Source: Closterium sp. NIES-65
Lineage: Eukaryota > Streptophyta > Zygnematophyceae > Desmidiales > Closteriaceae
Reading direction: 5' to 3'
Assembly (NCBI GenBank): GCA_948144175.1
Contig: CANXME010002057.1
Coordinates: forward strand, 395,501 to 459,500
Length of the DNA: 64,000 nucleotides
The translations under genes and the position numbers were made by a program. The notes under the pieces are model-generated. The model had not been told where the DNA came from, did no database searches, and worked only from the letters and a program-made list of their open reading frames with translations. Within the stretch, counting starts at the first letter, position 1. Each line of letters starts with the position of its first letter. Positions 1-64,000 of this stretch are shown piece by piece.

Positions 1-1080
1 GGTGATCTGAAACACGCACACACGCCTGACAATACCACAGCTGAACCAAGCACTGTCGTGGCACCTACAACTGCACTGCTGCTACTGCAGCAAGCAAGAA
101 GAAACCTTTCACACCAGCACCATGAGTACTGCAACACCTCCTGGGATTTTGTTCTGTGCTGCTTTACTGGCAGTGGCCGAGTTATGCCGGAACGGTGGTG
201 ATGTTTGAAGCTAGGGTTCTGTACGTTTTAATGCGGTGGGGTGAGATTTTCACTCGCCTTCCCCTTGACACCACAACTGCGACATTACCGTTACGATTGC
301 GAGAGCGCCACCGATTAAAACGCAACAAACCGATCTGCACCTGATGGTATGCTGGTTGAAACCAGGGTCATCAGGTTTCTTCTTGCGTGGGGATTGGATG
401 AGAGCAAGTGGTGAGTCATATTTTCGCGGGAACTGCTGGCAAAAGCTATGCACCAATACCGTGATTCCTCGATTCCCGATATGTGTGACTAGACCGGAAG
501 GTCCTCTTGTTTGCTTCACTGGGTTGATGGCGCGGAATTTGGGACCAGTCATTTGTCAGCTCGTCGAGGAGGCTAGCGGGCGGGATGTGTTCGAAATTTC
601 TGCGATTCCTGCTCACGCCAGTGCCGTGCGGGTGATGTGATGACCATGACCACCCCACTCGCATCTCTCGAGACGAGAGGCCGCACCGCACGCACCGCCA
701 CGTTTCCGACCTGTCAGAGATACTGTTCGGAAAAATGCTTCCAGTCTGGAGGAGACAACCCTGCCGTCCGGTTCCGGTCGTTCGTTACGACTTTACAGTG
801 ACGTGAAGAAATGCTTTGACACTTCAATGAAAAGGAATATGATGCAAAAATTGAAAATGAAGCATCAACTACGTAAGCTACACAAGGCACACATCGTGCC
901 TCGAATATATCCCCTTGCCACACCTGGAAGTCAAGTTAACTACCTACAATCTTCCAACTTCATGGTTCGCCAAGATTCGGTAACTCGAAAACTATTTAAC
1001 GTCATGGAGCACCTTTATTCATGCACCATTTCTATTTGTGTGAGGGCCCTCCTCGATTTGTGACAAATGACAATTTAATC
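1..1080. other. Left edge; 3' flank of the ORP gene
   Basis: No gene is assigned here. Positions of about 800-1080 probably hold the 3' UTR of the minus-strand ORP gene whose stop codon is at 1081-1083. A plus-strand open frame at 344-640 (98 codons) overlaps minus-strand frames of similar length and matches no family I know, so I do not call it. Confidence 0.4.
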
Positions 1081-4000
1081 TTACGCCTTGTCAGCATCGC
1101 CATCGGTCTCCTCCGGTGCAAACATGTCCAGCACACCGGACCAGTCCCGCTTCTCCCGTCGCTCCCAGTAACCCCCAGTGTACCGCCATGTGTTGTTAGG
1201 CCCCGAGGGCTTGAACCACCGTGGGCCCCACCCTGGTTCCCCGTCTTTGAGCGCCTGATTCGACAGAGTTATAAAGGGGAAAGGGCAATATGGTCATAAA
1301 TATTCAAATTAGGCCCGGCTTTCTTCCCCAACCGTGAGGGGTGGCAGAAAGAGTGGAGAAGCATGAGAAAGCGGGCAAGAGAAAGGGGGGTAAGAGCGAT
1401 TGGTGACTGAAATCACGTGTTGGTGCAACAAAGCAGTGTAGTCCTGGGCACGAGATGCACCTTGCGCTGGCGCTGCTCGAGGCGGCACTTCTCCTGGTTG
1501 GCAAAGTCGTACCGCCCCTCCTCCAGAGCCCTCTGATCCTCCCTCAGCCGCGAGTCCGTGGGGGGCAGACATTCCTGTAGGGGACAGAGGAGGAGGGGAT
1601 AGGGGAGGGGTGAGATAATGGGTGAAAGCTGAAGTCGTACTGCCCCTCTCCCCCAGCGCCCTCTGGTCGGCCCTCCCTCAGCCGCGAGTCCGTGGGGGGC
1701 AGACACTCCTGTGATGGGGAGAGGAAACGGGGGAGGAGTGGGTGGGAGGAGAGAGTTGGTGGGAAGAGCTGAAGTGGGCAGTTGGTTTTTGAGGCGCCTC
1801 AGAAATCTCTGTCTGCTGGACGGACGCGGACATGCCTGTGGGGTGCAGAAAGGGATGGAGATAGGGAGTGGGGTATAGGTGCTCTATCTAGGGACCAACC
1901 TACGGGGAGAACGATAGATGAGAGGTCGTCTTCCCATATGAAGCCTCATCCTGACAGACGACTAAATCCCCCCACACACGCATTTTAGGGCCATCCAGAC
2001 ACACCCTCCCACCCACTCACCTTGAGCGAGGGAGTGAGCTCGTTGAGTGTGATTGTGAAGGGTGTGAACTTGTAGCAGGTGGCTATAAAATCAATCAAGG
2101 ACCAAGGGCGTGCCACACACTTGCTTACCTTGAGCGAGGGGGTGAGCTCGTTGAGCGTGATGGTGAAGGGCGTGAACTTGTACTTGGTGTTGGGCGGCAC
2201 AGGGTTCTTCTTCCAGATGAGCTGCGCCGTGGCCAGCACCTCGCTCTCCTCCTTGGCTGTCTTGCTCGTCAGATCCCCCGGCACATAGTGCACGTGCTGG
2301 TCCCACCGCCCCATCAGCGTCCCCTGCTCGTCCCCTGCCTCGTTCTGCACCAGCCCCCGCACCTGAGAGGGTGATGGAGAGGGGAGGGTTGGGGAAGGGA
2401 GGGGTGGCATGGAAGCAAGGGAGGAATGGGTTTGTCAGGTCTCCTCCCCTCCCTCCTCCCTTAAACGTAGTGCATGTGCTGGTCCCACCGCCCCATCAGC
2501 GTCCCTTGCTCGTCCCCTGCCTCGTTCTGCACCAGCCCCCGCACCTGGAGGGGTGGGAGAGTTGGGAGGGGGCCTATTAGAGCCAAATAACGAGGAAGCT
2601 ACCTAATGCCAGTGACTCAAGTCCTCACTTCAGGTTCTTGCTTCTACTTCATGCGAGGTGGTGTGTTCATGGGCTGTACCTGGTACAGGTTGTTCCCGTA
2701 CCTGCTGTGGGTTCTTCCCATTCATTATCTGGGTCGTTCCCATACCTGGTGCGGGTTCCTATCAAAGGTGGAGCGCTCTTTGAAGCGCAGGCGGGCAGAG
2801 TACCCACGGTTGCCCTTGATGCGCATGGTGCCATAGTGCTCCACAAAGGGCTTCCCCAGAATGAGGTTCTGAATCAGCACGGTCACCTGATGGGGCATGG
2901 GGGGAGAAGGATGGGAAAAGACAGTCCGGATGGTCAATCCTCAAAGTTTGAATAATAACACATCAACATACACTCCTGGAACTCACACCACCCCACTCGT
3001 GCATCTTCCTATCATCAAACTCCAGTCAGCTCCCTCACTGCATCCAGCTGGATAAACGGCCCTCACAATCGAATCCCAACGTCACAGTAACCCTAAAAAT
3101 GGATCAACATGCACTTATATAACTTCGGCAAAAAGTGAATACACAAGTGTAACTCACATTGCTCCACTCGTACGTCTCCCCGTCGTCAAACTGCACAGTC
3201 AGCACGCCCACAGGGTCCAGCTGGATGGACGGCCCCCAGAATCGAATCTTGGGGCACACGTCACCCCAGAACTTCCACCCTGTGCCGTCCACGTGCCAGG
3301 CTATCATTGGAGGATAGTGCACCACCTGGGACAATGCGATGAGAGGTGAGTGTGAGACGAAAGGAATTGGGGAAAGGAGATGAGGGAGAGAGCGGGAAGG
3401 GGATGGTTAACCATTGCCTTCAATTTTGATATCAACTCACAACTCATCGCCTCACGTATGCAACTCACAACTCAGAGATGTAACTCACCGATTCGGAGAT
3501 GTAACGGATGCTCTTGTCAGGATAGTCCCCTTCGGTGGTCTTCCCCAGCAGCGGATTGAAGGGCTTGTGCATGCGCCCCTCGTTGCCTGAATACACCTCA
3601 TGTGCGACTCACAACCCGGGTATCTACTCACCGATTCGGAGATGAAACTCGCAAAGGAGGACATGTAACTCAGTGACTCCAATATGTAACTCAACGAGTC
3701 GGAGATGTAACGGATGCCCTTGTCGGGATAGTCCCCTTCAGTGGTCCCCCCCAGCAGCGGTTGAAGGGCTTGTGCATGCGCCCATCGTTGCTTGAATACA
3801 CCTGATGTCTGACTCACAACCCGGGTATCTACTCACCGACTCTGAAATGTAACGGATGCCCTTGTCAGGGTAGTCCCCTTCGGTGGTCTCCCCCAGGAGC
3901 GGATTGAAGGGCTTGTGCATGCGCCCATCGTTGCCTGAATATCGTGAGACTGCGAATGCCGCCACGTGTGCTGCTCTCATCAACCGGTTGCCCTGCTTGT

Positions 4001-7000
4001 GGGGGAGAGGGAGGAGGGAGGAGGGAGGAGGGATGATGGAGGAGGGAGGAGGGAGGAGGGAAGAGGGAAGAGGGAGAAGAGAGGAGATGGTGAAAAGTTC
4101 AAAGTGGTTTTGTTTTTTCTGCTTGTGCCTTTTATAACTGAAACTGCACCACGTGTGCTGCTTGCATCAACCAGTAATCATGCTTGGGAGGGGAAGGGGA
4201 GAGGGCAGGGAGATGGAAATGTTTGAATAGTCCTGCAGACAGTCATGGAAATGGGAGTACTCAAGCATATCGTGGTACTCGTTCCAAGTTTCAACTCAAC
4301 CCAACGCAACCGAACCAGCCCAACATAACCCACCAACCAACCCAGCCAAACCCAACCCTACCAAACAGAACCATGACTCATCCTCCGGCCATACTCTACA
4401 CCGGTCCAGAAGTCATGAGTACTCGAGCATTTCCAGGTTTTTTTTTGTTCAGAGTCCCAAATCAGCCCAACCCAACCAACCCAACTCAACCGAAACCAAC
4501 CAGCCTAATTAGAACCCACCCTCCGGCCATACTCCGCAGCCCTATCCAACAGCCACGAGCACTTGAGCATTTCCAGGTACTTCTGGCTCGAGCTGAGCAG
4601 CTCGTTGAAGTTGACGGGGAGGGAAACCTTGAACATGTCCTTGCCCATGGACTCCATCAGCTCCAACCCAACCCAAACCAGCCCAGCCCAATCCAACCCA
4701 GCCCAACCCAACCCAACTTTTCCCAACCCAACCCAGCTCAGCCCAACCCAAGCGAAACCAAGCCCAGCCCAATTACAACTCACCCTTCGGCCGTACTCCG
4801 CAGCTCTATCCAGCAGCCACGAGTATTCGAGCATCTCGAGGTATTTCTGGCTCGAGCTGAGCGGCTCGTTGAAGCTGACAGGCAAGGAGACCTTGAACAT
4901 GTCCTTGCCCATGCACTCCTTGAGCACGGACCACAGGTTCAGCGGCTTCTCCTCCTCCTCCGGGTCGGGGAGTTTTGATCTCCTCGGCACGTGCGGGTAG
5001 CTGAACCCCACCTGAGGTGCGCCGTGAAGGGGGGACGCGGAGTGGGAGGGAAGGACGGAGGGAGGAGGGCAGGCAGGGAAGGAGGCAGGCAGGCAGGCGG
5101 GCGGGCAGGCAGGCAGGCGGGCGGGCAGGCAGGCGGGCGGGCGGGCGGGCGGGCGGGCAGGCAGGCAGGCAGGCAGGCAGGGAGGGAGGGAGGGAGGGAG
5201 GGTGCGAGTTGAGGGGCAGCGAGACCTTCAACATGTCCTTGCCCATGCACTCCTTGAGCACGGACAGAGATATTCAGGCGCCTCAGAAGCAACCACACCT
5301 TCCATGCCCTGCCCAGCGAATTCGTCCATGGCCTCATACAAATCATCGTGACAATCGCTGTCCATGTCCCCCTCGTCTCTCTCGTCTCCCTATTCCCTTC
5401 ATCCCCTTCGTCCCCTCATCCCCCCTCCCCCGCATCCCCCTCATCCCCCTCGTCCCCCCTCCCCCTTTCCCCTCCCAGACAGCTCACCTCTTCGATATCC
5501 AGCACGCGTTTCACCATGCCCTGCCCAGCAAACTCCGTCATCGCCTCGTAGAACTCGTCGTTACAGTCACTGTCCGTGTCCCCCTCGTCTCTCTCGTCTC
5601 CCTATTCCCCTCATCCCCCCCATCCCCCTCATCTGCCTCGTCCCCTTTCCCCCCTTCACGAGTGTCACCCTCCCCTCCCGGCAGCTCACCTCTTCGATAT
5701 CCAGCACGCGTTTCACCATGCCCTGTCCAGCAAACTCCGTCATCGCCTCGTAAAACTCGTCGTTACAGTCACTGTCCGTGTCCCCCTCGTCCTCGTCCGT
5801 GTCCCGCACCGTCGACGTCAGCCGTGGCTCCTTCCGCGCCCCCCCGCCGCCTCGCGCGCCTGGGTCGTCGTCGCCCTCGTCGTCCCCATCGTCGTCGTTG
5901 AACGTGCTGTCTGCATCGTCGTCCTCCTCGCCCACTGGGGGGAGAGCGGGGGACGGGAGAGAAGGGACATGGAGGAACAGCAGTGGGAGGGCACAAGGTA
6001 GACGTGTTACTGCCAGTAAATCAGAGCACACGAGTCGTCGCCCCCCCCGTCGTCCCCATCGTCGTCGTTAAACGTGCTGTCTGCATCGTCGTCCTCCTCG
6101 CCCACTGGGGGAAGGAGGGTGCGGGAAGAAGGGGGGGGGATGGAGGAATGTGAGGGGGAATGGTGTGGGTGGAGATTGAGAGGGAGAATGAGGAGGAGAG
6201 GGGAGATAAAAGGGTTAGGGTGGCTGAACGGTTACGAGGGCGGGAGGGGAGAATGTAGGAGGGAAGGAGAAGTATGTGCACACGTAAGCATTGGATTTGC
6301 ACACGAAAGCATTGGATTTGCACACGAGAGACAATGGAATTTACAATGCCGTTCACTCACTGCACAGCTGTCTCACACATTGCCGTGCACTCACGAAGCA
6401 TGGCGCTGCTGCTGGGTTGGCCCTGCTGCCTCTTCTCGTCCACCACTGCCGTTTCCAGCTCCACCTTCTCCGCCTGCAATCATCACATTCCGCCATTGTC
6501 ACACCCAACCAGGGCACAAGTCAACACGTGGCAAATGCGATCATACACAGCACAGACCGCTTGCACCACCACAACACCTCCCAGTTTCCCCCTCCCACCC
6601 ATTCTCCCCTTCCTACTAATCACCCACCTCGAGTTGCCGCAGCAGCGTCAGCAGCTGCAGCCGCTTCCTCTGCTCCTCCCTTAACTTAGTCTCTAGACGT
6701 ACCACCACCTTCCGCCGAACCATCTCCTCCACGCCACTTATAACCTCCTCTTCCACCCCACTCCGCTGCATGTACGCCCTAACCGCGTCGAAGCACACGT
6801 GCGACGACACGTCCACCTTATTCGGCGCCGCGTGGAGCCTCTTAATTAGGTTCACGCGCGCGTTTTCTATGGCTTCCATCCAAAGCGCCCGCCCCGCTTT
6901 GGATTCCGTCCTAAGCCCCAGCGTTCTGTGCCCAAACACGTAAAACTTTCGGTTGTCCGTCGTGCTCGCGCGGATGGTTGACACGTGGAGCTCGATCTGC

Positions 7001-8599
7001 CCGTGCGGCGTTCTGTCGCCCAGCACGCCCAGCGACGTCGCCAGCACGCCGTTCTCGCGCTCGATTCGCACGTAGCGACGAATCTCGTCGCCGATCAGTC
7101 GCGCGCCCGGCCGCCGCTGCAGCTCGTGAAGCACGATGGCCTTATCTGGACCGTCCAATTTGAAGAAGGACAGAGCACCCTGGAGGAAGGGGAAGGGGGG
7201 AGGAGGGGGGAGGAGGGGGGAGGAGGGGGGTGAGGAGGGGGGTGAGGAGGGTAAAGGGGATCGGAAGAAGGGTAGGGGTCGACGGAACAAGGCTAGAGGG
7301 GTGCGGCGACGGTGAAGGTTGAGGGGACGGGAAGTGACGCAAAACTAAAGAACGAACAGAAGCAAGGGACAGAACGGAACACGGGCGCGCGAGCGAGCTT
7401 ACTCCTTCCAGGACAAACAGTCGCATGCCCCAGCCGCGCCCGAGATTGACCCACTTCCATAGTATCCCCATGACCACGTCCGAGCTTTCTTGCGCCATTG
7501 CCGCGGGAACCATCAGGCCCCCCGCTCCGCCGCGCATCTGGTTCAGCATCTCCCCCCACCCTCCGCCCACGGGGACCAGCGCAAGCGCGTTTCCGTGCGC
7601 CGCCACGTCCTCGCCCTTGCTTGCGCTCCGCACAAGCCCCGTCTCCCCCTGAAAGCTTCCGCTTCCGCTGCGGGGGAGGATTTCCGCGCGGCTTTCCGAC
7701 CTTCCGCTGCTAGTGCGCGATGCAGGCTGATTCACACCGCTGGTCTGCTTTCTCACATCTCCGCCGTCGATCGAGCATCTAGCCGATGCTCCTCGATCCT
7801 CCGCAATCGCTGCCGCCTCCGGCGCTCCTCGCCTCTCTATTTGCTGCTCCTCTGCCCCGCTGTCTCTCTTTCTCGGATCATAAGGGGACGACATTCGCGA
7901 CCTACTGCGATGGGGACTGTTACCTCTGCGATTTGTAGGGTTACCAGCAGCAGTCGAAACGTCAACCGGTACTGTGGTGGTAACATCGTCGTTGCATACT
8001 AGTAAATTTGCTTCATTGCTGTGAGTGGCGAGATTTTCCTTGCTTCGCCGGCGAAACGGATTTCCTAGTCGAAAATGCGACATTCCTAATTCCGGAGTGC
8101 TCGCGGTCACAGAGACGCTCTCATGTTGCCGGTCAGCCGTCCGAGTAACCGGCCGGTAGGCAGAAAAGTCAACGGCGCCGGTTATAGAGCTGGTGGAGGC
8201 TGTCGCAGCCGTGAACGCAGTCGACGCTGATCGGCTAGCCGACAGAATAGGATGAGGATTTGTCTTTTCCTGACGGTTTCTTGACGACCGAAGACGGCCA
8301 GCCGACAGCATGAATATACTTTCTACTGATCTTCTGCCCGGAGAACCGAGCATGGCCGGGGGAGCGTCTGAAACGGGTGCGGTTCTCGGGGGTACTTCAG
8401 ACTGCGAAAACGAATGGGAGCGACGGAGGAAAGGTTTGGTGCCATCGGAAGGGGTTGACGCTGACGATATCGGTAACGGGGACGGCGATGACGATTTTCG
8501 TTGAGGAGAGGAGCCGGCTTTTCTGCGGCGGAGGAGCGGACTGGGCATTCGCCGCGGTTTGACGTCCTCGTCTGGGGGAAGAGGGTCCACCCTCGCCAT
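1081..8599 (-). CDS. OSBP-related lipid-transfer protein (ORP), 11 exons
   Basis: Predicted sterol/phosphoinositide exchanger acting at membrane contact sites. Exons (minus): 8599-7403, 7179-6628, 6473-6395, 5934-5690, 5011-4784, 3992-3837, 3325-3158, 2886-2746, 2362-2129, 1574-1461, 1254-1081. All junctions are GT-AG and phases agree, giving about 1095 aa. Residues 1-380 are Ser/Pro/Arg-rich and probably disordered. A PH domain starts at GILWKWVN near residue 385 and is split by intron 1. A coiled-coil-like stretch (exons 2-3) and an acidic linker (exon 4) follow. The ORP lipid-binding domain runs from RRSKLPDP in exon 5 to [12 protein letters not shown] near the C-terminus, with [17 protein letters not shown] and [10 protein letters not shown] recognisable. 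The family signature EQVSHHPP reads ESVVHYPP across the exon 6/7 junction. Family assignment is firm; the exact start is the first ATG of a long open frame. Confidence 0.9.
1634..1711 (-). repeat. Ghost copy of ORP exon 10 (5' part)
   Basis: Nearly repeats 1507-1578, the start of exon 10 (Leu-Pro-Pro-Thr-Asp-Ser-Arg-Leu-Arg). It keeps the GAGTGTCTGCCCCCC start preceded by CACAG, and lies upstream of the real exon in intron 9. It is a partial copy followed by pyrimidine-rich sequence. Confidence 0.85.
2017..2547 (-). repeat. Ghost copies flanking ORP exon 9
   Basis: The real exon 9 is 2362-2129. A copy of its 3' end with donor site (encoding [16 protein letters not shown], then GTGAGT) lies at about 2017-2076. 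A copy of its 5' end (encoding [21 protein letters not shown]) lies at about 2463-2547. Both differ from the exon at a few positions. Confidence 0.85.
2985..3090 (-). repeat. Decayed ghost of ORP exon 7
   Basis: This stretch resembles 3160-3270, the 3' part of exon 7: CCACTCGT, ATCAAACT, CAGTCAG, CCAGCTGGAT and AATCGAATC occur in the same order, with many substitutions and small deletions. It lies just downstream of the real exon in intron 7. Confidence 0.7.
3489..3800 (-). repeat. Two ghost copies of ORP exon 6 plus fragments
   Basis: The real exon 6 is 3992-3837. Its last 100 nt with donor are repeated at about 3489-3588 and again at about 3700-3800 (encoding KPFNPLLG and [12 protein letters not shown]). 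Short donor-proximal fragments occur between them near 3630-3690. Only the 3837-3992 copy has the full 156 nt that keeps frame with exons 5 and 7. The other copies begin inside the exon at TATTCAG|GCAACG, which itself resembles an acceptor. Confidence 0.85.
4250..4663 (-). repeat. Series of ghosts of ORP exon 5 inside a CCCAACC-rich intron
   Basis: A well-kept copy of the 3' two-thirds of exon 5 lies at about 4516-4663 and encodes [20 protein letters not shown], continuing through AEYGRR to a GTGGGT donor. Two strongly decayed pieces lie at about 4408-4436 and 4250-4290, recognisable by GAGTACTC(A/G)AGCAT. The sequence between is a degenerate CCCAACC/CCCAGCC repeat. A further partial copy lies at 5210-5266, upstream of the exon. 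Confidence 0.8.
5040..5202. repeat. GGCA/GGCG tetranucleotide microsatellite
   Basis: An uninterrupted low-complexity run of GGCA, GGCG and GGGA units in intron 4 of the ORP gene, between exon 5 and its upstream ghost. Confidence 0.95.
5210..5583 (-). repeat. Ghosts of ORP exon 5 (5' part) and exon 4 (3' part)
   Basis: 5210-5266 repeats the [10 protein letters not shown] part of exon 5. 5290-5372 and 5480-5583 each repeat the 3' end of exon 4 (encoding the [20 protein letters not shown] stretch). The 5480-5583 copy keeps the GTGAGCTG donor; the 5290-5372 copy has lost it. The real end of exon 4 is 5690. Confidence 0.85.
6044..6116 (-). repeat. Ghost of ORP exon 4 (5' part)
   Basis: Nearly identical to 5876-5937, the acceptor and first codons of exon 4 (acidic [16 protein letters not shown]). 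It lies upstream in intron 3 and keeps the CCCCCAG acceptor. Confidence 0.85.
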
Positions 8600-10071
8600 G
8601 GCTATCGCCCGCTGTACGGCTGTCCAACGGTCAGAAAATAATCGTAGCGGTCAGAACCCTTTGGTGTTACTTATGCCAGCACTCTTGGAAGGCTGATATT
8701 TCTAGGGGGAATGGGGGGAAGTGAAGAGGGGGGATTGGCCAAGTCAATGTCTTCCACAGGTGGATTTAGATTTTGTACTACCGAGTGGCATTCGCGACTT
8801 GGATGGACAGATACGGGGAGATTTTTATTGTCTCCATTGATCTGAAATTGTAGGATCAGTCTCTTGTGCCGTAAGACCTGGCACAGCTCAGCCTCACGCT
8901 AACTTCATGACTACGTTGATACAAATGCTTGGGTAATTTCTAATGCTGAACACTAGCTACGTCGTTTTCGAGATAAACGGAGATGCGAGGATGGCTTTAC
9001 AGGACCATGTCGTGGTGGGTTGTGATAATGCGCTATGGATTCCCTGAAATGTGCCGTGGGCGTTGCTAGCTATCTCAGCATTCTGTTGACGAGCTTCCAT
9101 GACAAAATCGAGGGAAACGGAATTCCTATGAATTGTTTGTGACGATGGAGGAAGGGTAGAGGCTGAGAGTGGGGGGGTGATGGGGAGGAGGGAGAGAGGG
9201 AGGAGGGGAGTGTGTGCTGTGAGGTCAGCAGGTTGGGGGAGAAACGGAGGGGATGGACAGGAAGATGGGAGAGACTGACCTCATGGGCAGGGCAGTGCAA
9301 AACAACGACTGGGAGGGGGAGACTCCCGAGGGAAGGGTCGCCTTTGACGTCATCGGACCAGAAACTAAGTTGTGCGATGCTTGTGCGAAGATACTGCTTG
9401 TCTCAGACAGCAGTGAAAGCGGCCGAGGGGTGCTGCTGCGGAGGAGAAAGTGTTGCATGGGCCAAGTGTGTGGTAAACGGGAAAGGACATGCGACGGGGT
9501 CGCCATCGCAGGGCCAAGAGCTGAAATGTGTCAAGCTCGGCGATGCGAGCTAGAGAGAGAAATTCCGCATTTCTCGATTTGGTGGAGGTCGTCGAGCGTA
9601 TGGATTGGCCCGCGAAACTGCGCGAAACTGAGGTTGAGGTCGGGGCTCGGGCAGGTGAAACTGTAACATCGAGGCGCACCGCCAATCGGTTTGATGCGAA
9701 CTGGAATCTCGAGTCGCTCTTCCACGACATTGAAAATTTCTCCAGTTCCCGCGCCTATTTGGCTCAAGGTGACACGCGACGCCGCCTTTCTCGATTTTTT
9801 CTGACGAGCAACGGATAAGTGATTTCAATCAAAGCCGCCCTGGGAAATGTTCGTTTGGGGTGAATTGCTCTATGGAAACGCACAAATGCAAAAATACCCG
9901 CATCAACAGCAACTCAATGTGTTTGTCTGACAAGCAAATGACATATTTCACATCACTGCACTCAATGCAACAAGCAGATGCACACGCCCTTCTGGTGAAA
10001 ACTGTAGACTGCTACTCAGGCAACCACCATCATATCTGGCCAAAATCATGCATGAATGGCGTCACCTTTGC
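8600..10071. other. Intergenic, no gene assigned
   Basis: Upstream region of the ORP gene (it should hold the promoter) and downstream flank of the next minus-strand gene. Overlapping open frames of 80-140 codons occur on both strands at 9212-9830. None resembles a known family and they compete with one another, so none is called. Confidence 0.5.
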
Positions 10072-13000
10072 TCACTTTCCCACCTTGAACATGAAAGTAG
10101 CCCAGTTAGCCTCGTTAGTGCGCTCCTTCCCCGAAACATATTGCACCGTGGCCCAAGCGCTGCCCTGTGGATCTACACTAATCGATTGAGTCTCGCCAAA
10201 AGCAGCATACTTTCCTGACAAAACCTCAAGCGGGGCTTGGCCGGGGCCAACGGCAAATAAACTATTCCCCATAACTCCTTTCTGGTTTATGCGTACATAA
10301 GCCGCTGTAGGGAAGTACTCAGAGCCAATTAGTGTCGCTGCAAGAATGCCCCTTCCCTTGCTGGGATCCACAAAAATACAAAGAGGGCATGTAGGGAAAC
10401 AAGACGAGTGTGAGTGCAGGCAATCTCATGTTACAAGGGGAGGAGAGGGCAAAAGGAACAAAAACCCTATCACAAACCAAGACACAAGTGCATGTGCTTC
10501 CTCTGCTGCTTTTTCAAAAAGGCAACGAAAAGAGCTTGATTGAAACCACCCGTGCATAAGAAGACAATGAGTGCTTACCATCCCGCACTCACTAACCTGT
10601 TGAAGCCAATCACAGGGCTCAGAAGGCTCTGCCCCGGCACTCCATAAATCCCAAACTTCTTCACCAGGGTCGGAAACGACCTCTTCCCCCGCAGGAACGG
10701 CTGCAGCTTAACCAGCGCTACAGACGGCACTGAGGTCGGATCCAGGCTGTAGCCCGACGGAAACGCCATCCACACGTGCCCCTTGAACCATGCTACAGAC
10801 GTGGACGTCGGCGGAACCACATCCTGGGGAGTATCATACGGCGGCGGCCCAGGCTTTTGCTTGGCATAATCTGAATCGTAGTACGCGGGAGTGTTGATTA
10901 TGGAGTAGCGCAGCTGGAGCGTCGGGTGTGGGAGCATGAGAGAGGAGGTATCGGAGAGGGACCAGAGCGCGAGGGAGGTGTGCGGAAGGGGGAAGGTAAA
11001 GGAGATGTCGATACAGCCGAAGAAGACTTTGTCCTGGCCTTTGAAGCGGGAGAGGCGGGGGATTCGGGGGGACTGTGGCTCGAGGCCAAAGACAGGGAAG
11101 CTGTTGTAGTTGATCATGGGGATGGCAAAGCGCACCACTCGCTTGGAGGAGCGCAGATAGAGCTTTGGCTTGTGTATCGCACTGGAAGTGGGAAGGGGGA
11201 AGAGGGTTTGGGGGAAGAGAGGAGGGGGATGGAGGAGAAAAGGTTGGGGGACAAGAGAGGAGAAAAGGTTTTGGCTACTCTTTCTGCAAAGTAAAGCAAA
11301 TCTTTTTCTTGTCTCCCTCCCCTTCCCCCCTCCCGTTTCCCCTCTTTTGTCCTCCTGCCCGTCAAGTGCCCCAGCTTCCTCTGCGTGGCATACTGCCGGG
11401 TGGTGAGGTACACGCCAAAACCCCCCACCCTCCCCATCCCCTTCTACCCGTACGTGTAGTGTAGGCTATAATCCGCGTTATAGCGCACGTGACTCACTAT
11501 ATGTTGCTGCCGACGAAGCGCCCCAGCTTCCCCTGCATGGCATACTGCCGGGTGGTGAGGTACACTCCGTAGCGGTCCACTGTGATGCGAGGGGTGGCGC
11601 CCCAGTAGACCCTGCCGGGGTATCGCAACGGCGGGGCCGTGTCGTTGTGCGACTTCACCCCATCGTTGCTGTGGGGAGGGCGGGGCGGGCACAGGGACAC
11701 AGATAGAAGAACTTGAGTGGAGTGGAGTGATGCGAGGGGTGGCGCCCCAGTAGACCCTGCCGGGGTATCTCAGCGGCGGGGCCGTGTCGTTGTGCGACTT
11801 CACCCCGTCGTTGCTGTGGGGAGGGCGGAGTGCAGCAGGGGCACAGCAGGGGCGCAGCAGAGATGGAGGTTGAAAGCGGAATAGCAGGGGTGTGGGGTGT
11901 GAGATAAACGCCAAAGCGGTCCACCGTGATCCCTGGGGTCGCTTTTGAGTCGATTCAAAAGACACCGTGATCCCTGGGGTCGCTTTTGAGTCGATTCAAA
12001 AGACACCGTGATCCCTGGGGTCGCTTTTGAGTCGATTCAAAAGACACCGTGATCCCTGGGGTCGCTTTTGAGTCGATTCAAAAGACACCGTGATCCCTGG
12101 GGTCGCTTTTGAGTCGATTCAAAAGACACTGTGATCCCTGGGGTCGCTTTTGAGTCGATTCAAAAGACACCGTGATCCCTGGGGTCGCTTTTGAGTCGAT
12201 TCAAAAGACACCGTGATCCCTGGGGTCGCTTTTGAGTCGATTCAAAAGACACCGTGATCCCTGGGGTCGCTTTTGAGTCGATTCAAAAGACACCGTGATC
12301 CCTGGGGTCGCTTTTGAGTCGATTCAAAAGACACCGTGATCCCTGGGGTCGCTTTTGAGTCGATTCAAAAGACACCGTGATCCCTGGGGTCGCTTTTGAG
12401 TCGATTCAAAAGACACTGTGATCCCTGGGGTCGCTTTTGAGTCGATTCAAAAGACACTGTGATCCCTGGGGTCGCTTTTGAGTCGATTCAAAAGACACTG
12501 TGATCCCTGGGGTCGCTTTTGAGTCGATTCAAAAGACACTGTGATCCCTGGGGTCGCTCGCTCCCCAGTAGACCCGGCTGGAGTATCTCAAGGGAGGGGC
12601 CGTGTCGTTATGGGACTTTACTCCATCGTTGCTGTGGGGAGGGGAGGATAGAGTGGGAACAGGGACGCAGGGACAGAGGGACAAGGGAAAACACAGGGGA
12701 GAGAAGAACTGGGGAGAGGGCAAGCATACTCACACTCCTCATTCATACCTGGCGGGAATGATGAAGACGTTCCAGGTGACTTTTGAGTCGACTCAAAAGG
12801 AACTGCGGAGAGGGCAAGCATACCCACACTCCTCATTCATACCTGGCGGGAATGAAGAAGACGTTCCAGGCCATCATGGGCGTGAGGGCGGAGGAAGCAG
12901 CCACCACAATGGGAGAGATGACTACGTAAACCATACTCATACTCCTCGTTTATACCAGCATAACAGCCGAGGACAGGACCAATGTACCTGGCGGGAATGA

Positions 13001-16000
13001 AGAAGACGTTCCAGGCCATCATGGGCGTGAGGGCGGAGGAGGCGGCCACCACAATGCCGTACCCTGACGTGCTCCCATCCGCGTTCCTCCTCGTCTGCCC
13101 AAACCGGTCCCACTTGTTGCGATAACCACCCGACTGGCAGGGGTGGGAGGCACGGGGGGGAGGGAGGCAAGAGGGGTGGATAGGAAGAGGGGTGGGTGGG
13201 AAGAGGGGATGGAGGGGAAAGGGGGAGGGAGGCAAGAAGGGTGACTGATCTTCAGTTGAGAAGGGAGAAAGAGGCACCGGTGGCACACTGAATGAATGGA
13301 GGAAGCAGCCACCACTATGCCGTACCCTGACGTGCTCCCATCCGCGTTCCTCCTCGTCTGCCCAAACCGATCCCACTTGTCGCGATACTCACCCGAGTGA
13401 GAAGGGGCGAGGAGCAAGAGGGGAGGGAGGCAAGTGGAGTGGAAGGGAAGCGGGGAGGGAGGCAAGAGGGGAGGGAGGCAAGTGGGGTGGAAGGGAAGCG
13501 GGGAGGGAGGCAAGAGGGGAGGGAGGCAAGAGGGGAGGGAGGCAAGACGTGTGGTTGATCTTCAGGTGAGAGAGGAGAAAAAGCCACTGGTGGCACAATG
13601 ATAGGACGATACCCACCGGACTGGCAGGGACAGGCGGGAAGTGGGATGGGCGGCAAGAGGGGGTAGGAGGGAAAGAGGGGTGGGAGGGAAAGAGGGGTGG
13701 AAGGGAAGAAGGGTGGTGGACAACTGGCTAGAAGAGGAGGGAATTCGCCCTTCAAAGATTCTCCAATAGGAACATAAGTTCCGCGTAGCCCCACCCCTAT
13801 CGAAAAAGCGAAGAGGGTGAAAGAGTGCGAGAAGCGTGAGAGAGAGCGAGGAGGGGCGGAGAAAGAGAGCACTCACGAGCCATGCAGCAGCAAGGAAGAA
13901 TCGGCCTGACGAGGCGTCAAAGACGCACGAGGCCTTGTTGATGAAGTCGCCCGGGCGGGTGAAACCTACTGCTATTAGAAGTATCAAGAGAGATAGAGCG
14001 GGCACTTACAAGCCATGCAGCGGCAAGAAAGAAACGGCCTGAAGAGGCGTCAAACACGCACGAGGCCTTGTTGATGAAGTCGCCCGGGCGGGTGGAGTTG
14101 GCCGGCATTACTCCAAAGAACTGCGGGGAGAGGGGGGGGGGGGGGTGAGTGGGTTGGGTTGGAGAGGGGTGGGAGAGCAGAGGAAGAAGGCTTAAGGGTG
14201 AGGATGGGTGTCCGGAAATCGCCTGGGCGGGTGGAGTTGGTTGGCATCACTTCAAAAACTGAGTGAAAGGGGGGAGAGGGAAGGGAGGAGAGGGTGGGGG
14301 GGGGGGGGAAGAAAGGCGGGGGGGGGGGGGGGGGGGGGGGGGGAGAGGGTTGGGAGGGAGGATAGGGTTGAGGGCAGTGGGGAGAGGGGCGGGCGTGGTT
14401 GTGCGCGACGGGTGGGGAGGGAGAGAATGGACGGATGAAGCATGGAGAGACGGAAGCAGTCTCTCAGCCGAGAGGAGTTGGCAGCGTGTTTGGACCATTG
14501 TGCATGTAGGACGGCTGCCTGCCTGTGCCTGCCTGCCTGAAAGGCTCAGCGTGAAAGGGCATGGGGGAGTGCAACATGGTGCAACATGGTGCAAGTAGGA
14601 CAAAAGGTTGTTTTTGTTTGGAGTGGAGCGGGGGAGTGGTGGTGAAGGAAGGGAAGGGGAAGATGAGGTGAATGAAGACGATGGCAGACGAATGGGGAGT
14701 GGGAGATGATGGATAAATAGGGGATGACTGATGGGGCATGGGGATGGGGCATGCTGAATAAAAAATGGGGGACAATGGGGTATGGCTAGTGGGGCATGGC
14801 TAGTGGGGCACGGATGGTGGGGCATGGCTAGTGCTGGTGGAAAAGGCAGCACACTGTACTGGGGCGGCACGGCAACAGCAGCATGCATACCTCGTTGAGA
14901 GGTTGTGGCAGACGGACTATCTTGCCCCGCTTGTTGTAAATCACAATGGCTGTAGCACACAGGACGAGTGCAGAGCGGCAAATGCCGAGGGTCAAATGAA
15001 GCAACAAATGCGGAGGACAGATTAGCTGGTGTGAATTGGAGCTGATAGGACTGACAGAATGGACCAGAAACCTGAACATGGACCTGATGGTATAGGACAA
15101 ATAGCTGCGCAGAGAACCTGAAACAGTATTAAGGGAAGCACAGTTCTATTGTCCTTTCAGGTGTATGTCTCTTGCAAGCACCGGACTGCATCACTCAACA
15201 CAGCACTGTATCCCTAGACACCGCACTGCATTGCTCACCGTAGTTGACGATCTGCACGATGTACAGCCTGCCAACGCACACAGCAGAGTCGGGAATCCAT
15301 GGATCGAACTGCGGGGAAGAAAGAAGGAACGGGAGGAGATGCGATGGAAGCATAGAAATAATGCCACTTTATGACATGAGGACTACTGTTCACTTATTCA
15401 GTTTATCGGCGTCAATAGTGCCGTTTCACTACACTGCACAGCATAGAAATAATGCCACTTTATCATTTCAAGCTTCAACGCTCGCTCACCACCTGACGAC
15501 TTTCCTGAATACCTTTCCTGTCTCCCCACCTGAAACAGTATCTTACCACCTGACTAACACTCTTGCTGCACCCGAATGCAGCTGCTGCTTCACCCAAACA
15601 TCACTTCAGTCACCCTCCTAAGTGCCGCTCCTGTCTCACCTGAGTGCCGCTGTAAGCATGGTTCACACCAGCCACCAGCTGTCGCTTCCCAGAGATGCCC
15701 TTAAAGCCCAGCTTCGGCTGGCTGTCAAGCACGCCTAACGGCGTGGCCTCGGTGTACTGTACCGCCGGCGTCACTGTCGCCGTGCCTGCCTTTCTAAACG
15801 CGCTGTTCTGTAACGAGGACAAACGCAAGGAGGTCACGAAGCCCACAAGTATCAGGAGCAAGTTCGGCGTCAGGGAGAGAGCGGGATTGGCTGAGTCACA
15901 AGGACGTCCCATGAACGTCAGCGGGATTAATTGCTTATAGCTCTATCTAGAGTGCTTCAGTGAATGAATGCTTAAGGACTCAAGTGCTGGAGTGCGCATT

Positions 16001-16828
16001 GCCGAATGTTCGGGTAGACGCTAAAGACGCTAACCCCGCACTCAGTCAGGCAAAGCTACATGTCAAAAGAATTGACTTGCCTACGAAAATAAGAAGTCCT
16101 TATTTAGGGATTGCTGGACTGACATTGCGTGGAAGATAGATGTTCGACTGCTCGCCAAACTCGTTGGCTGCGACAGTGTTGGCGACGCCCGCGGCGCCTG
16201 ACGCTCCTCCTGCGAGCCTTCGCATAGCGGCTTCGCGAGCCTGGATTCGCTGCTCTAGATCGACGGTCAGGAGATGTTCGTACAACCCCCGCGATCTACG
16301 CTGCTGTTCTCTCACCTGCCAGTTCTCTAAAGGAACCTCCTCCCTCTCCTCCACCTCCTCCTCCACTCCCCCCTCCTCCACTGCCTCCCCTAGTACCGCC
16401 GAAGCCTTTTGCTTCGCTACTGCTTGTCTCACTCGTGTCTCCTGGTTCTTCTGCTGCTCTATTAATCGTTGAAGACCGGAAATAGGATTTGCTGACAGTA
16501 ACGAGTTCTTCAGTTGTGACTTCATCGAAGGTTGAATGTCTGTCGGAGTTGACTCCGGGGACTGATTTTGATTGCCGGATTGCTGCTGCCATTTCACAGT
16601 ACTGGGTCCTTTTAATGATTGACCTTCTATCGGGGCATTGACACGTGTCGTTGTGCTAGTGGACGGCGGAGGAGGTATGACGTTCTTTAGACGAGCCGTT
16701 CCCGCGAAAATAAGTCGGTCGGAAAAACGATAAAACGACACCCTGTCGCAGTCACAGGGGTCTGCTGTGAAGCATATAAACGTTAGCGCTAGGAAAACCC
16801 ACACCCTAGTTTGCAAAGTTGGAGCCAT
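10072..16828 (-). CDS. Secreted protein of unknown family, 9 exons
   Basis: I do not recognise this family. Exons (minus): 16828-16124, 15807-15640, 15308-15239, 14949-14891, 14120-14010, 13133-12988, 11668-11498, 11181-10597, 10360-10072. All phases agree and join to about 767 aa with stop TGA at 10072-10074. The first donor is GTCAGT. The N-terminus has a hydrophobic core (VWVFLALTFICF) typical of a signal peptide, followed by a Cys-rich DPCDCD. Residues of about 50-235 are polar, Gln/Glu/Arg-rich and partly coiled-coil. From residue 236 on there are repeated short beta-type blocks (GRLYIVQIVN, SGRFFLAAAW, GYGIVVAAS, GSAWATVQYVS), which suggests a beta-propeller-like ectodomain; that is inference. 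The ATG is the first of a 242-codon open frame. Introns 5 and 6 hold many exon ghosts and a 41-bp minisatellite. Confidence 0.7.
11357..11418 (-). repeat. Ghost of exon 7 (3' part) of the secreted-protein gene
   Basis: Repeats about 11510-11570 of exon 7 (encoding VYLTTRQYAMQGKLG) with substitutions. It lies in intron 7, downstream of the real exon. Confidence 0.8.
11725..11823 (-). repeat. Ghost of exon 7 (5' part) of the secreted-protein gene
   Basis: Very close copy of 11578-11672, including the CCCCACAG acceptor and the codons for NDGVKSHNDTAPPLRYPGRV. It lies in intron 6, just upstream of the real exon 7 (11668-11498). Confidence 0.9.
11903..12643 (-). repeat. Second ghost of exon 7, split by a 41-bp minisatellite
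   Basis: The two ends, 11903-11941 and 12555-12643, together repeat exon 7 from its acceptor (12643 side) to the GVYLT codons. The middle is replaced by the 41-bp tandem array. The 12555-12643 part is more diverged than the neighbouring ghost at 11725-11823. Confidence 0.85.
11922..12558. repeat. 41-bp minisatellite, about 15.5 near-perfect copies
   Basis: The unit is CACCGTGATCCCTGGGGTCG followed by CTTTTGAGTCGATTCAAAAGA. The first half is ghost-exon sequence; the second half is a near-palindrome. Units differ only at one position (CACCGTG or CACTGTG). The period is not a multiple of three. The array lies in intron 6 of the secreted-protein gene. Confidence 0.97.
12748..12912 (-). repeat. 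Ghosts of exon 6 (3' part), one broken by a palindrome
   Basis: 12748-12779 and 12841-12912 both repeat the 3' end of exon 6 (12988-13060; encoding MMAWNVFFIPAR). The first copy stops abruptly at CTTTTGAGTCGACTCAAAAG (12780-12799), a perfect 20-bp palindrome. The same palindrome, with one change, is the second half of the 41-bp minisatellite unit. Confidence 0.88.
13296..13396 (-). repeat. Ghost of exon 6 (5' part)
   Basis: Close copy of 13040-13138 (encoding WDRFGQTRRNADGSTSGYGI), with the reading frame kept and a few changes near the 5' end. It lies in intron 5. The surrounding 13140-13760 is GGGAGGCAAG-type purine-rich repeat. Confidence 0.9.
13884..13968 (-). repeat. Ghost of exon 5 (3' part)
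   Basis: Copy of 14010-14098 (encoding RPGDFINKASCVFDASSGRF) with a GTGAGT donor, lying downstream of the real exon 5 (14120-14010). It lacks the first codons of the exon (FFGVMPANS). Confidence 0.9.
14213..14345. repeat. Third exon-5 ghost (5' part) and a poly-G tract
   Basis: 14213-14262 repeats the acceptor and 5' codons of exon 5 (encoding VMPTNSTRPGDF). Beside it, 14296-14343 is almost pure G with one short interruption, a region likely to form G-quadruplexes and prone to sequencing error. Confidence 0.8.
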
Positions 16829-17040
16829 TAAGTGCGATTATAGTGTGTAAGGACGACTAGGTTCGCCAACGCGGACGGCTGAAGGGAACTCATCAGTCCA
16901 CTCCTGTCCATCAAACTTGCAAGCTGGGAATTAAGCACCATAACCTACCATGCACCATAACCCGTACTGGCAATAAGCGCTAAGTGCTGAATCAGTGGTG
17001 TGGTCTAATCAAGGGAATTGCTCGCCCTTGAGAGCAGCTG
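16829..17040. promoter_or_regulatory. Upstream flank of the secreted-protein gene
   Basis: Short non-coding stretch between the ATG at 16828 and the MITE at 17044. It should hold the core promoter, but I see no convincing TATA box. Confidence 0.35.
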
Positions 17041-17043
17041 TTA

Positions 17044-17533
17044 GGGCGCGTCAGATCCGTTACAAGGTGATTTGGCCGGAATTTGGTCGACAATTTGGTC
17101 GACAATATCTTTCGCCAAAGTCGACAAAATGGTCGACTTCAATAACGACCATATCCGGCCACATTTACAGGGCCGAAAAATCTGACACATTTGGTGGCCG
17201 ATTTGATGGCCGCTTTGCAAATGTGTCAGATTTGCAGTTCGCCAGGGTCGCCGGATTGTGCGACGGAATCGCAGATGCAGTACTTGTGTGACACGTTGCG
17301 TCGCACAAGTTGGCGACGTCGCGTAGTGACTGTAGCGATCTCAGGTTGACAAATTGGTCGACTTTCGAGTCGACTGCACGTCGGAACTCTGTCGAATGCT
17401 GAACCGGCCATCAGTTTTTTTACAAATGGCCGGATTTGACGAACTCTCTGAAAATCTTTGCGGATGTCGCGAATGTGCTTCCTCTGCTAATTCCGGCCGG
17501 CCGGATTTTTCCGACAACGGATCTGACGCGCCC
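17044..17533. mobile_element. PIF/Harbinger-like MITE (490 bp)
   Basis: The ends GGGCGCGTCAGATCCGTT (17044-17061) and its exact reverse complement (17516-17533) form terminal inverted repeats. Similarity continues inward (GGCCGGAATT on the left; its reverse complement near 17491-17500). TTA at 17041-17043 and 17534-17536 is a 3-bp target-site duplication, the type made by PIF/Harbinger transposases. The interior has many GGTCGAC/GTCGACC motifs and an internal 12-bp stem (17181-17192 with 17219-17230). It has no transposase, so it is non-autonomous. A plus-strand open frame across its right end is not considered a gene. Confidence 0.85.
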
Positions 17534-17536
17534 TTA

Positions 17537-18000
17537 GGAAGGAGAAGCATCCAGAAGTCCAGAAGGGCAAAAAGCAGCTCGACCTGCAATCTATTGGGGG
17601 TTGGTTGGGGAGAGAGCAGTCATTGGCGAAACGTGCGAAAAGAAACTGGGGAGTCCGACGAACCTCGCGGCTCTCGACTCGATGGTGCCCTCATTTCGCG
17701 ACCAAAATGGTCGAGAACTTGCTCGTGTACAGAAAAAGGTGACAAATCTCGTCAGCACCAGGGTTTCCTGAAAAGTAGGTGTACGCTTTTGAATATCCCA
17801 GACAGAACTGTTGTTCCTGCCCAGAGTCCTTCATGCTGCAAGCTCCAGACTCGGGTTCCTACTGTTGGTCCAAGCTATTGTTGGAAATCAGCACAGACTA
17901 AGAATTTCAACTGCTTTCAAGTTTCACGCACTTAGCTTCTGGGTGTTCTCCGTGTCCAGCCCGACAAGTGCCGAAACAAATAATGTACACCGTCCCTCAC
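17537..18000. other. Intergenic, nothing recognised
   Basis: Non-repetitive sequence between the MITE and the foldback element. No coding signal is evident. Confidence 0.5.
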
Positions 18001-18218
18001 AACGTGGTGCGGAACCCCTCGGGACGGAACGGGACGGGTCTGGACGGCTTTCAACCACTCACAACCGTTTCAACACAGTTTGAACCAATTTGCACCACGG
18101 TTGTGGGGCGTGCCAGGGCGTGCCAATGCGCGCACCAATTTCGCGGTGCAAATTGTTTTTCAACGGTGCTGAATGGTTCCGACCCGACCGTCCCGCCCCG
18201 ATGCGTTCCCCACCACGT
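18001..18218. repeat. Imperfect foldback element
   Basis: The left arm (about 18001-18097) and right arm (about 18132-18218) are imperfect inverted copies. ACGTGGTGCGGAAC...TCGGGACGG pairs with the right end, and AACCGTTTCAACA...AATTTGCACC pairs with GGTGCAAATTGTTTTTCAAC. The whole would fold into one long hairpin. No clear target duplication was found, so it could be an old MITE or a hairpin-RNA locus. Confidence 0.6.
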
Positions 18219-18531
18219 CCTTATGTACCCGTCTTCACTAGGCACCCCTTTCGTGCCTCCGCACCGCAGCCTACTCATGGACACGTGGATCGACAACTCC
18301 TGCCGCACGGCCAAGAGCCTCACACGAACCTCGTGTTTGCACCGAATGCAATCCAACGGCCCACAGCAATCTGACTGAACAAGCAGGTTGAGAAAATGTG
18401 AGAAAGGGTTTCGTGACTGGGGGCATGGCGAGGGAGCAGCATTTGGGTTGGGGGTCAATGCGAATGGAAAGAAACAAAATCCCGCACCACCAATCATCCA
18501 AAGTCGCTAAAGCGGATAAGCGAAATCTAAA
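18219..18531. other. Left flank of the chromovirus insertion
   Basis: No gene recognised. The 5 bp before the LTR (18527-18531, CTAAA) match ATAAA at 50927-50931 in four of five positions, a probable aged target-site duplication. Confidence 0.5.
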
Positions 18532-18862
18532 TGTTACGAGTGCAGTTGAGTGAACGAACTATAATTGCACTATCGAAGCAAGAGTACAATGAGCGAAGGC
18601 ATGAGCGAAGAATATATAGCGAAACTACAGTGGTAATGGTAATGGACTGTGGTTGTCGCGTGACGGGCCTGGGACTGAGGTTGGAAAAAGTGTCGAAGCG
18701 GAGGCCCGGAGCGCGGGTTACTCGCCGAGCCGTGAGGTCGGGGTGCGACGTGCGAAGATGGCGGGCGGATTGTCGATGCGAGGATTGCGAGTGGTAACGG
18801 TGCTGACTGTGGTGCTACAGTGATGTGCGCGTTGAGCAGAGATGCGAAGTAAGGAAAGTGGA
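18532..18862 (-). repeat. 3' LTR of the chromovirus
   Basis: Aligns to 50585-50926 over nearly its whole length. It begins TGTTACGAGTGCA on the plus strand. The inner boundary near 18862 is uncertain, because the two copies diverge after AAGGAAA. Confidence 0.88.
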
Positions 18863-20398
18863 CCCAATTTTCTTCGGTGGGTGTACGGTCCTTCCAGCGG
18901 AGTAAAAGCTCGATCCTTCGGGCTCCTCGAGTGTCGCGAACTCTGTGACTCAGGATTTTATCGGGGGTGATGATTGGTTCAGTCGGTGGTCGTGTCATGC
19001 TGGCTGGGCGATTGCGTGGCAGTTGGCTCGTGGACGGGACGTAAGGGCGAAGCAGGCTGACGTGGAACGAGGGGCTGATGTACCAACAGCGAGGAGGAGG
19101 TGGGCGGTGACAGGTGTAAGCATGTGGCTTATTCGAAATGGCCCGCAGTATCGGGGGCGGAGTTTCGGGGTGATGGGCTGTCACAGATTTTGGGTGTCGA
19201 GCAAAACTAAGTCGTCGGGCTGGTAAGTGACATGTCTGCGGCGGCGGTCGGCGTTGCGTCTAACGATAATGTTAGCTTTTTTAATTGCGTCTGCTGCCCT
19301 GGTCCGTGCTGCTTGCAAAATTTCGACGGACTGTTGCGCGCGTAGAACCGGGTTGTCGGGATTCGGGGTCATAGGTACTGTTGGGTCTTGTCCGTGATTC
19401 AGGTAAAACGGTGACTATTGGGTCGTGGCGGATGGGGCGTTGTTGTATGCGAGTTCGACGAGTGGCAGTTGCTGTTCCTACGTGTTTGGGTCGTCGCACG
19501 TGGCCCGGATGAGCTGTTCCATGGTCTGATTTGTCCGTTCTGTCTGTCCGTCTGTTTCGGGGTGGTACGATGAACTAAACTGTGGTCGTTTGCCGAACTG
19601 CTGCCACAGGTTCCGCCAGAAGTTGCTGGTGAATTTCGTGTCTCTGTCGCTGATGATTGATGCTGGTATCTCGTGCAGTCGAACGACGGTAGAGATGAAG
19701 AGGCGGGATGTTTCTTCGGCTGTGATTGATTTTTTGCAGGCTGCGAAGTGTGCCATTTTCGTCAGTCGATCGACGACGACCAGGATCGCGTCATTTCCAC
19801 TTGCCCCGGCCGGTAACCCCGTGACGAAGTCCATCGTCACCTGCTGCCAAGCACGTTCTGGAGGTGGGATTGGCTGCAACTGTCCCACCGGCCGCTTCCG
19901 TGTTGACTTCATGATCTGGCAAGTGGGACACGATGCCACGTGGCGCTGCACGTCGGTCAACATTTCGGGCCAGTAATAATACCGCTGCAGCTGCTGCCGT
20001 GTTTTCTCTGCCCCGAAATGTCCCGGGGTAACCCCGTCATGTGCCTCCTGTAATAGTAATTCCCGTAGCAGTGTGTACCCTCGTACCCAGATGCCGTCTG
20101 TCCCGACTTTTACGTAATAGACTCCCTTGGCTGCTGCGAACTGCTGCGAATTGCCTCCTGTGAAGAATGGGTCTGTTTGATATCCGTGGGTAAATAATCC
20201 TGTCAGTAGCGGGCTGGTCTGGGCGAGTAGAATTGCGTGGATCTGGGCAGTGGGGCGGGTCAGTGCGTCAGCGATGTTCGAGGCTCCCTTTTTGTAAGTG
20301 ACCGTATAGTGAAAGTTGGACTCGAGGAAATCGAGCCAGCGAATCTGTCGTAGTTTGAGGTGTGGCTTTGCGCGAAGGTACTGTAGTGATTTATGGTC
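18570..20398 (-). pseudogene. Chromovirus RNase H end, integrase and chromodomain
   Basis: Continues the RNase H (DHKSLQYLRAKPHLKLRQIRWL), then integrase with its zinc-binding HHCC region (CPTCQ near 19920), the DDE triad (MDFVTG; ISDRDTKF; TDGQTERTNQ) and a C-terminal domain. The tail has ILSHRVRDT and ELLLRWKDRTPTEENW, the core of a chromodomain, at about 18960-18855. A frameshift near 19480 separates the catalytic core from the C-terminal domain. The open frame carrying the chromodomain runs on through the 3' LTR to 18570. Confidence 0.88.
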
Positions 20399-20816
20399 TG
20401 TCCTGTTGAGATAGAGGCGAGGAATGATGCACTATGAAATGAAACAAGTACAAGTACCAACCCTAATTGGGTTGTACCTGTGAGAATAAGCGAACAGGAA
20501 TGAATGAACTAGCAGTGAAATGAGTACAAGTAGGAAACCCTAGAATTGTGTACCCCCTATTGGCTAACCCACTGTAGCCTACACAAGCATAACATATATA
20601 ATGTTTGACACACCCCCATAGGCAAAGTGGGGGAGAACAAGGGGTCACAAGACCAGTCAAGCAAAGCAAAGCAAGCTCAGGGTGGATCACAAAGTCACCA
20701 CACAGTCCGAGCACAAGAGCAGGGCCAGAGGCCAGTTCACATGCAGGAGTACAGACATATATATAAAACTAGACAAGCAAGAGCAGGTATATATATATGT
20801 CACAGTACAAGTGAAG

Positions 20817-23800
20817 TCAAGAGGAGAGCAAGTGAGGCAAGACAGGCACAAGACCCAGCTGGGTGCAAAAGCGCTGATGGTCACAAGGCGCGAGTGCCTT
20901 GGTGAACACATCAGCAGTGTTGGCCTCAGAGGCCACGTACGCAAGTCGCAACTGACCACGCTGCTGCAGCTCACGAGCAAGGAAGTAGCGGAGAGCAATG
21001 TGCTTCGTTCTGTGCTCCAAGCGCTGCTCTCGACACAAGGCCAGCATGGCCTTGTTGTCTACGTACAGCACTGGAGGAGAACGAGGCGGCTCTCCAAGGT
21101 CAGTCAGCAGGTAGGTGAGCCAGCGAAGCTCCTGTGCAGCCATGGCCCCGGCGTAGATCTCAGCCTCACAACTGGAGCCGAGAACCGAAGACGAGCGAGT
21201 AGACCGCCACGAGACAGAGCCGGAACCAAGGCTGAAGGTGTAACCGTGTGACGACCGCTGCGTAGCCTGGTCGTCAGCCCAAGAAGCGTCCGCGTGGCCG
21301 GTAAGGACCACTGGACTCCGCCCTCCAAGCACAAGCCCCATGCCCGACGTACTGCACAGGTAGCGCAATACCCTCTTTGCTGCAGCCATGTGCTCTGGTC
21401 TGTGTCTCCCAGGAGCAACATAGCGTGCAAGAATGCTCAGAGGATATGCAAGGTCAGGTCGTGTGCAGGTCATCAGGTACATGAGGCAGCCAACAAGCTC
21501 TGCATACGGACCACTCGACTCTACGGACTCATCCGAAGGCAGAGCTGAGAGTGAGTGGCGAGTAGGCAGAGGAGTGGCCTGAGGCGAGGAGTACGTGAAG
21601 CCGAAGCGCTGAAGGACCTGCTGCACCATATGTGACTGAGTCAAGGTAATGGTGCGGCGTGCTCTGTCCCGAGTGATCTGCAAGCCAAGGTAGCTGCGCA
21701 GTTCACCCAGGTCTGTGCACGTGTGTCTCTTCAGCAGTTCGGACTTCACGTAGGCGAGTCCAGCAGTGTCCGCTGTGGCAAAGACCAAGTCGTCGACGTA
21801 CACGAGGATGTAGAACGGCGGTAGGGAAGTGTCGGTGCGCAGAAACAGCGACGGGTCAGCAGTAGAAGGAGCAAACCCAAGAGCCGCAAGCGTAGTCCTC
21901 AGTGTGTCGTGCCACTCACGCGGTGCCTGGCGGAGACCGTAGACTGGCCGTCGGAGGCTCCACTGGGTGCCAGGAGGGAAAGTCCCAGTGAAGCCAGGTG
22001 GACGGCGCAGCCAGATCTCCTCGTGCAGGCTACCCTGCAGGAACGCAGTGCTGAAGTCGAGAGAGTGAAGCTCGTAGTCGCGCTGAGCGGCTATGTGCAG
22101 CAGCACCCGAAGAGTGGTCATCTTCGGGGTGGGAGAGAAGGTCTGAAAGTAGTCAACTCCCTGCCGCTGACTGAAGCCACGAGCAACGTACCGCGCCTTG
22201 AAGACAGGTGGAGAGCCCGGCGGCCGCTTCACCCGGAAGATCCACATGCCACTGACGATGTTCGCCCCAGGAGGGGGAACTGCGTCAACGTAGGTGCCTG
22301 TGGACTTCCAGGAAGCCATCTCTGCATCCATAGCTGCCTGCCACTGAGAGGAGTAGGGACCCTCTACGGCCTCCGCGTAAGAACGCGGAGTCGGGATGTC
22401 TAGTGCATCCGGGTCTCCCTCAGGGGCAAGCAGTACAGACGCGAGATGAGGTGAAGCAGCCGCTAGACACTGTAACTCCTCCTGTCTGTCCTCTAGGACG
22501 TCCGTGCCAAGAGCACACTCACCCCCGACGGACGGAGGACAGACAGACGCAGACTCAGCAACAAGACCAGCAGCGTAGTCGAGACGACAGCGAGCAGCAA
22601 AGTCAACGAGCTCAGCGACTAGAGCAGACGCAGCAGTGGACTCAAAAGAGGGGTCAGTGACGACAGTAGCAAGCAGACGCGTGACAGTAGGACTGGCAGC
22701 GCGAAGAGAGTCCGACTCAGGGTCGGCAAGCGCAGGAAGAGAGGACTCAGGAGGCGAAGGCAAAGGGGCACGCAGAGGAGCAGTGGACGGACGCAGAGAC
22801 ATCCGGTGCGTGCCAGGGACAGGAGGAGGACGCTGACGCGAACCGCGACCACTAGCGCGAGCAGCACGAACAGGCGACGCGGGACGAGACGCAGGCTCAC
22901 GACGCTCAGCAAGACCTCCAGTAGGACCAGTGTAAGGAGAGGGAGCAGGCAGAGGAGAGGAAGGCTCCAACAGTGACTGCGACTAAACAGGCTGTGGACA
23001 CTCTACCGAAGGAGAAAGACCAAGAACCTGCTGTAGGAGCGGAACGAAGTACGGCCGAGGCCGCGCGGCAGCTCCAGACTCAGCAGGGACAGCACCAGCA
23101 CCCTCAGCGAGAGCACCAGCGCCACCCACACCTCCAGCGGCAGGACCAACAGCAGTAGGCTCAGCACCAACGCCCTCAGCACCTCCAGCTCCAGGAGGAC
23201 CCGCAGGTCCAGCAGCTCCGGGACCGGCAGCACCCGCACCCTCGACGGTCGAAGAAGCTCCAGCTCCAGCTCCAGCAGCACCTCCAGACTCAGCAGCACG
23301 CCTCCAGCGGCGAGCGTACCACTCGCGCAGCTCCTGTGGAGAGAGGGGCTCCCGGCGAGACGCAGCAGCAGGAGAAACCCCAGGCTCAGCAGCTCCAGAC
23401 GCAGCAGGGACAGCACCAGCGCCCTCAGAGACAGCACCAGCGCCACCCACACCTCCAGCGGCAGGACCAACAGCAGCAGGCTCAGCACCAACGCCCTCAG
23501 CAGCTCCAGCTCCAGGAGGACCCGCAGGTCCAGTAGCTCCGGGACTGGCAGCACCCGCACCCTCGACGGTCGAAGAAGCTCCAGCTCCAGCTCCAGCAGC
23601 ACCTCCAGACTCAGCAGCACGCCTCCAGCGGCGAGCGAACCACTCGCGCAGCTCCTGTGGAGAGAGGGGCTCCCGGCGAGACGCAGCAGCAGGAGAATCC
23701 CCAGGCTCAGCAGCTCCAGACGCAGCACCCCCAGGCTCAGCAGCTCCCGACCCAGCACCCCCAGACCCATCACCTCCAGGCACAGCACCCCCCTGCTCAG

Positions 23801-26132
23801 CACCCCCAGGCTCCGCACTCTCCGCAGTAGCACCCGCAGGCCCACTACCCCCAGCAGTAGCACCCCCAGGCTCAGCACCCCCGCGCACAGCACCCCCAGA
23901 GTCAGCACCCCCAGGCTCAGCACCCGCAGCAGCACCAGAGTCACCTGTAACCTCGACCGGGTCAACGGCGTCTACCTGGGACACACCTGAGGGGGCAGGA
24001 ACCTGAGGGGGGAGGGGGTCTACCGGGGGGGGAACCGGTACAAGGAAGTCCGGGGGAGGGGGGAGGGAAGGAGTGCGGTAGGGGAAGAGACGGTAGAAGG
24101 GGACTGACTCGTCGAACGTGACATCCTGGGAGGACAGAACACGACGAGAGGAGGGGTGGTAAAACTGCCACCCTGGGGCGTCAGTGGGGAAGCCAAGGAA
24201 GACACAGGGAGCAGCACGAGGGGACAGCTTGTCCGCAGACAAGTCGCGGACAAACGCCCGAGATCCCCAGACACGGAACACAGACGCATCGCCAACCTTC
24301 CCTGTCCACAGCAAGGCTGGGGACATCGCAGGCCGAGAGACCCGGGGGTGAAGGTTGAGCTGATGCGCCGCGTACCTCACCGCAAACGGCCACAGAAAAT
24401 GGGGGGCAGCCGCATGCATCATGGACGTACGAGCGACATCCATGACCATGCCAATGCGGCGCTCAGCAATCCCATTTTGCTGTGGTGAGTCCGGAAGCGT
24501 GAAGGACTGGCGGATGCCTCGCGCACGACAGTAGGCACGCAGAAGGCCAGAGGAGAACTCTCCGCCTCTGTCCGAGTGCAGACGCAGAACAGGAAAGTCC
24601 GAGCCGAAGCTCTTCCTGAGCTGGAGACGAGCCTCGCGGATCCAGTCAATCAGCACCTCAGTGACCTCACCCTTGCTGCGCAAGGGGAGGACTGTGGTGT
24701 AACGCGAGTAGTCGTCAACCACCAACAGGAAGTAGCGCTCGTAATCCTGCCCACGGACGGGGGCTGGGCCCCACACATCCATGTGAAGCGTCTGCAGGGG
24801 AGCCTCTGTCGGGGGGAAGTGGGAGGAGTGAGGAGTAGCCCGGAGGCGACCCTCGACACAGGGGACACAGGAAGGTCCTGGCCCGGAGGGGAGAGGAGGG
24901 AGAGACTGGGGAAGACCAGAGACAAGGACACGGGAAGCCATGCTCCGAAGACGGGGCAAGGAGGGGTGGCCAAGACGGTGGTGCCACAGGAGAGTCTCGT
25001 GAGACAGGAGGCGACAAGTACAGGGGGCAGACTCAGGACCAGACCTGGACGCAGCAGCAAACACCTGACCCAACGCTGCTACCTGACCGGACGCGGGGAC
25101 AGGAGGAGACTCAGTGGTCAGGGTGTAGAGGCTCGACCCCGGCCGACGCGAGAACGTGGCCAGGTGCCGGCCTGTGCGTGCGTCCGTGCAGTGGGTCACC
25201 CGCTGACTCGCAGGAGTGAACTGGTGAACCCCCGCATCCTGTAGGTCTGCACCACTCACCAAGTTCGTCGAGAATGAGGGGAGGTACAGGCCAGACAGGG
25301 TGCCCGAGGGGGCAGCCGGACACGGGAGGACAGTGGAGAAGTGAGCGAGGACAGGACCCCCAGAGGGGTCAGCCAGGGAGACTGCAACCGGCCGACCAAG
25401 CGGCGTGAGTGTGGTGCGGTCCCGAAAGAAGGAGCGAGAAGCCCCAGAGTCAAGTGTAAAGGTGAGGGAGGCCGAAGCCAACGCGGTACCTGAGAGCGCA
25501 GCCTCACCCGCACCTGAGGAAGCAGACTCACTAGCACCTAGAGCAGCAGCCGCACCTGTACCTGGAGCAGGAGACTCACTAGCACCCAGAGCAGCAGCCT
25601 CACCAGTAGCTAGAGCAGCAGGTCCTATACCTGGGTCAGGCGGGACGCACAGGTGACCTGCACGGTCAGCACTAGTAGGCAATGCATACATGGCAGTGAG
25701 AATAGCATCATAGTCAAGAGCATATATATCTACCCTCTGCCTAAGCAACTCCACCCAGTCGGGAAGCTCAGCCTCGTCGCCAAACACGGTACGCCAGGCG
25801 TCGCTCAGACGGGCGAAGCAGCGGGACGGTGTATGACTACGTGTCCCACAAGGCTGACCAGTCCGAGTACCAGTGCGAATCACGTAAGAGCATCAAACAG
25901 CACTGAGAGACCCTCCACTCTGAGCGTACCACTCACGAAGCTGGCGAGGCGTGAGAGACACGCGAGAGGGTCGCGGGAGCTGCATCTGGCCGCCACCACG
26001 AGTAGAAGCAGCAGGAGTGGTAGTAGGAGTAGCGTCGCCACCCCTACAGCCCCAACCAGCGTACCACTCACGCAGCTGCTGCGGCGTGAGGGACTCACGC
26101 CGGCGTCGCTGGGGCTGCATTTGGCTCCGCAA
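20817..26132 (-). pseudogene. Copia C polyprotein: gag remnant, PR, IN, RT, RNase H
   Basis: Only the C-terminal end of gag remains. It carries two or more copies of SLTPQQLREWYA and a Cys/His motif (QPCGTRSHTPSRC). A TGA at 25893-25895 interrupts it just before that motif. Protease (LDSGASRSF), GAG-pre-integrase (LLSHETLLWHHRLGHPS) and integrase (DVWGP, DDYSRY, SDRGGEF, NGIAERR) follow in one frame of 966 codons ending in a TAG at 22983-22985, where copia B has CAG. The same frame then continues for 717 codons with RT (YVDD near 21795) and RNase H (HADASWADD, SSCEAEIYAG, VDNKAM). The linker between IN and RT contains a tandem duplication of about 107 residues that copia B lacks. Confidence 0.88.
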
Positions 26133-26239
26133 GTAGAAGCAGGAGCAGGACTAGCAGCAGGGAGGCAGGCAGCCAGGCAAGCCAAAAGGCAGGCAGGCAG
26201 GCAAGCAGGCGACGCGCAGCGTGCTAGCAGGGCAAGAGC

Positions 26240-27182
26240 TCACCAGTGGTGGGAAGAGTAGGTTCGGCGACTCAGCGGCTCGGCAGCTCGGCGGCTCGGC
26301 GGCTCGGGCGACTCGGGCGGCTCGGCGGCAAGGCGGCTCAGCAGCAACTGCAGCTCAGTAGCTCGGTGACTCGGCGACTCGGCGGCAGGGCGGCTCGGCA
26401 GCAACTGCAGCTCAGCAGCTCAGCGACCCGGCGGCTCGGCGGCAGGGCGGCTCAGCTGTGGGGCGGCTCGGCTGCTGCAGTGGGAGATGAAGGAGGAGGA
26501 GAAGCAGGGGAGGCCACACACCTGCCACCCCTCTGCAGCGGCCCCCTCAGGTCGCCTCGACAGGCGACGGGAAAAGGGGGGGTGGGTGGTGGGGGGCCGG
26601 TAGGTGCAGCGGCGGGGCCAGCAGGTGCAGTTGCGGGGCCGGTAGAAGGGGACGGCAGGAGCCGTCAGGAGGGGACGGCGGGGCCGTCAGGAAGGGACGG
26701 CGGGGCCGTCACGAAGGGACGGCGGGGCCGTCACGAAGGGACGGCGGGGCCGTCAGGAGGTGACCGGGCCGCGACGGGGGCAGGCGGCGGGGCCGCGTAA
26801 GGGCCTGGGCGGGGCCGCGACAGAGCCGTCGGCGGGGCCGCGTGAAAGCCGGGGCGGGGCCGCGTAGAAGCCGGGGCGGGGCCGCGCGAGAGCAGGCGGC
26901 GGGGCCGCGAAGGAGCCGGGGCGGGGCCGCGTGAGAGCAGGCGGCGGAGCCGCGTAAGGGCCTGGGCGGGGCCGCGACAAAGCCGTCGGCGGGGCCACGT
27001 GAAAGCCGGGGCGGGGCCGCGTAGAAGCCGGGGCGGGGCCGCGCGAGAGCAGGCGGCGGGGCCGCGTCAGTGAAGGCGGCGGGGCCGCAGGGGAAATGGC
27101 GACCCGAGGGGTCGCTAAAAAAAAAGATCGCGCCTCGGGGGGCGCTTCGGTGGGCCCAAAAAAAACGGTCCGTAGAAGGACC
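26240..27182 (-). repeat. GC-rich repeat leader of copia C
   Basis: Tandem GCGGCTCGG units (26265-26470) and GGCGGGGCCGTCAGGA / GGCGGGGCCGCGTAGAAGCC units (26600-27090) lie between the gag remnant and the PBS. Next to the PBS are three hairpins: 27168-27182 (GGTCC/GGACC), 27130-27145 (GCGCC/GGCGC) and 27099-27115 (GCGACCC/GGGTCGC), with A-runs on the plus strand between them. Confidence 0.85.
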
Positions 27183-27399
27183 CGCTCTATACCATGTGAG
27201 AATATGCGAACAGGAATGAATGAACTAGCAGTGAAATGAGTACAAGTAGGAAACCCTAGAATTGTGTACCCCCTATTGGCTAACCCACTGTAGCCTACAC
27301 AAGCATAACATATATAATGTTTGACATATATAGGGGGTACCCCTATGTGCTACCCCACTACAGCCTACATATATGCATCAGCAATATAATCATCTGACA

Positions 27400-27618
27400 C
27401 ACCCCCATAGGCAAAGTGGGGGAGAGCAAGGGGTCACAAGACCAGTCAAGTAAAGCAAAGCAAAACAAAGCCAGCTCAGGGTGGATCTCAAGGATACCAC
27501 ACAAATTCCGAGCACAAGGTCAAGGCCACAAGGCCAGTTCACAAGCAGCAGAGCATATATATATAAGAGTGCTAAACAAGCAAGAGCAAGGATATATATA
27601 TGCAGCAGTACAAGCAAG
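27400..27618 (-). other. 3' untranslated end of copia A
   Basis: Non-coding stretch between the stop of the copia A RNase H and its 3' LTR. It has the family's CCCCCATAGGCAAAGTGGGGG hairpin beside the LTR and several TATATA runs. Confidence 0.7.
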
Positions 27619-27619
27619 G

Positions 27620-27918
27620 TCAAGAGGTAAGCAAGTGAGGCCCAGTGGGCACAAGGCCTAGCAGAAAGCAAAAGCGTTGATGGTCACGAGGCGGAAGTGC
27701 CTTGGTGAACACATCAGCAGTGTTGGCCTCAGTGGCCACAAAACGCAGGCGAAGCTGACCACGCTGCTGCAGCTCTCGAGCAAGGAAGTAGCGCAGAGCA
27801 ATGTGCTTCGTCCTGTGCTCCAGCCTGTGCTCCTCACACAAGGCAATGGTTGCCTTGTTGTCGACGTACAGCACTGGAGGAGAACGAGGCCGCTCTCCAA
27901 GGTCAGTCAGCAGGTAGG
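27620..27918 (-). pseudogene. C-terminal RNase H of copia A
   Basis: Encodes the end of the polyprotein from LLTDLGERPRSPP through VDNKAT, HRTKHIALRYF and ANTADVFTKALPP to the stop. It is the continuation of 35321-41053, cut off by insertion of copia B; the GTAGG target duplication lies at 27914-27918 and 35321-35325. Confidence 0.9.
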
Positions 27919-28256
27919 TGTGAAGCAAGGAAAACAGGAATGAGAATGACTAAGTAAGAGTTGGGTACAAATACAACCCTAGAAAGCTGTACCCCATATG
28001 TGATACCCCACTATAGCCTACAAACATGCATCAGCTATAATACTCTAACACACCCCCATAGGCAAAGTGGGGGAGAACAAGGGGTCACAAGACCAGTCAA
28101 GCAAAGCAAAGCAAGCTCAGGGTGGATTACAAAGTCACCACACAGTCCGAGCACAAGAGCAGGGCCAGAGGCCAGTTCACATGCAGGAGTACAGACATAT
28201 ATATAAAACTAGACAAGCAAGAGCAGGTATATATATATGTCACAGTACAAGTGAAG

Positions 28257-31200
28257 TCAAGAGGAGAGCAAGTGAGGCAAGACAGGTACAAGACCTAGCT
28301 GGGTGCAAAAGCGCTGATGGTCACAAGGCGCGAGTGCCTTGGTGAACACATCAGCAGTGTTGGCCTCAGAGGCCACGTACGCAAGTCGCAACTGACCACG
28401 CTGCTGTAGCTCACGAGCAAGGAAGTAGCGGAGAGCAATGTGCTTCGTTCTGTGCTCCAAGCGCTGCTCTCGACACAAGGCCAGCATGGCCTTGTTGTCT
28501 ACGTACAGCACTGGAGGAGAACGAGGCGGCTCTCCAAGGTCAGTCAGCAGGTAGGTGAGCCAGCGAAGCTTCTATGCAGCCATGGCCCCGGCGTAGATCT
28601 CAGCCTCACAACTGGAGCCGAGAACCAAAGACGAGCGAGTAGACCGCCACGAGACAGAGCCGAAACCAAGGCTGAAGGTGTAACCCTGTGACGACCGCTG
28701 CGTAGCCTGGTCGTCAGCCTAAGAAGCGTCCGCGTGGCCGGTAAGGACCACTGGACTCCGCCCTCCAAGCACTAGCCCCATGCCCGACGTACTGCACAGG
28801 TAGCGCAATACCCTCTTCGCTGCAGCCATGTGCTCCGGTCTGTGTCTCCCAGGAGCAACATAGCGTGCAAGAATGCTCAGAGGGTATGCAAGGTCAGGTC
28901 GTGTGCAGGTCATCAGGTACATGAGGCAGCCAACAAGCTCTGCATACGGACCACTCGACTCTACGGACTCATCCGAAGGCAGAGCTGAGAGTGAGTGGCG
29001 AGTAGGCAGAGGAGTGGCCTGAGGCGAGGAGTACGTGAAGCCGAAGCGCTGAAGGACCTGCTGCACCATGTGTGACTGAGTCAAGGTAATGGTGCGGCGT
29101 GCTCTGTCCCGAGTGATCTGCAAGCCAAGGTAGCTGCGCAGTTCACCCAGGTCTGTGCACGTGTGTCTCTTCAGCACCTCGGACTTCACGTAGGCGAGTC
29201 CAGCAGTGTCCGCTGTGGCAAAGACCAAGTCGTCGACGTACACGAGGATGTAGAACGGCGGCAGGGAAGTGTCGGTGCGAAGAAACAGCGACGGGTCAGC
29301 AGTAGAAGGAGCAAACCCAAGAGCCGCAAGCGTAGTCCTCAGTGTGTCGTGCCACTCACGCGGTGCCTGGCGAAGACCGTAGACTGGTCGTCGGAGGCTC
29401 CACTGGGTGCCAGGAGGGAAAGTCCCAGTGAAGCCAGGTGGACGGCGAAGCCAGATCTCCTCGTGCAGGCTACCCTGCAAGAACGCAGTGCTGAAGTCGA
29501 GAGAGTGAAGCTCGTAGTCGCGCTGAGCGGCTATGTACAGCAGCACCCGAAGAGTAGTCATCTTCGGGGTGGGAGAGAAGGTCTGAAAGTAGTCAACTCC
29601 CTGCCGCTGACTGAAGCCACGAGCAACGTACCGTGCCTTGAAGACAGGTGGAGAGCCCGGCGGCCGCCTCACCCTGAAGATCCACTTGCCACTGACGATG
29701 TTCGCCCCAGGAGGGGGAACCGCGTCAACGGAGGTGCCTGTGGACTTCCAAGAAGCCATCTCTGCATCCATAGCTGCCTGCCACTGAGAGGAGTAGGGAC
29801 CCTCTACGGCCTCCGCGTAAGAACGCGGAGTCGGGATGTCTAGTGCATCCGGGTCTCCCTCAGGGGCAAGCAGTACAGACGCGAGATGAGGTGAAGCAGC
29901 CGCTAGACACTGTAACTCCTCCTGCCTATCCTCTAGGACGTCCGTGCCAAGAGCACACTCACCCCCGACGGACGGAGGACAGACAGACGCAGACTCAGTA
30001 CCAAGACTAGCAGCGTAGTCGAGACGACAGCGAGCAGCAAAGTCGACGAGCTCAGCGACTAGAGCAGACGCAGCAGTGGACTCAAAAGAGGGGTCAGTGA
30101 CGACAGTAGCAAGCAGACGCGTGACAGTAGGACTGGCAGCACGAAGAGAGTCCGACTCAGGGTCGGCAAGCGCAGGAAGAGAGGACTCAGGAGGAGAAGA
30201 CAAAGGAGCACGTAGAGGAGCAGTGGACGGACGCAAAGACATCCGGTGCGTGCCAGGGACAGGAGGAGGACGCTGACGCGAACTGCGACCACTAGCGCGA
30301 GCAGCACGAACAGGCGACGCGGGACGAGACGCAGGCTCACGACGCTCAGCAAGACCTCCAGTAGGACCGGTGTAAGGGGAGGGAGCAGGCAGTGGAGAGG
30401 AAGGCTCCAGCAGGGACTGCGACTGGACAGGCGGTGGACCCTCTACTGGAGGAGAAAGACCAAGAACCTGCTGCAGGAGCGGAACGAAGTACGGCCGAGG
30501 CCGCGCGGCAGCTCCAGACTCAGCAGGGACAGCACCAGCACCCTCAGCGACAGCACCAGCGCCACCCACACCTCCAGCGGCAGGACCAACAGCAGTAGGC
30601 TCAGCACCAACGCCCTCAGCACCTCCAGCTCCAGGAGGACCCGCAGGTCCAGCAGCCCCGGGACCGGCAGCACCCGCACCCTCGACGGTCGAAGAAGCTC
30701 CAGCTCCAGCTCCAGCAGCACCTCCAGACTCAGCAGCACGCCTCCAGCGGCGAGCGAACCACTCGCGCAGCTCCTGTGGAGAGAGGGGCTCCCGGCGAGA
30801 CGCAGCAGCAGGAGAATCCCCAGGCTCAGCAGCTCCAGACGCAGCACCCCCAGGCTCAGCAGCTCCCAGCTCAGCACCCCCAGGCTCAGAAGCTCCCGAC
30901 CCAGCACCCCCAGACCCAGCACCTCCAGGCACAGTACCCCCCGGCTCAGCACCCCCAGGCTCCGCACCCTCCGCAGTAGCACCCTTAGGCCCAGCACCCC
31001 CAGCAGTAGCACCCCCAGGCTCAGCACCCCCGCGCACAGCACCCCCAGAGTCAGCACCCCCAGGCTCAGCACCCGCAGCAGCACAAGAGTCACCAGTAAC
31101 CTCGACCGGGTCAACGGCGTCTACGTGGGACACACCTGAGGGGGCAGGAACGTGAGGGGGGAGGGGGTCTACCGGGGGGGGAACCGGCACAAGGAAGTCC

Positions 31201-34161
31201 GGGGGAGGGGGGAGGGAAGGAGTGCAGTAGGGGAAGAGACGGTAGAAGGGGACGGACTCGTCGAACGTGACGTCCTGGGAGGACAGAACACGACGAGAGG
31301 AGGGGTGGTAAAACTGCCACCCTGGGGCGTCAGTGGGGAAGCCAAGGAAGACACGGGGAGCAGCACGAGGGGACAGCTTGTCCGCAGACAAGTCGCGGAC
31401 AAACGCCCGAGATCCCCAGACACAGAACACAGACGCATCGCCAACCTTCCCCGTCCACAGCAAGGCTGGGGACATCGCAGGCCGAGAGACCCGGGGGTGA
31501 AGGTTGAGCTGATGCGCCGCGTACCTCACCGCAAACGGCCACAGAAAATGGGGGGCAGCCGCATGCATCATGGACGTACGAGCGACATCCATGACCATGC
31601 CAATGCGGCGCTCAGCAATCCCATTTTGCTGTGGTGAGTCCGGAAGCGTGAAGGTCTGGCGGATCCCCCGTGCACGACAGTAGTCTCGCAGAAGGCGAGA
31701 AGAGAACTCTCCGCCTCTGTCCGAGTGCAGACGCAGAACAGGAAAGTCCGAGCCGAAGCTCTTCCTGAGCTGGAGACGAGCCTCGCGGATCCAGTCAATC
31801 AGCACCTCAGTGACCGCACCCTTGTTGCGCAAGGGGAGGACTGTGGTGTAACGCGAGTAGTCGTCAACCACCAACAGGAAGTAGCGCTCGTAACCCTGCC
31901 CACGGACGGGGGCTGGGCCCCACACATCCATGTGAAGCGTCTGCAGGGGAGCCTCTGTCGGGGGGAAGTGGGAGGAGTGAGGAGTAGCCCGGAGGCGACC
32001 CTCGACACAGGGGACACAGGAAGGTCCTGGCCCGGAGGGGAGAGGAGGGAGAGACTGGGGAAGACCAGAGACAAGGACACGGGAAGCCATGCTCCGAAGA
32101 CGGGGCAAGGAGGGGTGGCCAAGACGGTGGTGCCACAGGAGAGTCTCGTGAGACAGGAGGCGACAAGAACAGGGGGCAGACTCAGGACCTGACCGGGACG
32201 CAGCAGCAAGCACCTGACCCGACGCAGCCACCTCACCAGACGCAGGGACAGGAGGAGACTCAACGGCCAGGGTGTAGAGACTCGACCCCGGCCGACGCGA
32301 GAAGGTGGCCAGGTGTCGGCCTGTGCGTGCCTCCGTGCAGTGGGTCACCCGCTGACTCGCAGGAGTGAACTGGTGAACCCCCACATCCTGCAGGTCCGCT
32401 CCACTCACCAAGTTCGTAGAGAACGAGGGAAGGTACAGACCCGACAGGGTGCCCGAAGGGGCAGCCGGACACGGGAGGACAGTGGAGAAGTGAGACAGGA
32501 CAGGACCCCCAGAGGGGTCAGCAAGGGTGACCGCAACCGGCCGGCAGAGCGGCGTAAGGGTAGTGCGGTCTCGAAAGAAGGAGCGAGAGGCTCCGGAGTC
32601 AAGTGTGAAAGTGAGGGAGGACGAGGACGACGTAGTACCTGAGAGCGCAGTCTCACCAGTACCTGAGAGCACAGACGCACTGGCACCTAGAGCAGCAGCC
32701 TGACAAGCACCTAGCGCAGCAGTACCAATGCCCGGGTCGGGCTGGAAACAACGGTAACCCTCATTCTCCTCACTATAATCCACAACATACATAGCAGCAA
32801 GGATAGCATCAAAATCAAGATCAAAGATCGCTACACCAGCCCTGAGAAGCTCATCCCAGCGAGGGATCTCACTAGCCCCAGGGAACTGCTGACGCCAAGC
32901 GTCCGTCAGGCGGCCAAAGCAGCGCTGGGTGGCGTGGGCACCCCCACACTGCTCACCCGCGCGGTCGCCGGAACGAAGAACGTAGGTGCAGGGACCAGTA
33001 CCCCCACCCCTCTGACGTCTAGCGTACCACTCACGAAGCTGCTGAGGCGGAGGGATGTCCCGCGAGCGCTGCTGCTGCTGCCGCTGCGAGCGCTGGCCAC
33101 CACCACCGCCGCTACGCTGCTGGGTACCACCTCGACCAGCTCCACCTCCTCCACCACCACCGCCTCCTCCGCTGCCGCCTCCACCGCCTCCACCTCCGCC
33201 GCCTCCACCACCGCCGCTGCCTCCACCACCACCGCTGGCACTACCACCACCGTCTCCGCCACTGCTGCCACCCCCACCACCACCCCCGCCACTAGTCTCG
33301 CCGCCACCCCCACTCCCTTCGCCGCCACCGCCGCCATCGCCACCGCCCCCTCCAGCTCCACCCGCGCCCTTGCCCCCCTTGCCCTTGCTGGAGCGACGTC
33401 TCCCACTAGGGGCAGACGCCGCGCCGATCGACTCAAGACCAAGCAGGTCGGCAGCAGCAGCAGAGGCAACAGAGGGCAGCAAGGGGGAAGGAGAGCACCC
33501 CTCAAAGATGGGGGTGCGAGGGTCACCACGAGAAGCACCTACAGCGACTATGCTCTTCTCCGCTGCGAGGAGGGCCTTCTCGAGGAGGTCGACGGTGAGG
33601 GTGGTGGGACAGACTGCGAGAAAGTGGTCCCTGACGACGCGAAGGGAGTCAGGGAGGCGCGCGACTACGTAGTAGAGAGCGATGTACATGGGGGGGGGGG
33701 TTCTTAGCGCAGAACTCAGCAGGAAGGGCGGCGCGGTAGCGAGTGTCACTAGTGCGGAGGTGCGTAATGAGGTCAGCGACAGTGGGAAAGGCAGAGAGGT
33801 CAGGAAAGAGGTAGGGAAGCATGAGACGGCTCAGTGCAGCAGTGGCAGGGGAGGAGTAGCGCGCAACTACAGCGTCGTACAAGGTCTGAGCACTCTTGTA
33901 CTGACTAAAGTGCGCACGCTCAGAGGTAGGGAGGTGGCGACGCTCAGCAAGACGTGCAGCAGCATCGCGGGTGGCCCACTTAGAGCGGACAGTGGGATCA
34001 GCATCAGCAGCAGGAGCAGGAGAGGCGCCAGAGGTGAGGTCAAAGAGAGAAAGGTCGTCAGCCCTGTCGCACTGTAAGAACAGGTGCAGGTCGTCTAACC
34101 AGACCTCAAAATCAATGGCGCGACCCTCAGCGTCAAAAGCTAGGACACTAGGGGTAGCCAT
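28257..34161 (-). pseudogene. Copia B gag-pol polyprotein, nearly intact
   Basis: Starts at MATPSVLAFDAEG (ATG 34161). The N-terminal gag domain (DVWLDDLHLFLQ-type) is followed by a frameshift at a run of ten Gs (33689-33700), after which a frame of about 1670 codons continues. In order: a Gly-rich segment (33100-33400), LREWYARRQ, a C-x13-C-x3-H-x4-C motif (about 32900-32990), protease DSGAS (about 32595), GAG-pre-integrase (32060-32160), integrase (31930-31600), an Ala/Gly/Pro-rich linker with LREWFARRW (about 30750), RT with YVDD (about 29240) and RNase H. Two nonsense codons lie in RNase H: TAG for Trp in DASW (28719-28721) and TAG for Gln in MAAQELRW (near 28573). Ends at 28257. Confidence 0.92.
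33090..33400 (-). repeat. Gly-codon (CCACCG) repeat in copia B gag
   Basis: Low-complexity trinucleotide tract encoding long Gly runs broken by single Ser or Ala. The equivalent tract in copia A is 40010-40270. Confidence 0.95.
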
Positions 34162-34199
34162 GGCGACGACAGTGACGTAGTGCAAGCAGTAGGGAAAGA

Positions 34200-35176
34200 G
34201 CTCGCAGTGTCAGTGGGACTGTGCTCACTAGGCAGGGCAGGTCGTGCAGCTATGCAGAAAGGCGGCTCAGCGACCGGGCGGCTCGGGTGCACAGCGGCTC
34301 GGCTCCCGGGCGGCTCGGTGGCTGAGCGGCTCGAGCGCAGGGCGGCTCGGCTCCCGGGCGGCTCGGCGGTAGGGCGGCTCGGGTGCAGGGCGGCTCGGCT
34401 CCCGGGCGGCTCGGCAGCAGGGCGGCTCGGGTCCCGGGCGGCTCGGCTGCTGGGGCGGCTCGGCTGCTGGGGCGGCTCGGCCAGGAGATGCAGGGGCGGG
34501 GCCGTCAGGTGCAGCGGCGGGTCGACTGGTGCAGTGGCGGGCCGGCAGGTGCAGCGGCGGGCCGGCAGGTGCAGCGGCGGGCCGGCAGGTGCAGGCGGCG
34601 GGCCGTAGGGTGCAGCGGCGGGCCGTAGGGTGCAGCGGCGGGCCGGCAGGTGCAGCGGCGGGGCCGTCAGGTGAAGCGGCGGGCCGCTGGGTGCAGCGGC
34701 GGGCCGGCAGGTGCAGCGGCGGGCCGGCAGGAGCAGCGGCGGGCCGGCAGGAGCAGCGGCGGGGCCGTCAGGTGAGGCGGCGGGCCGGCAGGAGCAGCGG
34801 CGGGCCGTAGGGTGCAGCGGCGGGGCCGTCAGAGGTGGCGGGCCGTAGGGTGCAGCGGCGGGCCGTAGGGTGCAGCGGCGGGGCCGTCAGAGGCGGCGGC
34901 GGGGCCGCGGCAGTAGAGGCGGGGCCGCGTCAGGGGAGGCGGCGGGGCCGCGTCAAGGGAGGCGGCGGGGCCGCGTCAGGGGAGGCGGCGGGGCCGCGTC
35001 AAGCAGGCGGCGGGGCCGCGATCAGGAGAGGTGGCGGGGCCGCGTCTGAGGGACAGCGGGGCCGCGAGGGAAAAGGCGACCCGAGGGGTCGCTAAAAAAA
35101 AAAAAAAAAAAAAAAAAGGGCGCGCCTCGGGGCGCGCTTCGGTGGGCCCTAAAAAAAACGGTCCTAAGGCAGGACC
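34200..35176 (-). repeat. GC-rich repeat leader of copia B with three hairpins
   Basis: Tandem GCGGCTCGG units (34260-34480) then GGGCCGGCAGGTGCAGCGGC-type units (34490-34900) and GGCGGGGCCGCGTCA units (34900-35070). Next to the PBS are hairpins 35160-35176 (GGTCC/GGACC), 35120-35137 (GCGCGCC/GGCGCGC, perfect 7-bp stem) and 35076-35092 (GCGACCC/GGGTCGC), with 24 As at 35094-35117. Confidence 0.88.
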
Positions 35177-35320
35177 CGCTCTATACCATGTGAAGCAAGG
35201 AAAACAGGAATGAGAATGACTAAGTCAGAGTTGGGTACAAATACAACCCTAGATAGCTGTACCCCATATGTGATACCCCACTATAGCCTACAAACATGCA
35301 TCAGCTATAATACTCTGACA

Positions 35321-38300
35321 GTAGGTGAGCCAGCGAAGCTCCTGGGCAGCCATGGCCGTGGCGTAGATCTCAGCCTCACAGCTGGAGCTGAGAACCGAAG
35401 AAGAGCGAGTAGAGCACCAAGAGACAGAGCCAGAGCCAAGACTGAAGGTGTAACCCTGAGACGACCGCTGAGTAGCCTGGTCGTCAGCCCAAGAAGCGTC
35501 TGAGTGCCCAGTGAGCACAGGCCGCTCTCGCCCTCCAAGCACTAGCCCCATGCCCGACGTACTGCACAAGTAGCGCAACACCCTCTTAGCTGCATCCATG
35601 TGCTCCTTCCGGTGACGGCCGGGAGCAACATAGCGTGCAAAAATGCTGAGAGGGTATGCGAGGTCAGGTCGTGTGCAGGTCATCAGGTACATGAGGCAGC
35701 CCACAAGCTCTGGATACGGACCACTCGACTCTACGGACTCATCCGAAGGCAGAGCTGAGAGCGAGTGTCCCGTAGGCAGAGGAGTGGACTGAGGCGAGGA
35801 GTACGTGAAGCCGAAGCGCTGAAGGACCTGCTGCACCATGTGTGACTGAGTCAGGGTAACGGTGCGGCGTGCTCTGTCCCGGGTGATCCGCAAGCCAAGA
35901 TAGCTTGTCAGTTCACCCAGGTCTGTGCACGTGTGTCTCTTCTGCAGCTCGGACTTCACGTGGGCGAGTGCGGCAGTGTCCGCAGTGGCAAAGACCAAGT
36001 CGTCGACGTACACGAGGATGTAGAACGGCGGCAGCGAGGTGTCGGTGCGCAGAAACAGCGACGGGTCAGCAGTAGAAGGAGCAAACCCAAGAGCCGCAAG
36101 TGTTGTCCTCAGTGTGTCGTGCCACTCACGTGGCGCCTAGCGGAGACCGTAAACTGGCCGCCGGAGGCTCCACTGGGTACCAGGAGGGAACGACCCAGTG
36201 AAGCCAGGTGGGCGGCGCAGCCAGATCTCCTCGTGCAGGCGGCCCTGCAGGAAAGCAGTGCTGAAGTCAAGAGAGTGTAGCTCGTAGTCACGCTGAGCAG
36301 CGACGTGCAGTAGAACCCGAAGAGTGGTAATCTTCGGGGTCGGGGAGAAGGTCTGGAAGAAGTCAACTCCCTGTCGCTGACTGAAGCCACGAGCCACGTA
36401 GCGCGCCTTGAAGACAGGCGGAGAACTCGGCGGCCGCTTCACCCTGAAGATCCACATGCCACTGACAATGTTCGCCCCAGGAGGGGGAACAGCGTCAACG
36501 TAGGTGCCTATGGACTTCCAGGAAGCCATCTCTGCGTCCATGGCTGACTGCCACTGAGAGGAGTAGGGACCGGCCATCGCCTCTGCGTAAGAGCGTGGGG
36601 TCGGGATGTCTAGAGCATCCGGGTCTCCCTCAGGGGCAACAAGCATGGACACGAGATGGGGCAAAGCGGCGGCAAAGCACTGAAACTCCTCCTGCCTGTC
36701 CTCAAGGACGTCCGTGCCAAGAGCACAGTCACCGCCGACGGACGGAGGACAGGCAGACGCAGACGCAGCAGACGCAGACTCAGCAACAAGACTGGCAGCG
36801 TAGTCTAAACGACACGCAGCAGCAAAGTCGACCAGCTCAGCAAAAAGGGCATACGCAGCAGCGGACTCAAAGGAAGGGTCAGTGACAAGAGTAGCAAGAA
36901 GACGCGTGACAGTAGGACAGGCAGCACGGCGAGAGTCCGACTCCGGGTCGGCAAGTGTAGGAAGAGAAGACTGAGGAGGAGAAGGCAAAGGGGCACGCAG
37001 AGGAGCAGTGGAGGGACGCAGAGACATCCCGTGTGTGCCAGGGACAGAAGGAGGACGCTGACGCGAACCGCGACCACTAGGGCGAGCAGGTCGGACTGGC
37101 GACGCAGGGCGGGACGCAGGCTCACGACGCTCAACAAGACCTGCAGTAGGACCAGTGTAGGGAGAAGGAGAAGGCAGGGGAGAGGCGGGCTGTAACTGTG
37201 ACTGCGACGGGACAGGCTGTGGGTACTCTACGGGAGGAGAAGGACCAGTGGAAGGTGGGAGACCAAGAACCTGCTGAAGGAGCGGAACGAAGTACGGCCG
37301 AGGTTGCGCAGCACCGCCAGAGAGAGCAGGGACAGCACCAACACCTCCGGAGGCAGCACCAGCACCAGTAGCAGCTCCAGCTCCAGCACCTCCAGCAGCA
37401 CCAGAAGTACCCTCAGTAGGACCGACAGTCGTAGTCTCAGCGCCAGCACCCGCAGCAGCTCCAGCTCCAGAGGCACCCCCGGGCCCGGCAGCTCCAGTAC
37501 TCTCAGTACGAGCACCTCCGGGACCCGTGGTACCAGCTCCCTCGGCAGCAACAGAACCTCCAGCACCCGTAGCACCCCCAGCTCCAGCAGCTCGCCTCCA
37601 GCGTCGGGCAAACCACTCACGCAGCTCCAGAGGAGAGAGCGGCTCGCGGCACGAAGAACGGTCCGGAGAACCACTAGGAACAGAAGCAGCAGGCACAGCA
37701 CTCCCAGACGCAGTACCCCCAGGCTCAGCACCCCCAGGCTCAGCACCCCCAGGCTCAGCACCCCCAGGCTGAGCACCCCCAGGCTCAGCACCCCAAGGCA
37801 CAGCACCCCAGGGCACAGCACCCCCAGGCTCAGCACCCCCAGTCTCAGCACCCCCAGGCTCAGCACCCCCAGGCTCAGCACCCCCAGGCTCAGCACCCCC
37901 AGTCTCAGCACCCCAAGGCTCCGCACCCGCAGCAGCACCAGAGTCACCAGTGACCTCAACAGGCTCGACTGCGTCTACCTGAGACACACCTGAAGGGGCA
38001 GGACCCTGAGGGGGGAGGGGGTCTACCGGGGGGGGGGACCTGGGACCAGGAAGAGGGGCGGCGGTGGGAGGGACGGAGTGCGGTAGGGGAAGAGCCGGTA
38101 GAAGGGAACCGACTCGTCGAACGTGACGTCCTGGGAGGACAGAACACGACGAGAGGTGGGGTGGTAAAACTGCCACCCAGGCGCGTCAGGGGGGAAACCC
38201 AGGAAGACGCAAGGAGCAGCACGAGGGGACAGCTTGTTCGCAGACAAGTCGCGGACAAACGCCCGAGATCCCCAGACACGGAACGCCGACGCATCGCCAA

Positions 38301-41053
38301 CCTTCCCCGTCCACAGCAAAGCTGGGGAGGTCTCCGGTTTGGAGACCCTGGGCTGAAGGTTGATCTGATGCGCTGCGTACCGAACCGCAAACGGCCACAG
38401 AAAATGGGGGGCAGCCGCATGCACCATGGACGTACGGGCGACGTCCATGACAATGCCGATGCGGCGCTCAGCAATCCCATTCTGCTGTGGAGAGTCCGGA
38501 AGCGTGAAGGTCTGGCGGATGCCTCGCGCCTGACAGTAGGCTCGCAGAAGGCCGGAGGAGAACTCTCCGCCTATGTCCGAGTGCAGACCCAAAAAAGGAA
38601 AGTCCGAGCCGAAGCTCCGCCTGAGCTGGAGACGAGCTGCGCGGATCCAGTCGATCAACACCTCAGTGACCTCACCCTTGCTGCGCAAGGGGAAGACTGT
38701 GGTGTAACGCGAGTAGTCGTCAACCACCAGCAAGAAGTAGCGCTCGTGACCTTGTCCACGGACGCGGGCTGGGCCCCACACGTCCATGTAAAGCGTCTGC
38801 ATCGGGGCCTCCGTCGGAGGAAACGGGGAGGAGAGAGGGGTAGCCCGTAGGCGACCCTCGACACAGGGGACACAGGGAGGGCCAGGCCCCGGAGGAAGGG
38901 GAGGGAGGGACCGGGGAAGACCAGAGACAAGAAGGCGAGAGGCCATGCCCCGGAGACGAGGCAGGGAGGGGTGACCCACGCGGTGGTGCCACAGGAGGGT
39001 CTCGTGGGACAGGAGGCGACACGAGCAGGGGGCAGTTGCAGGACCAGACCTGGACGCTGCAGCAAACACCTGACCCGACGCAGCTACCTGACCAGACGCA
39101 GGAGGAGGAGACGGAACAGTGAGTGTGTACAGGCTCGACCCCGGCCCACGTGTGAACGTGGTCAAGTGTCGACCCGTGTCCGCGTCCGTGCAGTGGGTGT
39201 CCTGACGGCGCGCAAGGGTGAACTGGTCAACCCCTGCATCCTGTAGGTCAGCACCCGCCACCAAGTTCGTAGAGAACGAGGGGAGGTAGAGACCGGATAG
39301 GGAGCCAGACGGGACCGCAGGGCACGGAAGGACAGTGGAGTAGCGAGCCAGAACAGGACCCCCAGAGGGGTTCGCCAGGGAGACTGCCACTGGCCGACTA
39401 AGCGGCGTGAGTGTGGTGCGGTCTCGAAAGAAGGAGCGAGACGCTCCTGAGTCAAGAGTGAAGGTGAGAGAGGGCGGAGCCGACGCAGTACCTGAGAGAG
39501 CAGACTCACCAGCACCTGGGGACAACGACTCACTGGCACCTAGAGCAGCAGCCTCAACAGCACCTAGAGTCGTAACCTCAACAGCACCTGGAGCAGTAGC
39601 CTCAACAGCACCTAGAGCCGCAGTACCAATTCCCGGGTCGGGCGGGAAACACCGGTAACAGTCACCCTCCTCACTAATAGTCACAGCATACATGGCACGA
39701 AGAATAGCATCAAAGTCAAGATCAAAGATAGCTACTCCTGCCCTAGACAGCTGGTCCCAGCGAGGGATCTCAGAGGCGTCAGGAAACTGGCGGCGCCAAG
39801 CGTCAGTCAGGCGGCCGAAGCAGCGCTGGGGGGGGTGTGGACCACCACACGGCTCACCCGCACGGTCGCCAGTGCGCAGGACGTAGGTGCACGGACCAGT
39901 ACCCCCACCCCTCTGACGTGCAGCGTACCACTCACGGAGTTGCTGCGGGGAGAGGGTCTCCTGACCACGCTGCTGCTGCTGGCGCTGACCACCACCGGAA
40001 CCACTCCTCCGCGGCGAGCCACGACCTCCGCCGCTGCCACCTCCGCCGCCGCCGCCACCACCTCCGCTGCCACCGCCACTCCCACCGTCCCCCCCGCCAC
40101 CGCCGCCTTCGCCTCCACTCCCACCACCACCGCCGCTGCCGCCCCCGCCTCCACTGCCGCCGCTGACACCCCCACTCCCGCCACCACTCCCGCTACCACC
40201 CTCACCTCCTCCGCTGCCTCCACCGCCGCCTCCAACGCCCCCGCCGCCTCCACCACCGCCCCTGCCCCCCTTGCCCTTGCCAGAGCGACGTCTCCCACTG
40301 GGGGGCAGACGCCGCACCGACCGACTCAAAACCAACTAGGTCGGCCGTAGCAGCAGAGGCGACAGAGGGCAGGAGGGGGGAGGGGGAATACCCCTCAAAG
40401 ATGGGGGTGCGCGGGTCACCACGAGAGGCCCCTACAGCGAGAATGCTCTTCTCGGCTGCTAGGAGGGACTTCTCGAGGAGGTCAACAGTGAGAGTGGTGG
40501 GGCAGACTGAGAGTAAGTCGTCCCTGACTCCGCGAAGGGAGTCAGGGAGGCGGGTGACAATGTAGTAGAGAGTGAAGTACTGGGGGGGGGGGTTCTTGGC
40601 GCAGAACTCAGTAGGAAGCGCAGCACGGAAGCGAGCGTCACTAGTGCGCAGGTGGGTAATGAGGTCGGCGATTGTGGCAAAAGAAGCAAGGTCGGGAAAG
40701 AGGTACGGTAGCATGAGGCGGCTCAGTGCAGCAGTGGCAGGGGTGGAGTAGCGTGCAATAACTGCGTCGTACAAGGTCTGAGCACTCTTGTACGACCCAA
40801 AGTGTGCACGCTCAGAGGGAGGGAGGTGGCGACGCACAGCAAGACGTGCAGCAGCGTCGCGTGTGGCCCACTATGAGCGAACAGTGGCATCCTCAGTAGC
40901 AGCAGGGGCGGGAGAGGCACCAGAGGTGAGATCAAAGAGAGAGAGGCCGTCAGCTCTGTCGTACTGTAGGAAAAGCAGCAGGTCGTCTACCCACACGTCA
41001 AAGTCGATGGCTCTGCCCTCAGCGTCAAAGGTGAGGACACTGGGGGTAGCCAT
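35321..41053 (-). pseudogene. Copia A gag-pol polyprotein, disrupted
   Basis: ATG at 41053 (MATPSVLTFDAEG). Breaks seen: TAG after ATVRS (near 40872), a frameshift near 40310 before the Gly-rich segment, a frameshift near 38030 at a poly-G run in the IN-RT linker, and TAG in place of Gln before APREWHD (36137). Protease (DSGAS), integrase and RT (YVDD near 36010) are recognisable. The integrase motif SDRGGEF reads SDIGGEF, keeping the catalytic Asp but losing the Arg. The IN-RT linker holds a long run of GGAEP units (37700-37930). RNase H continues at 27918-27620. Confidence 0.9.
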
Positions 41054-41089
41054 GACAGCAGTAGGGTGAGGGCAGTGCGCAGAGTAAAG

Positions 41090-41992
41090 CTCAGTGCTCA
41101 CCAGACAGGGCAGTGCAGGCGGCTCGGGCGGCTCGGGTGGCTCGGGCGGCTCGGGCGGCTTGGGCGGCTCGGCTGCTGGGGCGGCTCGGCTGCTGGGGCG
41201 GCCCGGCTGCTGGGGCGGCTCGGCTGCTGGGGCGGCTCGGCTGCTGGGGCGGCTCGGCTGCTGGGGCGGCGCAGATGCTGGGGCGGCGGGGCTGGGAGAT
41301 GCAGCTGCGGGGCCGGGAGATGCAGTGGCGGGGCCGTCAGGGGTAGTGGCGGGGCCGGTAGGTGAAGCGGCGGGGCCGTCAGGTACAGCAGCGGGGCCGG
41401 CAGGTGAGACGGCGGGGCGTGCAGGTGCAGTAGCGGGGCCGTCAGGGGTAGTGGCGGGGCCGGTAGGTGCAGTGGCGGGGCCGTCGGAGGGGACGGCGGG
41501 GCCGTCAGGAGCAGCGGCGGGGCCGTCGGAGGGAACGGCGGGGCCGTCAGGTGCAGCGGCGGGGCCGTCAGGTGCAGCGGCGGGGCCGTCTGAAGCAGCG
41601 GCGGGGCCGGCAGAGGGGACAGCGGGGCCGTCGGGTGCAGCGGCGGGGCCGGCAGAGGGGACGGCGGGGCCGTCAAGCCCAGCGGAGGGGCCGGTAGGGG
41701 GGACGGCGGGGCCGTCGCAGGCGATCGCGGGGCCGTCAGAGACGGCGCCGGCGTCGCGAGGGTCAGAGGGGGGCGGCGCGCGACTGGAGGGCGGCACGCG
41801 CGACGCGGCGCGGCCGTCTAGGGGCGGCGCGACGAGGCCGCGTAGGTGGCGCGCCAAAAATTCGCGGGCGGCTCGACGCGATCGGGCCGCCAAAGGAAAA
41901 AAAAGGCCGAGCGCGACTCGGGCTAGGGCAGAGCGCGCTTTGGGTAGGACGGAATAGTAGATGGGCCCTAGGAACAGTTCCCACTAGGGAAC
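41090..41992 (-). repeat. GC-rich repeat leader of copia A
   Basis: Tandem GCGGCTCGGCTGCTGG units (41165-41290) and GGCGGGGCCGTCAGGTGCA units (41290-41740). A perfect GTTCCC/GGGAAC hairpin (41977-41992) abuts the PBS. On the minus strand the whole leader is open in the gag frame from about 41893, encoding DGPAAAP/DGPAVPS repeats joined to the gag ATG. Confidence 0.85.
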
Positions 41993-42144
41993 CTGCTCGA
42001 TACCATGTTGAGATAGAGGCGAGGAATGATGCACTATGAAATGAAACAAGTACAAGTACCAACCCTAATTGGGTTGTACCCCCTATGTGATACCCCACTA
42101 CAGCCTACATATATGCATCAGCAATATAATCATCTGACATGTCC

Positions 42145-42964
42145 GTACTGTCACGTCTGCGCCGGTCAAGTAGCAGCGCCACACTTTGAACGCATGCACG
42201 ATCGCGATCATTTCGCGGTCGTGTATCGGGTAATTTCGCTCGGGCGGATGCAGTTTTCGTGACTCGTATGCGATGGGTTGTAGGTCGTTGCCGAAGTCTT
42301 GTAGCAGTACGGCTCCGATGGCGATATCGCTTGTGTCGGTAACTACTTCGAACGGGCAATGTGGGTCGGCGATGCGCAGGACGGGCGGGGAACAGAGAAC
42401 ATTATTCAGGGCAGAGAACGCAGCACGCTCTTTCTCCCCCCACGTAAAAGCGACCCCCTTCCGCAGTAAGTCCGTCAGTGGGGCAGTTAATCGTGCAATG
42501 TTGAGGACGAACCGACGAACATAATTAACGAACCCTAAAAAACTCTGCAGTTCCGTGATGTTCGTCGGGGGACGCCACGCTTTTACCGTATCCAGCTTCT
42601 TTGGGTCGATTTCAACTCTAGCCGCCGAAATAGCGTGCCCCAAAAATTCTAGTTTGTCCCGAAAAAACTCGCACTTAGAGCCCTTGGTGAGTAATCGATG
42701 TTCCTCTAAAACTTTAAATACTGCTTCGAGATCCGCTAAATGCTGCTGCTTGTCGCGACTGTGGACGAGGATGTCGTCGAGGTAAACTATCACGCATTTA
42801 TCTAAGAGTGGCCTAAACGCCTCGTTCATGGTCATCTGAAATGTTGCGGGCGCGATGATCATCCCGAAAGGCATTACCGTGTACTCAAACGACATGTACC
42901 TAGTCCTAAATGTTGTCTTGGCGCAGTCCGATGGTTCGACCCGAATGTGATGGTAACCCCCCCG
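42145..42964 (-). pseudogene. Chromovirus reverse transcriptase and RNase H start
   Basis: Encodes GGYHHIRVEPSDCAKTTF, MPFGM, VIVYLDDILVHS (the catalytic YLDD), the thumb and connection (FLGFVNYVRRF) and the start of RNase H (FEVVTDTSDIAIGAVL). It is open throughout this segment. Bounded by the MITE at 42967 and by copia A at 42139. Confidence 0.93.
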
Positions 42965-42966
42965 TA

Positions 42967-43258
42967 CCGTCATCGCCCGGATAGAAGACATATATGTCTT
43001 ATCTTATACATTAGAAAAAAAGCTTGCTGTGTCTTGTAATTGGGACGGTTTAGGGTGTCTTATAATTCTTGTAAATGGACAAAAAACCGTTTAGAAGATA
43101 CCCCCTAGTCATAAGATTGCCCCTTATCCCTATACTGGCTTAACTTGTACACACCGACAGTTGTCTTATAATCAGGAACACCCATCTATAAGAAACACCC
43201 ATTTTAACGACACCCCATGTCTTCAATTCGACACTGTCTTATATCCGGGCGATGACGG
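42967..43258. mobile_element. TA-flanked MITE (292 bp) in the chromovirus RT
   Basis: Terminal inverted repeats of 24 bp with one mismatch: left starts CCGTCATCGCCCGG at 42967, right ends CCGGGCGATGACGG at 43258. TA at 42965-42966 and 43259-43260 is the target duplication, as in Tc1/mariner and Stowaway elements. The AT-rich interior has many GTCTTAT/GTCTTGT motifs. It splits the RT frame between FSKIDL and GGYHHIRV. No coding capacity. Confidence 0.92.
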
Positions 43259-43260
43259 TA

Positions 43261-44326
43261 AGTCTATTTTCGAAAACACCGGTGCTGTTCGCAGTTGGTC
43301 GATCAGTTCGTCGGCGCGGGGAATGGGGTACCGCGACTTGACTGTTACCCTGTTGAGCGCTCGGTAATCAATGCACATGCGGAACCCTCCGTCTCTTTTC
43401 GGTATAAACATTATCGGTGCGGCGAACTGTGACGAACTTGGTCGAATAAACTGCTTCTCTAACAAATAATATAACTGCTTCCTTAGTTCGTCGAGCTCGG
43501 GCTATGTCAGTCTGAACTGGCGCTGTACAGTTGGCTGTGCCCCCGGTTCTAACTCGATCCTATGATCATGCACCCGCTGAGGTGGCAGCCCTTCCGGTAA
43601 GTCGTCTGGAAAAATCCCCGGGTACCGTTTCAACAGTTCCTGTAGCTCAGGCGGTACTGATGCCAACAGTTTCTGAAAATCGCTCGGCTGCTCCGCTTCT
43701 CCTACTAATGCTATATCTACTGCGTACACGTCAGCTCCAGCGGCGACAACCCGTTTCATCGTGATGGCGTTGACGTGGACCGTTGAAGACTCGGGCGATT
43801 GCCAGCGAGGTAGCTCGACCCAGTTACTACTACTTCGCACGGTGCAGCTACCCGTCGTCCAGTCAATTCGCGAGTTATATCGTCGCAGCCAATCACGTCC
43901 CAGTAAAACATCATGCCCATCCAATGTCGTCGCGAGCATTTCCTGTGTAAACCCGAAGTTTCCTCCGCAGCGAACTTTTACTCTCTCCACCTTCTCCCGT
44001 ATGGCCAACGGCGTGCCGTAAACTAAGCGTGCGTCAATCTCGTGTAAGCAACGACTGAGCGTCAGTTGTAGTTTTCGTGCGGTTGCGGTATTAACTAAAC
44101 TGTGGCTCGCTCCTCCGTCGATAAAAATCTTCACCGCTGCTCCCTGTATTTTCCCGTGGATCAGTACTGGTCAATCCGTCGTTGTACCCTCCTTATTCAT
44201 CCGAGCTCGATCCATGGCGTGAATCGGTACTGTGACTCGGTGAGGGACGGTGCGGTTGGGCGAGCAGGCAGTCTCGTCAGTAGTTGGCCCAACTTCTACT
44301 GATTGCTGGCGTTTCCCTGCCTCTGA
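43261..44326 (-). pseudogene. Chromovirus protease and N-terminal RT
   Basis: Aspartic protease with IDGGASHSLV as the active site (near 44125) and LLGRDWL, a long tether, then RT fingers ([33 protein letters not shown]) up to FSKIDL at the MITE. A TGA at 44171-44173 replaces a Trp-type codon just before the protease, and another stop lies near 43503. N-terminal to the protease, the frame joins the gag end across copia D. Confidence 0.88.
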
Positions 44327-44331
44327 GACTC

Positions 44332-47300
44332 CTGAGAAGAATTGAACGAGAATGAATGAACTGTGAATGAAGTAGGAAACCCTAGTTGGGTTGTACCCCC
44401 TATGGGATACCCCACTATAGCCTACAGAAATAATTAAGCTATAATATTCTGACACACCCCCATAGGCAAAGTGGGGGAGAACAAGGGGTCACAAGACCAG
44501 TCAAGCAAAGCAAAGCAAAGCTCAGGGTGGATCACAAAGTCACCACACATTCCGAGCACAAGTTCAAGGGCCACAAGGCCAGTTCACATGCAAGATCATA
44601 TATAGAGATATACAAGAGTTCAGCAAGCAAGAGCAAGAGTATATATAGGTCAAGGTACAAGCAAGGTCAAGAAGTGAGCAAGTGAGGCAAGACAGGCACA
44701 AGACCCAGCTGCGTGCAGCAACGCTGATGATCACAAGGCGCAAGTGCCTTGGTGAAGACATCAGCAGTGTTGGCCTCAGAGGCCACGTACGCAAGTCGCA
44801 ACTGTCCACGCTGCTGTAGCTCACGAGCACGAAAGTAGCGGAGAGCAATGTGTTTTGTCCTGTGCTCTAGTCGCTGCTCTTGACACAAGGCCAGCATGGC
44901 CTTGTTGTCTACGTACAAGACTGGAGGAGAACGAGGCGGCTCTCCAAGGTCGATCAGCAGGTAGGTGAGCCAGCGAAGCTCCTGAGCAGCCATATCCCCA
45001 GCGTAGATCTCAGCCTCACAACTGGAGCCGAGAACAGAAGACAAGCGGGTAGCCCGCCACGAAACAGAGCCGGAACCAAGGCTGAAGGTGTAACCCTGTG
45101 ACGACCGCTGCGTAGCCTGGTCGTTAGCCCAAGAGGCGTCCGCGTGCCCAGTGAGGACCACTGGACTGCGCCCTCCAAGCACTAGCCCCATGCCCGACGT
45201 ACTGCACAAGTAGCGCAACACCCTCTTTGCTGCAGCCATGTGCTCTGGTCGGTGTCTCCCAGGAGCAACATAGCGTGCGAGAATGCTAAGAGGCTATGCA
45301 AGGTCAGGTCGTGTGCAGGTCATCAGGTACATGAGGCAGCCAACAAGCTCTGCATACGGACCATTCGACTCTACGGACTCATCCGAAGGCAGAGCTGAGA
45401 GCGAGTGGCGAGTAGGCAGAGGAGTGGCCTGAGGCGAGGAGTACGTGAAGCCGAAGCGCTGAAGGACCTGCTGCACCATGTGTGACTGAGTTAGGGTAAT
45501 GGTGCGGTGTGCTCTGTCCCGGGTGATCTGCAAGCCAAGGTAGCTGCGCAGTTCACCCAGGTCAGTGCACGTGTGTCTCTTCTGCAACTCGGACTTCACG
45601 TAGGCGAGTCCAGAAGTGTCAGCTGTGGCAAAGACCAAGTCGTCGACGTACACGAGGATGTAGAACGGCGGCAGAGAGGTGTCGGTGCGCAGAAACAGAG
45701 ACGGGTCGGCAGTAGAAGGAGCAAACCCAAGTGCCGCCAGCGTAGTCCTCAGTGTGTCGTGCCACTCACGTGGCGCCTGGCGGAGACCGTAGACCGGACG
45801 CCGGAGACTCCACTGGGTACCAGGAGGGAAAGACCCAGTGAAGCCAGGTGGGCGACGCAGCCAGATCTCCTCGTGCAGGCTGCCCTGCAAGAAAGCAGTG
45901 CTGAAGTCGAGAGAGTGCAGCTCGTAGTCACGATGAGCAGCAACGTGCAGCAGTACCCGAAGAGTGGTCATCTTCGGGGTGGGGGAGAAGGTCTGAAAGT
46001 AGTCAACTCCCTGCCGCTGACTGAAGCCACGAGCCACGTAACGCGCCTTGAAGACAGGCGGAGAACCCGGCGGCCGCTTCACTCTGAAAATCCACATGCC
46101 ACTGACAATGTTCGCCCCAGGAGGGGGAACAGCGTCATCGTAGGTGCCTGTGGACTTCCAGGAAGCCATCTCTGCATCCATACCTGCCTGCCACTTAGAG
46201 GAGTAGGGACCCTCTATCGCCTCCGCATAAGAGCGCGGAGTCGGGATGCCAAGTGCATCCGGGTCTCCCTCAAGGGCTAGCAGTACAGACGCGACATGAG
46301 GTGAAGCGGCGGCCAGACACTGGAAATCCTCCTGCCTGTCCTCAAGGACGTCCGTGCCAAGGGCACACTCACCCCCGACGGACAGTGGACACGCAGACTC
46401 AGACTCAGCGACAAGACTAGCAGCGTAGTCTAGACGACAGCGCGCAGCAAAGTCGACGAGCTCAGTGACAAGGGCAGATGAGCAGAAGACTCGAAAGAAG
46501 GGTCAGTGACAGTAGTAGCAAGGAGACGCGTGACAGTAGGACTGGCAGCACGAAGAGAGTCCGACTTCGGGTCGGTAAGAGCAGGAAGAGAGGAAGCAGG
46601 AGGAGAAGGCAAAGGGGCACGCAGAGGAGCAGTGGACGGACGCAGAGACATCCGGTGCGTGCCAGGGACAGGAGGAGGACGCTGACGCGAACCGCGGCCA
46701 CTAGTGCGTGCAGGACGAACAGGCGACGCAGGACGAGACGCAGGCTCACGACGCTCAGTAAGACCTCCAGTCGGACCAGTGTAGGGAGAAGGAGCAGGCA
46801 AAGGTGAGGCAGGCTGTAGCTGTGACTGGGACTGGACAGGCTGTGGACCCTCTAAGGGAGGAGGAGGAGGACCAGGAGAAGGTGTAAGACCAAGAACCTG
46901 CTGCAGGAGCGGAACGAAGTACGGTCGAGGCCGCGTGGCGACGCCAGAAACAGCAGGGACAGCACCAGTACCCCCAGCAGGAGTACCCGCTCCAGCAGCA
47001 CCTCCAGCAGCACCTCCAGTAGCTCTAGAACCTCCAGCAGCACCAGGAGCACTGCAAGTCGGACCGCCAGCAGTAGTCTCAGCGCCAACACCCTCAGCAG
47101 CACCAGCTCCAGGAGAACCCTCAGGCCCAGCAGCTCCAGCACCCACAGCACGAGCACCTCCAGGACGCGCGGCAGCAGCACCCTCTGCAGCCGAAGAACC
47201 TCCAGCACCAGCAGCACGCCTCCAGCGCCGGGCAAATCACTCACGTAGCTCCTGTGGGGAGAGTGGCTCTCGGCGAGACGAAGCACCTCCAGGCGGAGAA

Positions 47301-49272
47301 CCTCCAGGCGAAGAACCTCCAGGCTCAGCACCCTCAGGCAAAGCACCTCCAGGCGGAGCACCCCCAGTCTCAGCACCCCAAGGCTCAGCACCCCCAGGCC
47401 TAGCACCCCCAGGCTCAGCACCCCCAGACTCAGTACCCCCAGGCTCACCACCCCCGGTTCAGCACCCCCAGGCTCAGCACCTCCAGACTCCTCACCCCCA
47501 GGCTCAGTACCCGCAAGCGTAGCACCTCCAGTCCCAGCACCCCCAGGCTCAGCTCCCGCAGCAGCACCAGAGTCATCAGTGACCTCGACAGGCTCGACCG
47601 CGTCTACCTGGGACACACCTGAAGGGGCAGGACCCTGAGGGGGGAGGGGGTCTACCGGGGGGGGACCTGGTACCAAAACGAGCGGGGGCGGGGGGAGGGA
47701 CGGAGTGCGGTAAGGGAAGAGGCGGTAGTAGGGTACCGACTCGTCGAACGTGACGTCCTGAGAGGACAAAACACGTCGAGAGGTGGGGTGGTAGAACTGC
47801 CACCAAGGGGCGTTGGGGGGGAACCCCAGGAAGATGCAGGGAGCAGCGCGAGGGGACAGCTTGTCCGCAGACAAGTCGCGGACAAACGCCCGAGATCCCC
47901 AGACCCGGAACGCCGACGCATCGCCAACCTTCCCCGTCCACAGCAGGGCTGGGGAGGTCTCCGGCCTGGAGACCCTGGGGTGGAGGTTGATCTGATGCGC
48001 CGCGTACCTTACCGCAAACGGCCACAGAAAATGGGGGGCAGCCGCATGCATCATAGACGTACGAGCAACGTCCATGACCATGCCAATGCGGCGCTCTGCA
48101 ATCCCATTTTGCTGCGGTGAGTCCGGAAGCGTGAAGGTCTGGCGGATGCCTCGCGCACGACAGAAGGCATGCAGAAGGCTAGAGGAGAACTCTTCGCCTC
48201 TGTCTGAGTGCAGACGCAACACAGGAAAGTCCGAGCCAAAGCTCTGCCTGAGCTGGATACGAGCTGCGCGGATCCAGTCGATCAGCACCTCAGTTACATC
48301 ACCCTTTCTGCGCAAGGGGAAGACTGTGGTGTAAAGGGAGTAGTCGTCAACCACCAACAGGAAGTAGCGCTCGTGACCGAGTCCACGGACGCGGGCAGGG
48401 CCCCACACGTCCATGTGAAGTGTCTGCAACGGAGCCTCTGTCGGAGGAAACTGGGAGGAGTGAGGGGCAGCACGCTGGCGCCCCTCGGCACAGGGGACAC
48501 AGGCAGGGCCAGGGCCCTGAGGAAGGGGAGGGAGGGACCGGGGGAGACCAGACACAAGAAGACGGGAGGCCATGCCTCTGAGCCGAAGCAGAGAGGGCTG
48601 GCCAAGGCGGTGGTGCCAGAGGAGAGTCTCGTGAGACAGACGACGACACGAACAGGGGGCAGACTCAGGACCAGACCTGGACGCTGCAGCAAACACCTGA
48701 CCAGACGAAGGGACTCTACCAGACTTAGCACCGGGAGGAGAAGCAGTGGTCAGTGTGTACAGGCTCGACCCTGGCTGACGTGTAAACGTAGCCAGGTGGC
48801 GACCTGTGCTCGCCTCTGTGCAGTGTGTCACCCGCTGACGAGGAGGAGTGAACTGGTGGACACCCACATCCTATAGGTCAGCACCACTCACCAGGTTCGT
48901 AGAGAACGAGGGGAGGTAAAGACCAGTCAGGGTGCCAAAGGGAGCCGCCGGACACGGGAGGACTGTGTAGAAACGAGACAGGACAGGACCCCCAGAGGGG
49001 TCAGCCAGGGACACCGCAACAGGCCGACTAAGCAGCGTGAGAGTGGTGCGGTCCCGAAAGAAGGAGCGAGACGCCCCAGAAACAAGGGTGAAGGTGTGAG
49101 AGGCAGAAGCCGACACAGTACCTGAGAGGTTTTTTTTTTTTTTTTTTTTTTGAACGAGAATGAATGAACTATGAATAAAGTGAGTACAAATAGGAAACCC
49201 TAGTTGGGTTGTACCCCCTATGGGATACCCCACTATAGCCTACACAAATAAGTAAGCTATAATATTCTGACA
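44332..49272 (-). mobile_element. Copia element D, 5'-truncated (4.9 kb)
   Basis: Inserted between gag and protease of the chromovirus with TSD ACTCC (44327-44331 and 49273-49277). Left (3') LTR 44332-44454; right (5') LTR 49151-49272 lacks its first ten plus-strand bases (TGAGAAGAAT). PBS, leader and gag are absent: the LTR joins directly, through about 21 Ts (49130-49150), to protease sequence. The left LTR has its own 10-bp internal deletion relative to the right. Confidence 0.92.
44667..49129 (-). pseudogene. Copia D polyprotein remnant: PR, IN, RT, RNase H
   Basis: Protease reads LVSGAS, so the catalytic Asp of LDSGAS is lost. A TAG follows GADL (48871-48873). Integrase keeps DVWGP, DDYS, SDRGEEF and NGIAERR. 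The IN-RT linker and the region near 46485 carry frameshifts. RT keeps YVDD (near 45648). A TAG replaces Tyr in the DLAYPLS motif (45294). RNase H continues from 45239 to the stop at 44667. Confidence 0.9.
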
Positions 49273-49277
49273 ACTCC

Positions 49278-50275
49278 CTCCCCTGCTCTGCTCCGCGGCG
49301 TCTTAGCTCCTCTGGGCATTCCCTCTTACGATGGCCCGGCCTGTTGCAAGCAAAGCAGCACCCCTTAAACGGTGCGGCAACTGCATTCGTTGCAAAAGCG
49401 TTTACAGTGGCGTGCTCGATCGGTCCCTGAGGACGATGTCCGTAGTAGGACCCCGGTCTCGGTCGGCGTAGAATGTCGATTTTCTCGGCGAGCGCGAGAA
49501 TCTCGTTGAAGTTTGAGAGTCCACGCAGCATGATTTCGTGCGAGATATCCGGCTTCAGCACTCCGACGTAACGGTCCACCCGCTCCGCTTCGTGCATGTA
49601 GCCGACCTGCTAACAAAGTGCGAGAAAACCGCTCGTGTAATCTTGAACCGACCCGAGCTGCCGCCAAGTATGCAATCTCTGACGCGCCGAAATAGAAGTC
49701 GCGATCGGCTCGAAGCGCGCCCGAAGCCCTGCGCACCACGCATCCCACATGCTGTATTGGGCGGTCTCGCAGAATGAACTCCAGGTGACAGCTGGACCCG
49801 TGGGCCCTTCCTCTTAGGCGCGTGGCGACGTCACGATGACTCGCCACCAGTCCATGGCGGTGCCCCTTAGCGGCGAAACTGCATACTGAATCTTCGCTGC
49901 GTTCGATTCGACGTAATTCGCGTCGAAGAAGATGTTCATCGTGAAAACCCACGATTGAACCGTCGGACCTCCACGCTGGCTCGGGTTGAAACAGGGCGGG
50001 CGTTGCGGCTTGAGTGGCATTGGTGCCATGATGGCCTGTTCGCCACTTGTCGCCGCGAACTCCACGTGCCGACGGGCTTCGCGAGGCTCCCGCGGGCTTG
50101 GTGCGACCCTGTTTCCTCCCATGCCAGGCATCGGCTGGGCGGCGTCATCGCTGGCTGCGCCTGAGCGCTGTCCCACGCTGTTGTTTTGTGTTGGTGTGCC
50201 GGACGAGATGACGATCGGCTCGTCCGATTGTGCAGATGCATTTGTTGGTGCGTGTGGTGCTGCTAGAGTGTTCAC
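49278..50275 (-). pseudogene. Chromovirus gag
   Basis: Begins MNTLAAPHAPTNASAQ (50275), passes through WVFTMNIFFDANYVES and ALRGT-like capsid motifs, and ends with a canonical CX2CX4HX4C knuckle (CCFACNRPGHRKREC, about 49345-49310). In-frame stops lie near 49814 and 49610. Copia D cuts the frame at 49272. Confidence 0.88.
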
Positions 50276-50570
50276 CGTTGATTGCTAACGCGCGAGTCAC
50301 GTTCCGCTGTAAGCATCGCAATTTCGAGCGCCGAATCTTCGAGTTGGCGCACCAGACGGTCGAGTTTCTCCTGCGTCAATGTGGCGAGCGTGAATTTGGC
50401 TATGGCGGGGGTGTCGGGCGAGCTCAGCGAGAGCCTCAATCGTGGCCTTGCGTGCTTACGAGAGAGCACTACGAGCGGCGGTGCTGTGTCGCTGAGGGAT
50501 GTCTACCCCCCCCAAAAATTGAGATAGTGGGGAAGCGAAGGTGTGGGTGCGGTCCGAGAAGAGGTCGTAG

Positions 50571-50582
50571 GCTCTGATACCA
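50571..50582 (-). other. Chromovirus primer-binding site
   Basis: Sense sequence TGGTATCAGAGC, two bases from the end of the 5' LTR. This is the classic plant retrotransposon site complementary to the 3' end of initiator tRNA-Met. Confidence 0.93.
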
Positions 50583-50584
50583 AG

Positions 50585-50926
50585 TGTTACGAGTGCAATT
50601 GAGTGAGCGAACGTGAATTGCACTATCGAAGCAAGATTACAATGAGCGAAGGTATGAGCGAAGAATATATAGCGAAACTACAGTGGTAACGGTAATGGAC
50701 TGTGGTTGTCGCGTGACGGGCCTGGGACTGAGGTTGGGAGAAGAGTCGAAGCGGAGGCCCGGAGCGCGGGTTACTCGCCGAGCCGTGAGGTCGGGGTGCG
50801 ACGTGCGAAGATGGCGGGCGGATTGTTGATGCGAGGATTGCGAGTGGTAACGGTGCTGACTATGGTGCTACAGTGATGTACGCGTTGAGCAGAGATGCGA
50901 AGTAAGGAAAAGGGATTTTCCTTACA
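50585..50926 (-). repeat. 5' LTR of the chromovirus (342 bp)
   Basis: In sense it starts TGTAAGGAAAA and ends CTCGTAACA (TG...CA). It aligns to 18532-18862. GGAAAA/TTTTCC lies at its outer end. Confidence 0.92.
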
Positions 50927-51280
50927 ATAAACAACTTTTCCCTTAACATAATTGCACTCGTGGCCTTGTGCTGTTGCCGTTGACAAGGTGTCAGCATCAA
51001 CCTACATTTACTGCAAGCAACGTCATCTTCTTGTGAAACATTAGTATGCACTAGTCAATACAATGCAAATGGGACATATCATGTATTCAGCAGATGTGTG
51101 AATGCCACAGACAAGCAACTCAATTGTGTAGCTCTGTGAATGCATTCCCACTAGTCCTTGTTCTTGAAATGCCAACCTTACAGGGGTCCTCTGAGAGCTC
51201 CTGGGTCACACCGAGACAAAAAAATGCGCCAAAGTCCAGTTTTTCATCGCATATTGGCCGGGACTCCTTTTCGGCCCCCC
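50927..51280. other. 3' flank of the Dof gene
   Basis: The likely 3' UTR and terminator of the Dof gene. The chromovirus LTR starts 354 bp beyond the Dof stop codon, so the insertion may lie in or near the transcribed region. Confidence 0.5.
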
Positions 51281-53152
51281 CTATGGTACACCACCCGAGT
51301 GTAGACCTGGTGTACCTTTAAAATTGGACTGCATATAGACACGGGCCAGTACAGCTGCAGCCTGAGAAGGGGTGAGGGCAAGGATACGTGTGAGAAGGTG
51401 GCTGAAGCTTTGGGAATGTTCTGTGGCTGCACAACCAGTAGTACATGACACCATATCAGCCAGAGCATTGTTGGGATGCGCGAGGTTCGGGGACATGAGG
51501 TTCGGAGGCTCTCCTGCGGGAGGCTTGGCGTCTAGAGGATTAGTGTCAAGAGATGCGGAACTGGGTGCCACAGAGGTGAGAGGCGCAGTTGTCAACCAAG
51601 CAAACGACGGCTTGCCAGACGAGGCATGATCAGCGAGTTGTAAAAAAGCAGACGGTTCCGACGCATTTGCTGCTGTTGTCGGTAATGCCGCCGATGATAC
51701 GAGTGACAATGAGAGAGGAGGGATCGGAGGAGCCGCATCAGGAGGACGGGAAGCAGGAGCGGAAGCACAGGCTTCTGAAACGGGTGTTACTACACCCGTG
51801 GAAGAGGAGGGTGTTAAGACTGTCGACGCAGTGGGTGTCCCACTGGGCAATGCGGAAGCAGTGGCCAGGAAAAGGGAAACGTGAGACGGGGGCAGGCGAA
51901 ACGTGGATAACAGTCGAGGGACACCACCGCCCTCTTCCCGATAAGCATCCCGAGGAGCGTCCCCTCTTCCCAATTCAATATCGAGTTTGCGCGTTTCTTC
52001 CCCTAACCTTGCACCCTGCGCTGGCTGATCCAAGGCAGGGGTCATCCAAACGTCGAGCAGACGGCTGGTTGCGGGCCCGACGGAGGGGCTATCATGATCC
52101 AGCACAGGGCTTGTTGACCTGTCCGTTAAAATCACACTGGTCTCGAGACTGGAGATGTTGCTGCTGCCACTGTGGTAACCACTGGGATAACCACTGCGCC
52201 GGCCATGATTGCGGCGGTAACAGCCCTCGTCGCTGCCGTTTTTGGCCTGAGAGCGAGGAGACGCGGATGGACCGAAGCTCACAGAGTCCTTCGCCGGGGG
52301 GCTCGGCGAAGCTCCAAATTCACCGTCGGAGAACGATCGTCGCATTCGCTTGCTCCTCTGCTGCTGCTCCTGCTGCTGTGGCTGCACTTGCTGCGGCGGC
52401 GGTTGTTGTGGCTGCGGTTGTTGCGCTTGCTGCGGCAACTTCTTCTGCTGCTGCTGATGCCGCCGTTGCCGCAAGGGTTCCACCTCCAGAGACTGGGGCC
52501 CGCCCGCCATTCCTGCGACAGAAGTAACGGCCCCTGCCGCCGCTGGCGGCGGTGTTTCCGCCGTCAGCTGCTTCCCCTTACGCTGGCCGGAGCCCACGCG
52601 GACGTTGCGCAGACACCCCCCCGCGGTCCAGTAGCGGTGGCAGGCCCGGCAAAAGTGACGCGGCTGGTTCACATTGTAGTTGTTGTAATAGCAGAACTTG
52701 GTGTCGCGGCTCGAACACCGCGGGCACGCCAGCGTCGCTGGCACTGGCGCCGGAGCCTGCGGCGGCGACAGCGCCGGCGGAAGCGGCAGAGTTGAAGGCG
52801 GGAGTTGTGCGGTCCGCTTCGGGGGATTGTGCGGTTTTGTCGGCGCCGGAAAGTCGGGGGTAGGTTGAGCAGCACGCATGGTGGTGGTGAGTCTCGTGGC
52901 GGATGGTAATGTGGCAATGTTTTCCGCGCCGCGGTCAGAAGGCGCGGCGTTATAATGTCGAGCGTCACTCGGCGACGAAGCGCCCGTGGACGGAGCACCC
53001 GACGGCACGAATTGCTCTGACGCCAAATTGTTAGCCGTTGGCTTTTGAATAGTCCGTCCGAATAGCCGGAATTCGTTAACTCCTTCCCTGGGAAGTAGCA
53101 TACTGGCCGAGGCTCGGGAAGGACTTTGTTCGGCGGAAATGCAGAGAATCAT
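51281..53152 (-). CDS. Dof zinc-finger transcription factor
   Basis: Single open frame of 623 codons without an intron. The Dof DNA-binding domain spans about residues 140-195: [16 protein letters not shown], then [19 protein letters not shown], giving the CX2CX21CX2C zinc site and the Trp/Gly-rich turn that defines the family. Dof factors bind AAAG cores in nuclear promoters and are specific to the green lineage. Around the domain the protein is Pro/Ala/Gln-rich, with a poly-Gln/Pro stretch C-terminal to the Dof (52370-52480), a likely activation region. I used the first ATG (53152); a second Met (MLLPREG) 17 codons on is possible. The paralogue identity is not clear from sequence alone. Confidence 0.93.
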
Positions 53153-55217
53153 GTTACGGGATACGGCCGCGTGCGCTGCCGCAGTGGTGGCTACCTACGG
53201 GAATTCAGGGTTCCGTAAGTGAAGTTTGTGGAATCAGGTACGTTGTTATCAGTCGGAGGAATAAACTAAGAAGTATGGTAATGTACGGAGAGGAAGGTTA
53301 GGACCTCGGACTGACTATTGCGCTGACTCAACGCTTCCGTATGACTTTAACCGTTGCGAGAAAGGACGGCTTGAAAGTGTGGGAGGATGTTGATTCTCAT
53401 GGAGGCTGAGTTGACTCAGGTATCGGAGGAACATGATGCTGTACGTGAATTTGAGTTTTTTTTTAATTCGCCTCTCGAACGTTCTCATGAAGCTGCGATT
53501 ATGGGTTCTCCTGATGCGACATACTACGTGGAGGGCAGCGCTGGGGCGAAGCCAGCCACAAGCATGCATGCAGTCATGCGCGCACACATAAGGACGCCTG
53601 ATACAATCAGATGCAGTAAATGCAGCTTGAATGCGTGATCGACTGCGTTCTGGTCCTGGGAAAGGTAAGGCTAGCAACGCACACGGTGTATCTTGGAACA
53701 GAAGGAAGCGAAGCAAGGCAAGATTAGTCCCAAGAGAGGACTTGATTTTGCCCCATTCACGTGCTTGCTTCTCTCCTCGCCACTCAACTGCATTCAACGT
53801 GGGTGCAATCAAATGTCGCATTTGGGCTGAATGCGTCTCGAACCAGAGAAATTCACAGCTCGGAGAGGGGCACTTGCTTTTCGACACAAGCGAGCCGAGG
53901 CGATCCATAAAAATCTGTGCGACGGATGGAATGACGTGGATTTTGCCTGGCGGGAGGCCCTCCGCCGCAAATGAAGGTGGCTCTTGAATGGCTGTCAATG
54001 ATGCCCCCACATTGAAGATTTTATAAAAGGGGATTAGCGGACGGAAACTAAACGAATTCTGGGCCACCACTCCGGCGACTCTCAACTGACAAACCATGAT
54101 ATTTTCTCTACACCCTTTTTCTCACTACACTGAACTGTGCTGAACTGATGGAAAACCTAGTTACCTTCGATTTGTCTGATTGAACCATACCTAGACTTAA
54201 TCTAACCACCGTTAACCGTGCTTTTCCCATCTTGACTTCACTATAACCGATTTCACTATGGCGAGAAAGAGGGTGTACCAACAACGCGGGCACAGCCAGT
54301 GTCCGTGCTGTACTGCCCGAACTTTGTCAGCCGAAAATGACCACAAACACAAACGGAAAGCACAACTCGAAATTCTTGGTGCTCTTTGTAACCGTGATAG
54401 TTTTGTCTCCTTCTGTGTACTGTATAGTAAATCACTTGCAGTCATCGGTTCGCTCCTCTCTGTAGAGCAGGGTTGCGTTTGAAAGGGGAAAACTCCGTTG
54501 ACAATTAGTTCCTTTTTGCCACTTGGAGCATCGCTAGATAAGTAACGGCAATAGAGTGGCGAGTTTCATTATTTTGTTGCAAATAACTCGTTCGCCCTAC
54601 AAAAATGCAAAAGGCTAGAAAATTAGGCCAGCATTCCTACGGGCAATCATGATGCATATCATGATGCATGCGCATACAGGCAAACCACGTTTGTCGGAAA
54701 TCGTTGACTGTCGCAAATCGGAGTTCTGTTCAATGTGGACTTTCTCCCATCTGAACTCTTTACTGTACTGCAGCTTCTGGCGGGTATAAGTGAGTTCAAG
54801 GAAAGAGCGAGCCGAAGTTTACAACAGTTATCTTCCAAATGTTCAAAAACAATTGCAGGTGCAGTGAACCATCCGAACCAGTAACTACAAGCTAGCATAG
54901 GATTGAACATCTCCACAACATACAACGCCCACTGCAGACTTCCCTATCCACTCCGCACCCAATCACGCGGCGACAGGTGGCAGCATCGCAACGGCGTCGG
55001 GGATGGTCAAAAGGAGGAAGGGCATCTTGGTGAACTTATAGGCACGAGTGTGTGCGTGGAGGGTACTAGAAATGCAAGCACATTACACACGAAAAAATCA
55101 TGTTCCCTGACTTGAATTGCAGGCCGCAGCACAATCTTTCACAGCACTGTGCACATCCAAACCTCAAATCTACACAAAACAAGCCCATTCATCCATTCCT
55201 ACTCGGCGCCGACTCGT
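53153..55217. other. Intergenic between Dof gene and RPS2 3' end
   Basis: Contains the upstream region of the Dof gene. A 260-codon minus-strand open frame (53315-54097) has no recognisable domain and could be 5' UTR or chance. Nothing else is recognised. Confidence 0.4.
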
Positions 55218-58051
55218 TTAAAACGCGGGGACCGGAGCGGCAGCGGCAGGAGGGGGGGCAGCAAAGGCATCAGGCACAGCGACTGGGAGGGCGAGCTTGT
55301 GCGGCTTGGCGAGGAAGTCAGTGAACTCCTGGAAGGGCGTCTTGGTGAACTTGGTGGCGTGCCAGAGGTCGGGCGTGAGGAAGGCGTATGTGTTGAGCAG
55401 ACAGGCGAATGTGGCCTGCAGGAGAAAGAGGTGGGGGAGGGGGGAGGGGGCGGGGGGGGAAGGGGATAAAGGTGGGGATGGGAGGGGAGGACAGAGCATT
55501 AGTAACAGGAACAACATGCCAAGGGTGTGAACTCCTGGGAGGGCGAGCTTGTGCGGCTTGGCGAGGAAGTCAGTGAACTCCTGGAAGGGCGTCTTGGTGA
55601 ACTTGGTGGCGTGCCAGAGGTCGGGCGTGAGGAAGGCGTATGTGTTGAGCAGACAGGCGAACGTGGCCTGTTGGGGTGGTGAAAGAGAGGGAAGGCAAGG
55701 GGAATGGAAGGTAAGGAAAGGGACAACAAGGCTTTGTGGTGTGCCAGAGGTCCGGCCTGAAGTTTAGCGTATGTGTTGAGCACAGGTGGCCTGTTGAAGA
55801 GACGGAGAGGCTAGTGATGCATGGGCAACTTGGTAGCATGCTACTTGTTGGTTGTGAGGAAGGTGTATGGGGAGGTGCAACGGGGCAAGAGAGGAGATGG
55901 GAAGGGTGGGAAGGCGGGAGGTTGGGGACAGATGAAGAAGAAATGGGTTGTAATTACAAGACCAGAGGTGATTAAGTGGGAGAACCCACAGTCTTGCACC
56001 CACCACGCTGCACAGACCCCCACTCCCTCGCATTGTGCTGCACCCACCCCCTTGCACTCCCCTGCACCCATCTCCCTCAACTGTACCCATCCCCCTGCAC
56101 CCATCCCCCTGCACTTTTCACGGAGCTGCAGGGACCGCATTGCAGCAAGCCCGTGCAGCAGTAACTAATCTAACGGCCCCAGCGCACTCAAAAGCTAATG
56201 AACGACTCGTAATGTAAGCGCTTTTTTCTCCCGGGCTATCTGGGACGAATCGGACGGCCCCTGGCTCTTCAGAAGTAGTCTGACGGCCCCTGACTCTTTG
56301 AAAGTAATCTGACGGCCCCAGGCTCTCTGGGACTAATCTGACGGCCACTAGCTCTCAACGAGTACTGACGCCCCCTTTGTATATCTGAGACTAATCGAAC
56401 GGCTCCAGATTCTCTGGGACTAATCTGACGGCCCCTAGCTCTTTGAGACTAATCTGATGGCCCTGGCTCTCTGAGAATAATCGGACGGCCCCAGGCGCTC
56501 TGGATTAACCTGATGGCCCCTGGCTTCCTGGAATTCCTGCACGCTCCCTGCACCATCCCCACTTCAATAAGTGTCAGGCACTAGGAGCACCGGATCACCA
56601 GCAGCAGTTCCTCCACACGCGCGAGGAATTGGGAGGGACAGAAACACCACCACAGCACCACAGAAACACCACACTCTCCAAACCACGACGCCACACTCAT
56701 CACTAGTAACACCACCACAGCGCCACACGAACTGTTGTCTCAACTCAAAAGTCGGCCAAACCACGACGCCTCATTAATCACTACGGCCTCGCATTCCCCA
56801 CACCTTGCATCTCCGCAATACGCGACATGTACTGGGCGTCTGCACCTGCTTCTGCCACGACTGCCACGTCTATCACACCGTTATCTCTCGTCCCTTAGTC
56901 GCCACACCTAGCAAAATACGAGCCCGCTACAGAAGCGAGAAATTGCACTCCACCAGACGGCCCATAGCCAGAAAACCTTCTATCGCTTCTGCCCGGCACC
57001 ACCAGTGTCATCGCCTTTCGATGAAGGCGTCAAGAAAATACTCCCGTCACTTAAGAGGCGCCTCGAAACGCGTCTATAATCTACTTCGGTCACCATCACC
57101 GTCACCGTACGAGAGAACCTGCCTTTGTTTCGCTCAGACAGCCTACTACCGCTGCGAATCGTCACTTCCGCAACTCTCGCTGATACCGACTTCGAAACCC
57201 TGAACCTCGTCCAAGTGACCACCACGCCCAAGACGAAGCTTCCAGAAGACTTCCTCCCCTTTTTTCCTTCCCCTTCCACTGCCCGAGGTCGCCCTGGCAT
57301 TCTGCTATACCGCTGCCAACGATCCCTATAACCCCCGTCCAAGTAAACCTTTCGCTATTCAGACACAGATATTCCCAGTTTATCTCACCTTCACGAAGTT
57401 TCCAAGCGTCTTCGTGGAGCCGCGGGACGAGGTAAAGACGTCCTCGATACCCGCGAACTGCAGCACCTTCTTCGGCACGCGAGCCGCCACAATCCCGGAA
57501 CCGCGAGGCGCGGGGACGAGGCGCACAGTGACCGAGCCGCACTTGCCAGTGACCTTAGTAGGCACCGTGTGGGGCTTGCCGATCTTGTTACCCCAGTACC
57601 CGCGTCGCACGGGGATCACGGAGAGCTTCGCAAGGATGAGCGCGCCGCGAATGGCGGTCGCGACCTCCTTAGCGCACTTCACGCCGAGCCCGATGTGACC
57701 GTTGCAGTCGCCGACGACGACGAACGCCTTAAAACGAGTACGCTGCCCGGCGCGCGTCTGCTTCTGCACGGGCATGATCTTCATGACCTCATCCTTAAGA
57801 GTCGGCAGAAATGCCTCGACTATCTGATGCTCCTTAATCGGCAGCGAAAAGAGGTAAATGTGCTCGATGGACTTAATCTTCCCCTCCTTTACGAGGCGGC
57901 CTAGCTTCGTCACAGGAACCCATGCCTCTTCCTTATCGTCCGAGCGTCTGCGCCCGCGCCCGCGGCCCCTGTCCCCGCGGCCCCTGTCGCCGCGCCCGCC
58001 GCGGTCACCGCGGTCGCCGAATCCGCGCCCGAATCCGCCCCTGTCTGCCAT
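55218..58051 (-). CDS. RPS2: 40S ribosomal protein S2 (uS5)
   Basis: Core protein of the small cytosolic ribosomal subunit near the decoding site and mRNA entry. Exon 1 is 58051-57389 (221 codons, [12 protein letters not shown]..., an RG-rich N-terminus, then the S5 domain with [31 protein letters not shown]). The terminal exon is 55415-55218, encoding [32 protein letters not shown] and an Ala/Pro tail, after a TGCAG acceptor. The donor is AAG|GTGAGA and the join is in phase 0, giving 286 aa, the usual length. I chose the Met before ADRGGFG rather than the upstream in-frame Met because it gives the conserved N-terminus. The 1973-bp intron holds extra copies of the last exon and a degenerate tandem array. 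Confidence 0.93.
55530..55860 (-). repeat. Array of RPS2 terminal-exon ghosts
   Basis: Copy 2 (about 55533-55667) keeps the acceptor (CCAACAG|GCCACG) and most of the exon. Copy 3 (about 55738-55795) is shorter and more diverged. Copy 4 (about 55824-55870) is just recognisable (AACTTGGTAGCATGC...GAGGAAGGTGTATG). Decay increases with distance from the real exon. Confidence 0.88.
56158..56540. repeat. Degenerate tandem repeat, unit about 30-33 bp
   Basis: About eleven units resembling CTCTGGGACTAATCTGACGG followed by CCCCTGG lie in the RPS2 intron. Units vary at many positions. A CCCCCTGCACCCAT repeat precedes it at about 56000-56115. Confidence 0.9.
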
Positions 58052-58667
58052 AACTGTCAAATTCGCCCGAAAGACGGAGCGAGACAAGGGAGAGAAAGTG
58101 AGGAAAGGAACGAGGGAGGGAGGTCGAAAACCCTAAAAGCGAAGAGGGTGAGCGAGAGAGGCTTGGCGGGGAGGAATAGGCGAGGGGAACGCAGAGGGTG
58201 TGCGGAGAGGGGGGAAAAGCGCGGGGAAAGGGTTGAGAGGGGGGGGGGGGGGGGGGAGGGGGATGCTGGGAGAGGCGAATGGGTGCACACTGCAGCTGGG
58301 AGCAGAGAGACTCCTCAGAGGACCGCAAATTGTACATCTTTGTTGCATTTTCGAGTACTTTTTATTCGTAGCGAGCCGAGTCCTTGTTGCGCGTACGACT
58401 TCTGATTTCCAGCAGCAGCCCCGCCACCCAGCCGCACTTAGTTCCCGCAAGCAAGCAATATTAGTTCCCGCAAAGCTATTATATTTGCGACCGTTTCTTG
58501 TTGCCGCGACGCCTTGTCACCACTTGTCGCAGAGGCTTTGGATCGTTGACAGCGTATATAGAGACAAAAAATGTTTTCTTAAACGATTAAGCTACGGTTA
58601 GGCGGTTAGGTCAAGACCGCGAGAGCTTGTTAGGTTGAAGTCCGTCGTCCCAAGGTTAGACTGCGAC
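58052..58667. promoter_or_regulatory. Bidirectional RPS2/RPB3 promoter region
   Basis: 616 bp separate the two divergent start codons. A telo-box AAACCCTAA lies at 58128-58136, 77 bp upstream of the RPS2 ATG, as in many plant ribosomal-protein promoters. A TATATA at 58555-58560 lies about 107 bp upstream of the RPB3 ATG. A long G run (about 58236-58260) lies between them. Confidence 0.7.
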
Positions 58668-60407
58668 ATGGACGACGATCCTATGGCTGGCGACGGCGGG
58701 TCGCTTCAGCGAATGCCGACGATTCACGTTCGCGAGATTCGCGAGCGGTTTATGAAGTTCGAGCTTCGCGATACAGACGTGTCTGTCGCAAACGTGCTTC
58801 GCCGAGTTATGATGGCCGAAGTACCCACCATCGCCATCGATCTTGTCGAAATCGCGAACAACACCTCCGTGCTAAACGACGAATTCATCGCACACAGGCT
58901 AGGCCTCATCCCATTGGTCAGCGACCGTGCGATGTCCATGAAGTTCTCTCGCGACTGCGACGCGTGCGACGGCGACGGCCCGTGCGAGTACTGTGCCGTG
59001 GAGTTCACTCTCAACGTCAAGTGTACGGGAGATGAAACGCTGGACGTTACAACTCATGATTTGATTCCATCATCGAGTGATGACAGTGACGACGCTGTCC
59101 TTCCTGTTGATTGCACGAGACGAATTGAAGGGGAGGACGGCGAGGAGAAGTAAGTAACCAGGTCGAGGCAGGAGTGGATGTAAGTAAGGGGAAGAATGAC
59201 TAAGGGCAAAGGAGGGATTTAGCCTAGCACACTGCTTATTAATTGAGCCACCACCTCCACCCCACCCCCCCCCCTCCCCCACTCCCTCCCTCTCTCCCTC
59301 CTTTTCTGTTGCTCATTGATGTGTGTAAGATTTTCTTCGATTCTATTCCAGGCTGCATTTGCCCAAATTGGCACAACTTCCTTGTGCCGTCAGCCGTTTA
59401 CAGGCACAAGCGTCATGCCATGGCCTTCTGAACGCCCAATGGTCTCCTCTTCTCTCCAACTCCCCCCCACACAATCCCTTGCCCCCCACCCCATTTTCCT
59501 GGAAGTGCCTAATCCCCTCCGCCCTCCCATCTCCTTCCATTCACTCACGAGGAATCGTGATTTTAAAGCCAAGGAATGGCCAGGAGGTCCGCCTGTGTTC
59601 TCTTCCCCCACCCCCACCCCCCTTGCCCCCACAAACCTTTCCGGATCCTCCCTTTTCCTGTCATTACCTCTTCCCCAACCCCACCCCTCCCTTTCCCCTC
59701 CCCCTCAGGGGAATTGTGATTCTAAAGCTGAGGAAAGGCCAGGAGATCCGCCTGCGTGCGATCGCGCGCAAGGGCCTGGGGAAGGATCACGCCAAGTGGT
59801 CGCCGGCGTCGCCAGTGACGTTCATGTACGAGCCAGAGATCACCATCAACCACACGCTCATGGATGGCATGACCCTGGACGAGAGGCGCGAGTGGGTGGA
59901 CTCCTGCCCCACGCAAGTGTTCGGTATCGATGAACATGGACAGGTGAGGTTTTGGTGCGGCATACAGATGTGCTCGGTGCGGCATACACATGTACCTGGT
60001 AGCAACATGTCTTACAAGTCGTTTTGGCAAGAGGTTGTTACAGTCCCCTTTTTCCAGCCTACCAGATGTGTGGAAAGCGTGTCATTGTTTAACTTGGGCC
60101 ATGGCTGTCGTGGCTCTTCCTGTTGGTGATCATGTTTCAGGTTTATGTCGAGAATGCGGAGCTGTATGCGTATGATGATGAGGTAATTGTCAAAGCAGAG
60201 GAGTTGGGCCGACCCGGTCTTGTGGAGATTCGGCCACGTCAGGACAGCTTCATTTTCACGGTTGAGTCGAGCGGAGCTTTATCTGTAGAGAGAATGTTTT
60301 TGGATGCCATAGAGGTTCTTCGGCAAAAGATTGAGGGAGTGAGGCTGTCAGGGGACGGGGATGAGGGTGATGATGATCATTTGGCCACGTTTATGCGCCG
60401 TGGTTAG
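58668..60407 (+). CDS. NRPB3: RNA polymerase II subunit RPB3
   Basis: Alpha-like assembly subunit of Pol II that pairs with RPB11. Exons 58668-59149, 59709-59943 and 60141-60407 join in frame (GTAAGT, GTGAGG donors; CTCAG, TTCAG acceptors) to 327 aa, close to the family length. Exon 1 starts MDDDPMAGDGG and carries the dimerisation core (FELRDTDVSVANVLRRVMMAEVPTIAID) and the zinc-binding loop (CDACDGDGPCEYC). Exon 2 carries GIVILKLRKGQEIRLRAIARKGLGKDHAKWSP. Exon 3 carries the C-terminal helix region (SFIFTVESSGALSVERMFLDAIEVL). The RPB3 assignment rather than RPAC1 (shared by Pol I and III) rests on the RKGLGKDHAKWSP context and the length. Confidence 0.93.
59550..59602 (+). repeat. Ghost of RPB3 exon 2 (5' part)
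   Basis: Repeats 59709-59761 (encoding GIVILKLRKGQEIRL) as GIVILKPRNGQEVRL, about 160 bp upstream in intron 1, with several substitutions. The surrounding intron is CCCCACC-rich. Confidence 0.88.
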
Positions 60408-61395
60408 CTACTAGGCTGTTCTAGCTTCTCATGGGATGCATAATCGTAAGCTTTTATGTATGAGTGTCTATGGTTGCAAAACTGTACCCTATGCCCTACT
60501 CTTCAAAACTATCAGGCGAAAGCTACTGTCATGTTGTTAGTGGGACGTAGAGCACCCCATTTGATCTGTTGAAAGCTCCCCAGAATCCCGGATCTCCAAC
60601 GCCTTCTGCGGTTCGTGGAACGTCGGTCAGCATCCTGGGCACCCCCCAGGTGCACCATTCACCACAAGTATTTCCACGTGTGCTGCCAGCAAGTCAAAAA
60701 GATCCCGTTGAACCTGGGTGACTGGCCCTGACAGGCTGCACTCTGCGAAAGTCTTTCATTCCATCCAATCAGGTCGATCAGGTTTCGCCCCCGTTCAGTG
60801 ATCAACCAGTCCTAACATTGCACCTCAGCACGCAAAGCCGTGGCTGAGTAGGTGTAGGTAGGTGCCTGTTCGGCTCTACCCCTGCTTGTGCGATTTCTTC
60901 TGCAGTTATTATGTCACAGTATTACTGTTAGCATAACTGGTATGTATACTCAAATCCTCCATGGCTTCACTCAGCTCCATTGCTTCGTCGCGTAGTCGCT
61001 CCGTTTCTGAAATCTCCCACTTACGTCTCAGTGAGTCACAGCTCACGACGCAGAGACGTCCGCAAGTGCTTCCTCGTCTTTCGCCTCTTTGCCGGCCACT
61101 TCTTACACTGCTGTTCCTCGAACCCCTTTGAGAGACTTCTGGAAACGGTTGTTATTTACGGCAATACATTGTTGTTTCCTCATTCGCACCTGAGCAACTT
61201 CGACAAAACGCTACGCCGCTCGCATTGCAAATCTTAGATTATCGCCTGTTTGGGACAGACGAAGTTGAAGTGGAACGAAGTCCGCGCTTGAGTTATTACA
61301 AACCGTGACCAGCCGGCAGAAGCAGAAGCAAGCTAGGCAGCAGTCTGAATTTTTTGCTTTAAAGGCTAGCGACCAGCACAGCAGGCGCATTCACC
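60408..61395. other. RPB3 3' flank and carrier-gene upstream region
   Basis: No gene or repeat recognised in nearly 1 kb. It should include the RPB3 3' UTR and the promoter of the carrier gene. Confidence 0.5.
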
Positions 61396-64000
61396 ATGGT
61401 TCACGAGACGCGGCCCGAGCTGCACCACCCGCCGGCGCCGCACCACGAGAACGCGGCGTGGAAGGGTTTCGTGGAGGGCGGCGTCGCGTCCATGGTCGCC
61501 GGCGTCGCCACGCATCCGCTGGACCTCCTTAAAGTTCGCATGCAGGTGCGTCGCACTCATGCAAGGTCCATCGCTCCAGCATGGAGGTCGGTCGTACCCA
61601 TGGTTGCATATCAGCGATTGCATGCCCTACCTCCCTCCTCCCTCCTCCCTCCTCCCTCCTCCCTCCTCCCTCCTCCCTCCTCCCTGCTTCGCATCCAACC
61701 CTAAGATCTTCCATTCCCCCACTCGTTAATGCCTTTCTTTCAGCTTTTAGGCGAAGGTTCTGCAAAAGCGGCGGCGGGGGCAACGGGGGCGCCGGGCGGG
61801 GCGCTGCGGGTGGCGGCGGAGGTGGTGCGGGAGAACGGCGTCAAGGGGCTCTTCACCGGCGTCTCTGCGACCATGATGCGACAGGTGGGCAGGCCGGCTT
61901 GAAAGAGGTTGGAAAATCACCAGATAAAGAATGGGGATGTAACGTTGTGCTCCACGCCGCTGACCATATTCGCGCGTCCCTCTTCAGATTCTGTACAGCG
62001 CGACGCGCATGGGGATCTACGACGTCTCAAAGCAGAAGATGAAAGAATAGCCGCACATAGATGTCTCGCGGGCTGTAATCCGTCCTTATCTCGCCCTCTC
62101 TCCGCTCTCCTCGGATCCCCTGCCTCCCCCTCCCCCCCTCCCCCTGGCTCTTCAGATTCTCTACAGCGCGACGCGCATGGGGATCTACGACATTTTGAAG
62201 CACAAGATGGAGGAGCAGCCGCACATGGCGCCGGGCGGGCTGCCCATGTACAAAAAGGTCGGCGCGGGGCTCGTGTCGGGCGCCATTGGCGCGGCTGTTG
62301 GCAACCCCGCTGACATGGCCATGGTTCGCATGCAGGTGCGTGGGTGAAGAGGGGTTAGGAAAGGTGCATGACGATACATGGCGCCGGGTGGGCTGCCCAT
62401 GTACAAGAAGGCCGGCGCGGGGCTCGTGTCGGGCGCCATTGGCGCGGCCGTGGGGAACCCTGCTGACATGGCCATGGTCCGCATGCAGGTGCGCGCGTGT
62501 GTGCTGACGTGGCCCTTGTCTTGGGGAAATGATCTTTGTCGTAAGCCTAGGAGGCTCCATCCGCACATGCCACTCACCTGCCCCAAGTTACATCATGGCT
62601 CTGCACCACGTCATGTTTCCTCATCTCCCCTCCATTCTCTCCTTACGAGACGATACAAAAGTCATTCAAGTGGCACCTTCCTCGCCTGCCCCTCAACGGC
62701 CCATATGCAATCAGATGGGCGATTGCCGCTAGCATAGCAGCGCAACTACAGCAACGCAGTGGACGCCAAGCCATCTTCCCCTCCTCCCTCCCTCCTCCAC
62801 TCCCTCCCCTTGCCCCTTGCTTTCCTCCCTCCGCTCTCTGCTCCCTCGTCTTCCCCCAGTCGGACGGGCGAGTACCCCTGGAGCAGAGGGCGCGCAGGAC
62901 GTCATTGCGCGCATCCGCCGAGAGCTGCAGGAGTGTCACAATCCCACGATGCTTCCTCTTCCCTCTTCCTCTCTCTTCCGTTCTACCTCCAGGCGGACGG
63001 CCGACTGCCATTAGAGCAGAGGCGCAACTACAAGGGAGCGCTGGACGCCATTGCGCGCATCCGCCGGGAGGAGGGCGCTGCAGCGCTGTGGCGGGGGTGT
63101 GGACCCACCGTGTACCGCGCCATGGCTGTCACTGCTGGCCAGGTGCGTTGACTCCCGTTGACTCTTGTCTCTTGTTCACTCAAGGGCTCCATTTCGCACC
63201 TGCTCCGTCTTCCTTCACTCTTGTTTCTCGAGTCCAAAGTCACACTCTCCCTCCTTTCCACCCTCATCAGCTTGCAACGTACGATCAAGCCAAGGAGAGC
63301 CTTATCGTGGGCGGTTACATGAAAGAGGGCCTTGGTGCACACACAGTGGCAGCATTCACAGCAGCCATCTTTACATCTCCTCCCTCTGCCCCTCCCCTCC
63401 GTCTCTCCAGCTTGCAACGTACGATCAAGCCAAGGAGAGCCTGATAGCGGGAGGCTACATGAAAGAGGGCCTGGGCGCGCACACAGTTGCGGCATTCACA
63501 GCCGCCATCTTCGCTTCCCTCGCCTCAAACCCCTTTGACGTGGTGAAGACGCGCCTCATGAACATGCGCAAGCCAGAGGGAGGCGGGCCGGCACCTTACT
63601 CAAGCCCGCTTGACTGCGCCATGAAGACAATCAAACTCGAGGGGCCGCTTGCACTGTATAAGGTGGGTTGTTGTGCGGCTGTTGTGTGGCTGGTGCATCA
63701 CTCGCCTCAAACCACTTTGACGTGGTGCAGACGCGCCTCATGAACATGCGCAAGCCAGAGGGAGGCGAGCCGGCACCCTACTCGAGCCATCTGGATTGCG
63801 CCATGAAGACAATCAAGCTGGAAGGGCCGCTCGCATTGTATAAGGTGGGTTCCTGATGCAAGGTGTGTGGGTGGTGCAAAGCTCGCCTCAAGAGCCCCTT
63901 TGACGTGGTGAGGACTCGCCTCGTGAACATGAGCAAGCCAGAGGGAGGCGGGCCGGCACTCGAGCCCCGTGGATTGCGCCATGAAGACTAATAAATAAAA
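61396..64000 (+). CDS. Mitochondrial dicarboxylate carrier (DIC/UCP type), 3' end outside window
   Basis: Inner-membrane solute carrier of the MCF/SLC25 family, most like plant DIC1-3 (malate/oxaloacetate/phosphate exchange). Best exon set: 61396-61545, 61744-61884, 62156-62335, 62993-63142, 63411-63662, all phase 0, giving 291 residues before the window ends; plant DICs are about 310. The three Px[DE]xx[KR]-type signatures are PLDLLKVRMQ, PADMAMVRMQ (Met at the fifth place, as in plant DICs) and PFDVVKTRLM. The start is the first ATG, giving MVHETRPELHHPP then GFVEGGVASMVAGVATHPLD. The last short exon is not seen. Four ghost sets lie in the introns. DIC versus UCP cannot be fixed from sequence alone. 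Confidence 0.88.
61988..62050 (+). repeat. Ghost of carrier exon 3 (5' part) with stop
   Basis: After a CTTCAG acceptor it encodes ILYSATRMGIYDVSKQKMKE then TAG. The real exon starts at 62156 with ILYSATRMGIYDILKHKMEE. Use of this copy would truncate the protein. Confidence 0.9.
62378..62488 (+). repeat. Ghost of carrier exon 3 (3' part)
   Basis: Near-identical to 62224-62335 (encoding GLPMYKKAGAGLVSGAIGA through MVRMQ), with its own GTGCGC donor. Confidence 0.92.
62715..62935 (+). repeat. Two ghosts of carrier exon 4
   Basis: 62715-62770 (DGRLPL, then TAG, QRNYSNAVDA) and 62860-62935 (DGRVPLEQRA, then frameshifted) both resemble the start of the real exon 4 at 62993-63142. Each follows a CAG acceptor. 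Confidence 0.88.
63271..63374 (+). repeat. Ghost of carrier exon 5 (5' part)
   Basis: Encodes LATYDQAKESLIVGGYMKEG through AAIF, nearly as the real exon at 63411, and starts after a CATCAG acceptor. It ends abruptly in pyrimidine-rich sequence. Confidence 0.92.
63690..63990 (+). repeat. Two ghosts of carrier exon 5 (3' part)
   Basis: 63690-63844 repeats 63514-63662 (encoding DVVQTRLMNMRKPEGGEPAPY through LALYK) with its own GTGGGT donor. 63880-63990 is a more decayed copy (DVVRTRLVNMSKPEGG) with a short deletion. The array may continue past the window. Confidence 0.9.

Follow-up and report, generated by a model that had tools for sequence, protein, structure and literature searches.

Partial copies of exons recur in the introns beside them in genes of Closterium sp. 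NIES-65

Introduction

How do introns come to hold pieces of the exons that lie beside them, and how widely does this happen in one genome? The question is raised by a stretch of 64,000 nucleotides (hereafter the window; bases 395501-459500 of contig C1759, in an assembly of 874 Mb and 2400 contigs) from Closterium sp. NIES-65, a unicellular zygnematophycean alga whose haploid phase was sequenced (PMC10407611). Closterium is close to land plants. According to the parts of that report used here, more than half of the shared gene groups are duplicated in NIES-65, a within-strain Ks peak lies near 0.35, and sequences of different origin have recombined in NIES-4550, a hybrid strain of the same complex; the assembly was made from PacBio reads with Canu, followed by Arrow and Pilon correction (PMC10407611). 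The region of the window is present a second time in the assembly, on contig C9, at about 99% identity across much of its length and at lower identity in repeat arrays.

Materials and Methods

The survey took in 81 exons in 16 sequence blocks: 30 exons from the five window genes and 51 cores from 14 carrier-family loci, the latter being HMM cores rather than full exons and read in the frames that the HMM hits give. The carrier-family sample was drawn from Pfam matches before any locus was checked for copies, and consists of ten 5-kb stretches and four more loci; L003-L006 were excluded as homologues of, or the same loci as, two of the ten. The 3 kb on either side of an exon were searched with that exon, and matches that were shorter than 35 bp, of low complexity or placed on modelled exons were discarded. 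At least one true copy (an array in the ORP gene near 5990-6110) was lost to the low-complexity filter, and the copy counts are therefore lower bounds. Substitution ratios use 62 of the 68 copies found, six having been dropped (two cross-domain copies and four near-identical array copies).

Results

Exon copies in the window genes

Five intron-containing genes were modelled in the window.

1081-7176, minus: ORP (oxysterol-binding protein) gene; exon chain without copies, Pfam Oxysterol_BP
7176-6631, 6473-6360, 5938-5690, 5011-4786, 3999-3841, minus: ORP exons 1-5 as modelled, edges approximate
3329-3158, 2889-2748, 2364-2129, 1577-1459, 1254-1081, minus: ORP exons 6-10 as modelled, edges approximate
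10075-16828, minus: secreted-protein gene (a name from the earlier note); open frames, read by eye
16828-16103, 15810-15655, 15312-15241, 14960-14880, 14125-14010, minus: secreted-protein exons 1-5, edges approximate
13137-12987, 11680-11500, 11182-10600, 10372-10075, minus: secreted-protein exons 6-9, edges approximate
55220-58051, minus: RPS2 (uS5) gene, exons 58051-57389 and ~55417-55220; Pfam Ribosomal_S5 and Ribosomal_S5_C in exon 1
58668-60404, plus: RPB3 gene, exons 58668-59149, 59709-59943 and 60141-60404; NIES-65 protein P0001
61396-64000, plus: mitochondrial carrier gene; Pfam Mito_carr, NIES-64 protein P0003
61396-61545, 61744-61884, 62156-62335, 62993-63142, 63411-63662, plus: carrier exons 1-5

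With the copies left out, the ORP exon chain matches Pfam Oxysterol_BP over its full length (E 2.6e-110, profile 1-368 of 368), and an open frame at 8599-7142 suggests that the gene may reach further 5'. The secreted-protein gene matched no Pfam family. RPB3 is 100% identical to the NIES-65 protein P0001 over 95% of the query, and the sixth carrier exon lies just outside the window (in L018). The annotated NIES-64 protein P0003 is a fusion of RPB3 and the carrier; its carrier part (317 residues) equals the window exon chain from residue 5 on and leaves out every one of the carrier-gene copies.

Copies were found for 31 of the 81 exons, 68 copies in all, with a median length of 82.5 bp (range 36-176). 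Two of these (L030 3391 and 3612) copy an adjacent exon that belongs to the same domain family, which leaves 66 that are sound. An earlier note on this DNA had claimed that all five genes carry copies of their own exons, from near-identical to barely recognisable, and both statements hold: the window genes have 31 copies at identities from 99% down to 65%, distributed as 11 in ORP, 8 in the secreted-protein gene, 3 in RPS2, 1 in RPB3 and 8 in the carrier gene (of which one spans base 64000 and one lies beyond the window, just past its end). RPB3 is the weak case, with its single copy of 48 bp at 85% identity. The excess over shuffled exons that the note had called for as a check is clear, since dinucleotide-shuffled exons gave 1 match in 810 and exons searched against other loci matched in 2 of 81 cases.

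1632-1711, minus: ORP, 5' part of exon 1459-1577, upstream, 86% identity
2021-2081, minus: ORP, 3' part of exon 2129-2364, downstream, 89%
2465-2546, minus: ORP, 5' part of exon 2129-2364, upstream, 96%
2993-3075, minus: ORP, 3' part of exon 3158-3329, downstream, 78%
3493-3593 and 3699-3798, minus: ORP, 3' part of exon 3841-3999 twice, downstream, 93% and 91%; a 205-bp tandem unit
4137-4186, minus: ORP, 5' part of exon 3841-3999, upstream, 76%
4386-4442 and 4524-4668, minus: ORP, 3' part of exon 4786-5011 twice, downstream, 75% and 86%
5207-5284, minus: ORP, internal piece of exon 4786-5011, upstream, 82%
5488-5602, minus: ORP, 3' part of exon 5690-5938, downstream, 94%
5990-6110, minus: ORP, 5' part of exon 5690-5938, upstream; the array missed by the main search's low-complexity filter
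11355-11416, minus: secreted-protein, 3' part of exon 11500-11680, 87%
11727-11825 and 12537-12643, minus: secreted-protein, 5' part of exon 11500-11680, 97% and 82%
11895-11942, minus: secreted-protein, internal piece of exon 11500-11680, 78%
12842-12911 and 13298-13399, minus: secreted-protein, 3' part and 5' part of exon 12987-13137, 97% and 92%
13878-13961 and 14215-14261, minus: secreted-protein, 3' part and 5' part of exon 14010-14125, 94% and 85%
55535-55669, 55732-55782 and 55822-55869, minus: RPS2, 5' part of exon 2, three copies, 99%, 82% and 75%
59551-59598, plus: RPB3, 5' part of exon 2, in intron 1, 85% over 48 bp
61988-62075, plus: carrier, 5' part of exon 3, upstream, 82%, one in-frame stop
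62376-62488, plus: carrier, 3' part of exon 3, downstream, 93%
62714-62768 and 62887-62924, plus: carrier, two degenerate copies of exon 4, upstream, 72% and 89%
63271-63386, plus: carrier, 5' part of exon 5, upstream, 86%
63695-63844, 63882-64019 and ~64076-64168 (beyond the window), plus: carrier, 3' part of exon 5, downstream, 89%, 80% and 65%; unit ~182 bp

A further degenerate ORP copy (exon 5690-5938, downstream) was read by eye near 5302-5374, and TRF reports a 41-bp array with a palindrome at 11922-12558 in the secreted-protein gene.

Copies at other loci

Of the 13 carrier-family loci with at least two exon cores, 7 hold copies. RPS2 has a separate paralogue locus, and there too a ladder is seen, of about 140 bp, in which the introns still align and are more diverged. 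Among about 16 proteasome-family genes, a protein-level survey with contigs paired by hand found a repeated same-strand piece in two, one on C2400/C2059 (listed first at C2400:3667845) and one at C170:1044430; the test is insensitive and misses short copies. We conclude that exon copies are a real, continuing feature, present in roughly half of the sampled genes.

Geometry of the copies

All 68 copies are in direct orientation and none is inverted. Upstream of the exon there are 22 5' parts, no 3' parts, 7 internal pieces and 3 near-whole copies; downstream there are 28 3' parts, a single 5' part, 5 internal pieces and 2 near-whole copies (Fisher p 1.5e-13 for the 51 one-ended copies, with the 12 internal and 5 near-whole ones set aside). 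We attribute this rule to duplicated segments that would span the acceptor or the donor. Where two copies lie on the same side, the nearer is closer in sequence to the exon in 19 of 25 pairs, and in RPS2 the divergence of the three copies rises outward from exon 2. Two young arrays, L029 (212 bp) and L035 (112 bp), consist of exact tandem units, intron included.

The explanation that we favor, with a probability of roughly 0.7, is that small tandem duplications arise continually and at a high rate, often involving diverged alleles or homeologues, and that selection preserves the intact exon. The direct orientation, the tandem geometry, the ladder and the difference in copy number between contigs are all observed; the steps that may connect them are as follows. 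Duplications of tens to a few hundred base pairs would form through break repair, either by fill-in of staggered breaks or by copying of a homologous template. A duplicated segment that spans the acceptor would leave an extra 5' exon part upstream, one that spans the donor would leave an extra 3' part downstream, and in either case one intact exon with both splice sites would survive, so that the gene still works. Most duplications within an exon would presumably be removed by selection. New events beside the exon would push older copies outward, giving a ladder of falling similarity, and the two members of a pair may often come from, or have later exchanged sequence with, diverged alleles or homeologues.

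Two aspects of the geometry count against this explanation. The earlier note had described the copies as usually carrying the acceptor or donor together with some intron; they do reach the splice site, 55 of them ending within 14 bp of the exon edge, but little of the intron can be aligned, for 42 of the 55 lose homology within 30 bp, even at 97-99% identity (the spacers in this test start at 24 bp, and for a few copies it says little). In several young copies the exon part is 96-99% identical and the adjoining intron is hardly alignable (RPS2 55535-55669, L032 3201-3334 and window 2465-2546, the last being the ORP copy in which the intron past the acceptor barely aligns), which should not be expected of a fresh tandem duplication. 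The second aspect is a hint: the break points of upstream and downstream copies coincide within the exon more than a uniform null would allow (p 0.0005; permutation p 0.13, 10 exons), and independent duplications do not predict such coincidence. Insertion of a whole exon into the middle of an exon, giving a half-full-half arrangement, was considered as a source of the pattern and, at the same permutation p of 0.13 for 10 exons, was not retained beyond a hint.

An unlikely alternative is that nearby DNA was captured during repair and inserted into a break a short distance away, without tandem duplication. Proximal capture of this kind copies exons with their splice sites over less than 5 kb in primates, as described in the portion of PMC2671141 consulted here, and the spacers between copy and exon are often without homology to the copy's own flank. 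The distances are compatible in scale, our search having covered 3 kb, and the copies of carrier exon 5 are found genome-wide only at two homologous loci. Free insertion predicts neither the complete lack of inverted copies nor the position rule, and of the 46 length differences between the two contigs described below, roughly half are clean local copies.

Differences between homologous contigs

Comparison of 124 kb of C1759 with C9 gave 46 length differences of at least 10 bp. In 24 of these a single local match covers at least 80% of the extra bases, in 21 the match is partial (several of these being arrays of shorter units) and in one there is none; the best local matches listed for these differences are all on the same strand. 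The 2985-bp difference at 54865 resembles the insertion of a mobile element. At three arrays the homologous contigs have unequal numbers of copies: the ORP array at 5990-6110, where C9 has two extra copies (indels of +171 and +125 bp), L029 (424 bp, or two 212-bp units) and L035 (+122 bp). Because copy number varies between homologous contigs, the process must be recent, and the earlier note's proposal of a continuing local process is borne out at these arrays.

The same comparison bears on the quality of the assembly. Mixed diverged copies could have misled assembly or polishing, and the Canu, Arrow and Pilon procedure was applied to a genome with many near-duplicates, as the parts of PMC10407611 cited above relate. 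We nevertheless find such an artefact barely credible: 30 of the 31 window copies occur in C9 with both flanks (the ORP copy at 5207-5284 is the sole one not so found), window copies carry their own, independent substitutions between C1759 and C9, and the window sequence has no N. Together with the variation in copy number at three arrays, these observations agree with the note's view that no one assembly error is responsible. It had also set transposition aside, which fits the lack of inverted copies and the one spacer searched genome-wide, that of the 97.8%-identical L032 copy, which occurs only at its two homologous loci. On this single spacer, an introner or transposon origin of spacers was rejected.

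Substitutions between exon and copy

Between exon and copy, pN/pS is 0.21 (bootstrap 0.17-0.25, 62 copies), and from the youngest to the oldest age class it is 0.12, 0.18 and 0.24. Nonsynonymous changes make up 272 of 694 differences, against 388 expected if a copy of the exon itself had decayed neutrally. This expectation is approximate, since its assumed rates come from a small number of recent substitutions; taken singly, 13 of 59 copies deviate from it. We therefore reject neutral self-copying as the sole account. Nor is the synonymous and nonsynonymous pattern what plain slippage on the present exon and subsequent decay would give, slippage being one of the processes that the earlier note had suggested.

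The copies themselves show no coding constraint at present. Between C1759 and C9, window copies differ at 32 of 2642 sites (1.2%), with 10, 9 and 13 changes at the three codon positions, and in the exons 7 of 5451 nonsynonymous (0.13%) and 26 of 1731 synonymous sites (0.0150) differ. Five other homologous pairs show copy changes of 5, 2 and 6 by codon position (13 of 2658 sites) and 24 changes in 8633 intron sites; their exon control (3 of 864 synonymous and 5 of 2490 nonsynonymous) is too thin to use. In total, the 45 copy substitutions of the window and the five pairs are about evenly spread over codon positions. Multi-copy families agree: copies have 148 nonsynonymous and 109 synonymous changes that are theirs alone, and exons 5 and 45. 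Gene conversion was considered and left no signal in the 32 sites, C9 matching the exon at 15, C1759 at 14 and neither at 3.

The low pN/pS between exon and copy is what one would look for if the copies served as alternative exons kept by selection. That reading is very improbable, given that 50 of the 68 copies (22 + 28) reach just one end of the exon, stops are found in 8 of 68 and gaps in 25 of 68, the recent changes are nearly even by codon position, and the NIES-64 annotation passes over the carrier-gene copies.

The excess of synonymous differences seems to call for something more than self-copying. A model with a starting synonymous divergence of 0.18-0.26 fits better than one that starts at 0; under the various rates assumed, the gain is 23-94 log units. 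These results suggest that an exon and its copy often go back to two gene copies that had already diverged; we infer such an origin, or a later exchange, because synonymous and intron differences exceed those expected of self-copies. For the idea to account for the lost homology of introns, turnover would have to be far quicker in introns than at synonymous sites, and the recent intron rate between C1759 and C9 (0.0071) is slower than the synonymous one. Nor was a donor, itself hypothetical, found for carrier exon 5: no diverged homologue of that exon turned up elsewhere in the assembly.

Diverged gene copies could also be the whole source of the pattern. Homeologue exchange, in which an exon piece of one copy is joined to the exon of the other with the latter's own flanks, might produce the copies directly; repair or unequal exchange would then be seeded in exons because introns had lost homology in a duplicated or hybrid genome. 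We hold this to be possible, at somewhat less than even odds. It would account for a pN/pS that is lowest in the youngest class and for the abrupt loss of homology beyond the exon edge, it accords with the Ks peak and with the mixed-origin recombination in NIES-4550 as presented in the sections of PMC10407611 drawn on above, and three synonymous variants, read by eye, are shared crosswise between exon and copy of the two RPS2 loci. It sits poorly with the missing homologue of carrier exon 5, with the youngest arrays, which are pure self-copies, and with the fact that introns are duplicated too. More doubtfully, we speculate that in a partly hybrid, duplicated genome exons are the only stretches in which diverged homeologues still recombine, and that illegitimate exchange feeds half-exons with working splice sites into introns, enlarging these, supplying new ones and fossilising past allelic variants.

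Local repeats beyond exons

Local direct repeats also occur outside exons. A local direct repeat is found in 57 of 248 exon tiles and in 58 of 296 intron tiles that hold no copy; intron tiles thus repeat nearly as often, and neither exon-specific targeting nor the earlier note's treatment of exons as a special target finds support. The spread of such repeats is uneven, and this unevenness counts against our explanation: tiles with a local repeat number 139 of 381 in the window genes, none of 93 in window intergenic sequence, 41 of 540 in the flanks of carrier loci, 159 of 494 and 180 of 463 in unannotated contig flanks, 57 of 559 in the array region at 17-50.5 kb and 0 of 93 at 50.5-55.2 kb. 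The evidence for genic enrichment being mixed, we make no claim of it. What can be read as exon copies is thus one part of a wider process; an exon and its copy should remain recognisable for longer than two copies of an intron, because one partner is under selection.

Discussion

The exon copies of Closterium represent, in extreme form, a type of mutation already known, and their synonymous-only divergence, which simple self-copying does not explain, makes them worth following. Tandem duplication of exons or of internal gene segments, with the creation of introns, was reportedly described by Kondrashov and Koonin in 2001, by Gao and Lynch in 2009 and by Rogers in 1989. Those cases resemble ours in that exonic sequence is duplicated inside one gene, and they are said to involve whole exons or segments within an exon, whereas most of the copies in Closterium are incomplete exons that end at one splice site.

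The earlier note knew of no described mechanism that would produce such copies in every gene of a region. The view that no mechanism is described is not supported, since tandem genomic duplication (PMC4974935), proximal repair-mediated duplication (PMC2671141) and small duplications from break repair (PMC8355091) have all been published. In a potato RdRp gene, an intron was gained by tandem genomic duplication across an intron-exon boundary (PMC4974935). As in Closterium, the duplication takes in an intron's 3' end together with the 5' end of the exon, and the copy inherits splice signals. The potato case concerns a single gene in which RNA-seq proved the new intron; in Closterium, by contrast, many exons of several genes are involved and form ladders, the copies are known from DNA alone, and the annotated carrier mRNA is unchanged. 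In vertebrates, repair-mediated duplication by proximal capture of DNA takes in exons and splice sites (PMC2671141). These duplications, too, are short, local, ongoing and polymorphic, and the pipeline of that paper counts 824 probable proximal cases in the human genome; the Closterium copies differ in occurring several to a gene, on the same strand and in tandem geometry. Finally, fill-in by Pol alpha-primase at breaks with 3' overhangs yields small tandem duplications in human and mouse cells (PMC8355091). Direct tandem copies are common to both systems, the break origin being putative in Closterium, where, unlike in those cells, the copies form ladders. The literature that we searched yielded no genome in which intronic copies of exons are routine, and no report of them for Closterium.

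Such copies may mislead gene predictors into calling false exons. The predicted RPB3 of Mesotaenium has an exact internal repeat of 73 residues that is of the same shape as a copy read as a false exon. In a larger context, Closterium is a live place to study the growth of introns: with copies in about half of the multi-exon genes sampled, some of them variable between near-identical contigs, their birth, their decay and the possible capture of their splice sites could be observed and the rates measured.

A Recurrent Palindrome and the Repeats around It

The sequence GACTTTTGAGTCGACTCAAAAGTC, a perfect palindrome of 24 bases, occurs 3176 times genome-wide, as against 0 occurrences of the backward control, and its variants differ in the central bases. 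Sites lie in the window, in the flanks of its contig (C1759), and at mitochondrial carrier-family loci sampled elsewhere in the genome (L034, L035, and L037).

Places of the palindrome
window 11942-12517, sites inside a 41-bp array
window 12780, site
window coordinates -16333, -14538, 82780, 83644, 87575, and 90911, sites in the C1759 flanks
L034 3873, site
L035 555, site
L037 2198 and 2293, sites

When 24 sites were tested for flanking repeats, homologous contigs being counted apart, a direct repeat (11-71 bp) flanked the palindrome on both sides at 18 of them, compared with 16 of 120 random sites; at 3 further palindrome sites a longer, diverged flanking repeat was read by eye. By a looser flanking-repeat score, 2/13 palindrome sites came out above the controls' 95th percentile (median 33.5 versus 7.5). 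The repeated unit at window 12780 takes in an exon end, and L037 carries a 53-bp stretch with the palindrome at its end, a stretch that the L037 homologue lacks. The palindrome looks like either a very small element flanked by long target duplications or the junction filler of a tandem duplication.

Other Features of the Region and Related Genomes

window 20474-49128, four direct repeats of ~5 kb, 80-83% similar to one another and containing long open frames rich in repeats
window 51281-53152, single open frame whose product has a zinc-finger domain of the Dof type (Pfam profile match)

The Dof domain is known from plant transcription factors. The homologous contig, C9, differs in length at window 20426 and 40549, where it lacks one stretch of 6.9 kb and carries another of 7.4 kb. 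At window 54865 it holds 2985 bp, absent from C1759, that include a poly-T stretch; the site has a 16-bp repeat, and the extra DNA is likely a retroelement insertion.

In strain NIES-64, a public gene prediction (P0003) runs RPB3 together with the mitochondrial carrier next to it as a single fusion protein. The predicted Mesotaenium RPB3 protein (P0002) contains an exact internal repeat of 73 residues, which corresponds to RPB3 exon 2 in its 3′ part; another Zygnematophyceae genome may have the same exon-copy anatomy.
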